Both the position numbers and the translations under genes were made by a program. DNA of 64,000 bases, taken from Sipunculus nudus (lineage: Eukaryota > Annelida > Sipuncula > Golfingiida > Sipunculidae). Positions 1 to 64,000 of the stretch are shown here, piece by piece. Below the pieces are notes generated by a model. It did not search any database, was not told the origin of the DNA, and saw only the letters and a list, made by a program, of their open reading frames with translations. Within the stretch, counting starts at the first letter, position 1. Each line of letters begins with the position of its first letter. The stretch lies in NCBI GenBank assembly GCA_026874595.1, contig CM049306.1:73779642-73843641 (forward strand). Direction: 5' to 3'.

Positions 1-2131
1 TGAATCTATATTCACACTAGATCAGATGATGAAACAGTTCATCAGCTGCTCATTATGGTCACAGTGATACAGGGATATAAGTTATGCATTTGGTTGCAAA
101 CCTTTGATAAACCTTTTTACTTTTATATTAATTGCTTCCACCAGAGGGGGTGTGTTTGTTCACAATGTAACTCACAAAATTATAAACAGAATCTGATGGA
201 ATTTTCAAGACATTTCAGGTATGGGCCAATTAAGAATCAATTGGATTTATGTGTGGATCTGGTGCATGATCTGGATTCAGGAACGTTATAAATTAATATT
301 CAGAAATGTAAGTTAAAGTGAACATGGTGTTGGGGGCATCCCACAATAAAGACCACCCCCCCCCTTCCACACACACACACACAACATTGCCAAGGCTTGC
401 ATTCTTTAGAATCCAGATCTCTAGTTACCAGATGTATCAAACAATTTTTTATAAACAAAAGTGAAAGTGAAATGTTTAGTCTTCATCTTATACAAATGAG
501 ACCAATAATATAGATGAAAAAGAATTTGCCAATTGATAGGTAAATTACCATTTAAAATGTAATACTGAAGACCTACCAGGAAAACAGATAGTAAGATGGA
601 CAAAGTGAAGCAACCCAGCAGGTGGCACTGGGTCATTGCTACTGCTGAGCAGCTGGAAGATCAGCTGAGAAAAACAGAAAGTGCATGGACTATTGGTGGA
701 TGTAATATATTCAACATGAGCATCACCAGAATGCATAATAGGACTGTAGTACATTTTGGGACCATGGCCTTTATTTAACATGCACATATTATGCCCAGAA
801 TGTAACTCAGGTAAGTTACTTTATAGGTTCATACAGAATTTCATCAAAACTCATAAAATTCCTAATTATCGTAGCAATACCACAAGCAAGTCTGGTGACC
901 TCTGACTTCATTAAATATGGTTTGCCAAGAATAGAGCTCAAGCCTGACACTTCAGTGGTTAATATTTGTAGAGTCAGACCTCTTTAAACCGTCATCTGAT
1001 TATCCAGCAATCGGCCTAATATGGCATATCTTGAAAACAGATTTCCCTCCATTATTTGATCAAGTTCTTATTCAGAATATGGCAATGTCTAGCTCTGGCC
1101 CCATTGCCCAGAACAAAAGTCCTTAATTACCATAAGTGTTACGATAACATAATACAGCATGGCTGAGTGAGCTCACATGCTGAGTGAGCCCATAGCAGTC
1201 AGCAGGTATATATCAAATGGCTGTTGAGTAGAGTACATTTTGCATTATTGCTGATTGCCTTTCTTCATTTTAAGATTTTATGGATTATTCTTTTTTTTTA
1301 CAAATTTAAGTAATTAATTTTGAATTTTGAGATTTAAAGTACCTAGGAACTTGTGTTCTCCTAGGCATGGCCTTCACACAAAATCTGGCAAAATTCTAAA
1401 TCCTTGATGGTGCCTGATTAAAGCACAACAAGCCAATTTGTGGAATTTATGTCCCAAACTTCTGCTTCTTCTTGTCGCCTGCTTGACCTATACATATGTT
1501 TTAGTTTTTATTGTCCCCTGAAGATGTCTCCACATGTCACTGTAGCTGTGTTTTAGTTTTCATGACCCCCTAAATATGTCTCCATGTCATAATTTTTGGT
1601 TGTGAATTGGAAACAAAGGGGAATTTTTTTGTTTTGTTTTTGAGCTGATCATAAATTTTCAGACAGACACTCCACAACCAATCCCAAGCAAGATATGCAT
1701 AAGAGCAATCACTGACCAAATCTTGCATGAAATCGGATAATATTTAGGAAAGTTATCGCACAAAAATGAAAACCTGATGGACAGACAGACAGAAAAACCG
1801 ATAAACCCAAATCATGTCCCCCATTCGGAGGAAGCAGGGGACAATAAAGGGGTCTTGACTATAGTTAGTGCTACCAAAATCTATCATTTCCCTGGCAAAG
1901 TTATCACAGCGACACCAAAAAGAAGGCTGGTGACCTTATGACCTTTTTAAATGTGAGGAACTTGTCCAGAATCAAACTCAGGTGAGATAATTTACTGGTA
2001 AAAATGTATAGTGTGTGATGAAATCCTGATTCCCTGGTTAGTTATTAAAGCAACACCTAAGGTTTAGGATGGATGGAAATACTATCTTAGGTGAGCATAA
2101 AAAAATAACCCTGATTTTATGATCAACTAAC
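1..2131. other. DENND6 intron sequence at window edge
   Basis: No exon of the remaining DENND6 C-terminal region was recognised on the minus strand. The stretch is AT-rich intron sequence with one dispersed repeat (1508-1847). The small open frames at 421-787 match nothing I know. Confidence 0.6.
1508..1847. repeat. Short interspersed element with inverted ends TTATTGTCCCCTG
   Basis: The left end reads TTATTGTCCCCTG and the right end CAGGGGACAATAA, a perfect 13-bp inverted pair 340 bp apart. Near the right end is a GACAGACAGACAG run, like the right ends of the Helitron-like families elsewhere in the window. Probably a non-autonomous DNA element; no coding sequence seen. Confidence 0.6.
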
Positions 2132-2196
2132 CTTCATCAGCCTCTTCAGAATGCTCTTGTCTTTAGATAAACTTGGCTTGTACCTGGTGTACACAC
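2132..2196 (-). CDS. DENND6: DENND6 coding exon 15 (last one seen in window)
   Basis: 65 nt between acacag and gttagt. It completes Gly and reads [19 protein letters not shown] then MK, matching vertebrate [20 protein letters not shown]. It ends in phase 0, so the window holds exactly 396 codons. I found no further exon between 1 and 2131. Confidence 0.93.
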
Positions 2197-5100
2197 CTGT
2201 GTAAAATATGCATAAATAACTTTATGGAAATTTCATTAACATCAACATTTATAAAAATTCCTCTCTCACAAGAACTTATCATTTACAACCTCTTTATGTC
2301 ATATATACCACAATATATAGATAAGGTACCAAGGAAATTCTTAGGCTGCTTATGGGATTTTGAGATTGCAGGAGAAACTGTTTTAGTATATGAACATGCA
2401 AGGATACTAAAAAAAAATACAGATGAACAGATCCTGATTGGAGTTACAGTATCAGTTGTGTATTCTTTCTCTTACATCCTTTCCTTGAGTCATCCACAAT
2501 ATACATACTGCAATATTTAATTATGGTTTAATTAACTGTTAACAGATTAAGTGAATAAAATGTATAATGCTCTTCAAGGATCTTGTAATTATTGTACATA
2601 AGTTGTTGCTTACCTGGTTTTGAGTCCAAAGTCTTTAAATTTCCACCTTTTTTTATTTTATTAAACTTTGCTGCAGCTGGAATAATAAAATTAAAGTGTC
2701 ATGAAAAACATAAAAAATTATAATCTTAGGCACATGAAAAATGCAACTCATTATTATGACATTTAGCATAGGGAAAACCACACAAAATATAGAGGAGTGC
2801 TTCACTTGCCACACCTTATTAACAATATCTATTGATATATGTTTTAATGGTAAGGCCTCACACACAATAGTTGATACCTAGTACTTATAATTTATCAATA
2901 CAGAAGAAAATGATAAAAAAAAAATAACAGAGCTTTTTAGGATATTTCCTGAACCACTCTTAAAACCAATTAAGTATGGTCAAAGGTGAATTAAATGAAA
3001 CTAATATAAAGTTACATATGCTGTCAGCCAGAATTAATTTAATTTCAGGCAATAAAAATATAAAGGGATGGATCTTAGGCACGGCCCGCATCAGTTTATA
3101 CCTCCTCATCAATTTTTTTTTTATTCTGATTTTCGATAGAAACTTAAAAACTTTGAGCTCCAGCCACTGGGACATGTATTTCTTTCAAGAAGATAAAATA
3201 ATACAATTATTATCAAGCCTTTCCTTAATCCCTCGACATTTTTATAGAAATGTACAAAAAAAATTGAAAATAAAAAACCGCCCGCCTGCACTGATTTCTG
3301 AAAAAAAAAGTGCCTGAGAACCAAACCTTAATTTTTTGGCCTTAGATTTGACTGCATTTAACACTAGTAGACATAGGTCTCTCAAGAGAATCAAGTGTTT
3401 TTGTGGGAGATTTATAAGGATCAGTATATTGTACAGCACCATGTCTTGACATTGTAAATGAATTGTGCACTCTGATCCATGGCGGTTGTCCTGAACACCA
3501 TAATACCACAGAATACTGCCAAAAGGCTTGAGATATTATCAAAATACTCTATAATTAAAGAACATTGAGGCTTATATGGCGCAAGCGGTAAAAGAAAGCA
3601 CCAATCTGTAAGGTGTTTACAAGTACTCTAATAATGATTTAAAAATGCGATTTTGCCCTTCCCTCTATTTAAAATGTTTAATTATTGGCTTAAAAGTATC
3701 ATATAAGCTTCGATGGTCCTTAATTATAGGATATACTTTGACAATAATTTTATTCTATAGGTGGTATTTTGGGGTATTCTGCAGTATTCCAGTGTTTAAG
3801 ATGACCCTTCCATGGTGCTGGCAGATCTGGTCCATTAGAAAAGCATTGTCATCAAATAAATAATTCATGTTCCTAGCAAACTAAATAAGCAGACACCATT
3901 CAAGTGCTTGAATTGACAGTAATCATGCATTGGATAATGGATAAATATGACTGATTTAATTGGTTATAAATACTGATTAAATTCTTATTCAAGCAGTAAC
4001 AACTTCAATTAATTTCTGTATTCATTATGTAGCAGATTCATTGTAGTAATATTGTCTGCATCATACTTTCAGTCTAGCCTCCTCTTGTATTGGTTTTCAT
4101 AACTGTGTAAAATTAAAAATATGTTTAATCTGATAATCATTCCCCCCGAAAGGGTATAGTTAGTTTATGAGTAAGAAAGATTTTACTCTATGATTTTCAC
4201 AAAGACAGAATTTAGGTTGGTAAGCAACATGTTACAACAACAAGTTATTTTATGACTGTTCTAACTATATTGAAGTCATATATGAGTACCAATTATTAAT
4301 TTTCAGTTTTTATACATGATACATGTTAATAGAATCATCCAATGACTTTGATATCATTACTGTGACTGATACTACTTATGCTTCATAATCACTGGAATAT
4401 CTATGAAACTATTAGGCATTTTGTGGTTGGCCTGTTTTATTTTTGAGGGTTTCAAATTTGCTGTATTCAAGCGAGGGAAATAATGATGAAAATAAAACCT
4501 ATGTAAACTAGAAAATAGGCAGTGGACAAGCGACTACATGTATCCACCAAATCACAGAGGTAAGGGTGTAGTAAGGCATTGGATGTTCCTGACATGACAT
4601 GACTCCAAATTTGTGGCATCAGTGATGCAAATCAAACTCATATATTTGTGCAGTTTAAACCAAGATGGATGAACATGCCAAATTTCAGACAAAAATACTG
4701 AACCACTCCTGTGATATAAGCAAATTTCACCCAAAGCAAATGGACAAATGGATGCCACGCAAGAATGACTACAGATGACACCACCAGTCTTAAGTACAAG
4801 ATGGAGGTACCTAAAATCTATGGACATGCCAAATTTCAGACCAATACATTGAACTACTCCTGAGATAAGATAAATTTTCACCTAAAGCAAACGCATAGAT
4901 GGACGCCACACAAAAATGATAACAGGTGGCACCACCAGTCTTGTGTACAAGATGGAGGTATCCAAGATCTATGGACATTCACAATTTCAGCCTTATAGAC
5001 TGAACCAATCATTAAGTTGAATAAATGGCAAACACATGGATGGACACTATGTAAAAATGATTATAGGTGGCACCACCATTCTCCAGTAAGAGATCCAAGA

Positions 5101-8100
5101 TAAATGGACATACACAATTTCTGCTCAATACATTGAACCACTCCTGGGATAGGGACTGTTATCACTAAGACAACCAGATTTATACTGCACAAAAAGGATT
5201 GCAGGTGGCGCCACCAGTCTTTGTTATGCAGAACTTCATAGGTGTGTATATAACTATGCTGGATATTAGAGAGATCAGTCCAAGGGTCTCAGAGAATTTC
5301 TTCAGCAATGAACATGGCAACAATGGAACCCATCTGAAATCAGTGTCCGCAAAACCCTGTTTTGGCAGCTACAGTTATATGCCTCATATACACTGGTGAA
5401 CCGTCCTTTATGCCACAGTCTCAGTGGTATCTCATGTCCATAATAGCTGACAGATTGATATTTTTAATAATACCACACATCTGATGTAATCTGTAAACCA
5501 AAGATAGATATTTAAATCTTTGGTCCAAACGATATCTGCAATAAATGAAGAAAAATTTCCATTCCTTTAGTTTCCCATGTTCTCTTCGTGTTTTGTCCAA
5601 TATAATAATAGATATACATGTACTTTGTGTAGTGAAAGGTACAGTTAGATCTCGAAAATGGAACCTCGCAAAACAGTGAAAATTGTAACAATTTAATCCT
5701 GCAAATATGAAGCAAACCACAGTATACACTAATATTTAATTTTATGAATCATCATTAAAATGATAATCTGCTCTAACAGTGAAATGTTTATCATAAAACA
5801 GTACATAACCCAATTTTTAGGATCTTGCAAAAATGCCATGCTTGGGCCCAGTATTCAACAGTAGCATTCAAATGGACTAAAATAAATAATTATGTCTAAA
5901 AGGTGCATTATATACAAAAGCAAACTAAAACTAACAGAAGCAAAGCTGTGAAGACTGCAGTCAGAGAGTGTGCAATATCTGACTGAGCTAGACCTACCTG
6001 ACATAGGTTCAGTATGGTCTGCAAACACTACAAGATATTTGTTAAATGAAGGACTACACAAGTCAAATAAGTAAGGGAAACACATGGGTGGTAATTAATT
6101 GAAAGCAGCTGTGTGGGTTTTCCATAGTTACATACCATGCTTCAAGCTAAACATTTTTTACATGTATGCACTATGCTTCAAAAGGAAAAGCCATGTAGGT
6201 TTTCCTTAGTTATGGGGTTTCCACAGTTATATACCATGCTTCAAGATACAAATTATTTACACATATATACACATTTTTACACATATGTACCATACTTCAA
6301 AAGGACATGCCATGTAAGTTTTTAGACTGGGGCTAAAATGCCTCAACACAAATATACAGGCTCAACACTACATACCAGGCTTAACATTTAAAGGTATATG
6401 GGGTTTATATTAGGGGGGTGTAATGATGCATCTAATTATCAATGGATTGGATTCCAACCCCTCGATTAAACTGTAATCAATTCATATCCTCTAATTGATT
6501 CATTTTACTATTTTATGCCACATCAAAACCCTCAGTCAACTTTGACAGCAGACACCGCAATGTCAAGACTATACATGTGCTCAAGAAATAGTTTCAACTC
6601 TGTCCAGAAAAGTGCTCCACTCACACAGAAACAACAAGTGGCCCATGAGCCATGACACTCAGCTGAATTCAAGGAAACTTGAATAATGGGTAAAATGACT
6701 CCCAGTGTGCTCAAAATCATGCATTTTGCCAATTGACCTTAGATATAAGTTACAGTGACCTTACTTTACATCCAGCTGCTACCATTTGTTCCCATCTGAC
6801 AAATAGAGTGATAAAATCATGTTCTTTCACACGGCTTGCAGAATATATAGGTCACTGTGACATTATTTCAGGTTTCCAAGAATTTTTTAAGGAACCTCCC
6901 TGGATCTGAATCATATTAGAAGTTTCAAGGTCAAACTATAACCAATCATACAAATCTGTCCTATAGGGTTCTCAAATCATGTCCTTCCACATATATTGCA
7001 GAATACAGGGCACTTTGACCTAATTTCAGGTTTCCAAGGAGATTTGCCTAGGACCTCCTTTGATGTACAGTTAGAAGATTAATGGTTACATTTTATGGCC
7101 TATTAACAGCCACACTGCTTCATTTTCGAAGTCTCAAAAACTGAGAAAAAAAGTACAAAAATTTGAAAAAAAAATAAGGTGGGGCCACCAGCCTGAAGAT
7201 ATTGATGAAACAGTCCATGATCAATATGCATGCAAAGAATCATGGCGATCAGTGCATTAGTTATTCAGTTACTAGAGCTTTTGTATCGAATTTTTAATTA
7301 TTCTGGGGGGTACCTACGAGCCCCATAGCAAGGAGGATATGGGTAAAAGAGACCTAATTTCAGGTTTTCAAGGAGATTTTTCAATGAACTCCCTGGAATT
7401 TTCTTAGAAGATTCTACGTCCAACTGTTACAATTTGTGCCCTGTTAATAGACAACTGGATGGACAGACGCCGGGCAAAGAGTGATCACTATAGCTCAGAT
7501 GACTTTCAGTCAGCTGAGCTAAAAATGGTGGCGATAAACAGTGAGCAAGCTACATGTTTCTTTTATTTTCTAAAATTAACTAACATTCATTATGGTAAAA
7601 TATTAAATTTTATTAATAACAAGTGACCCATGGGTCATGACGCTCAGCTGCCAAGCATGACCTGTGACATCATGGACTGAGATTCACAACTTCCAGTCAC
7701 ATTTTGAAGAACCAATTTGCCAATTTGTTGAAAATTTTCTATGACAACAGAAATATATATCACCTATGTCTGGTTAAAACACAGTGAATTGATGGTCTGA
7801 GGAAGATGCATGATTGTTAAGCTATCAGGAACTATTCCAACAGCTTGCTTGAAACCTGTAAGTCTCAAAAGGTACACCACAAAGGGCAAATATAAGATCA
7901 AAATATATAACAAAAATTAGGAAATACATGCAAGAATTATTGAGAAACAGGTGCTTCTGTATGAATTTTTATTCAATACAAGCCAACTGTACTGCACTTT
8001 TATAAATGATGGTAATATTTATTCAGAAATATTTGACCCAATCCTTTACAAGATTACATAAATATACATCCAACTGCATTCACTTTAACTGTTCTTGAGA

Positions 8101-11100
8101 TAATATGATCAAAAGGAATTAAAAGATGGTTGCCTGGTGGCCATATAGGACTTCTGACAAGTCTGAAATCAGACAACAAACATTCTCTAAATCGGACCAA
8201 ACATTAAAGAAAAAATTACTGAAACTGCCCTGAAGAAAGAATTTCTTAGGTGGCTAACTGGCAGACATAATGGATTTCTGACAAGTATGACATTTGATAT
8301 CCCACATTCTCCAATAAGAGACCAAACTTGGGGCAAATTATCCAGTAATAAATGCCCAAAATAATTCAAAAGGCATGTCCAGGCCCTCATATCAGATTTA
8401 TAGATATGCAATTGTAAAAAGTGTAAGTCCAATATTTTTTATTATCACTCTGCTTTTCAATGGGGTCAGCAGGGTAGGTAAACTGCCAAACCTGAAAGAA
8501 AAGAAATGCAGAAAGCATGACTAAGAGTCTTGAAATAAAACAAAAAACCATCCTAAATCAAGGTACACATCCACATATTATGAGAACAAACACTTGCTTT
8601 TATATGTGGTGATATATATTAAATATTCAGATGTCTAGGAAACTAAGTTTATTGCTAGGATTCCATAAAATAAACTGCAAAATGTTCCCATCATCTTATA
8701 AATCAGTAACTAAACTTTAATACTATACTCTCATAGTCTTAATGCCTGGCTGAAGCATTCTGACAACAGTGTTTTTGTTATGAAGTAACGAGGTACTTAT
8801 CACTGAGCCTTATCACTTAATAGGCTGATACAAAAGGGAGTCATATGTCACCAGTGTCACTCACAATTACAGCCACACAGGGAGATGTACCAGCTGGAGT
8901 GGGATGGTTATATATACAAGAAAAATAGAGATGGTCTATAAATTAAGTAATTGTGAACATCCCTGACCTATGACCTTGGCCTTTTGCCCATATATCAACT
9001 GGATTCTTTCTAAATTATGGGTATCTACTGACCACTTAAATCTGGTGTAATTACTTTGCAACCAATGGGTGAATAACTTTGACCTGCAACCTTTAACCTG
9101 CTGACCAGCTGACCCCAAAATCAATAAGTTATTTATTATCAAGCAAAAATACCCATAAATATGAAGTTTGAGTCAAACTGAGTGATGCATAGATGTGGCA
9201 TATGTGAAAGACTGAAGGTTTGGGTTGAACAGTTACACTTGAAATATGTTCACAAGCATTTAGAACAATTAAATATTGTGACCTTGACCTTTGACTTTTT
9301 GACCTCAACATCAATAGGCTTCTTCCCATATTGGTAGGTAAGCCATATATGACAGATGGAAGGTACAGATTGAAAAGTTTGCCTGAAAATGACTCCACTC
9401 AAGAAGTGGGTGCTGTGACCTTGACCTTTGACCTCAAAATCAACAGGTCTTTTCCCCTGTTGGCAGAGAAGCGATATCAGTGCTGGAAGGTTTGGAATGA
9501 AAAGTCTAGCTTGAAATGTGTTCACTACCTTTTCAAAGAAGTGGATCCTGTGACCCTGACCTTTGACCTTGTGACCTCGAAATCTATAGGATTCTTCTCC
9601 AACTTAGTAGGTGAGCTATATGTGAAAGATCAAAGAATTGGGATGAAAGGGTTGGCTTAAAATGCATCCACAGGCTTTTCAAAGAAGAGGCTCCTGTGAC
9701 CTTGACCTTTGACCTTTTGACCTAAAAAAATTATGGTTCTTCCCCTGTTGGTAGGTGAGCTGTATGTGAAAGATGGAAGGTTTGGGATGAAAATTTTGTC
9801 TCAAAGAGTTATTTCTGGGGGGTGCAAACACACCCCATAACTTCGAGAATATAGGTCGCAGTGACCTAATTTCAGGTTTGCAAGGAGATCTTTTTATAAT
9901 CTCTAAGACTGCATAGGGTTCATAGCCCTAGCCCCTACGGTTACGATTTGTGCCCTGCTAACGGACGGACGGCCGGCCAGACGGAAGGACGCCGGACAAA
10001 GACCCATCGCTATAGCCCAGCATGACTGAAAGTCAGATGAGCTAAAAATGGATTTTAACTTCTAAAGAAATAACTGAATCAGGAATAAAATTGAAGGTAG
10101 AGAATCAATTAATTAAATAGATTCAAAGGCCCCTCATAATTCACAGGCCTAGTTTCTAAACTTATGTTTCAGGCTTCAAGACAACACACCACATACATTA
10201 TAAAATCACTTGAACAAAATCTAGTTGCCCATATGCAAGTATTATACAAAACCAAAACGAAAAATGTTTTATTTACAAATGTCCAATGCTTCTATTGGAC
10301 TGGTTATGACGGTTTTTATTTCCTTTCATCATGGAGTATTTGAAGAAAACTTGAATGAAACTGGTTCATGGCAATATTTTGACAAAGTATTTGCTTCAAG
10401 TACACTGTCCATAAAAATACTGGGACACCTCGATACATCTGGGAATATATTCTCCTAGCTTGTTCTTAAACATGAAAGAATGAGCAACGGAATCCCAATA
10501 GGCAGCCCACTACCAGCAATTGAATATACAAAAGATTTTAAAATATAATTTATAACCTGCAATATAATGAATATGACAAATATATTCAATTTGCACCATG
10601 CTTTAGCACACTATGCATTCACAGCCAGACTACACTGTTATAATGCATTCACAAGTCTCTACAGCATATGGACATACACAAGATGCTCACACAAACTTAA
10701 TTGTATATAACAAACTTACCTTCTAAAAATTCTCCTATCCTTATTATATGTGGCCATGATTGCAGGGTCTTTGCAAAGAAAGGATTGGTGACACCCAGTA
10801 TCACAGGTGGTCTGTAAACAAATTGGTAAATATATTGTTATCAATGAGGTTGAGGTTCCACAATACAATAGTGAAGTTGATGAATTTAATAAATACACAA
10901 GAAACACTCTGTATTTAAAAATATTAATTAGCAAACAATTCTTGTTTGAGAGGATTGTTTCTATTCTAAGATTACACCAACTTTTCATTAAAATGGAAAT
11001 AAGTAAAACTTGTTCAATTTTTAATTTGATAAAAATCCTGAATTTTTATAAATATTCCTGATATCACAGCAAGTAATAAAAATTTTCATTCTATATCATT

Positions 11101-14100
11101 TACACATCAAAATGTTCCAATGTATGAATCAGTTCATCTTTAGACAAATACTGATAGAATTATTTAATTTTAGATTAATTAATTTAGATTAATTTTAGGC
11201 ACACATTACTGTTTATACTTACGGCCCATTTGACCTTGCAGTGTATTCCTTAAATTCACTATCATGTATTGTGAAGTATGGCCTGTAGTCTAAACAGAAC
11301 TTCAGTGGCCAAATGATGCTGAAAAGATAGAACTTGATGATACCAATGGTTAACACTAAGTAAAGTCTATAGTGAGACACCTTTATTAGACACTACATGG
11401 AATAAAAGTTATCATTAAATATTGTCAATATCAATTCATATAAATCCAAAACAAACTAATTATATGTATAACCTGTAGACAAAAATGTCAAATACAATCA
11501 TAATTGATTTATTTATTAAATCTCCACCACTCAAGCCCAAAACAGACTAACGCGGGCGTCACGCGCGCGTCAAGTGTCACGTGTGCGCCACGCGACAAAT
11601 TCAAAACACACTAACGCGGCTACAACGCGCACGACACGCGTCAGATTGGAAGGTATAAACCAAGGATCTATTATATTTTTTTGTTTTGTCTATCTTTGTA
11701 AAAACAGTAATTTTGATAATCAGCGTTGGATTACTTGTATACAAATATATATCTTTTGTGACCTGTTCTAAATATGACAGAACTCAGTCATTATTCTGAA
11801 CGATATTTATATATTTGTGTTGCTTTGTTTCATGTTTTCTATCCAGATACAAATCAATAATTATAGTTCAGTGAATAATAACAAATGTTTCACCAGCAGT
11901 TTTATATAGAATTTGAGTGCTGGGGAGGAAAACCTCTATTTAGTTATGTCATTATCGGGAATCCCCGAGTGGGTAGCGTGCGTCATGCGTCAAAAATCAC
12001 TCCAGGAGCGATAGCTGACGCTTGACGCGCGCGAGACGCACGCGTTAGTCTGTTTTGTCATTGATAAATAGAGTGGAATGATTTTTCCAGATTTGACGCT
12101 TGACGCGTGACACTTGACGCGGGCGTCACGCGCGCGTTAATGTGTTTTGGGCTTTAACCACATGGGTCTTGATAAGACCAAGCTTTATCAACTCTATGAA
12201 GTTGCAAAATAAAAGTCTGAAGGTGTAATATTCAAAGAATATTATTATATTAAAGAGCATTATTCATGTAAATGTCTTTTTTTATCCTCTTGATCTCGTT
12301 ATCATTGTTTTAATTCCCTATCCAGCTATAACTTATATATTTATTAGTCATTTCTTTTCTTTTTTTTTATTTCTTAACTTTTGGTTGGAGGTAACCACCT
12401 CCATTTTTTAATGCTAGCTTAACTTAATAAGTGCATCTGCAGAATTGCATTCTGGTTTCAGACTACATGTCAGGGCAGTCGCACATGCTTCTTCTCATTT
12501 TAAATCCTGGTGTTAACCAGGCCTGGTCACTACAGCACCTGTAAGCCCTAGGTGTGTAAGCTTCCTCATTTGCTGGGTCATACCATCTAGGAACCCCTGA
12601 AAAGGTGCACTTATTGGTGAGTGAAACAGAGCCATACCCCATGGTCTTCCCATTAATCCTGCACAGCGCTCAGCCTGGGTGGGGGCCAACCATGAATAAT
12701 CAAACTCAGAATCTCCCGTTTTAATCCTCTACACTACACCTGTTCCTGTTAAATGTTGTGTATGAATTGCACAATGTACTCTTAACAGCAATGTCTTATT
12801 TACAGCACTTTTGTATGAGCTGCAAATAAGGTAAGAGCACTTTATAAATCTGGCATAATAATTTACATGTAATAATAATAATATTAATGAGAAATGTAAT
12901 ACTACCTGACTAGAGCCTGGACTGTGTTGGCACAAATTGTGGGAAGGGGAGCCATTACTACCAAAGGCTGAAAACATCAGACATGTGAAGCATTTATCAA
13001 AACATAGATTACATATTTTCAATGTTATTCCCTTGTACATTTAATACTATTTACATACACATGTGTAATGCAGAAATACAATTAAACATAGTATAATATG
13101 ATGTGGAGGATAAACTGGTATGCATAAATCACTTAATATCACACTGTCGGAAGAAAGTAATTTTATTTTTAAAAATAAAAATATTTTAACTATACCCCTT
13201 TTAAAGTCAGAAAATATACAGAACTGATCATCAGATTATAAATCAGTAAAAAGTGCAAATTCTCCATCCCAGTACTATATACAGTATTGAACTAAAATTT
13301 TTAAAACAAAATTTTAAACAAAATTATCTCAAATGATATTCCTGTACTGTATTAATAAGGTTGAATATTGTACATTATTTTCTTATAATTATGAAGTAAA
13401 ACTTATATACAATATGAAACTAAAAACAAATAAGTACAAAAGATATTCTCTTGAGTGTAAGATTGACAAGATATATTGTACATGATTACCTTATCATCAT
13501 GAAGTAAAACTTACCTCTCCTGTTATTACTAATTCCCATAACATTTGTATATGTGGCAAAACAGGTTGAAAGGCACTGAAACAAAAGCAAAAGGTACATT
13601 TCAGTGTTTCAATGGTATACTTGATATTCCACTTAAAATTCCACAATAACAGCACCTAGACATTAGTGTGCATTTAATCACCTTCTAGGGCTTGACATCA
13701 ATGATGAACAGCTTGCCCATGACAAATTAATGTTCCAGAAAAGGATGGAAGCCCGAAGGGCAACCAAAAGTGGGCTCCCACTTGAGTTGGGCAATTGGGT
13801 CAAACAAAGGCCTGATATTGACCTCATCTTAAGTTAACCCTTTTCTTTCTAGGAGAAATGAAAATATATTGTTATACACTTATCTTAAATTACCTGTATG
13901 TTTATCTGAAGAGAAATTTTATTAAAGGTCTACCCTCTAGCATATATCACTTGCAACACGCTAAAGGTATGGGAGAAAATCATATCTGAGAGTACCATTG
14001 ATATAAATGTTACATCCAGGGCGAAATAAAACTTGATCAACAATTGGTGTTGTGTCCTACATGGCCAGCGAATGTGTATCTCAGACACAACAAAACACAT

Positions 14101-17100
14101 CATTGCACACGTCACAGAAATCCCGAGATCTTGATCTAACCGCATACTAACGCACTTGAAAATGAAGAAATAGCAGGTTGAAACGGCAACATATCCGAAC
14201 AAAGCAGCTAATCAGATTGCCACACCCTGTTCCATATTAACGTTTAGGAGGCATAATGTCGACCATTATTTCAGATACTTGGTTTACTAGATTATATAAA
14301 CAATATAAGATGAAATATAATGAATGTTATGGGTACAACTGATTCCTGATTGAACTAGAGAGTTGGCCTTTAACAAACAAACAAACATTTGAACATGTTT
14401 ATTGTGGTTAAATAATGATGTGGAACACAGTTTTTGTGTTTGTGGTTGTCATCACTGATTTTTGTGGGACAAGTCAAATTCATGTAGGGCAAGTAAAAAG
14501 GCCAGATGTTACTTGCCTTTAGGTCAAGTACTTTCAAAAGTTAATATTGAGCAATGCCTTCATGACTTCAAATTTACATTCATAAAAAAGTAATAAAATA
14601 AACTGTGCATGACAATTACCAACTATCAGTCTTATTTCTGCTTGTGCCAATATTACTTTTCCTTATCTGCCAACAACTGTATCCAATATTTATTTAGCTG
14701 ATAAGTTTCAGGATCTATTATCCTCATATTAAATATGTGTATCAGCACAAAATGTGTCATGTCACCTGAATATATCCACTTCATGTACTGAGGGCAGTAT
14801 ACAGTTAGCTGGCATGATAGGCTGAAATAAACAAGGAAACGGATGAAATATGTATGTTAACTCGTCATCATATATAACAATGACAATGACAGAAGTCTAA
14901 AGCATACAAAGTGATGATGCATTAAACATTATAAACAGCTGACATGTACTCAGTGCCATGCCCAAACTGAACAGATCAATAACTTAAAACAATATTTTTA
15001 ACGTTCCACCTTTATTTTGGTTTGAAAAGGCCATGGTTAACTTCATGACCACCATGTTGTTAATCATGTCTCATTGGAGATAAGTTTTAATTTAAACATT
15101 TATTCAACCAACTCCCGCTTCTCATGATGAGTGTATTTTTCTGTACATATGGAGAATGTCTACAGAAAATTTCACAAAACATATTGCAATTAAATTCTCA
15201 AACCATAAATCCACAGCACTATTATGCCTTTATTCTGTAATGTAGTTGCTGTACAGGTTTGTCCACTATAACAGTGGAAGTGGATAATTGGCATGTCTGA
15301 ATTTTCGTGCTTTATTCATTTTACAGCATTAGCGCAGTTTGAATTTTCGCACAAATCAGCATGTTTAGTTGATTTATTTTTAATCAAATTTTTACAATAT
15401 TTAAAGGAATATATAAAAGATAGGTTTGCAGCGCAACCTTCTCCCCCCTAACAAGCCCTGGTTGACAGCATTTATGGTACGGGCGGCTGAGTACTGTGAC
15501 CGCAAGGTGTAGAAAATACGTAATTAACCGGGACTAATCCTGTTAATCCTGAGTATGTTGTAGAATTGTTAAACAACAACTGTGATCATTAAGTAGAAGC
15601 AGCCCGGTATATGTGAACAACAAATAGAGCTGACAACAGTCATGACTGGTTCTCCGTCATACCAGTAGGGGGGAAGGGGGGTCTTCAGTTATCTAGGTTG
15701 CATGAAATAATGCGTGTTCTTAATTCAACACAAATCTAGCTCCTGTGTATATCCTTGAAATTAAAACCCTACTAACATATTAGTAACAAAACCACTTACA
15801 CAGTATATTATGCACTATCCATTCTTATACATGTATTTATTATTATCAGACTTTATCAGCTAACCCATGGATCTTATGAAAATCAATTATGCTACATTTT
15901 GATGCAATTATCAACATTAGAAATTATAAATCCCTTTTTTCATCTGAACATGCACATGACTTATCCAAAACATGAACATCATCAAAAAATCAACTATAAT
16001 TTTTTCATGAATCTACATTTTTTAATGAATTATAAGATATTAGTTACGTACTTCTGGGAATTTCTCTTTCCATGGCTTCATCAAATTGTGTACTTAATAC
16101 AAGTATTATGACAGACTGTGTACATAATGAAATGTCTCAGTGTTAAGAATTCATGAACCTTATACCAGGGTTAATTTCTGTAATAAGCCAAAATAATGAA
16201 TGACCCCCTGAAAATGAAAATTTATTTTGGGGGATAATTTTGAAAATTTTTCCTTTTAGTCTCTACAGATCTTATGACAACATAACAAAATCATAACAGC
16301 CAGACTCCAGGAACATTTTGTTGGAGAAAACCTGTAAAGCTCCTGCTACTCTTTCTAAATGATAGGTCATATTCTCTCCCACTTTGTTCGACCATGATGA
16401 CATTACGGCAAGTTTATAGTAGCCATGTTCCCATTGCCAGCAAAATGAATACCAGCCCAGTAATATCCATCCTGGCTTTATGCATATTGGGCAGGCAGGT
16501 GTGCTGTCAGTCTAAACAAAATGTAACAACTGGTATCTGTTTTGCTGGCAACAGGAACATGGCTATTATAAAATAGTCTCAATGTCATAATAGGTCGATG
16601 AAGTGGGAACATAGAGGGAGCCTAAATATGACCTATTATTTACCATGAGTAAGCTCCTGCATGTCACAGTAATTTAGGCATAGGGTAGGTGTTTAGAGCA
16701 TAGTAACCTAAACTACAACCAATCAAGCTCAGCTGACAGACCCCAATTTTTTCAAGCAGTGATGATAGAAATGACAAAAATAACAGAATGTTTTAACCAA
16801 ATAAACAGAGACAGATATCCATTTGTATTAAATGCAGATAATGGCAATAATAGCAGAAAATGATTATGAAAAGAATTTATGAAAAGCAAAACTTTTAAGC
16901 TCTGAGCTATAGTTATTAGCTGTATAAGCTTTCTGCATTACATCGTTGCTTATTCATGTGGATGTAAAAAGTATCATTATGAAACAAAAACTCTCAATGG
17001 GCAGTATAACCAAAAAGATAATTTCCCCTTAACTGCACAGTGCACACTCAGGAAAACTTCATATGATACTGTGAACTAAAAGCTGTCAGAAAAATTCAAT

Positions 17101-20100
17101 TTTTTTTAGAAAATGTAATTATTTCATGAATATCTGAATAACATGCAATAAAAAGCAATTAACTTTCTGTACAACTAAATAAATCAACTTACAGGCTATA
17201 TATATATATATATGTTCTAAATATGTACATTTCTGCTGCTACCACTTGTCAATAAGATGGTATTTTAATATCTCTATGAGAATTTGACATTTATTTCTCT
17301 ACAAGGGTAAAGTAATTATTTTAGCTTCACAACCTTGTAATAATACAGTGGAACCTGTTTGAAAAACCACCAGTCTGATAAAGACCACCTGTCTATTAAG
17401 ACCACCCTTGAGCAAACAAAAAACATTCACATTGGTTATAACTGACCTGTTGATTATACCACCTGTGAATTAAGACCACTTTTGTTCAGTCCTAAGGTAG
17501 GTCTTATTACACAGGTTTCACTTTATAAGTTTTAATTACTTGAAGAAAATTTCTTAGAATAATCAGTTTGTGATACAAACAGCAAAAGCACAGTATAATG
17601 CACCTTACAGGTTGGTTAAAAATGACAGTTTCAAGTTTATTAACTCTTTAATACTTAACCAGTTGGAACGTATTTCATTGATAAAGTTTGAAGAAATGCA
17701 TGGAATCAGGATCAATGCTTGAAACATGTTAAATTTAACATTGACTAGTGATAAATGCAGGTGTGCATGTAACCATTCTCATTTAGATTTTACACATAAA
17801 ACCATGCTTCAGGTTAAAATTGATGAGTCCAAAACTGGTGAGTCAGCAGAATTGATCAAAACTATAAGAGATGTTTTAGTGCTCAAATACAGGACATAAA
17901 CCATAGGCATCACGCCATATCAGACAACAACAACAACTGCCCCATTACACAATTTTGTGAAATTCATTGAGTTATGGAAGTAGGACTGAAAAACATAATC
18001 AGAATCAGAATAGAGGAAATGTAGCCATGGCATTACTATGAGATATAAACCAACATCTGTTTAGCAAGGTAAAACATGTATAAATTGCCAAGAATGGGCC
18101 TGAATGAGTATTAAACACGTAATTTGTGTTACTGTAGCAGAAAGAAAAGAAGTGTCCAAACAAACCTCTGTTAAACTGACTAGCACAGGTTAAAAACCTG
18201 CAGTAATGTATAAATATGAACTTCCATATTCAGATACTAATGTACACACAGAAGTATTGGAGTGTATATTTTGGACACAATTTCTGGGTAAGTATTACCC
18301 AAACTTGAGTACTACTTTCACACCTATTGAGAAGCATTACAGTTTATGAACAAGTTGCTGTGGATCATGAAGCCAGGTTTCCCTATGTTCCCTAAAGAAT
18401 TCAATCTTCTATTGTACTTGCCATAATGAGAGAGGTTGTTTCTGGATCTTATTTTCTTTAAAGAACAAGATACAGACAAAACAGTACTTCTACAGAAAGA
18501 TGAATATATACTTGGGACCAACACATGTGTATGTTGTATGAATACCATAAAAATTAAAAGGGTTTGGGCAAATCTAAGAATAAAAATCTACAACTAATCC
18601 AGTTTGTCATCAAGAGACTGATGAAATTATTAGAAAGTATCTTTCTTTGGTATCTTGCGAGTCTTGTATTAATCTGAGGATGAAGACAGGGGAATATAAG
18701 ACACATTCTCTGTTATAAAAAAAAAACAACATATTAATCCCTCAGGCTGTGTGCTGACACCAGGATTGGTTGGCCTAGGTAAGAACAGGATAATAGGTCC
18801 TCTTTTGTATCAATGTTTTTCTTTAATGTAATAGGTAAATACATTTTTACAAGTGATACAAAGTATCCAAATGGCAATCTATTAGATACAGAGAATATCT
18901 GAGCTATCAAACCATGTATATTGTGTTCTCTATAAAGCAAAACTGCCAGAAAGAACACTTATTTTTGATGTTATAACCCTGTGAGTGTCATGAACATTAA
19001 CTGCCATCTAGTGATGAGCAGCTGAAACCTCAGAGGTGACCAGGGCAGCTGACAATCCACGAGGGTCTCATCACTGTGTAAGTATTGTGAATAGTAAACT
19101 TTTATCAAATGCTGTTAATATGGTTATCTTTAAACTATGTTATTGTTATACCTATAAAGTGCATTACTGATAGTTCCCCAAAGCATAAAAAAATAGGAAA
19201 AACCAGATACCATGTCAGTAACTTATTAAACTGCAGTGCACAGAGCAAATGTTAACTGTCACTTACTGTAAGAGAAGGCAAAAAGAGCATGGTAGCCACC
19301 ATCTAATAATTAGCACAGAGTTACAAGCATTCATTTCCTTAGTAATTACATATATAACATATATATAGGAATTAGAATACAACATTTGTGTTATTAGTAT
19401 CAAAGAGTTCTGAATTTCATAGATTACTTATAAATGGTAAAGAACAACAGATGGGTACATTATTTGATAAGAGTCTTCTGATTGGTTAGAAGACAACTAG
19501 GCACTGCAATTATTCACTGCAATTTAACCAATCACATGAAAGATGAACTAGTTTCGATCATACTCCACTAACATAAAACATTCTGCTAACTAGAATATGG
19601 GTAGTCAACAAGCGACTACATGTATCCGCCAATATCAGAGTAGGACGGGTGAAGTGAGGCATGGATTAAGTGGCAAGGGGAAATAAAGTTAGATGTGTTA
19701 CATATTAGCATGGATGTCTGCCATGTATACATGACTGTAGGTGGTGCCACCTGTTATTTGAATGAGAAACTATCCAAGATGTATACACATGCAAAATTTC
19801 AGTTGGAAAAGTCAAATGACTGCAGAGTGATTTTATAGCACAGCAAAATTTTTCGCCTAATCGGTCAAATGGTTCCTGAGATATGAGTTTGGATGACTGC
19901 AGCGTTAACTTGAATGTAGGTGGCGCCACCTGTCGTAAAATCAAGAGAGCTGTCCAAGATGTATATACATGCAAAAGTTCAGGTGTATAAGTCTAACCAA
20001 TGCAGAGATATGAGTGATTTTATCCCTAGGCAGATGAACGAATGGACGCTGTGCAAAAACGGTTGCAGGTGGCGCCACTAGTTTTGTGTATGATAAAAGA

Positions 20101-21165
20101 GCTATGTGAGATCCAAACACATGCAACACTTAAGGAAGATACGTCAAACCAGTCCGGAGATATTTGCAGGGATATCTGCAGCATGTACGTGAATGTAGGT
20201 GGCGCCACCTGTCATAAAATCAAGAAAGCTATCCAGGATGTATATGCATGCCAAATTTCAGGTGAATAAGTCAAACCACTGGCGGATATGAGTGATTTTA
20301 ACCCAAGTCAAACGAACTGATGGACACTGTGCAAGAATGGTTGCAGGTAGCGCCACCAGTTTCTTGTATGAACAAGAGCTATGTGAGATCTAAACACATG
20401 CATATTTTCAGGAATATGCTTCCAACCAGTCCAGAGATATAAGCATGGATGTCTGCAGCGTGAAAGTGAATGTAGGTGGCGCCGCCTATCATAAAATCAA
20501 GAAAGCTATCCAGGATGTATACGCATGCAAAATTTCAGATGAATTAGTCAAACTACTGCAGAGATGTGTGATTTTAACCCAAGACAGATGAACAGATGGA
20601 AGCTGTGCAAAAATGGTTGTAGGTGGCGCCCCTATTTTTGTGTATGTTAAAAAGCTATCCAAGGGCTACATTTGTGCAATTTTTTTTTCCTAATTGGTCA
20701 AACGAGTCCAAAGATATGTGGGTTAATGTGTCAAAACAGATGCACAGATGGACACACTGGAGACAGAAAAGGTCAGAGGTCAACGCCGAATGGTTAGGCA
20801 CCAGTTCACATGTGATCCAATAATTGGTGTAAGTTTTGGAAAAATTGGTCCAGTAGTCTCAGAGGAGTTATCAGGAAATGAATACATCATTGGCGGCAGA
20901 ACCAAGTCTAAAACATAGTATCTGCAAAACTTTGTTTTGGCGGATACAATTAGTCTACTGAGACAAAATATTCATATGACTAACAACCCCATAACCATAC
21001 TAAAAAGCTCTATCAAATCTATCAAGGTGTATAATAAAACTGTCTGATCAATCAGAGACTTAAAAACTATTAAGAAAATGAGTTTTATTTTTGGCTTATG
21101 TTGTGGTTTTACTGAACGTTTGTAATAAATCTGTCCCTTCATGCTGCATCATTAAACAAAGACTG

Positions 21166-21249
<84 letters not shown>

Positions 21250-24200
21250 ATTATCATTATATATATACATACACCAGTATATATGGTATTGTGTAAAAAT
21301 ATGAGTGTAAACCATTTGTCAGACTTCAGAGATACATGGGATTCATAAAAAAACTGAATTCTGATTCATGAAAAGTGCTTGGATAATTTAGAACTCCCTT
21401 TCAGACTAAATGTAATTTAATAAGAAAAATCAAATATAAAATGGACAAAAAGTCTCAGAATAATCAGGAAATGGCTGTTATAACAATTTTTTTGTTTTGT
21501 GATGGTTTTAAGAAACTAATGCATATTCCATAAATATTACCACTGTTATATTGTTAACATACATTATGATTTATGCATTATTAAATGTTCAACCTTCTAC
21601 CAAAATTAAATCTAAGTCTTGAACCACAAACATTCCCAGCTAGATTAAAGTCTACCTACCATGCTAAGGGCTACCACTAATCCAGAAACTGTACAGTATT
21701 TCAGCCAAGGGAAAATGCAGACCTTAGAAACTGATATGAAGTTATTCAATCATACCTTAAATAGCCACAAACACAGACAGTACAAAGATGAACTTACCAC
21801 TGCTGAGTTTTTGGGTTGTGCTGCCCCTATTAGTCTATCTGACCTACAAGGTATCCTGGCCTGAAAAAAAAGTAAAAAAAAAAAATGAGGTTGAACACGA
21901 GCATGTTAACAGTTACACATCAATTCTATATCAACAATGTAAATAGTGCTTATTAAGGGATCCATACAGAAGAGAGATAAGATTACTAATGTCTGACAAG
22001 AATAATTAAATTAGTACAATTTTTCAAAATGGAAAAAATCCCATATCAATCTATACTGCTGCAGAAAACATTGAAAATAAAACTTGGACTGTATGTAAAG
22101 AATTTTAAAGCTAGAAAATGTGGATTATCTATTGGGAAAAATATATCATATGAGACATACTCTCTCAAATTGGCAAACATACAAGCAATGTAGTTAGTGC
22201 CACTGCTGACATCTAGTGGCAGCAAGAAGAACAAATTACAATGTAAATTGTGTTTACCTGTATGACTGTGCCCATCAGAGGCAAATTGAGCGTTTCTCCT
22301 GGCACTGCTGCTGGCCACTGGTCAACATCATGGCAAGCTGGAGTACACATAAAAACATATAGGAAAGGTTCACCTAAAAACATTGGAAAGGTACAAATAA
22401 AAACATAGGAAAGGTACACATGAAAACATAGGAAAAGTACACATAAAAACATAGGAAGTATACCTGTCACTCAAATGATATCAACATGGAAAATAATGCT
22501 AATGCCATAATATACATTAGCCATTTCCTTGTGTGGATCATCTAAGCAATGACTCTTACCACCTGATCTGTTTATGTAAAATGGGACAGCTGCTGTATTT
22601 TCTGTATTAATTTATGCCAAAAATGGCAAACTTTAAATATGCAAAAGAGGGGAAATTCTATGCAACAGTTATTTGGCATTATGTACCAAATAACTGAAAT
22701 TAAACTACAGACATTTGCTTGAAGAAAGATGATCTTTCAAAACAATTTTTTGGATATTTCTATTCATTGCTCTGATTTCAGAGAAATTATAAACTTTTTA
22801 GTCCTCTGTTTTCCATTTCAGATAAAAACAAGGCCTACAGGCCTAATGTGAACCTGTGCATTGGGAAATACACCAGGTATAATGCTTCAATGCTGGACCA
22901 TTACTTCTCATGTATATGAACAATGCAGGTACTAAACATTTTGATTAAGAAAAAATTACACAAACATCACTGCTGAAATTCTGGCATGGGTGCACACAAC
23001 ACAACTAGGGACCCACGGGTCTCAACGCTCAGCTGAATTTGTCGATAAGGATATTTTTAAAGAAATTTTTCAGAATGACAGTCCTGTGACCTTAACCAAT
23101 GACCTTGTGACCAAAAAATCTTAGAACTTAATATCCTTGAACTTGCAGCATTAGGATTATTGTATCAATCTTTTAAAAAGTGACCTTGACCTCTGACCAG
23201 ATAACCTCAAATTCTACAGGTTTCCTCACTTTAGGCAAGTAAGCCATGTGTGAACGTTGGAAAGTTCAGGATGAAAAGTTTGATTTACAGTGCATCCACA
23301 ATCTTTTTAAAGATGTGGCTCCTGTGACCTTCAACTTAGATCGCTGGACCATGGTAATCAAAATGAATTTACTTATGTGGTTGGTCATTATTAAATCAAG
23401 TTTGAAGCCAGTTTATTTTTAGAAATAAATAGAAAAATATTCGTTAAAATAGAGAAAATACAGGTGGCGCCACCACGTTTCAGGAACTGGTAAAACTAGT
23501 CATGGTAAATATTCAAGGCAAGATTCATGACAAACCATGCATTAATTATCAAGATATTGGAGGTTTTGTATCAAATTTCTTACTATTCTGGGGGGTACTT
23601 TCAAGCCCTGTAGGTCAAAGGATATAGGTCGCAGTGACCTTATTTCAGGTTTCCAAGGAGATTTTTTATTGACCTCCCTGGATTATCACTTAGAAATTTC
23701 TAGGACCAGCTGTTACGATTTGTGCCCTGCTAACAGACGGCTGGATATCAGTATGAACGACGGACAAAGCGCCATTCCTACACCTCAGCTGACTTACAGT
23801 CAGCTGAGTAAGTCAGCTGAGCTAAAAATGATTGTAGCTGGCACCACCAGTCTTGTATACAACGAAGCTATCAGAGATATAGACATATGCCCAAGTTCAG
23901 ACTGATATATCAAACCCCTCCTGAGAAAAAAGCAGGGACACACACTGTGCAAAAATTAATGTAGGTGGCACCACCAGTCTTGTATACGACAAGCTATTCA
24001 ATAGGTATAAATATGCCCAATTTCAGGATGATATATCAAATTCCTCTATGGAAATAAGCAGGCACAAAAGTCACACACTGTGCAAAAGTCATTGTAGGTG
24101 GTGACACCTGTCTTGTGAATGAGAAACCCATCAAAGACGCATAGACAGGTTAAAATATTAGGCCAATACATCAAATTTACCTTAAGTCTGATGCACGGGG

Positions 24201-27200
24201 CTGACCAGGCTTAGGTGAGAAAGGCAGTTGCCCCGAGTGAACTGTGACAAATTTGCTTGCTCAGGCTACTGCACTGAGTGAACTCATGACCTGCACCTGG
24301 CTAGACTGGGTAAACTTTTTACCTGTACCTGGCTGCACTGAGTGAACTCTTGACCTGTTGCCTAATCTGATACAGTTGGCAGTCAGCCAAAGCTATAAAT
24401 AGATTGGCTCCACATGCAGCCCTGAGAGGCATGACACCTATGAGGTGATCACATGGTGCCCATGAGGTGTTCACATGTCACCCATGAGGGGATCACATGC
24501 CTTGTGCTTGGCTGCACTGACTGAACTCTTGACCTATATCTGGCTGCCAAATCTAAAACAGTTGGCAGTTTCTTAACCTATTTTAATATACAGACACAAT
24601 CTTAGCCTGTTGGCAAATCTGTTTACACATACTGAAAGACTTTGGCTAAAATGCATTTTTCAAGCTGACATATCCATAATCTTTTTATCAAAATATCTGG
24701 AATAATAAAAGATGCAGTTTTTTTCATAAATAAGCTGAATCCCACAACATTTGATATATGACAGATTATTGCATAAAATCTGGGGATGGTAGTTCCTGCT
24801 ATTCTGAGTAATTATGGGTTAATGTACAGATGACCAATGACCCCCGTACAAAAAAAGGTCAATGCAGGTGACCACCAATACCTGAATTTCATATATGGCT
24901 CATGTGACCAACACTGGCAGAAAATTTGGTGATGATAGCTCCGGCCATTTCTGAGATTGTCATTTTAGTATGCTTTTTCGGACAGATGACTAGGTTCAAC
25001 TTCCTGTAATTCGGCAAAAATTCACTGAACTTAAACCATTTGAACCGTCCTGAACTTGAGAGAGATGATATAAAAGATTATTTCTGTGAAATATTGAACA
25101 AATTGGCTTGACCATTTCGTCGGAGAAGATTTTTTAAGGTTTTTTAGCTCTATAAAATCTGAGAAAATGCAGATTTTTTCAGATGGCTAATTTTTTGCAT
25201 TAAATTTCATGATGCTAGCTCCAGTCAATCCAATGGTATGAGTTAACGTATACCTGTGATTGTAAACATTGCCTGGCATGAGGAATATCTAAAATCATAA
25301 ATCTACATTTTTTAAAAGTTTTTAAAAAGCATTCTTGTCAATATTAACCAAAGATACCTGAAATCTAAATGTCTGGAGGCATGATGTAACGGATGCTGAT
25401 AAACTGGTTCCAGGCTAGATGTATCTGCTTCACACAGCTAACATATATGGAAAATGACTCAATTCAATCTTTATTTTTCAGCCAAAATTCATTCTTCGGA
25501 ACCATAAAAAACAATTATTATAAGAATTATTCAGGGGATTATTCTTGTAAAATATTAAACAAATTGGCCTCAGTGGCGTCAGTCAAAAAACGTTTTGCAG
25601 GTTTATAACTCATATGGAAAAATAATTTCCATAAAAAAATATGGAAAAAAAATTCAAGTTAAGCTTCCCATAACTCAGCCAAAAATCACTGAACCAAAAC
25701 AATTTGAACAAACTTGAATTATCAACATCTAAGGATAATTAATGTGTGAGATTTAAGAATTTGGCCCAGTGGTTTTTGAGAAGAAGATCTTTGTAGCCAC
25801 TGAGCTAAAATGGGCTGTAATGGCATATGACTAAATTCAGCTTCCCATAACTCAGTCAAAAGTCACTGAACTGAGACCATTTGAACAAAGTTCAGAAAGC
25901 ACTACCCTAGGATCATTTCTGTGCGATATTAAACAATTTGGCCATATGGTTTCAGAGAAGAAGTTTTTGTAGCTGTCAGTATGATATGGGCACGGATGAC
26001 CCCCATACAAAAAAAGGCCGATGCAGGTGGCGCCACCAATACCTCAATTTCGGATATGACTCATGTGACCAACATTAGCATAAAATTTGGTGATGATAGC
26101 TCCAGCCGTTTCTAAGATTGTAATTTTAGTATGCTTTTTTGGACAGATGACTAAGTTCAACTAGCTGTAACTCGGCCAAAAATCACCGAACTTAAACCAT
26201 TCGAACAAACTTGAGAGAGATTGTTCCAGGGATCATTTCTGTGAAATATTGGACAATTTGGCTGAACAGTTTCGGAGAAGATTTTTAATGCTTTTTAAGC
26301 TTTTTCCCTATAAAATCTAAGAAAATGCAGTTAGCAAAAAAATAAGCAAAATCCGATAGAGTTTTTTAGAAGACTAATTTTTTGCATAAAATTTTGTGAT
26401 GCTAACTCTTGCCGTTTTTAAGATAGTATAGGTTAACGTACAGACGACGGACACCGGACGACGCCACACCATCGCATAAGCTCACAGGTTCGCTAAAAAT
26501 TTTAATGAATGGTAATCAAATAAATGATGTTCTACTTTATCAAAGTATGCATGTTTGTATAAAAAGTATTTTTCAAACTTACCTGCTTCTAATCCTGGTT
26601 CTCCATTATCAAAATATTGAGGAGCAATAATTCCAACAGCATGGTAAAATAGTTTGACAAAGGGAAGCTTGCTGATCAGAACCACAGACTGAAAAAAAGT
26701 TAATAGACTTATATTTCTGCTGACAGGTGATCACTACAATAAATTAAAGTATTCACTAATTTGTCATAACACTAGTAATCTCTGGCCAATATGACTTTGT
26801 TACAGAATGCATTATTGTTCACAAATGAAAAGTTGGATTTCTGAGGAAGCCTGCTTTGTAAACCTTCATGTAATGAGAACATTACTATTCACATTATGGC
26901 TTAAAAGAAGATATAAATACATTTGGTAGAGTATATGGCAAAATTTGTAACCTTACATGATACCAACATGTTACAAATAGGCTGAAGAGTGAAACCCAGA
27001 CTACCTAATGAAAGTCAATTATAAATGTAAAGCAAAAAAAAAAAGAATATGCATCATTTGCTGATTCATTTAACATGTTAAAATCACAAAGAACTAGAAA
27101 ACGGGTAGTCGACAAGCGACTATGTGTATCTGCAAAAATCAGAGTATGACGGGTGAAGTGAGGTATGGATTGAGTGGCAAGGGGAAATAGAGTTACATGT

Positions 27201-30200
27201 GTTACATATTAGAATGGATGTCTGCCACGTAAACATGATTGTAGGTGGCGCCACCTGTTATTTGAACGAGAAACTATCCAAGATGTATATACATGCAAAA
27301 TTTCAGGTGGAAAAGTCAAATGACTGCAGAGATACGAGTGATTTTATCCCACAGCAGACAAACAGATGAACACTGTGCAAAAATGCCTGCAGGTGGCACC
27401 ACCATTTTTGTGTATGTTATAAAGCTATTCAAGAGCTACATTTGTGTAAATATTTTTTCCTGATTGGTCAAACAAGTCTCGAGATATAAGCAATAATGTC
27501 TGCAGTGTGAATGTAGGTGGCGCCACCTGTCATAAAACCAAGAAAGCTATGCAGGATGTATACGCATGCCGAATTTCAGGTGAATTAGTCAAACCACTGC
27601 AGAGATGTGAGTGATTTTAACCCAAGGCAGACAAACAGATGGAGGCTGTGCAAAAATGGCTGCAGGTGGCGCCACCATTTTTATGTACGTTATAAAGCTA
27701 TCCAAGGGCTACATTTGAGTAAATTTTTTTCCTGATTGGTCAAACGTTTCCCAAGTTATGAGCTCTTGGATGTCTGCACCATGAACGTGAATGTAGGTGG
27801 CACCACCTGTCATAAAATCAAGAAAGCTATCTAGGATGTATACGCATGCCGAATTTCAGGTGAATTAGTCAAACCACTGCAGAGATATGAGTGGTTTTAA
27901 CCCAAGGCAGATGACCAGATGGACACTGTGCAAACATGGTTGCAGGTAGCGCCACCATTTTTTGTGTATGTTATCCAAGGGCTACATTTGTACAAAATTA
28001 TTTTCCTGATCGGTCAAATGGTTCCTGAGATATGTGGGTTTATGTGTGGAAACAGACGCACAAATGGATGCTGGGCAGAGAGGAAAGGACAGAGGTCAAG
28101 GCAAATTGGTTAGGCACCAGTTCACATGTGACCCCATAATTGGTGTAAGTTTCAGAAAAATTTGCCAGTAGTCTCAGAGGAGTTCTCCGGAAACGAACGC
28201 GGCTGCGGCGTCATTTTTTACATGACTTTAATTAACATTAAATAAGGATGTAAATAACGTCAGTGTAAAAAAACTTGCCAACCCTGATTAACTGGATCAT
28301 CATATGCCTTTTCTTCAAATTCATATTATAAATAATGATATTAATGCAGACTATTTATTATCAAATCCAGTATCCATGTCACACTGGCTTAAACACATTC
28401 ATAAATGCTGTGTTGAAAGTGAGACAAAGTAAAAGTAACAAATAACATCATCAGTTGTGGTACTTCCCTTCCATAGTGGCTACACTGATAATAAGAAAGC
28501 TATATAACATTTTTACATTTACCTTTTGAAAGTATCCCCTTCTGATACTTTTGTCCTTTGTTTGACGGAAGTAAACAAAACCATAATAGTGCTCATCATC
28601 ACTCTGCGAAATGAAAACATAAACTGTCACATATGCAAGTGGAGATATGATACATCCTGCACTAAAACCTTAAACAGAAATGATCTAGGGAGGTCTGGCT
28701 TTCATATGAATGTGTATTCTTAAAATTCAGCATTGAAAGAATATGGCTAGAAAAATATCTTGCACAGAACAGATTTGCATTCAACAGAACTGTAAAAAAG
28801 CAGACTTTTCTAAATTAATTACATGTATTGTCAAAGTCTTTACATCTGATTCTTAGCCAATACCAAATCACATCATGCTTGATTATTTCACACTTAGGTA
28901 AATACAAAGAAATTTTCTGCACAGACTTAGTTCTGACTGTACCATATTTTAGTGTTTTATCTTAAACTGGAAATGTTCTTATACCTATCATCAATGTATA
29001 TACAAATGATACAAAAATGCAAATAAAATATGAGAATCCTCTAATCATTTTCTTGCCAAAACCATCAAATTTTTATATATATAGACCACTCTGGCTGTCT
29101 CCTATCACTTGTAAATAAATAACAAACAAAATTATTTAGTGGTTGTTCAGGCAGGGGGTTACTGTGTACAGTGGAATCTCTCCTAGTGGGCACCTCCATG
29201 TACAGGGATGAACACTTCTATATAGTGAGCACTTTTTGGCAGACCCATTTATTCTCAGTATTATCTGTTTTGTATTCCTGACATCTATATAGTAGGCATG
29301 TCTATAAAGTAGACAGTTTGGCTCAGTCTCAAAGGTGCCCACATTATTAAGGTTTCTCTGTATGCTTGCACTGATTTATGAAAATTTTGTAAGTTACCTG
29401 CAGTGCTGAAGGACAGTCTCTGTTGTACTGTTTTAAGGATGCTCCAAAATGCTTCTTGTCTGGACACTGGCGAATTCGAAAATGGAACTGTGTGTCCCCC
29501 ATACACCCTGGAGCACAATGAAAACATACACTCACAATAAAATGAACAATACATGCCGCTGAACAAAATTACATGAAACTATGCCAGCAAGTTACAAGCA
29601 GAGTACAATTATTCAAAGGTTTAATCTCTGTTATACAATTTACATATTCTTGCCTGCATTATCTTATGGACTGCTAAATTCTGGCCATTTGAATTAAATT
29701 TGATTGAAGAACTTACTAGGAAGTAAATATAACAGGAAATATTATTCTTCCTGGGTATGTATTTATTTCATTAAAACCTCAGACAATATGTTTTTTGTGG
29801 TTGGCTTAATCTTCGCGTGGCTGAAATTTTGCAAATTCTGAATTTTGAACATTTTTGTGAGGGTTTTAATTTTTGCGATTGCAAAAGAACCTATTAAATC
29901 TAAGAATGGAAGTATTTGTATCTATTAAAAGTGAAAATAAATCCCGCAATACATCTCTTGTGACTGTTACAGTCATTATGTTGACCTGTGTCAGAGTCAA
30001 CATATCAAAGGTTATATCTACATATTTTACAATAATTAATGTGTATTTGGATGGGCTGGTTCTGATATCATGCACAGATTAGTTTGCTTATTACAAACCA
30101 TGGTTTCAGAAGTGTGATAACTAATCCATTTCTGCAGATGCATCATTGTTCATTAAAGTTAATTGGGTATCTTATTCCCAGGGGGTTTCATACTCATTTG

Positions 30201-33200
30201 CATATATCGCAACACTTAAACCCTGGCAAACAAAAATGCAACTACAGCATTAATACTGAACCTGACGTTTCAGAGAACATTTATAAGTACTTAAACAATC
30301 ATTCTGATAATATGGGACTGTCCACCTTGTATTAGTAATGGGCTGATGCTTGATTATAACAGATCATCAGGCCGCTGATGGAAAAAAATCTGATCATTGC
30401 AGAGCCAAAATTAGTTACAAAGTTTGCACAAAACTTATGCTATCTAATGAGGAATAATTTGTATGCATTCATTTCATTCATGCAAGCAAACTCTAGAAAT
30501 GTCTGTGTTTACTAATAACTTCATACCTTAAGATACTAAACGCAAATATCTTCTACAGAATTAATATATATATGAACTAGATGTGTCGGTACGACACGAA
30601 TGCCTCTGCCTGGGGCAAATTAGAAACATTTGTAAAATTTTGAAAATTTTTTTCAAGTTCAGGAGGTGTCGTATGGTCAAAAGTAGGTCAACAAGGGCAA
30701 AATGCAAACTCGATCTGTAACGGGTCATTATCAAGCAACACACCAAAAATCATGCCAGTATATGGAGGCATTGTGAGAAAAAGTCCATGTGCATTTTCCA
30801 TAAAAATTTCTGTCTTTCATGAAATTTTCTATGTTTAGGAGCCGTAAAACAATCAAAAGTAGGTCAACCGGGACGAAACACAAACTCGATCTGTAACTGT
30901 CATTATCTGCCCACACATTAAAAAATCAGGGTGGTATGTGCAGGTATTGAGGAAAAAAAGTCAGTACATATGCATTTGTTATGAAAATTTCCATTTTTCA
31001 TGAAACTTTCTATGTTCAGGAGCAGTCAAATGGTCCAAAGTAGGTCAACTGGGACAAAACAAGAACTCGATCTGTAACTGGTCATTATCTGCCCACACAC
31101 CAAAAATCAGGCCAATATCTGCAGGTATTGCGAAGAAAAGTCTGTACAAGTGTATTTGTCATGAAAATTTATATTTTACATGAAATTTTCTATGTTCAGG
31201 AGCCATAAAACAGTCAAAAGTAGGTAAACCGGGACGAAACGCGAACTCAATCTGTAACTGTTCAATATCTGCCCACACACCAAAAATCAGGCCAATATCT
31301 GCAGGCATTGCGAAAAAAAGTCTGTACATGTGTATATGTCATGAAATTTCATATTTTTCATGAAATTTTCTAAGTTTAGGAGCCGTAAAACAGTGAAAAG
31401 TAGGTCAACTGGGACAAAACGCGAACTCGATCTGTAACTGGTCATTATCTGCCTACACACTAAAAATCAGGCCAATATCTGCAGGCACTGCGAAAACAAG
31501 TCCATACATGTGTATTTGTCATGAAAATTTCTATTTTTCATGAAATTTTCTAAGTTTAGGAGCCGTAAAACAGTCAAAACTAGGTCAACCGGGACTAAAC
31601 GCGAACTCGATCTGTAACTGGTCTATATCTGCCCACACACCAAAAATCAGGCCAATATCTGCAGGCATTGCGAAAAAAAGTCCGTACAACTGTTCGATTT
31701 CGGAAGGACAGGTCTATTTGCAGTGAGGAATGTCTTCCTCCTAAATAGCTGATTAATTCTGATTATCAGCTGGCTGAGGTCAATTGATTTTTACCAATTT
31801 CCTATCATGAAATTACAACCAATGCCAAGCAATACCTTGCATGTTTGTTCAAACTTTAGAAAGACAGTTCAGTACTGGCAAAGATACAGAATGACCCACA
31901 GAGCTGTGATGTAGTGGACAGGTAGCAAAAAGCATATGTTAGCTTTAAATCAAACAAGACATGACAGTTTCATATTGAGGAAATTTATTGGCCATTCTAA
32001 ACCCCAACAAAGCCAATGCACTCTCAGAGTTTAGGGCACTTTTGCACTGCAAATTATCATAAAGGAAATACCACATTCAACTCTCAATAATGTCTGTATA
32101 AGTTTTATGAAAAACAGTAGCCCCCACCTAACACCATGCATGAAGCTTTTTCAAATTTCATGACACCTAGAGTGGTCATCTGATATATTTAAAAACATAA
32201 ATTTAAACTGAAATTAATTAAACTATTTAGGAGATATATTGTAAAACAATAGGAGTATGTTTCCATCTACTGACCTGAATTGGAGTCGGGAAATGACAGG
32301 TAACAAATATTTGATTTCTGAAAAAAAAGTGATAACATATACAAGACTCAACACAATTCCTGTTCAACATTGATACTACCATTATATTTGAACTGGTACA
32401 TGACCAAAGAAAATTACAAATTACTTTTTGTGGAGATGTTTTGTTCACCTCTAGAAAAAAGACATGATAAAAAATCTGCACATACTACTTAAATTTTCTC
32501 TCAATTCTTAACTTTTCTCTATGTTCTATTGCCAAGATATTCACTAAAATTACCGATATAAAACAGTTTTTAGCAATCATGAAATATATTCTATGTTTAT
32601 CTGCAATCACTCTGATCACAATAAAATATATTTGAGGCTAAGGAATGGATTCATATTTTGATCACCTTTTCTGCATTTTTACACACAAGTTATAAAGCAA
32701 ACAAGGGATAGATTCCTCCAAACTGTTTTTGTACAATGATTTATAATGATTTCATTTCACAAGCAGTTGAAGAATTAACTGCCTGAAACAATAACAGTAA
32801 TTACAAAAATGCACATACCTCTTTTTCACTAAGTTTGATGTGAGCAGGGTAAACAGTCTGAAACAAAACCAAATTATTGATAATTATTTTGGATTAATTT
32901 TGAACCAGTTTGTACTTATATAACATATAAAATGTGGACCCAGATAGATGAGTGTTAAAACACTTGGCTTTCTCTGCTGGTGACCTGATTTCAATCTCAT
33001 GGGTGGCTATGAGAGTGGGTTGTAATGGCCTGTCCAAGATTGGTGGTTTTCTCCCTGTTTCTCCAGTTTCCTCCACCCCTATACAACGCCAAAATTTAAG
33101 CCATGGAGAATGCCTCATATTATTTATATAAAAAGCTGTATAATCCATGAAACTAAATAAAGTTTATATTTAATATAACATGAAAAAAACTGTATTTCTG

Positions 33201-36200
33201 TCTTAAACACACATGACAGGACAGTGATCAGTCCTAAGTAGTTCAGTACTCCGGCTGGAAGTTCAGGCTAAATGACCAGCAGATGGATAGAGTAAAGAGC
33301 CTTTGAGATAAAAATGGCCTTTAGAATGGATAATATTTGAATGAAAACATAATGTAGCTGTTAACATTATTTTTAATTATTTTCCGTAAACAAACAAATG
33401 TATCCTTTTGCTCCAATTGAAGGAAATGATGGTTTATTCGGTTGAAAAAAAAGAAGAATAAGAAATACAGATTTGCACATTCTAGAACTGAGTTAATTCA
33501 ACTGATTGACTGGCAACTCAACATCTCCAGAATATTAAAATTTCAGTGACAATCTGCAAGTGTGTATGGACCTGGCACAGAGGGAAAATATGCAAGGCAG
33601 TGAATGTGTTAAAAGAAGGCCTGCACCCCTACAAAAGAATCTGTTTACAAACTCTTTTTAACATATGCTAAATTATTCATTCTGATAAGGCTATAATGAT
33701 GAAGAGAGTTGAACAAAATACAATTTTACTAGAGTCCATGTACCTCTGTCAGCATATTTGTTTTCAAAAGTTTTATATCAGCCACATAAAAAAGCCAGAA
33801 TACAAAGGGTGAAACAGGAACTGAGCAGATTGACCTCTAAGAAAAATAATACTAAACCATGAGCAGAATCAAAAGGAGAAATTTAACTAAGAAAAGGCAA
33901 ATCTATATATATATATATAAACTGATCATGAATTCAGCAAGATAGTCACATTCATAAATAACATCATAACATAATACAGTAGACCCTCATTTATCTGAAC
34001 ACTGTTTATCCGAAAAATTGTTTATCTGAAATTAAAAACTGAGAACTTAAAATCTGACCATGTATCCAAAATCTAAACAATAAAAAATATATTCAACAAT
34101 GAAATGAATTTTGATTTTCCAGGGCTAATCATTAATAATTCCAATGTATTTCACATGATAAGTTGATGGAAGGCCTGAAACAAATGCTTTTGCCAATGTT
34201 TATTTTTGACTATAGTCCATTTCACCACCTGCTGTCCACCTGGTTTTTGTAGATGATTTGCTTATAAGTTTATATTTTTCAATATTTTCAAAGAAAACAG
34301 TATATGGAAGTGACAACCTAATATGGCAATTAAGAATTTTACTGTAAATCCCCCGTTTATGTTTCACAACATTTTAGTCTCTTTTTATCATGATCTGGCA
34401 GATATTATGTGTCCCTCCATAAGCAGCCATCTTTGTTTTAGCTGGTTATATTTTTTAGAGTGTTTACATGAGATCATCCAATCAGCAGCTTTCAGTTGAG
34501 GTTGTTTTTGCATGTGACCAGTGACCTTGACCGCCATAAGTGGGTCTGATATGTTGTAAAATGTAGACTGATTTCTCATATTTTCAGAAAATTCTGTTCC
34601 TCTAATAAGGCGTAAGTTAGGTATTTGGTTACCTTATTGAAAATTAGGTTCTTTAATCCTCTGCTCTACACTTTAATTGTTTCCCTTGAAATGTAAATAA
34701 TAAAAATTTTCATAGCAAAAAACAGGTGGACATGAGGGGATGAAACGGACTATAGCTTAATTTAAATTCATATCTGTTATGGTACAGCTTCTGTCAGTCT
34801 CTGATCAAGTCTGGTGCTTGGTGGCAGGTTCATGGTGAATTGTGAAGAATTGTTTATACAAAACTCTTTTATCCAAATTGACACCTTGTCCCCCAAGCTT
34901 TTTGGATAAATGATGCTTTACTGTATGCATTATCATATGCTAAGCAGCTAGATAAAGGGCTTTAGCTTTCTTCATCCATCATTGGTGACACAAATAAGGT
35001 TCAACAAAATATGAAAATAATGAAACTGAAATAATGGGGCCTGGACAGTCAAGGGGTAAAACGCTCTCTCCGCTGGGGACCCGGATTTGATCCCCGGTGT
35101 GGCCATGAGAGTGGGTTGTAGTTGCCCGTCCAAGGCCAGTGGTATCCTACGGGTTCTCCGGTTTCCTCCGCCCCTACATACTACCGAACGCCATCATCTG
35201 AGCCATGGAAAGTGCCTTGATTAGTTTAATAACTATTTGTACAATCCATGTAAAATAAATAAGTTTATATACTGAAGCTAACATATGAAATATTGTTGTA
35301 ACTAAGAAATAAACTGCTTATATGGATACCAATGATACTATGATCTGTCTTGTGCCAATACCACCAAAAGCTCATCATAAGCACTGCCAGTGTTTTTGTG
35401 CTCTAATGCTCAAAAGTCCTGGTACTCTTAGTCTTATTCTCAACTCAGCTTTTTCCTGACACATGCAAAATAATGTTAATGAGCTCTGTGATGTCACCGG
35501 ACAGAATCACCCTGGACCAGACGCATGATAATCATAATCAGTAATCCTCTGCAACTGACAGCCCTTTAAATGTAATTTTAATCATAACTGATTATATCTA
35601 TTTAAACAGTATTGTAAATATAATTTATTATTTTGCAAAAGTAATCCTAATAATATTTGACTAAAGTACACAAGTTATTTAAACCTCTCAGAATCAGGCG
35701 TGGTGTAACAGTTGTATTATCTAATAGTACTAGTAACAGAAAATTATAGTTTTCAAAATGATAAAAAGAATAACAGTCAAAATCAAAAGCTGTTATTGCT
35801 CCCAGAAACAAATGAAAAGTAACAGTGTGATTCACATTACATTCTATTACATTATATTTCATTCAAAATTATCGAACTTTTCAGCGAGTTACTAGTGTCG
35901 ACTCAAGTGAAGTGATGCAGTGACCGTGATCAATTTGACATGCCTGTTGTTACTATTTATGGAACAGGAAACTTTAATTGGCTGAAAGCTTGCACAGGAA
36001 AGGAGAAAATAAGTTGTGCTGATTACATCATGAACCTCACTGAACCAGATACATAAGAAAGCAATCTATCAGTCCTGTCATTTCCATGCTGATACACAAA
36101 TGGCACACAAACGATAATAATTTACACTCTAACACTACTAACAGTAGGCCGGAATACAGGGTGCAGTCAATGAAAAGGCCCAGAGTCTAAACATTTTAAT

Positions 36201-39200
36201 ACAATGAGTCATAACCCTGCTTGAAGGGGGGTTATTGTTCTCATTTGATTATGTGTGTGTGTGCATATGCAATATATCTCAAGAACAGTACCACGGATGT
36301 TATTGAAATTTATCATATAGATTGGAATTGTGAAAATCTCCAGGTGATTAAATTTTGATGTAAATCCAAGCTTAAATAACCCTGGGATGAGCATTTTATG
36401 GGTGTGTTATAGCATATATTTGTTTATACTAGGATGTAGCATGTAACACAAGGCCATCTTGCATCCAGGAAAAGTGGGAAGACAAGGACATCACGTGCAG
36501 TTTCCCTGAACGATGTTAGAAATCAATGTACAGCATGGGAGGTCATAGTTGTCTTTTGTTGTGTTTAATAATAAATGAACAGCAATACCATTATGTCCAA
36601 GGGTGTTTTTCAAAATATTTCCCAAGAATAACAGAGGTTTCATTAACATTCTATTAGGCACAAACTTTGAACACTATCTTCAACACAGGGTTTGGGTCCC
36701 CTATTTTTTAATTTTATTAATACTCTTGCCTCTAGCCTTAATGTTAGACTTATGTTTGACCAGGTATTTGAATATTCTTTGGATGTAAATTAAAGACCAT
36801 TTTAATCATTAAGAATTAATTTATACTAGAGACCCATTGATCTCAATGATCAGCTGAATTTGTCTATAAAGATATATTTATGAGCTTTTTCAAAAAGCTG
36901 GTCTTGTGATCAATTTTGAAGCCAATCTGTGTACCAAAACTGGTTTTATCATTCATAAACTATTTTGTAAATGGATGGGCCCTGTGACATTGACCTTTGA
37001 CCTTGTGACACCAAAATAAAAAAGAAACTTACCCTATTGGCAGGCTAGCTATATGTGGAAGACTGAAGGATTGAGATTGGTTAAAAATGCATCATCAATA
37101 CTTTAAAAAAAGTGGGAGATGTGACCTGGACCTTAGACCTCATGACCCCAAAATCCAAATGGTTCTTATTTTATCAGGAGGTCATATACTGGTCAAGTTT
37201 GAATCTAATAAATGTTAATCCGAACTTGAGTTATCATCAGGAAATATCATCATCTTGCCACACATCTAGCTGAAAGACACCATTCACAGTCAATCATTAC
37301 AAAGAGAAGCAGAATCACAAAAAGATATATTTAACTTTAAATTCTCTATAAGTTATCAGTAATTGGTGGACCACCATTTTATTAAATAATAGCTCATTGT
37401 TTTACATTTTGTTAAAATAACTGACAGACCACCGGTGCACTGTACTTCTTGGATAGATGAAGTCAAGCCTGGCTGCAGTCAGGGACAAGGGTATGATAAA
37501 ATGACCATCAAGGAGCCTATTCATATATTATACATACATGAAATATAGTGTTTTCTCCTTTAAATAATATGGTTTCTACCCATACTTTGTTTTAATACTA
37601 TTTGCTCTATAGTATTAAATTACTATTATAATACTATATACTCCTGCAAACAAGTAGAAATATACTGTACCGGGTGCAACAAGTGGCAAAAAACACAACC
37701 ATAGCACATATGGTGGCCATATCTAACAACTTCACAAATCAAGGTTTTTCAAGCTTCAAACTGGAGTTAGTTCCTTAATATTTCTTCATCTTGCTTAGGA
37801 GTTGCTCTGGTCACAAGGTCTTGTTTTGGTAAACAGACACATGGACTGTGTGTACTCACATACATATAAACAGGTGAACTTGAGACAGCAGGGTTGGCAA
37901 GTTTCTGCCATTGCCATTACTGTCATGGCTTCTTCCCTACTATTTCCTGGGGAGCAGAAATACTTTCTGCCCAGTATTTCTGCCCTTGTTTCTGTCATAA
38001 GGGCAGAAGTACACTGAAAACTGTAATCAAATGAATATATAATAGCTAACCAATTTATTATGATACAGCAAATACAGCAGTAACATAGTGTAAGCTTATG
38101 ACATAATTAACTAAATATTTCTTGGCTCCGCAGGTGCCATAGTATGCCCAGATAATTTATCCCCCCCCCCCACTTAAAGAATAGGCCCCCCATCTTCAGC
38201 AGCATATACTGACACTTGGCAAGCGACTATGGTTTCTTCCATCCATCAACTTGAGAAACAATATTTTTTATCAAATATGGGGGCCAATATGTTGAAACTC
38301 TCTTGAGAAAAGAGCATTGATTTATTTTACTGAAAAAAGAAGGAAGGTGGCTCCACCTGTCTAGTGTACGAGAAAATCTTCCAAGATAGATAGACATGCC
38401 AAATATATGACCAATACCTTGAACCACTCCAGAGATATGAGCAATTTTCACCCAAAGCACATGTACAGATGGACGCCACACCGAAACAATTGCAGATGAC
38501 ACCACCAGTCATGAGTAAAAGATGGAGGTGTCCAAGATCTATGGATATGCACAGTTTCAAGCTAATAGGGCAAATCACTCCACAGAAAAGGGCATCAATC
38601 TATTCTACTAAAATGAGGAGGTAAGTGGCACCACCTGTCTGGTTTACGAGAAAACTTTCCAAGATGGATGGACAAGCCAAATTTCAGACCAACACCTTGA
38701 AGCACTCCAGAGATATGAGCAATTTTCACCGAAAGCGAACGTAAGGATGGATGCCACACAATTACGATTGCAGTTAGCGCTACAAGTCTTGAATACAAAA
38801 TGGAGGTATCCAAAATCAATGGACATGCACAATTTCAGCCCAATATGTCCATTACTTTTTTACTTAAAATGCTCACAGTACTGTCAAGTGGCAATTATGG
38901 GGTATTAAAAGGCCCCAAAATAAGTAAAGGACAGAAGGTGGCGCACCTGTCTTCTGCAGAAGACAAAGCTATCAAGGATCTTTGGTCAATTTGATTTTTG
39001 GACCAATCCACGCATCCCTTATTGAGATATTTATGATTTTGTGTGATTTTGACCATATATGGCAATATTCAGGGTCAAGGCCACTCTTGTAGGAAAGGTC
39101 ATGACCCCAATTTTAATACACATCATCCCATTGCCCATGTCTATGTGTATGCATAATATGAAAGAAATCTGTCTTTTAGTTTTTGACTTAAAATGCTCCT

Positions 39201-42101
39201 AGTACTGTTAAGTGGCAATGATGGGGGTATTAAAAGAAACAAAAACAAGAAAAGGATAACAGGTGACGCCACAAGATTCTGGTACATGACAACACTATCC
39301 AAGACCTTCGGTCAACTTTATTTTCAGATCAATGCATGCAAGTTTTCTTGATATTTTTTAAGAATTTGTGTGATTTTCCCCAAAAATGGACTTATTGAAG
39401 GTCAAGGTCACTCTCCTAACAAAGGTCATGACCCCATTTGAAACAAGCTTTTTCCTCTCACCCATATCTATACACATGTCAATTTTGGGAAAGATCTGTA
39501 AAAATATTTTTTGAGTTATCGCATCCAAATAAAATCTCTGCGGCTACAGCGCAACTGTGCTTAATCCATAGAATCCCGAATTTGTCTGGGGATACAATTT
39601 ATAATAACTGGCGGGCCAGGTACTACACGAAGAAGGCCTGAGAAACCTCAACTATAGGAATCGGGGGCCTTGACTGGTCACTAAGTCAGTAACAATTTAA
39701 CTCAACCAAGGTTCCTGTGCAGAAAACCAGAGTATCTGTTAGCATCATCATAGTCATAATTGTCATGCATGAAAGAGCACATGTATGAACTTTCCACATC
39801 ACCCGAGACAGTAGGTCCATGTGCAGGGATGGTTTTAATTTTATGGATGTTTATATTTCTTCTGATTTGTGTCAATTTTGTGAGAGCCTTTTTTTTATAA
39901 CCATGACATTTTTATTTCCTACATTCTGGACTTAAAATGAAAGTAGTAAGATCAACATTTATTCAATCATTCACTCATTAAGTATCTACTCCAATTGTTG
40001 GTACATTTTTCTTACACCCCACTGGCACATGGCCTACACACGTTGGGTACCAGGCCAGTGTGCTGTCAGATTTAACAAAATGTAACAACATTGGCTCTAG
40101 GGTGGTCCTTGTTTTGGAATCCACAACTGCGATTTAAGATCACAGTTATGGCCCCGACCTGTACACTGTGGCTTTGTGATGGGGAAATTGTAGAAGATAC
40201 AAAAAAAAAATTTAGAAGTGCTGAATATTCACATCAAAATTCATCAGTTCTTGTCTTTATTAGTAAATGGGTCTTTCTGGCAACACTACTACGTTCTTAC
40301 TTTAATATTTTAATGAAACATCCCCAAACAATTCCTATATTGTAAGCCTGCTGTGATTAAGCATAATCGACTGGTACCCTACATGATCCCCTGTATTTTT
40401 GGGGTTTTTTTATGGAGGTAAGCACCCCTATTTTTTTAAATGCTTACATTTGCAGTATTCCATTTTGATTTTGGACTTAATGACAGGGCAGTATCACAGG
40501 CTTCCACTCATTTTATACCCTGGTGTTAACCAGACCCAGTGACTACTGCACCTGTGGGCCCTGAGTGTGTAATCGTCCCCGTTGCTGGGTCATATCACTG
40601 AGGAGCCATTGAAAGGTACATTCGTTTGTGAGTGAAACACCGCCGATGGGCATAGCCTTCCCATTAAGCCTGCAGAGCGCTGTGAAAAATCTCACTTCCT
40701 CGGCTGAGATTTGAACTCACAATCTCCCAGTTTTGAGTCTTGCGCTCTTCCCCTGAGCCACAGAAGCTGGTTGTTAATGCCCACTTTTTCAAGTGCCACC
40801 AGCAAATAATATCTGATTGGGGTTCCAGTGTAAATCCTGTTGCAAAGGACTGTGGAACATTCCATACAATCATGGCGCGCCCGACGTCTTCTCTATGTAA
40901 ACATTGAGGCTCTAGGTAAAATTATGGATATGTAAGGCATTTGAGGATTACATTGGTGTTACAACCTTTCAGAAGTTTCATAAAACATCCAAAGGCATCA
41001 AAATGGTAATATCTTATGTGGACACTGGATAAAAAGTCACTTTTATGATTCCAAAGGGTCTTTCTATTTGAAACCATACATGGTTTTCACAGTAGGGCAG
41101 AACTCAAGACATTGATAGAGAGGAGCAGAGCAAATGAGAATAAAGCATTTTGGGATGAGACAAGGGCGGTCCTTGCTGGGCTGGTAACAATTTCGCAAGT
41201 GGTGGGAACATGGCTAATGGATAAATATTCTTAATGTCATGTGATAGTAATCAGATAGTTTGATGTGGTGGGATCAAAATAGGAGCATAATATGACCTAT
41301 TACTTAATAAGACTACAGATCAATATTAAAATTGTTTTTAACTAAATGAGAACTTTTAACAAAGCAGTTTTCCAAAGGAGTATGACTAGTCTAGTTCTTT
41401 AAATTAATCCTGTAGTCATACTACATTTCCCTTGTAAATGGAAACAGATGAACAAATTGAATAAAATTTAAAGTTAAGGAATAAAACTGAAAAATGCTTC
41501 AACAAATAAAATTTGAATAATTTTCTTTGTCTTCAACAAATAATTTTTTGCCTTGTACTTGTTTTTATCTTATTGGTTAATTCTTCAATTATTTTTTTAG
41601 ATCTACCCATTTAACTCTTTGAGTTGGTGTAACTAGAGACACCATCATGATAAAATGAACGATAATAACCTGAAATAAATAAATATTATAATCATTAATC
41701 AAAATTCTAATAAAAAAAAATAAAATTTGAAATTATCACTGAAAACACATTCAGATGTCTAGACTGAGTAACATTGTCTCTCAGAAACTGCTTATAATAA
41801 AGTCAGCCTGTTTTGTGTCATATGAGATATTTAGTACACAACAGACAGTGCCAATTATTTTAAATTATTAAATTTGAACCCCTGGCCTGATGTGACCGAC
41901 CGGCCACCCCCCAAGATGAAAGAAATTTACCTCCATGGCCTGGCCGAGCTCCAGATCAAAAGTGACAACACAGACACAGTGTATCCAGTTGGAGAATTTG
42001 TCCCATGGTAACATGGTTGGGCTTAGGGGGGCGTCATCTGTCCAGGACCGCTCAGAAGTCGTTCTCACTCTCAGTCGGCTGAGCAGCTCTTCAGCTGCCA
42101 T
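2132..42101 (-). CDS. DENND6: DENND6 (DENN domain-containing protein 6), 5' 15 coding exons; 3' part outside window
   Basis: Spliced minus-strand gene. Exons: 41931-42101, 32819-32857, 32275-32317, 29398-29507, 28523-28603, 26583-26688, 22258-22337, 21798-21860, 14766-14821, 13515-13575, 12906-12967, 11223-11318, 10720-10811, 2614-2676, 2132-2196. All introns are GT-AG, all phases join, and the coding sum is 1188 nt (396 codons). The translation follows vertebrate DENND6A in order: [149 protein letters not shown]. From knowledge of the family, DENND6A is a tripartite-DENN guanine-nucleotide exchange factor, best known for Rab14 in endosomal recycling. The human protein is about 608 residues, so roughly the C-terminal third (rest of the DENN module) lies left of base 1. 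Introns reach about 9 kb and are full of repeats. Confidence 0.95.
2614..2676 (-). CDS. DENND6: DENND6 coding exon 14
   Basis: 63 nt between ccag and gtaagc, encoding [20 protein letters not shown] then P and the first base of Gly. [10 protein letters not shown] is a family hallmark. The intron before it is about 8 kb and carries two family 2 minisatellite elements. Confidence 0.94.
4508..5375 (-). mobile_element. Helitron-like non-autonomous element, family 1, old copy
   Basis: Starts with CTAG after an A, then a decayed hairpin (GTGGACAAGCGACTAC) and the sub-terminal TGTATCCACC. The body holds about 140-bp direct repeats starting with GGTGGCACCACCAGTC-like cores (about 4775, 4926, 5067, 5206). 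The right end retains CCCTGTTTTGGC. More diverged than the other family 1 copies. Element orientation is minus, taking the hairpin plus CTAG as the 3' end. Confidence 0.65.
6119..6325. repeat. Two-copy tandem repeat of about 100 bp
   Basis: Units at about 6119-6207 and 6219-6322 share TACCATGCTTCAAG and CTTCAAAAGGA followed by GCCATGTA. Origin not recognised. Confidence 0.6.
6635..7528 (-). mobile_element. Helitron-like non-autonomous element, family 2, copy a
   Basis: The left end reads CAAGTGGCCCATGAGCCATG then CACTCAGCTGA (hairpin GGCCCATGAGCC-like). The right end reads CAGTCAGCTGAGCTAAAAATGG preceded by a GGACAGACGCCGG block. The inverted sub-terminal pair is TCAGCTGA. Internally there is GGTGGGGCCACCAG, related to the palindrome in family 1. 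Terminal CTAG has become CAAG. Confidence 0.65.
7620..10050 (-). mobile_element. Helitron-like family 2 element with DR1-bearing minisatellite, copy b
   Basis: The left end reads CAAGTGACCCATGGGTCATG then CGCTCAGCTG, with a perfect TGACCCATGGGTCA palindrome. The right end reads GTCAGATGAGCTAAAAATGG after a GGACGGACGGCCGGCC block. From about 8950 to 9800 it contains 135-146-bp direct repeats, each opening with TGTGACCTTGACCTTTGACC and continuing through CTTCTTCCC, TTGGTAGGTAAGC and TGTGAAAGATGGAAGG. Non-coding; lies in DENND6 intron 14. About 8100-8430 carries a separate two-copy repeat (GACCAAAC / TTTCTGACAAGT), so the region may be composite. Confidence 0.7.
8950..9800. repeat. Minisatellite of about 140-bp units with TGACCTTTGACCT (DR1) cores
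   Basis: Perfect TGACCTTTGACCT at 9422-9434, 9557-9569 and 9703-9715, with a one-mismatch copy at 9285-9297. Each core sits in a unit that also contains a TTGGTAGGTGAGC-like block and GGAAGGTTTGGGATGAAA. Spacing between cores is about 135-146 bp. Confidence 0.85.
10720..10811 (-). CDS. DENND6: DENND6 coding exon 13
   Basis: 92 nt between ttacag and gtaagt, encoding [20 protein letters not shown] and [10 protein letters not shown] plus one base. Aligns to [20 protein letters not shown]. Confidence 0.96.
11223..11318 (-). CDS. DENND6: DENND6 coding exon 12
   Basis: 96 nt between tttcag and gtaagt. It reads [19 protein letters not shown] and [12 protein letters not shown], very close to the vertebrate [17 protein letters not shown] segment. 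Confidence 0.96.
11534..12153. mobile_element. CpG-rich inverted-repeat DNA element (MITE-like)
   Basis: The ends AGCCCAAAACAGACTAACGC (left) and the reverse complement of the right end, AGCCCAAAACACATTAACGC, form long imperfect TIRs of about 45 bp that continue with GCGTCAAGTGTCACG. The arms are packed with CpG (ACGCGCGCG), unlike the AT-rich surroundings. A second, inner CpG-rich pair (about 11600-11645 and 11995-12060) suggests nesting. I could not define a target-site duplication. The centre is AT-rich and non-coding. Confidence 0.75.
12371..12745 (-). mobile_element. tRNA-derived SINE, family B, copy 1 (degraded head)
   Basis: Shares with 40405-40790, in the same order, GTGTTAACCAG, GTGTGTAA, TGCTGGGTCATA, GTGAGTGAAAC, CTTCCCATTAA and GCGCTC. 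The tRNA-like head is on the right (minus-strand 5' end) but decayed. Lies just downstream of DENND6 exon 11 in the intron. Confidence 0.65.
12906..12967 (-). CDS. DENND6: DENND6 coding exon 11
   Basis: 62 nt between tttcag and gtagta, encoding [20 protein letters not shown] plus two bases of Ser. It directly continues the GEPLVVMAPSP string of vertebrate DENND6A. Confidence 0.95.
13515..13575 (-). CDS. DENND6: DENND6 coding exon 10
   Basis: 61 nt between tttcag and gtaagt. It reads [20 protein letters not shown], the core cDENN helix, aligning to CPVFLHSQMLWELVLLGE. Confidence 0.95.
13688..13837 (+). pseudogene. Possible retroelement pol relic (49 codons)
   Basis: An open stretch bounded by stops reads [20 protein letters not shown], then [20 protein letters not shown] and RPDIDLILS. 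The charged helix followed by [11 protein letters not shown] resembles the integrase C-terminal region of Gypsy-type pol (pattern K-R-x(n)-V/L-G-D-W-V). Identification is by eye only. It is antisense to DENND6 and intronic. Confidence 0.3.
14766..14821 (-). CDS. DENND6: DENND6 coding exon 9
   Basis: 56 nt between atttcag and gtgaca, encoding [18 protein letters not shown] plus two bases of Ser. It matches vertebrate [17 protein letters not shown]. The preceding intron is about 7 kb and holds a Helitron-like family 1 copy. Confidence 0.93.
16358..16641. mobile_element. Foldback MITE with about 90-bp inverted arms
   Basis: The left arm begins AAATGATAGGTCATATT and the right arm ends AATATGACCTATTATTT. 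The pairing continues inward through CCCACTT/AAGTGGG, TGACATTA/TAATGTCA-like, AGCCATGTTCC/GGAACATGGCT and TTGCCAGCAAAA/TTTTGCTGGCAA. The centre (GTGCTGTCAG, AACAAAATGTAACAAC) is shared with repeats at about 40060 and 47350. Confidence 0.75.
17197..17213. repeat. Short TA microsatellite
   Basis: About 8 TA units in intron sequence. Confidence 0.8.
17346..17523. mobile_element. TA-flanked MITE, mariner/Tigger-like
   Basis: The left end after TA is CAGTGGAACCTGT; the right end, reverse complemented, is AAGTGAAACCTGTGTAATAAG, followed by TA. Internal AAGACCACC repeats make up the arms. Non-coding, 178 bp. Confidence 0.65.
19590..20952 (-). mobile_element. Helitron/Helentron-like non-autonomous element, family 1, copy b
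   Basis: Begins A|CTAG, then the hairpin TAGTCAACAAGCGACTA (19602-19618, one mismatch) and TGTATCCGCCAATATCAGAG. Ends with CTTTGTTTTGGCGGATACAA, the inverted sub-terminal partner. The body is a tandem array of alternating half-units of about 140 bp, each flanked by GGTGGCGCCACC (about 19919, 20069, 20199; degenerate at 20347, 20475, 20623). No open frame of substance. By analogy with known elements this is a HINE-type (Helentron-associated) element. Confidence 0.75.
21170..21249. repeat. AT dinucleotide microsatellite, about 80 bp
   Basis: Nearly pure (AT)n interrupted only near the right end (TTTAT), within DENND6 intron 8. Confidence 0.95.
21798..21860 (-). CDS. DENND6: DENND6 coding exon 8
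   Basis: 63 nt, phase 0, between ctttttttttcag and gtaagt, encoding [10 protein letters not shown] and [10 protein letters not shown]. This is the variable linker after VMGVVMKVRIP in vertebrates; only ARIP is strongly conserved, so support rests on phase and signals. Confidence 0.88.
22258..22337 (-). CDS. DENND6: DENND6 coding exon 7
   Basis: 80 nt between tccag and gtaaac, encoding [20 protein letters not shown] and LMGTVIQ. Aligns to vertebrate [20 protein letters not shown]. Confidence 0.95.
23005..23829 (-). mobile_element. Helitron-like family 2 element, copy c
   Basis: Begins A|CTAG, then the hairpin GACCCACGGGTC (23010-23021, 5-bp stem) and CAACGCTCAGCTGAATTTG. Ends with three TCAGCTGAG copies and CTAAAAATG. 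Internally TGTGACC/TTGACC repeats and one perfect GGTGGCGCCACC (about 23463). This is the cleanest family 2 terminus in the window. Confidence 0.75.
23830..24190. repeat. Family 1-type repeat remnant
   Basis: Three units opening with GTAGCTGGCACCACCAG, GTAGGTGGCACCACCAG and GTAGGTGGTGACACCTG, each followed by TCTTGT and a short body containing CCCAAGTTCAG- or CCCAATTTCAGG-like text. Directly abuts the family 2 element on its left. Confidence 0.65.
24437..24502. repeat. 22-bp minisatellite, three exact-length units
   Basis: Three 22-bp units of the form CC(T/C)ATGAGG-x-GATCACATG (the middle unit has GTTCACATG). Flanked by repeated CTGGCTGCACTGAGTGAACT segments (about 24260-24345 and 24510-24530). 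Confidence 0.8.
24840..26490. repeat. Long repeated segment, two about 420-bp copies plus diverged units between
   Basis: About 24840-25255 and 25985-26445 share CATACAAAAAAAGG, ATTTGGTGATGATAGCTCC, TTAGTATGCTTTTT and GGACAGATGAC in order. Between them are units with AACTCAGCCAAAAATCACTG and TTTGAACAAACTT. The second copy contains a perfect GGTGGCGCCACC (26026-26037). The right end (26430-26500) reads CAGACGACGGACACCGGACG then GTTCGCTAAAAAT, like a family 2 right end, so a fourth Helitron-like family is likely. The left terminus was not defined. Confidence 0.6.
26583..26688 (-). CDS. DENND6: DENND6 coding exon 6
   Basis: 106 nt preceded by a poly-pyrimidine tract (ctttttttcag) and followed by gtaagt. 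It encodes [19 protein letters not shown], then [14 protein letters not shown] plus one base. The LISKLP string is typical of the AVL9/DENND6-type longin/DENN junction. Confidence 0.95.
27094..28210 (-). mobile_element. Helitron-like family 1 element, copy c (right end lost)
   Basis: Begins A|CTAG, then a perfect hairpin TAGTCG-ACAAG-CGACTA (27106-27122) and TGTATCTGCAAAAATCAGAG. Internal GGTGGCGCCACC at about 27246, 27520 and 27667, with variants at 27392, 27800 and 27945. It stops at CTCCGGAAACGAACGCGGCT without the GGCGGATACAA terminus, so the 5' end appears truncated. Confidence 0.72.
28523..28603 (-). CDS. DENND6: DENND6 coding exon 5
   Basis: 81 nt, phase 0, between cgcag and gtaaat. 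It encodes [19 protein letters not shown] and RRGYFQK, the end of the uDENN part. Confidence 0.95.
29169..29360. mobile_element. TA-flanked MITE next to DENND6 exon 4
   Basis: Left end CAGTGGAATCTCTCC followed by GTGGGCACC; right end reverse complement CAGAGAAACCTT followed by GTGGGCACC; TA on both sides. 192 bp, non-coding. Confidence 0.75.
29398..29507 (-). CDS. DENND6: DENND6 coding exon 4
   Basis: 110 nt between ctccag and gtaact. It completes the Gly codon, then reads [13 protein letters not shown] and ends at [13 protein letters not shown]-flanked MITE ends only 37 bp beyond the donor (29169-29360). Confidence 0.95.
30577..31700 (-). mobile_element. Helitron-like element, family 3, with 180-bp tandem repeats
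   Basis: Begins A|CTAG, then the perfect hairpin GTGTCG-GTA-CGACAC (30583-30597). Six tandem units follow; the marker AAGTAGGTCAAC recurs at 30681, 30857, 31038, 31218, 31398 and 31578, i.e. spacing 176, 181, 180, 180, 180. Units include CTCGATCTGTAACTG, CTGCCCACACACC and TTTTCATGAAATTTTCTA. The right boundary is unclear, near 31690-31760. Confidence 0.75.
32275..32317 (-). CDS. DENND6: DENND6 coding exon 3
   Basis: 43 nt between ttcag and gtcagt, encoding [14 protein letters not shown] plus the first base of Gly. This is among the most conserved uDENN strings of the family. Confidence 0.95.
32819..32857 (-). CDS. DENND6: DENND6 coding exon 2
   Basis: A 39-nt microexon between ttcag and gtatgt, phase 0 on both sides, encoding [13 protein letters not shown]. 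It matches the vertebrate segment VIYPQHSKLTDREK and fits exactly between exons 1 and 3. Confidence 0.93.
32935..33172 (+). mobile_element. tRNA-derived SINE, family A, old copy
   Basis: Matches 35037-35270 across GAGAGTGGGTTGTA, CCGTCCAAG-like, TCTCCAGTTTCCTCC, AGCCATGGA and the tail AATCCATG...AGTTTATAT. The head keeps a weak box B-like GATTTCAATCTC. The 11-bp to exon 2 side is intronic. Confidence 0.72.
33977..34923. mobile_element. Tigger/pogo-like DNA element (non-autonomous or decayed)
   Basis: Left CAGTAGACCCTCATTTATC and right (reverse complement) CAGTAAAGCATCATTTATCC form TIRs typical of the pogo/Tigger branch; TA flanks both ends (33975-33976 and 34924-34925). Each TIR is followed by further TTATCC-type repeats. 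947 bp; I see no transposase frame. Lies in the intron between DENND6 exons 1 and 2. Confidence 0.8.
35037..35270 (+). mobile_element. tRNA-derived SINE, family A, well preserved copy
   Basis: The head contains a box A-like TGGACAGTCAAGG (35042-35054) and box B GGATTTGATCC (35083-35093), i.e. a tRNA-like 5' region with Pol III promoter. The body GAGAGTGGGTTGTAGTTGCC and GGTTCTCCGGTTTCCTCC is a conserved SINE centre common in marine invertebrates. The tail reads ATAAATAAGTTTATAT. Confidence 0.82.
36826..37200 (-). mobile_element. Helitron-like family 2 element, copy d (partial)
   Basis: Begins A|CTAG, then GAGACCCATTGATCTC (decayed hairpin), CAGCTGAATTTGTC and TGTGA repeats. Holds a perfect DR1 TGACCTTTGACCT at 36991-37003 and a diverged second unit at 37121-37150. 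The right terminus is missing. Confidence 0.65.
38161..38171. repeat. C homopolymer, 11 bp
   Basis: Uninterrupted C run in AT-rich intron; a likely sequencing-error or length-polymorphic site. Confidence 0.9.
38220..39560. repeat. Family 1-related tandem repeat remnant with IR0 motifs
   Basis: Starts near GGCAAGCGACTATGGTTTC, recalling the family 1 hairpin arm, and continues with units marked GGTGGCTCCACCTG, GATGACACCACCAG, AGTGGCACCACCTG and AGAAGGTGGCGCACCTG. From about 38860 a longer (about 330 bp) unit is repeated twice (TTAAAATGCTC, AGTGGCAAT, GGGGTATTAAAAG), each ending with AGGTCATGACCC (39096-39107 and 39423-39434). No clean terminus on the right. Confidence 0.6.
40030..41311. repeat. 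Composite dispersed repeat, copy 1 (interrupted by SINE)
   Basis: The left part shares GTGTGCTGTCAG and AACAAAATGTAACAAC with the foldback MITE at 16358. 40125-40370 matches 46310-46560 (GACCTGTACAC, CACATCAAAAT, GGGTCTTTCTG, TAAGCCTGC). 40830-41170 matches 46970-47270 (GCAAAGGACTGTGG, ACATCCAAAG, ATTCCAAAGGGT). The right end AATATGACCTATTACTT equals the MITE right arm. A family B SINE (40405-40790) sits inside. Confidence 0.65.
40405..40790 (-). mobile_element. tRNA-derived SINE, family B, copy 2 (promoter boxes intact)
   Basis: On the minus strand the head reads box A TGGCTCAGGGG (plus 40750-40760) and box B GAGTTCAAATCTC (plus 40706-40718), with a normal tRNA-like spacing. The body matches the copy at 12371-12745. 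No intact acceptor stem or cloverleaf is expected of a SINE. Confidence 0.78.
41931..42101 (-). CDS. DENND6: DENND6 coding exon 1 (residues 1-57)
   Basis: The start codon lies at 42101-42099. The frame opens [14 protein letters not shown] and ends in the conserved uDENN strand [17 protein letters not shown], directly before a donor reading GAG|gtaaat. Exactly 57 codons, phase 0. The ATG is embedded in GGCAAGATGGCAGC, a YY1-like AAGATGGC context often found at start-proximal promoters. Confidence 0.96.
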
Positions 42102-42603
42102 CTTGCCACTACTATAGCCTCAATCATAAACATTTATTTTCATTAAAAATTCGAGAAGAATCTTGAATGATCACAGTTACATATTAATTTTGCTACGTAG
42201 TAAAGCCAAACATTTTCAAGCTAATTCACGAATGTTTAAATATGAAGTTTGAGATTACAATATCGCATGTCCGAAAACGAGGCTAGTCAACAAATCGGAA
42301 AATGGCTCTTTGACTGAGACAGGGAAGGAAGGGTTATATCTCGGCTTTCAGTAGGCTGGCGGTAAGTACATTCACAGGCATTTGAAGCTAATTCAAGACA
42401 GGAAAACACTGTTCTTATCAGATATTGTGCATGCGGATAATATTTCATCATATGTCATGCCGTCCTGTACTGGGCCGACTGTCATTTCCTCCACGGAAGT
42501 TTGTGAACTTGAGTCAAGATGGCGCTGCGCTGTTCCGGCCGAAGATTAATTTGTTCTAATAATTTGCCCTTGCAAATTCATTACATGGTTGTTCCACATG
42601 TAG
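42102..42603. promoter_or_regulatory. Putative bidirectional promoter upstream of DENND6
   Basis: More GC/CpG-rich than its surroundings. On the minus side the DENND6 start codon lies in a YY1-like AAGATGGC. On the plus side there is an ETS-like CACGGAAGT (about 42492-42500) followed by CAAGATGGCGCTGCG (42515-42529), again a YY1-like element of the kind found just downstream of start sites. Two consensus donors face right: GCG|gtaagta at 42361/42362 and TAG|gtgagc at 42603/42604. No TATA box stands out. Confidence 0.5.
42519..42603 (+). other. Candidate plus-strand first exon (unknown product or SLMAP leader)
   Basis: An open frame from an ATG in a strong context (AAGATGG) reads MALRCSGRRLICSNNLPLQI then HYMVVPHV and meets a donor TAG|gtgagc after 28 codons plus one base. 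The peptide is Arg-rich with no acidic residues, as in a mitochondrial presequence, but matches nothing I recognise. Spliced to the acceptor at 52051/52052 it would hit a stop quickly, so it could equally be a non-coding leader exon of SLMAP or of a divergent non-coding RNA. No certain downstream exon was found. Confidence 0.35.
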
Positions 42604-42933
42604 GTGAGCATTTGTAAAAGAGGCTGATTCTTTGGACACGCCACATAGGTACATTTGCAGATGAACTGACGTTTATACCACCAGAAATTTGACAGCGTGC
42701 GCACCGGCTCACGGCTGATGTCCGGTTGTCATTTTTGACAAGTGTGGATTATGCCTCATGAGCAATGCATACATCTGTCAAATTTGCTGCCCTTAATGCT
42801 GTCCAGAACCTAGTATTCATGAACTGAATTGAAACAGAGATCAGTTTGTGTGAATTTTATCTTGACAGAGTCGAATTATTTCAGGAATACACTGTGCCCA
42901 GCCCAATGTATATAATTTCAGTGCAGTGTACTA

Positions 42934-45900
42934 TAGGGTTGGGACGATATGAGTTTTTCATATCATGATAAAAATATAAAACTTATCGCGATATATCGTG
43001 ATATCGTAATATCAGTACTTGTATTTCTTTTTGTGGTACTAAGCAAGACAATTGAAAAAAAATACTGAATATAAAAAGTAAACAAGCTCTGAATAATCTT
43101 AATTACATGAAAGATCCAGCTCTCATAAAACATACAAAATAAGCTTATCAAATAAAAATGAAAAATAAGGTAACCGTATCACAAGTAAAAAAATCATTCT
43201 TGCTTGTTGGATTACCTTGGTGCATCTTACATCATACATCATAGTGATCACTGATCAATGATCATACAGCAATCCTCAAGATTCAGTGAGGACTCATGAA
43301 TTACCACTAATCACTTTGTCAGAACCTTATATCATAGCCTCAATCATTAAAGATTAAGTGATGATAAATTTTTAGCCAGAAAAATCATCATATTAGCATT
43401 ATGTTGTAATAGTCTGTTTCTTGCTGGAGTGATAATCTGTCCACAACCACTGAACAGACGCTCGGAAGGCACACTTGTAGCTGGGATGCACAAGTATTTT
43501 CTAGCAAGTGCAGCGAGAAGTGGGTATGTATCTGTATTTTGTTTTCACCAAAGAAGTGGATCTTCATCCGTGTCGATTGTATTGCTTTCCAAATATCTGG
43601 CCATCTGGACTTCTGCTGATGATACGACTGCTGATTCATCTTGACTGTTAGTCTTATATTTCAGAGACATTGATCGAAGAACTGCAGATAGGCCACTTTG
43701 TTGTTTTGATTTCTTAGCTGGGGAGGCCTCTGTTTGTTCCGCAGACTCTGGAATCTCAGGCCCCTGACTTTTTGATCCTGAAATAGCTGCAGCTTCTTCA
43801 AGAACAGCATTCTTTGTATCCAGCAACTCACTTTCTTTGGATTCTGAATCACTTACAACAGATTTCTTAAACAAGTGGAAAGGCTTATCCTTAAAGCGAG
43901 GGTCCAAGAAACATGCTTTGTATATTATACTCTTTGGTTCAGGCAAGTCATATCTAGCCTGCAAATCTTTAAGAATGACTGCTTTGACTCTTTTCCCCAG
44001 AGGTTCATCTGTTGTTTTCTCTTCAAGTAGTTCATAGATATGTTGCAGGACTGGAACAACTGTTGACATGTAGATACATAGGAATCCCCACTTAGCATAT
44101 CAGTGAAGTTCACCAATGGAGATAAAACAGACTGAATATTCTCCAGTGTTTTGTAATCCTTGTCACTTGGATTAAGGTGCCACAACTGGCGGTTCTCAAG
44201 GAAGACTGCACATATGGCCTGTTGCTGTTCCAAAAATCTATCAATCATTTGGCTCTTTGACCCCCATCTTGTGCTGACATCATGAATTAATCTATGTTGG
44301 GGAAGTTCAAGCTGAACTTGCTTCTCACGAAGGTCCCTTTGACGCTTCCAGCTTCTGGCAAAAGCTTCAACAGCTTTTCTGCAGATTCTTACTGCACGTT
44401 CAACAACTTGATCATTAGTCCCTTTTGTAATTGCTAGGTCAAGGTTATGACCAAAGCAACTGAGCCTGGGAAGCTCCATGTCATGAAATGCTTTCACATT
44501 GTTTGATGCACTGTCAGTAGTTGCTGCTACTATCTTATTAGTTTTCAAGTCCCAGTCACTTAAAATGCTTGCCAAGGCAGTCACAATATTCTCAGCTGTA
44601 TGGTCTTTCATCATGGGAAACGCACCAAGGCACACATTATGCAATGTCCAGTTGCTGTCCACAAAATGAATAGTGAGACCCATATATGCTTCCATTGCTT
44701 GGGAAGTCCACATGTCAGTTGTAATGGCGAAATGATCAGCAAGAGCCAAGGTTTCTTTTACTTTGCCAACCACTCTGTCATGAATTTTGGGCACAACATG
44801 ATCCGAAAAGTACTTTCTGGAAGGCAATTTATACCTTGGCTCAAATTGTTTCAACATTTCTCTAAAGCCGTGCTGTTCTACAGTATGTAAAGGTCGCATG
44901 TCTTTGCATATGTATTGCGCTACGGCTTCGTTAAGCTGTGTCGCCCTTTTGGAATCGTTTGGAAATGGCACATATTTCTCAAAAGCCCTGCTTATTTCTG
45001 AAATGCTCTTAGTTTTTGATGAACCAGAAGTGGCATGTTTTACTTTTGTTATTTCCGCGTGTAAATTGGGATGTTTTTCCCTCAAATGTGCAAACATGTT
45101 TGACGTGTTTCCGCCTTTACTGGGCACGCGTTTCATACACTTTCTGCAGGTTGGGTTGTCAGTGTCCTCGTTATCCTTCACAAGTCCGAAATAATTCCAT
45201 ACGATTGACTTACTGTTTGTTTTCTTAATGAGCTGAATATTATCTTGCGCCACACTGGTTGATGGCGTTGCCGGGGCGGGAGTTTGAACCGCGGGAATTC
45301 CTGTAATTGCCGACAGTTGAGGCGTGCACGGACTTTCCGCCATGTTTTCTTTTAAACTTAAAGTCGGAGGAACACGGAAAATTTTCGGAGAGCGTTATTA
45401 ATTTGTAAAGTATCATTATTTTTAAAACACTTGTACCTAAATATTTTTATATGATACTGACTAGTTATTTGTCGATGTCTTCTCATACAATAAATTAATA
45501 AAATTGGGACATGAAATATTACAGTGAATTAGAATAAACTATATGATATGAGAGGTCTGTTCCATCCATAAAGTTTGCTTTGATATATGTGGCTAAACAT
45601 GCAACCCGTTTGTTATAATGGGCCCGGTCGCCCCGGAGACAATTTAACGGTGGTTTTATTGTGACTTAATATCGTCTCATGCATGTGAAAAGGATAAATA
45701 TTAAGTTAACACGGTAACCTTTTTATTATGTTGATTTCTCCGAGAATTCTCCGACGATAAGCATATAATATGTAAATCAGCCTTTCTGAGGGACCTTTTG
45801 ATTCGTCCAAGCGTTTGCAACTTCCCTACATTCCCGACTTATCCCGACCTCATTATACAGGCGGTTCCACATATACAGGAACTTAGAAACCTACGGTTTA

Positions 45901-46126
45901 TATATATAAATATCATTCTGATAAATAGGCTGTACTTTGAACAACAACTGATGAACTTATGGATGTCATTATACCCTAAAATAATTTTCCAATGGATGAT
46001 TTTTCACCAAAACTGTTCACCAAAATACATACCGTGATATCACGATAATAGGGAAGATGAAGGTACGGTTACCGCGGCTGTCATATATCGTGATAATACC
46101 GTATACCGGTAACCGTCCCAACCCTA
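42934..46126 (-). mobile_element. hAT-superfamily DNA transposon with intact ends
   Basis: TIRs are TAGGGTTGGGACG (42934-42946) and its exact complement at 46114-46126, 13 bp perfect. The 8-bp target-site duplication GTGTACTA flanks it exactly (42926-42933 and 46127-46134). Length 3193 bp. Sub-terminal regions at both ends are rich in palindromic TATCGTGATA / ATATCACGATA motifs, as expected for transposase-binding clusters in hATs. It carries one ZBED-type transposase on the minus strand. The perfect duplication argues for a fairly recent insertion, although the gene is broken. Confidence 0.95.
43347..45343 (-). pseudogene. hAT (ZBED-like) transposase, broken by one frameshift and one stop
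   Basis: The start is at 45343. An N-terminal BED zinc finger is visible: W49, C66-x2-C69 and H86-x4-H91. Catalytic-core landmarks follow: ITTDMWTS (D210), ATTDSASNN (D277), CFGHNLDLAI (C296, H299) and STRWGSK (RW at 359-360). Near codon 424 (about 44070-44074) a one-base shift moves the frame; it resumes with STVVPVLQHIYELLEE (from 44069). At 43545-43547 a TGA interrupts the frame right after DEDPLLW, where relatives usually have a second Trp. Reading through, the C-terminal dimerisation region is present (YPLLAALARKYLCIPATS, VPSERLFSGCG) and ends at TAA 43347-43349. About 665 codons in all, normal length for the family. The element is probably non-functional in this copy. Confidence 0.93.
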
Positions 46127-46309
46127 GTGTACTATAGACTACACTCTTTAGTTCGTCCCAAAACCTTGACCTGTTGTCAATGTTTTTTGCAATAATTATC
46201 TTGACAATATTCTTTAAAAAACCTTAAGCCTAAAGTAGATATGCATATATTCTACAAATATCTGGTAAAGTATTATCATGATGTAAACAGTATTTACTTT
46301 GCGACCCTG

Positions 46310-47300
46310 TTGCATTCAGGGGTTTCAATAACCGCTGGCTTTTGGCAATTTCAGTTATACCTATCACAGTTGTTGAAATGACCTGTACACATAGGCTGTG
46401 GAATGGTAGAAAATACAAAAAAAACTATATAAAAATGCTTATATACACATCAAAATACATCAGTGTCTTTGTCAGTAATTGGGTCTTTCTGACAACATTA
46501 TCATGTTCTTTCCTTAAATTTTAATAAAAACATATTCCCCTAGGTACTAGTAAGCCTGCCATGATTTAAACATAACAAACTTGATGAACTTAACATTGTG
46601 AGCAGATGTTGATAGATTTGTACCCTGCACCGTGCCCAATTAAAGCCTGCCCTATTAAAGCCCGCTTTTCAGTCCCCTGCTGAAGGAGGGGGGAATACTG
46701 AAGAGATCCCTGTCGGTCCTTCCAGATGGGGTCCATTCTTTTACCATATATCCCTTAGACCCTTGCTGCTTTCTTCATCAGATTTTAAGCCAAACTTACA
46801 CAGCACCTGACTGACATGCTGTAATAACCTGCAGGTGGCATCTCATTTGTCTAGCGACCTGTCTGCTCTCAAAAATGGTCTTTTTCACTTATCACTGATG
46901 CCACACTTTCCTAGAACATTAAGCTGGGGGGGGGGGGGGGGGGGCTCTGTGCCTCTAGGCCCTAGCTGTGCCCCAGTCTTGTGCCCATTGCAAAGGACTG
47001 TGGTTCATGTCATATCATCATGGTGACTTATTTTTCATGTAAGCATAGGCCTCTTGGTAAAATTGTGGATTCCTCAGCCATTCAGAAATTTTATTAAACA
47101 TCCAAAGATAACTACAAGGTATTATCTTACCTTGACATAGCCAAAAATGTCACTTATACAATTCCAAAGGGTTCTTCTATTTGGAACCTTACACAGCCTT
47201 TTCAAAATTCTCAGTCTCAAGACATCAGAGCAAATCAGAATCAAGCGTCTTGGGACTAGAAAAGCCTCAGATTAGGTACAGCTCAATGTGTTATTGTTAA
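46310..47300. repeat. Composite dispersed repeat, copy 2
   Basis: Follows the hAT insertion by about 180 bp. Segments 46310-46560 and 46970-47270 match 40125-40370 and 40830-41170 in the same order and orientation. Unlike copy 1 it lacks the SINE and instead holds a G run. Confidence 0.6.
46926..46944. repeat. G homopolymer, 19 bp
   Basis: Uninterrupted G run inside repeat copy 2; potentially G-quadruplex forming and a site of length uncertainty. Confidence 0.9.
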
Positions 47301-47826
47301 CAGGTGTTACAATTTCCCTGTGCCAGCAAATCACTCTTCAAAGCTGGCTTGCTTAAACAAAATGTGACAAAATTCTGGCTCTCAGTCCTTCTTGTCAGTG
47401 AGGCTGCCAGTGAAGTTGTACGGGTGATAGTTTACTTCCCTGGCCCAATTAAACTTGGTGATATGCCTCTGGTAATAAGGTCAGTACTTAATAAACTGTT
47501 TAAAAATGTGGATCCATATTCTAAGTTTACTTTTAGTTGTTATTAAAACCATGAAACATTTATTCATGTAAAAATGGTGTAATCCTGTGTATTGTTGTTA
47601 GGCAGTGAACAGGCAGTCAAAGTATGTGCAATGGATTCGTTAGGAGATAACGTGTGTATACTGTCATCAATTGGCTGCCGGGCTTTATATTTGCAAAGGC
47701 TAATTTCCACTTGTTCATTGTTAAGCTAGGTTTCTATTTTAATGATATTAGAATGCAGTAGCATACACAATTTACACTTAGTATATCCATTATTTATATA
47801 GTATAACATTATTTTTTGGCTACCCG

Positions 47827-48141
47827 GGTAATATCGGACACTTAACAAATTACAGAATATATTAAATATTGCATAGCTCCTGACTGTCAAAATTTGACCT
47901 AGTTTTGGGTTCACGCCGATCACATGTGTTGTGCCTGAACTTTCCAGGATGGCTGAGGCCAGTCATTGGTTCCGTGAAAGCTGTTTTAAACCAAAAATGA
48001 CCTTATATTTAATTTTTGGCTGGATTTAACAGAAGTTGTAAACAAAACAAATCATAAACTTTTATTTGTCACATGGTGTCGGTCAGGATTACCAAAAATG
48101 ATCATTTCCTGAGGATTTATAGTCAAGTGTCCAATATTACC
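47827..48141. repeat. Inverted repeat pair, 17-bp arms about 315 bp apart
   Basis: GGTAATATCGGACACTT (47827-47843) faces AAGTGTCCAATATTACC (48125-48141), 16 of 17 paired. May be TIRs of a small element; no duplication identified. Confidence 0.45.
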
Positions 48142-48639
48142 AAGGTGTTCGATATTTGCCAGGTTTACTCTATATTTAAGTAATTTGGCTGCTCTTTCAA
48201 ATGTGTCGTCCTGGCAATAAATGGTAACTGAGTACTTATTGGACAATTCATAATAAACCTCCGATCTTTATGAACAACCATCAAATGGCTTTAGAAGATT
48301 ATAGTCTGTTTCGCCAAGGGGTGCCTTTGGCTTTTGGCAATCATTAAGCAATATTAACATTTCTGTATAAAATGTTACAATGGCAGGACATGATGTAGAA
48401 TCTGACAATACAGAATGAAACAATAGATTGAAATTTGTCAGAAGTATACTTTGCAAATTTATGGATGTTTTCTCGTGAAGTGACAGTGTATCATGGTGTA
48501 ATTTAGCTGACAATGTATTTTGTCATATTTATGGTACCCAGTACTCTTATTGTCTAATCAACGTCTGTCAGTTTTAATGTGTCCTTGACCTTGTCACTTC
48601 AGTCAGCATGTTGAAAAAAAATGGACTGTTTTATCTTTA

Positions 48640-50030
48640 GGTGTCCGGAGAACTCCTCCATATCCGCTGGGCGGAATTTTATGAAACCTAGGATTATGTT
48701 CGGGTCACATGTGAACTGCTGCACCCCGATTTTGTTTTGCCCTCTGACCTTTCCTCTCTGCCCAGCGTCCATTTGTGCGTCTATTTCCTGCCATAAAACC
48801 ACATATCTCAGGAACTGTTTGACTGATCAGGATAAAAATTTTGTACAAATGTAGCCCTTGAATAGCTTTATAACATACACAAAAAATTGTGGCGCCACCT
48901 GCAACCATGTTTGCACAGTGTCCATCTGTTTGTCTGCCTTGGGTTAAAATCACTCATAACTCTGCAGTGGTTTGACTAATTCACCTGAATTTTGGCATGC
49001 ATATACATCCTGGATAGCTTTCTTGATTTTATGACAGGTGGCGCCACCTACATTCACGTTCACGCTGCAGACATCCATGCTTATATCTCCGGACTGGTTT
49101 GACGTATCTTCCTGAAAATTTGCATGTGTATAGATCTCACATAACTCTTTACCATACGCAAAACTGGTGGCGCCACCTACAACCATTTTTGCACATCGTC
49201 CGTCTGTTTGTCTGCCGTGGGATGAAATCACTCATACCTCAGTTGAGGTTTCTCATATCTGCCTAAAATTTTGCAGGTTTATACATCCTGAACAGCTTAC
49301 TTGATTTTATGACAGGTGGCGCCACCTACATTCTAGTTTATGCTGCAGACACCCAAGCTCATATCTCAGGTACCGTTTGACCGATTGGGCCAAAATTTTG
49401 AATGTGTATAGATCTCACATAGCTCTTTATCATACACAAAACTGTTAGCCCCACCTGCAACCATTTTTGCACAGCGTCTTTCTGTTTGTCTGCCATGGGA
49501 TAAAATCACTCATAACTCAGCAGTGGTTTGACATATCTGACTAAAATTTTGCAGGTTTATACATCCGGGACAGCTTTCTTGATTTTATGACAGGTGGCTC
49601 CACCTACACTTGAGTTTACACTGCAAACATCCTAGCTCATTTCTCGGGAACCGTATGATCGATTGGGCCAAAAAATTGCATGTGTATAGATCTCATGTAG
49701 CTCTTTACCAAACGCAAAACTGGAGGGGCCACCTGCAACCATTTTTGCACAGTGTCCATCTGTATGTCTGCTGTGGGCTAAAAACACTCATATCTCAGTA
49801 GTGGTTTGACTTATCTGTCTTAAATGTTGCGTGTTTATACATCTTGATTAGCTTTCTCAATTTTTTTTGCCAGGTGGCACCACCTACACATTTTGGCTGC
49901 AGACATCCATGCTCATATGCAACACACCTCACTCTATTTTCCCCTGCCACTCAATCCATGCCTCACTTCACCCGTTCCACTCTGATTTTGGCGGATACAC
50001 ATAGTCCCTTGTAGACTACCCATATTCTAG
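48640..50030 (+). mobile_element. Helitron-like family 1 element, copy d, opposite orientation
   Basis: The left side starts at the conserved TCCGGAGAACTCCTCC block (the terminal GGCGGATACAA is missing). The body carries GGTGGCGCCACCT at about 49039, 49167 and 49317, with variants at 48891, 49445, 49594, 49724 and 49874. It ends with GGCGGATACACATAGTCCCTTGTAGACTACCC (hairpin region 50002-50018) and TTCTAG|T at 50030, giving the Helitron-style hairpin plus CTAG directly on the plus strand. Confidence 0.72.
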
Positions 50031-52041
50031 TTACTATCTTGAAACAGCCTGCTGTGTGTGAACAACAAACAAAGCTGACCACAATCATGGCTGGCTCTCA
50101 GTCTTACTTCAAAGACATTTGCAGGGCTGTTCAAAAGAGCTTCAAAGGCTATTTGTTTGACAGCTGTTTTTAAAAAGTCACTATAAAGCGGAATGGTTTT
50201 TGGCAGAGATATCACTTGCTGCGAAAATCTTATAACAAGCAACATGACTACTCTCACATCCTGGTTGAAGAAGCCTCAATTCAAGCTATCCTGTGAGGAG
50301 AGATTCCCAGACTTGTGTGACTGTTTGATACCAAAATTATGATGCAAACACTAGACTTTCTTAAAAACAGTATTGTTCAATTTCTAAGTGCTCCGTCAAA
50401 CATAAAGGATCTATATGACACGAGATCGTACAAAATCAGTGTTGTTCAATTTTTCTGAGTGCCCCATCAAACATTAACAATCTAAATGACACAAGATAGT
50501 CCATTCAATTCACCATTACTCTTTACTTGTATCTAACAATAGTGTCGTCACCAGATGGTAAAAAAAGTAAACAACATGGACAAGTCTGGGGTGTTGGAAA
50601 TAGTGCATATTTAGCGCAAATCACTTTGCGCGAAAATAAAAACACCATTAACAAAACCAATTCCACAGTATACTATTTCTTTCATGCTTTAACAGTCCAG
50701 TTAGAAGAAGAATGGGACACTTGGCAAATTTTGATGTGCAATTGTGCATCATGTATTACAATGTGTGGAAAATGACCTTATCATTATGCAGGATGTGCAA
50801 TGTACATTTCTGACAACTTTATTCAGTTTGTGAAAAAAAATATGGGGAATTACTGCAAATTTTACTCCTTTATTCACTTTTTCCTTAAGGAAGGTTACTC
50901 TTTTTAACCAGAGCACATTTCTTTTTTGGGGGTCATTTACATTTGGCAGGCCTTTTTAAAGACTCTGCAACTCAGTTGAGATACATAGGTGTACATGCTA
51001 AAATAAAAGTTCAAAATTCAGTGTGCCAGTAAGGATTTAGACCAACCCTCATCACTTGATCAGCAGTCAGATTATACATACTAGTGGTGTGCCCATTAAT
51101 GGGTTATATCAGTGATTGGTTTTCTTTCATTATTGATTAAATTGGTTGCTTAGTTGATCACAATTTACAAATGATTATGTATGCACTTCAAAAGAAGGCA
51201 TATTATCCAGATAGTATTCATATTTTGTTTGGAATATAAGAATGACTGGGCACAAAACAGTGAACAACCATTAAAATTAACCTTGTGCGATGAATAAGTG
51301 GCAACAATCTGGCCATTATCTAGACCTTGCAGCATGATAGACAGGTTATATAGCAAATTTCACTGTGATATAGATGGTACTTTAAATAATCATTTAATAC
51401 TCCATCATCAGTTATTTTTTATCTTTCATTCATCTAATGTGATTTAACAAAGAATTCCTACCATTAATATATACCATGTTGAAGAAAGGTCTACATAGAA
51501 TTAAACTCTAAGTTGCAAATGATTCTCTGTTTTCTCATGAAAAGTGCACTAAAAGCAGCATCAGGAAGTGCTGAAGTTACCTGCAACTGGGGAAGCAGAT
51601 TTAGTGTTTATGACATGACATGTCAGGCAGGTGATCCAATGGAATGGCAACACAGGTAGTTGGAGGCCTGTGATTGGTTGTTTTGTTATGGGGCTTTAGT
51701 TATAACTACAACACTGGAGCAGTTCTTCAGTACAGGCCGGGGTAGTTGTGTGAGAGCAGGAGCTCCACAGAGCCAGGGTATCTTCTGATTGGCAAGTTCA
51801 GCAAAACTTTCACATGTATGTTAGTTATACACAGTGAATGGATCTGTTATATGAGATATTAGGATTCAAAATTAAATTTCTGACATGATTATTATTGGAT
51901 TCAGTGTTGCAGTATTGGTAATCAACTTTGTTTGAAAAATAATTGTTTAAAAAATTTATATTGGTGTATAGGGTGTGAATTTGTGTCACTGTTATTACTG
52001 CTAGTAAATTTATGTCTGTTTTAGTAACATTAAAATTTTGT

Positions 52042-52245
52042 TTCATTTCAGCATGTATGCCGTGACCAGGTGATGCCACACAGTAATAAGGATTACAGGA
52101 AGTTGTGACTGTATACGCCTGAGTGATTGTGCTTTTTCTGCTAGGATCGGGTATTTTTTTATGTATCCTAGAATACTGGGATGAATGGGACCCATGGTAA
52201 CAAGTGGTGCCACGGCGACACAGCTTAGATCACGCCTGACCAGCC
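52042..52245 (+). promoter_or_regulatory. SLMAP 5' untranslated region with 3' splice acceptor
   Basis: TTTTGTTTCATTTCAG at 52036-52051 is a good acceptor, suggesting that the first coding exon of SLMAP runs 52052-52434 and that an upstream non-coding leader exists. The ATG at 52246 has the context CAGCCATGTC. The upstream ATG at 52054 leads to an immediate stop. Confidence 0.5.
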
Positions 52246-52434
52246 ATGTCGGCTCTGGCAGTGTTTACATGCCGCCCTAACTCACACCCGTTTCAGGAGC
52301 GGCATGTGTCTGTTCATGAGCCTGTTAAAATCGGACGCTCTGTCGCAAGAGCGAGGCCTGCACAAAATAATGCCATCTTTGACTGCAAGGTGCTGTCTAG
52401 GAATCATGCATTGCTCTGGTATGAAAACAGCAAA
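52246..52434 (+). CDS. SLMAP: SLMAP (sarcolemma membrane-associated protein), first coding exon, FHA domain start
   Basis: 63 codons in phase 0, ending at AAA|gtaagt, a consensus donor. The frame reads [20 protein letters not shown], then [18 protein letters not shown] and [19 protein letters not shown], nearly identical to the vertebrate SLMAP N-terminus. It carries the FHA phosphopeptide-binding landmarks G30-R31 (human Arg32 equivalent) and S51-R52-N53-H54. In other animals SLMAP is a tail-anchored coiled-coil protein that recruits the STRIPAK phosphatase complex to phosphorylated MST1/2 (Hippo pathway). The next expected segment (FYLQDTKSSNGTF-like) was not found up to 64000, so the following intron exceeds 11.5 kb. 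Confidence 0.95.
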
Positions 52435-53589
52435 GTAAGTCGACACTTTTTACTATTGTTTCAATTTGCTACAAGTGAATTTAAAAAAAATAATAATTCT
52501 ATTAAAAGTTTTCACATAATGGGTATTTCATGTGCGGATCCATATCTGGTCATACCCCAGGATCATTGTTTTTAAAATAAATAAGTTTTAGCCAGTAATC
52601 AGTCGGAGATTGCATGTATATATACCCTGTCAAAATTATTAATCACCACATCAGAAAAGTATTACCAGAATCCTGTTCAAACTTTGGTATATGCTCTTCA
52701 AGAAAAAGAAATATGAATCCAAGCCCAGAGAAGTGTGCATCACAGTTCATTAACTCAGTCGTTGCATCACAGGTGAGCTCTGCCTGCCAGGACAAAGTTG
52801 GCCCCTATTTAGGCTAATATCAATGAATATATCTTGTCCTTGGCAAGGATAGTCAAATTGGTTCACTATGTAATTGACGGGATCACAGCTATGTCAGCTC
52901 TTGAAACAAGTTGGCCCTTAATACCAGTGAATAGCCTGTGGCAAGGATAAAGATGTATCACAATTGAAAAGGTTCCTTTAAATGAAAAAAATAATATGAT
53001 GATCCAGATTACCTCCAAATTTTAGCAACTGTTCATAGATCCTTTTCTTCATTGACATGATACATACATGTCTTAGGTCTTATTGTGTGAAATGCTTTGC
53101 TTGTGTTAATTGGACAACAAGATTTTACACATTTTCAAAGTTTTATGCCAGCATTTATGTGTGATTGGATCTATCTCAATATTTCTCTACATACATGATA
53201 CCAAAGGGCTATTCTTGTCTGTGAGACAGGTCTAGCAAAACCCAGGGTCTGCATGAATGCTCTTGATATTTGGTTTGTCTAGAGGGATCACATGCTAGGA
53301 AAACTGAATTATTTGCTGCAGCAGCCTCCTGAATAATAAGATAATGTGATCTTGAACCTTAATAATAGAATATATCTGTCCACTTTTGAAATCAGGCTAG
53401 TTTCATCATGACACAGACGATAAATTTTGTTTTATTTTTATTTTAAATTTATAAAAAAAATTTAAAAAATTGGAATATATCATGACCTTAAACCTTTTGC
53501 TTGTGCAAGGATGCCACCACCTAAGAGATCTACATTAAGAAAAATCAGACACTTAACAGAATTTGGGAGCAGACCCTGAGAGAGGGTTC

Positions 53590-54450
53590 ATTTTCTGTTA
53601 GTTCTTTATCATTATCCCTCTGTCCATTAACTTTTAGTGTCGCTGTGATATCTTACCAGGCCTTGGTGGATTTTCATGAAACTCGCCATAACTACTTACC
53701 AATAGATTGTCTGGCCAGAGTTTGATGATGGGCAAAATCCATACGTTTAATGAGGTCAGAGGTCACTAGGCTACTTTGTGGTGTTCCCACAATAACTTAG
53801 GAGGAACATGATTGATTTTGATCAAACTCAACAGAAATATTAATCAATAAAGTATCTAGGCTTAGTTCGATATCCATCAATATCCAAGCATGTTAATGAG
53901 ATCAGTGGTCATCTCACTTTGGTAGCACCAGGGTGACTTATGGAAAATCTTATGGATTTTCATGAAACTCATACATATTAACTAATAGAATTTCTTACCT
54001 TGGTTGTATTCTCAGCAAATTCACACATATTTAATGAGGTCAGAGGTCACCAGGCTGCTTTGTACAGGCCAATTTGTGTGGTGTGGCCGTGATTACTCTC
54101 CATAACTACTTACCAATTGAAAATCTCACCTTGCAGAGGTCACCAGGCTGCTTTATAGTGGTCATTATAACTTACCAGAAATATGATGGATTTTGATTAA
54201 ACTCAATAGAAATATTAACCAATTTAATATCTTTGCCAAAGTTTGATTCCCCAGCAAAATCACTGCATATATATATTTAATGTCAGAGGTCATCACACTT
54301 TGGTGAGGCTGTGATGACTTACAAAATATAGATGGATTTTCGTGGAACTCTTTATAAATATTTACCAATAGGATTTCTCATTTTAGTCAAATTTTTGGCA
54401 AACCTATGCATTTCTTATAAGGTCAGAGGTCACAAGACAGACTATGGTTG
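53590..54450. repeat. Tandem array of about 140-150-bp units with AGGTCAGAGGTCA
   Basis: Units share GGATTTTCATGAAACTC or TGATTTTGATCAAACTC, TTACCAATAG, TTTAATGAGGTCAGAGGTCA and CAGGCTGCTTTGT-like text. Perfect AGGTCAGAGGTCA occurs at 53753-53765, 54037-54049 and 54420-54432. Probably the core of another minisatellite-bearing element; termini not defined. Confidence 0.7.
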
Positions 54451-56855
54451 CCTTCTTGTTTGTGGTGGCTTCAAATTAGCAATAATTACGGTCACTCTGT
54501 GACCATGAAATTGAAACCACACAGGTTTGAAAGCATACCAGACCATACCAGCCCGGCATAAATAATTCAAAATATTTTAGCTGTGAAAAAATAAATGCTT
54601 GTACATTTATATCACAGTGTTTCACCTGTTTCACCTGTATTAGTATTAGTGACCCCTGTCGGATATATCTGAAGTGTATGTGTGCCAAGCTAGATGACAT
54701 CCAGTGGCCCTTAAAATGAATATTTGATAGAAGGTACTCTTTCACATTGTGCCATATTTAGTTATTGTTGATAAAAAAATTGCTACAGAAGTAATTGTAG
54801 CTGCTAGGGTAGCGCACATTGTATCTGTAATCTGTTATAAAGGACTAATGCTGATGTCACTACCGTAATCATATGACGCGCCTAACAATGTTTTATTGGC
54901 TATTGATGAAAGGTCAAAGTTCATGATGGGGCCAGATTGCTGTAGAACAGTGGAATATGATGTAAAGCCTCAGATTTTAACTATGAAAAACTGAATATGG
55001 TTCCTTCTTTCACTCATGGAAGTAATTCGCAAGATAAACGGCACTCGCGTTATTCTGAGCACATCCCTGCCTTTGATCCTGCAACAAGGGGGTACATGCA
55101 GCAGTACAGGCGCCCTTTGTTGTTTTAGCAGGTGATTACTCGTGACTCATCTTTTAATTAACAGGAGTAAGATTCCTTCATTAAGACAGTTTTCCTAAAC
55201 GAACTTATTACACGGTTATGTAGACACAGGTTGGTTCCTCACATCATCACTGACATGCAAGTTGTTTTGAAGTAGCCAGCTTGGCAATGCTTCCTGCGTC
55301 CGTTGGCTCAGCCATCTGTGACTTTTCAAAAATGCGATATCCGGGCAGAGAAATGGTAGGCCCATATAAAAGTGAAATCAGCGATTTCTAAAAAACTTTC
55401 ATCACTACAGTTTATACTTTCATTTTCAAAATAAATAATGTATACTACTACACTAATGATAGAGAGCGAAATAAGAACACTGTGAAACTTTTAAAAATAA
55501 ACGCAATAATTCAGCCCCTCTGATATAAAGACAGCCATAGTACCATGGGACATATTATACGCCTTTGTGGCTCATTTTTGTCATAAAGTTGCATGCTGAA
55601 TAGTTATTATTTATTCATTAATACCAATCCTTCAAAAACTCAGCATAGAGAATCATCTGACATCTCTTATCCAAGTTAGGCCAGCTAAATGAAGCAATAT
55701 CACAGTTGAACTGCTTCAGATCTGTACAATATTTATTTGCATAAATAGATATTTTTGTTTGTACAGTAAGGAAATATGGTAAACACTAAACATGTTCAGT
55801 GGATGATCATCATGTAGATCTGTGGATTAATATCTGAACAAATTAAAACATTTGTCCAAGTTTCATTTCTATAGATTAAATATCAAGCAAGTCTTGTCAG
55901 GATATCATAGTCTCTTATTGTTTTGGATGGAAGTTCTTTAATCAGAGGAGCAAGTATGGATCCCATATCATGGAAACATGACTGCAGAGGGCATGTTATG
56001 TTATATAGACAGAAATGAGCACTATTGGCACGGAACACAGTCAGAATATTTAATGTCTTAACTGAAAGCAGCTGAGGTGCTGATAATTGATTCCAGATGA
56101 AGAGTGCATTGGGGAGGTTCATAGCCTGGCTCCCTCCCTCCCTCTGTGGTCTCCAAGGAAAGGAGGCCAGGCTTAGAGCCCTCAGGCTTGAATCTCAACT
56201 CCTGTGGCCCCACCAGTTGCTGGTGCTACTAATGTTAGCATTTGCATCAACTCTGTGCTACCTGCTCCCCATCCTCTTCCTGCTTATCATTTCAGGCACA
56301 AGGATGCAAACAGGCCCATGCAGTGATGTAAATACTGTAATAGGTACCTGTTCGCTCTCTTCAGTGTTTGCATTACAGAGATAACATGAAGTACTGGCTG
56401 ATAATAGCCTGACTGATTAGTTTTTGAATAACTAGATGTTTAACCATGTATAGTCTGGCCTGTATTCCATCCCATCAACATGAGTTTGCCCTTTTGTGGT
56501 AATTTGTCATCATAATATTCATTGACAAAATTTGTCATCACCTTCATTTTTGAATATTCAGTGGCCTATTTTTGAAATAAAATGGGTGTCTATTTCACAT
56601 ATTATGTCATTTTGTGTTCTGCTAGTGTTATCCCAAGTTGACTCATCTTTACTTCAGTATTGGCTAAGATTGTGTACATTAAATATGGTATGTGATGAAT
56701 GTGATTTTACAGTGCATTTAAATACAAATTACACCCAGCTTCTCTGCAAGACAGCCCTACTGAATTTTAAAGTAGATGATAATATAAAGAATTTATATAT
56801 ACCATTTTTCAGGCAAAGTAATTCTAATATTCTGTTAAATCAAAATCAAACATAA

Positions 56856-58310
56856 CTAGAATACGGGTAGTCGACAAGCGACTAAGTGTATCCGCCTAAA
56901 TCAAAGTGGAACAGGTGAAGTGAGGCATGGATTGAGTGGCAAGGGGAAATAGAGTGTTGTATATTAGCATGGATGTCTGCAGCCAAATTGTGTATGTAGG
57001 TTTCCCCCCCACCACAAAATCCAGAAAGCCGTCCAAGATGTATACATATGCAAAATTTAAGGCAGATAAGTTAAACCACTACATGTATATGAGTGATTTT
57101 AGCCCGTGGCAGACAAACAGATGGACGCGGAGCAAAAATGGTTGCAGGTGACGCCACCAGTTTTGCGTATGATCAAGAGCTATGTGAGAACTATACACAT
57201 GCAAAACTTTGGCCCAATCGGTCAAACGGTTCCCAAGATATGAGCTTGGATGTCTGCTGCATAAACTAGAATGCAGGTGGCGCCACCTGTCATAAAATCA
57301 AGAGAGCTGTTGGGGATGTATAAACCTGCAAAATTTTAGGCAGATATGTCAAACCACTGTCGAGATATGAGTGATTTTATCCCATGGCAGACAAACAGAC
57401 AGGAGCTGTGCAAAAATGGCTGCAGGTGGCGCCACCAGTTTTGCATATGATGAAGAGCTATGTGAGATCTATACACATGCAAAATTTTGGCCCAATCGGT
57501 CATACGGTTCCCGAGATATGAGCTTGGATGTCTGCAGCGTAAACGTGAATGTAGGTGGCGCCACCTGTCATAAAATCAGAAAAGCTATCCAGGATGTTTA
57601 CGCATGCCGAATTTCAGGTGAATTAGTCTAGTCACTGCAGAGATATGAGTGATTTTAACCCAAGGCAGACAAACAGATGGACACTGTGCAAACACGGTTG
57701 CAGGTGGCGCCACACTTTTTTGTGTATGTTATAAAGCTCTCGCAGGGCTACATTTGTGCAAAAAATTTTCCTGATCGGTCAAACGGTTCCCGAGATATGA
57801 ACTTGGATGTCTGCAGCGTCAACGTGAATGTAGGTGGCGCCCCCTGTCATAAAATCAGAAAAGCTATCCAGGATGTATACGCATGCCTAATTTCAGGTGA
57901 ATTAGTCTAGTCACTGCAGAGATATGAGTGATTTTTACCCAAGGCAGACGAACAGATGGACACTGTGCAAACATGGTTGCAGGTGGCGCCACCATTTTTT
58001 TGTGTATGTTATAAAGCTCTCCAAGGGCTACATTTGTGCAAAAAAATTTTCCTGATCGGTCAAACGGTTCCTGAGATATGTGGGTTTATGTGTGGAAACA
58101 GACGCACAAACGGACGCAGAGCGCAGAGGAAAGGTCAGAGGTCAAAACAAAATCTTGGCGCAGCAGTTCACATGTGACCCGAACATAATCCTGGGTTTTG
58201 TAAAATTCGGCCCAGCGGTTACGGAGGAGTTCTCCGGACACCTACGCGGCGGCGGCGGCGTGCAGCTGAAAACATAGTATCCGCAAAACTCTGTTTTGGC
58301 GGATACAATT
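56856..58310 (-). mobile_element. Helitron/Helentron-like family 1 element, copy e (most complete)
   Basis: Begins A|CTAG, perfect hairpin TAGTCG-ACAAG-CGACTA (56868-56884), TGTATCCGCCTAAATCAAAG; ends with CTCTGTTTTGGCGGATACAA, the inverted sub-terminal repeat. Between are alternating half-units flanked by GGTGGCGCCACC (about 57277, 57426, 57557, 57703, 57832 variant, 57980). Near the right end AGGTCAGAGGTCA (58132-58144) and CGGCGGCGGCG. No transposase or Rep/helicase frame, so it would rely on an autonomous partner. Confidence 0.8.
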
Positions 58311-59398
58311 ATGCCTGAACACCTATATACTCAAAGCAGAAATATTGAGAATATATATCAACTTAAAATGGTCTTAATGTGGATGGCTTGTTCCATCAGC
58401 TATGTGAATTACTGTTTTTATCTACTTCTGTATGAATGACCATGATACTTGTTGGGAAAGTGAGGTTACCAAATCATTGTAAGCTCCCAGTTCAGTCAAA
58501 TCAATAGCTTTTAAGCTGCTGAATTGCTTTCATATGGTACTTGTTGGTTAGAAAAAGATCCAGTTCTTCATGCTATTTTTATCAGATAATTTTGTAGAAG
58601 AAATATTTGAATTTGACCACTTCAGTATGATTCAGTTTTCAAAACTTGAGAATTTATACTTGATCCGCTATAATTTATTATAATGCCTCTTATGGTATTA
58701 GGCAGCTTTGTGACAATATGGTCTACTAGTTGAGCTCGTGTTTTGACTTATTTATGATTTGGACCACTGTGATGGGAGTATTCTCCAAAATGACAGAGGA
58801 CCTCTGTAAGGTGCAGACCTTTGCAGGACGTGGGAACTGAAGCATGAAAATTGCTCTTAGACCTTCTGTTGGACTGTTCTTATTTCTAATGGTCAGATCC
58901 CACCACTTAATGTGCTTTTGTGTTTCATGAATCAATATTTTGCTAAAGATATTATGGGCAGTATGGATTTCTGGCCAGCAAGTAATGACTTTGTTTAATG
59001 GAAATGTGACTAGAAAATAATGTAGGTATTACATGTGCTATCCCTTTCTCTGAGATGAGCTAATGAAGTCAGATAGTAAACTAGAGACATGTCCTGTATT
59101 TTCTGTTTCCTAAATAAGTATCTTATGAGTAGTTTACTGTTGGTGTTAGGAAGCTCCAGTCTAATCAGTTCTATTAAATTGTGGGTTGGCTGTGATTAGG
59201 TAATCATTAGATATTATTTACTTTGGTTGGCTTTATATATGTAAAGATCTCAGATTCATTGTATTTTTAAAAAATGTAAAATTAGGCAAACAAGGAAGCT
59301 TTATGAAAAAAACACCCTGTTGAAACAGCTCAGTTGTCCATCATACAGTCAACACATCAGTTACCTTTGACTTCAAAGATAAAAGTGGTATTAAAGTA

Positions 59399-60893
59399 CC
59401 GTATTCGACGTAATAAGCACCCCGGGCGCTGTCAAAATTAAATTTTTCTAAAAATTTTTTATACCCTAATAAGCGCCCCCTCCCCCCACCATCTGCCAAC
59501 TTCCAAAGTGCATTACGATCCTCCAATTTAACACTGCGGCTTGTGTACACATGTTTGACTGCACAGCACATTCAAGACAATTCAGAAAAAAACAATGATC
59601 ATTTAACAATGGTTGTGTAATCCAAGTGATACTGATTTGCAGACGATTTTATTTTGTGTTGCTTGAGAGAATTGTCTGAATGACTACAGTAAGAGATTTC
59701 CTTTGCAGGTGAAGAGGAAAAATAAGGATGGTAATAAATGAACGCTTTTATAAAAGTCAACGCCTAATAAGGTAGCAGAATGTATAAAATGTTCATATGT
59801 AAATATATAAAACAGTATTTATTTGAATGATGAAAAAAAAATAATACGGGACATCGGTACCCCGATTATGTCAGTCACCTTGCGCAAATACCTTTGACAG
59901 CTGAGCCTATTAATGACATGGAATGGCATCGACAATAATTGTCTTTTTTGTCTTTCATTGTGCTTGATATTACATGCAAAAGTTTAAAAAAAAACCTGAA
60001 ATACTGGCCCTCAGACTCCTGCGTATTATATTTACCTCAGTGCGTATATGAACCAAGTCCGGGGTTTTGTTTTAAAATTGTTAGGAAATTTTTCATATTT
60101 ATATCCCACAGAAACACGGTCCCTTTCTTGAACTTTGTTGACCCGTTATAATACATTCATTTTCTCTACATAGTCCAATAATACAAGCTTGACAAACATT
60201 GTTACCTGAGGAAAGGCCGCTTCTTATTTACAATTATAATGCATTACTGGTTGTCTTGTTATTGAAGTGCCATGAGCGAGTCTCCGTGTATGTCAGTGTG
60301 CAAGCAAGCTGACAGCGTCCGCATTCACTGGACTTGTGAACATTTTACGCAGTAAATACGGCACAATATGAAAAAAACATCCTTGTTTTAACATGCATAT
60401 TACGTGCTACTGGATGGCACTTGGTTAGGCAAATTCTTAGCATCCCTTGCGCGAGCGCTGTATACACACAGATTAACCCAGGGCACTGGGATCTTGAGAA
60501 CACAGCGGCATCGACAATTATATTACTGTGTACATGTTTCAAGTGAATTACCAAGATATTTTTTGGCAAAAAATACATTAAAACTTATATATTATCAGGA
60601 TTGGGAATTCCGTTTTGGTCCGTCAATTCCGCAATTTCGTCCGCGGTCGCGTAAATTCACTGGCTCTACTGTCAGAAGGGCTTTCATATATTGATTCAGT
60701 AAAAATCTCTGTGTCAATGCGGCAAGGGCAAACCTTTTCTTACCAATTATTTAACTATGGAAATCTGATGTATAAATGATAAATTCAAATAAAAACAAAA
60801 GCATTGTAATGCTCTTTATTGAGTGTATATTACCACCATACGGACATGATCACTGATATATTACGGGAGGGGCGCTTATTACGTCGAATACGG
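59399..60893. mobile_element. DNA element with perfect 20-bp TIRs and TA flanks
   Basis: Left CCGTATTCGACGTAATAAGC (59399-59418) and its exact complement at 60874-60893, both next to TA. The TIRs are followed by GCCCC-rich text, and a further AATAAGCGCCCC copy lies at 59468-59479. 1495 bp, no recognisable transposase. The TA flanks fit the Tc1/mariner group, but with no coding region this is inference. Confidence 0.82.
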
Positions 60894-62599
60894 TATGTGT
60901 TAATTCTTGTACAACAAAACAACTCCAGTCATAACTGCAACCAGGTTGGTAAGTGACCACATATCACAGATAAAAAAAAATATTAATGAATATATTTCTT
61001 ATAATCCAATGATTAAGGTCAAGAGTTCAGGTAAATTGCGAAAAATAAACTCACCAAACAACAGAAAAAGAGAAATTTTGCAAAATTATATCTTGGTTAA
61101 TATGTGCCAACAGTAGTATATTATCTAAAGCGGATTTCCTTATTAACCCTTTGAACAGCCTGTGATTGGACCAGGATAAAACCTCCATTTCATAGGTGCC
61201 ACTTTATGATGATTAATTCGGGTGGTCCTGAAATAAGTTATTTCAGACACCCTTCCCCTTCATATAAAAATACATCTCTCATTTACGGGCAGAATTCAGA
61301 TCTTGTAATTGTGTCCTTACTTTGGAGGTTCTGCTATGTATAGAAATGTATTTTCAATACACTTTTGCAGAAGGTTAACCCTGTGGTCAGGAAAAGCATA
61401 GGCATGATTGGATTTATTCTGTACTAATTCCTACAAGAAGTTGGTGACAGGTGATAAATTTATTACCTAGTCATTCATGTATGAATAGTTCAGCTGCAAC
61501 AAGTTATAGATGCCCAATTCTGTCCTTTCCAGACAATTTGCCTCTGATCTAGTGATAAAGGTGTACTACAAACTGTTTCACACAAAATAAAGCTCTTCCC
61601 TCTCATTACCAGTTATTTCTTGTTCTGTTGATCAGGTGAATTGGTGCCAATTTGGTGGTACATAAAAGTGAATCTAATCTGTTTATTATTTAACAAATAA
61701 TTGATCAGTGATCCAGTCATATTTGGCAATGTAGAAATTATTTAGAAAAATAGTTAATGAAGTAAATACAGATATATGGCTTTTTCAGTGAGATTCTCAG
61801 TCTTGGATAAAATAATGAGAGAAACAGTATGGAATATTTTATCCAAACATTGGTCATTGAGGGGTCCAAGAGCTTCCTTTGACTTACTATTGGGATGTTT
61901 TTGAGACACAAATCATTAGCTATGTGAGATGATAGTTTGGGGTAGAGCTGCGGGTATTCTGGCATTCAGGACAAAAAGCTTGGGGAAGGCACCACACAAA
62001 CCATGCCACATAAATTTTTTTTTTCAGGAGAGATTATATGAGAGAAACATGACATAAACATAATGACTGGCCTTCCAGTTCTACTGTTGGGCTAAACCTT
62101 TGGCTGATGGCTTATTATGAGGTTTTTGTCTGATACTGTGGTTTGGTACAGATGTGGAGCTCCATCACTCTTGGCTGACAGCCATACAGATATCCCTGTA
62201 CCTCCCCTCAGAAAACAGGGTTTCACATTAACATACACCTGTGTGCCTAGGGTCCACTGTGTAATTTCCTTGAATATTATGGATGGGCAATGAAATTCTG
62301 ACATTTTGACTGTCAGGTCATGTCAGATGAGCTGATCAGCTGTCATTGAGGGTGCTCATTCAGAAATTAATGATGTTTATGCCATAGCCACTTTGTACCT
62401 ACTTAATATCAGGTTCTGTGCTATTTTTGTGTTAATCACTCATAGCCTAAGCTTTAATAAAAAATAATAAGCAATAGATGTGATTTTTTAATCTATTATA
62501 TTCAAAGTCAATCTAAGGAAAGTTCCAGCATGAACACCACAGACCTGTTTTGTACTTTAAAGCCCAGTAGTAATCTGGCTAATTTGTTTTTCAAGCCAG

Positions 62600-63600
62600 T
62601 GATGTAGTGCTCGAGTTCAGATTTGGACTTGAGTTCCGACTCGAGTCCACTTTTAAGTTACCAAGACTTAGACTTGGACTTGAGGGTTATGGACTTGGAC
62701 TTGTACTTGGACTAAGGTGCAAGGACCAGAGAAATCAAACCAAGCCCATCTCAGGTCCAATTGAAAAAGAACTCTGCCAATTTTAATTTAGAATTATTTG
62801 CCTGTGTGAACTAACATGAAAACATTACAAAATAATAACATTACATATACCAGGCTATGCTCAGCATTGGGAGCTTTAAAGGGACATAATCAGGAGCAAT
62901 ATTATGCCTATTCTTTCACACTATCAGTTCAGTTAAGCTTTATACAAAAGTTTACCAGCAAAACCATCCCAACACACAGTCTCAGTACTTAGCATATGGT
63001 TGTGTAACACCTTGTTATGGGGCTGTGTGTTGGTAAACACAGTCCAAGTGTGTCTGTTTACTATAAAAGGGCCTCATGACCTGAGTTCCACTAGTGAGCC
63101 GTAACAGGAAATGTTTCAGCCAGCGGAAACATGTATTACATTTTTTGGTCCAAGTCAATCAGGGCATCTCCTGATTGACACATGTTGTGGCCCGGGGATG
63201 CACGCGCTGTGTTCATATTGTTGCATGTGATCACGCCCTGTCCACTGTTTTTAACACTTGTTTACAGGAGTAAGCAAATGGTTTCAGGGCAATATTTTGA
63301 CAAGTACAAATTTATTAAAAGGGAAGAAGCTATATTTTTTGTTAATTCAACATGATTACAGGTTATTGGGCTTTTAAATGTAGTTTACCATTATAGTAAA
63401 AATGTGTGAGCTAATTTAAAAATGTACATGGTAATCTGAAGTTTCCATTTCAAATTGCTTTGTAAGGGTATTTGTATTGGACTTGGGTTCCAGATAAATG
63501 ACTAGGTCTCGAAGAAGGTGGACTTTGACTCAAACCTCAAGGACACGAGAGACCTTTACTCAGACTTGCACTCTGAATCCAAGACATCCACAGGCACAAA
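62600..63600. repeat. Candidate element with GACTTG/GGACTT-rich inverted arms
   Basis: 62610-62720 is full of TTGGACTTG and ACTCGAGTCC; 63470-63590 carries the opposite-sense pattern (GGACTTTGACTC, GAGAGACC, CAGACTTGC, AATCCAAG). The arrangement suggests long imperfect TIRs of an approximately 1-kb element, but ends and duplication are not resolved. Confidence 0.4.
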
Positions 63601-64000
63601 GCTTGTATATTCAGATGTAGGCTAAGATATGTCAAGTTTCAAGCTTAGTTTAAATTTGATCGTTTTAATGGATCTCCAGATGTATAGTGTTATATAACAA
63701 GGTTTAAATAACAAAAAAAATACTTTTTATGAAAGAAACCTTTGAATGGCATAAATAAATTTCCCTGTCACATAAGGTTTATGATTTATAAAGCAATATT
63801 TCCGTTACATAAAAGACAAGTTACCCTTACCCATGAGGGTCTATGGAGTTTTTCATAGGTAGAACTAGCTGGTGTGTGTAATTTGTAACTCTGTTCAACC
63901 TGATCAACAAGTATCTTCTGGTGTTCTGAATACATATTGTCCAGTGTAAGGTACTGGCTAAACTTAGGACCACAATTCAGCTGGAAGGCCTTACTGAGCT

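Follow-up and report, generated by a model that had tools for sequence, protein, structure and literature searches.

The window analysed here is a 64,000-nucleotide stretch of Sipunculus nudus DNA (assembly GCA_026874595.1, contig CM049306.1), and it contains the 5' portions of two protein-coding genes that lie head to head. DENND6, which encodes a Rab exchange factor, is read on the minus strand from a start codon at 42101. The second gene, SLMAP, is read on the plus strand from 52246, with its first coding exon ending at 52434. Its protein serves STRIPAK as an adaptor and has a coiled coil and a C-terminal membrane anchor. The strands and coordinates on which the preliminary description had based a divergent pair were thus confirmed. 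The features of the locus are listed in Table 1.

Table 1. Genes and other features mapped in the window. Positions count from the first letter of the window.
Feature	Positions	Strand	Description and evidence
DENND6 exon 1	41931..42101	-	57 codons, ATG at 42101; tblastn E=5.3e-10; donor GTAAAT
DENND6 exon 2	32819..32857	-	13 codons; splice-aware scan score 41, runner-up 3
DENND6 exon 3	32275..32317	-	bait match, flank reading, phase
DENND6 exon 4	29398..29507	-	bait match, flank reading, phase
DENND6 exon 5	28523..28603	-	bait match, flank reading, phase
DENND6 exon 6	26583..26688	-	bait match, flank reading, phase
DENND6 exon 7	22258..22337	-	bait match, flank reading, phase
DENND6 exon 8 (tentative)	21798..21860	-	splice-aware scan; phase agrees
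DENND6 exon 9	14766..14821	-	tblastn E=0.095; flank reading, phase
DENND6 exon 10	13515..13575	-	bait match, flank reading, phase
DENND6 exon 11	12906..12967	-	tblastn E=0.072; flank reading, phase
DENND6 exon 12	11223..11318	-	tblastn E=9.2e-10; flank reading, phase
DENND6 exon 13	10720..10811	-	tblastn E=2.4e-10; flank reading, phase
DENND6 exon 14	2614..2676	-	bait match, flank reading, phase
DENND6 exon 15, last visible	2132..2196	-	bait match, flank reading, phase; gene runs past left edge
CpG-rich stretch at DENND6 5' end	41951..43250		600-bp windows up to o/e 0.93; last 317 bp inside hAT
Gap between start codons	42102..52245		10,144 bp; Pfam scan revealed no host gene
hAT transposon	42934..46126	-	3,193 bp; perfect terminal inverted repeats of 13 bp; 8-bp target duplications
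Dispersed satellite-like repeat in gap	48638..50033		~278-bp period; recurs in introns
SLMAP coding exon 1	52246..52434	+	63 codons, N-terminal portion of FHA domain; donor GTAAGT

Fifteen coding exons of DENND6 were placed on the minus strand, from 42101 down to 2132. The gene is truncated at the left edge of the window: its last visible exon ends at 2132 but the gene goes on, and the unseen C-terminal part amounts to about 190 codons with respect to the human length. When the window was searched by tblastn with a human DENND6A bait sequence, 14 matches were obtained at E<1, of which 13 were collinear on the minus strand and 11 had E<0.01. The remaining match, at 44221-44099 (E=0.63), lies inside the hAT transposon. 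Twenty shuffles of the DENND6 and SLMAP probes gave nothing at E<0.01, the best value being 0.092.

The flanks of the DENND6 matches were read, and a splice-aware scan was then used to find two missing small exons. Exon borders were placed at GT and AG sites, so the 15 GT donors and 14 internal AG acceptors of the model arise partly by construction. The same applies to the lengths of exons 2 and 8, which were forced to a multiple of three. The phases of the remaining exons agree with one another, and the joined exons form a single open frame of 396 codons. Exon 1 holds another in-frame ATG at 42014. Exon 8 is tentative: with a DENND6B-like bait it ranked first with a score of 8 (the next different start scored −1), and with the DENND6A bait it ranked second with a score of 4, against 6 for a stretch of satellite repeat.

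In the Pfam search, the DENND6 protein of the window matched Avl9, a family of the DENN type, with 28.7 bits (cut-off 22); its matches to DENN (17.3 bits, cut-off 23.4) and SPA (17.5 bits, cut-off 22) were both below threshold. A phmmer search against the PDB returned no relative, only one chance match to PsbX (E=0.47). Similarity to the baits was collinear across the DENN module. The protein was 59.2% identical to the human DENND6A bait (444 bits, 375-column alignment) and 57.6% identical to the DENND6B bait (456 bits), the two human baits being 57.55% identical to each other; the placement of the gene within the DENN family depends on these bait sequences. Identity at this level would point to an invertebrate. 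Since the window protein is about equally distant from both, it looks like the product of a single gene that predates the vertebrate duplications and is co-orthologous to vertebrate DENND6A and DENND6B. The label DENND6 in the preliminary description fits this near-equal identity, and DENND6A would be too narrow a name.

SLMAP is known in the window from its first coding exon alone. Residues 2-61 of the 63 encoded there matched human SLMAP in the PDB (6ar0, E=5.9e-32), the sole match at E<=0.001, and tblastn with an SLMAP probe detected the exon at E=2.5e-29. The Pfam FHA match fell just under the cut-off (E=0.0012, 19.7 bits against 20.7), the domain being partial. An FHA domain of the SLMAP type is therefore found at the N-terminus encoded by 52246-52434, and on sequence similarity the exon looks like part of an SLMAP orthologue. 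The N-terminal probe detected no later SLMAP exon at E<1 in 52435-64000. As no further exon is seen up to 64000, intron 1 of SLMAP is probably longer than 11.5 kb.

The preliminary description had also stated that no other recognised host gene lies between the two. To the extent that a Pfam scan can tell, none was detected. The gap scan took 44 overlapping ORFs of at least 60 amino acids, less the two containing the exons, and all 42 that remained were compared with Pfam (two of them trimmed to the first ATG, with a loss of 17 and 10 codons). A Pfam cut-off was exceeded in two cases, each of them a piece of transposon. The scan is low in power: exon lengths in DENND6 run from 13 to 57 codons, and even the SLMAP exon stays under the FHA cut-off, so a gene built of short exons, or one lacking any Pfam domain, might escape it. 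The 78-aa minus-strand ORF at 47729-47962 matched DUF6873 with E=0.00084 and 19.2 bits, the cut-off being 27, and this was taken as noise. So were sub-cut-off matches to DUF6476, DUF4661, N4_RNAP_helical, HRG, DUF2905 and DUF4922 among the ORFs of the gap and the larger ORFs outside it. No Pfam family reached its cut-off in ten of the larger ORFs outside the gap, and neither RNA families at gathering score nor tRNA genes were found in the window (0 of each).

The transposon in the gap belongs to the hAT type. Its ends are intact and flanked by exact 8-bp target duplications (42926-42933 and 46127-46134). Two 13-bp perfect inverted pairs were present in this part of the gap, and only the hAT pair had identical 8-bp flanks. 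Its transposase is split across several reading frames; a zf-BED domain was found in the ORF at 43928-45343 (E=1.1e-9) and a Dimer_Tnp_hAT dimerisation domain in that at 43350-43544 (E=3.3e-17), both above the Pfam cut-off. Subtracting the element together with one copy of the target leaves a gap of 6,943 bp.

Repeats recurring in the window cover 19% of the gap. Dispersed tandem arrays with a period of about 273-278 bp were observed at 19570-20952, 27080-28210, 48638-50033 and 56842-58311, in introns as well as in the gap and in both orientations, and the array at 38306-39112 is perhaps related to them. This repeat contains the GGTGGCGCCACC palindrome. Another tandem array, with a 180-bp period and 5.6 copies, is located at 30676-31688 between exons 3 and 4 of DENND6.

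An observed/expected CpG ratio of 0.35 is low for an invertebrate and more vertebrate-like. This is the value for the whole window (TpG 1.35, CpA 1.31), and the depletion is alike in introns and gap, which suggests dense methylation over the whole region. At the 5' end of DENND6, positions 42101-42700 ranked at the 94.6th percentile for CpG among 600-bp windows. The signal at the start of SLMAP was weaker: 51850-52449 reached the 88th percentile, and the 600 bp upstream of the start codon (51646-52245) the 57th. A CpG-rich stretch is an unspecific sign here, as 6 of the 7 in the window lie away from the two gene starts. The pattern at the two starts is at most suggestive of separate promoters for DENND6 and SLMAP.

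Another of the seven, 44651-46550, spans the end of the hAT element that encodes the N-terminus and about 420 bp past the element. The other five are located at 11001-12600, 25851-26800, 31051-31800, 57451-58750 and 59301-61200, where the highest o/e of a 600-bp window is 1.71, 0.94, 0.89, 0.92 and 1.11, respectively, and some of them overlie repeats. These further stretches are perhaps young transposons or unmethylated elements.

In human, DENND6A and SLMAP presumably stand in the same divergent arrangement. The pair was spotted through its resemblance to human, which makes it a mildly after-the-fact choice, and the comparison consists of this window and vertebrate data, the latter being two tables from papers and background on the human locus. 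In cattle, a tabulated insertion lies in intron 1 of SLMAP, and bta-mir-2370 and DENND6A stand in what we read as its columns of flanking genes (PMC4914850). On flycatcher chromosome 12, a list ordered by position runs PDE12, ARF4, DENND6A, SLMAP; it holds genes in differentiation peaks, and genes outside the peaks would be missing from it (PMC5714495). A human 3p14.3 gene list of 2009 gives ARF4, then SLMAP and FLNB, without DENND6A (PMC2686725). No relative was found in searches of viral contigs with both proteins and of genome contigs with the SLMAP exon, in collections that are prokaryotic, viral, phage, plasmid or E. coli.

If a genome of about 20,000 genes is shuffled, we calculate a probability of about 2.5e-5 that the divergent 5' neighbour of DENND6 is SLMAP. 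For a pair to recur by chance with unchanged orientation in at least 2 species, a randomisation across 64 species has given about 0.002-0.01 (PMC2871058). Because chance adjacency is this improbable, the linkage was likely inherited from a common ancestor with vertebrates. The ancient linkage that the preliminary description had proposed is likely: the pair is divergent here, adjacent in cattle and consecutive in flycatcher, which amounts to two sampled lineages, with the vertebrate orientation presumed.

We consider it probable that an old neighbourhood, made up of a co-orthologue DENND6 and an SLMAP orthologue with promoters of their own, was inherited and passively retained. The divergent pair would have come down from the common ancestor with vertebrates. 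Passive retention, with an inferred promoter for each gene, appears most likely as the reason for its persistence, and no rearrangement break between DENND6 and SLMAP would have become fixed in the sampled lineages. Prior to the hAT insertion the start codons would have lain about 6.9 kb apart. Each protein would do the job known for it, one as a Rab exchange factor and the other as a STRIPAK adaptor. Among animal gene pairs, conservation is highest where the gap is of the order of 10,000 bp, and the mean gap of divergent animal pairs is 34,912 bp (PMC2871058). The gap of 10,144 bp is therefore ordinary for a conserved pair, and it fits passive retention and selection alike.

Selection could act through long-range regulation: if the gap or the introns of either gene held enhancers of the other, as in a regulatory block with a bystander gene, breaks would be selected against. 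The long introns, of which the window shows about 40 kb in DENND6 and over 11.5 kb in intron 1 of SLMAP, would offer room for enhancers, but neither gene is known as a developmental regulator in the usual sense. Regulatory blocks of this kind have been described for conserved animal pairs (PMC5429095, PMC8851819); however, the literature searches returned no discussion of the DENND6-SLMAP pair in the portions of papers they covered, and we judge long-range regulation to be unlikely. In the same portions, papers naming both genes do so in lists or tables and draw no functional link between them.

In a broader form of the idea, regulatory constraint would have maintained the ancient pair from the bilaterian ancestor onwards, through enhancers in the gap or introns that serve both genes; after the vertebrate genome duplications, one copy of the neighbourhood would have stayed intact and the other would have been broken up. 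The broken-up copy would be that of DENND6B, which presumably lies apart today. This appears doubtful to us.

That the two genes were joined independently here and in vertebrates might seem conceivable, as just two lineages are compared and the vertebrate side consists of two tables and background on the human locus, but given the estimates of about 2.5e-5 under full shuffling and 0.002-0.01 by randomisation (PMC2871058) we regard it as very improbable.

The preliminary description had suggested that the pair is possibly held by shared regulation between a Rab GEF and a STRIPAK adaptor. This finds no support here: the starts are 10,144 bp apart, a 3.2-kb transposon lies between them, and the 5' regions share short matches only. 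In a comparison of 41800-43000 at DENND6 with 51000-52250 at SLMAP, the best of these had E=0.072. A shared bidirectional promoter would suit the divergent orientation, and among divergent gene pairs of animals a functional relationship is commoner where conservation is strong than where it is poor (PMC2871058). However, the working limit for such promoters is 1,000 bp between starts, with named exceptions above 1 kb (PMC2871058), and the distance found here exceeds it even without the hAT element (6,943 bp), measured from start codons and not from transcription starts. The CpG-rich stretch at DENND6 also stops short of SLMAP, whose upstream 600 bp are unexceptional in CpG. As to co-expression, a milk cholesterol trait in bovine data is negatively correlated with the expression of each of the two genes (r −0.717 and −0.679), but this is common to many other genes in the same passage (PMC6125589). 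A shared promoter or co-expression of the two genes is thus very improbable as the explanation.

With passive retention of an inherited pair as the preferred reading, DENND6-SLMAP resembles the conserved ancestral microsyntenic pairs of Irimia et al. 2012 (via PMC5429095 and PMC5722932), in which two unrelated adjacent genes keep the same arrangement in distant animals. It differs from them in that it is seen in one window and vertebrates rather than in several phyla, and in that no regulatory element has been identified. The pair may already be in the 2012 list, 80 pairs of which were reported in a sponge, with 60 of these confirmed (PMC5429095). The name SLMAP does not occur in the main text of PMC5429095, PMC8851819 or PMC2871058. 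The head-to-head arrangement is shared with divergent pairs that have bidirectional promoters, with the difference of 10,144 bp against less than 1,000 bp (PMC2871058). The PDI-RhoGDI pairs are alike as a conserved housekeeping-type pair for which a functional link was proposed; in that system there are three paralogous pairs with common predicted enhancers and a claimed functional interaction, whereas here there is one pair and the genes alone (PMC5722932). Microsynteny does not imply universal coregulation (PMC5722932).

Neighbourhoods of this sort are numerous. For the bilaterian ancestor, 256 new blocks of at least 3 genes were inferred, against 45, 48 or 56 in shuffled genomes, and vertebrates lost 84% of the 256 (PMC8851819). 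In the human genome 5,855 divergent gene pairs have been counted (PMC2871058). DENND6-SLMAP would add no more than a single case of ancient microsynteny to the hundreds of comparable neighbourhoods, and the view of either gene is unchanged by it. If the pair recurs across phyla, it would serve as an extra marker for gene order in ancestral animals. The two genes kept together would then be ones of cell biology with no evident part in development, and such a case would make it easier to tell passive retention and regulatory constraint apart.
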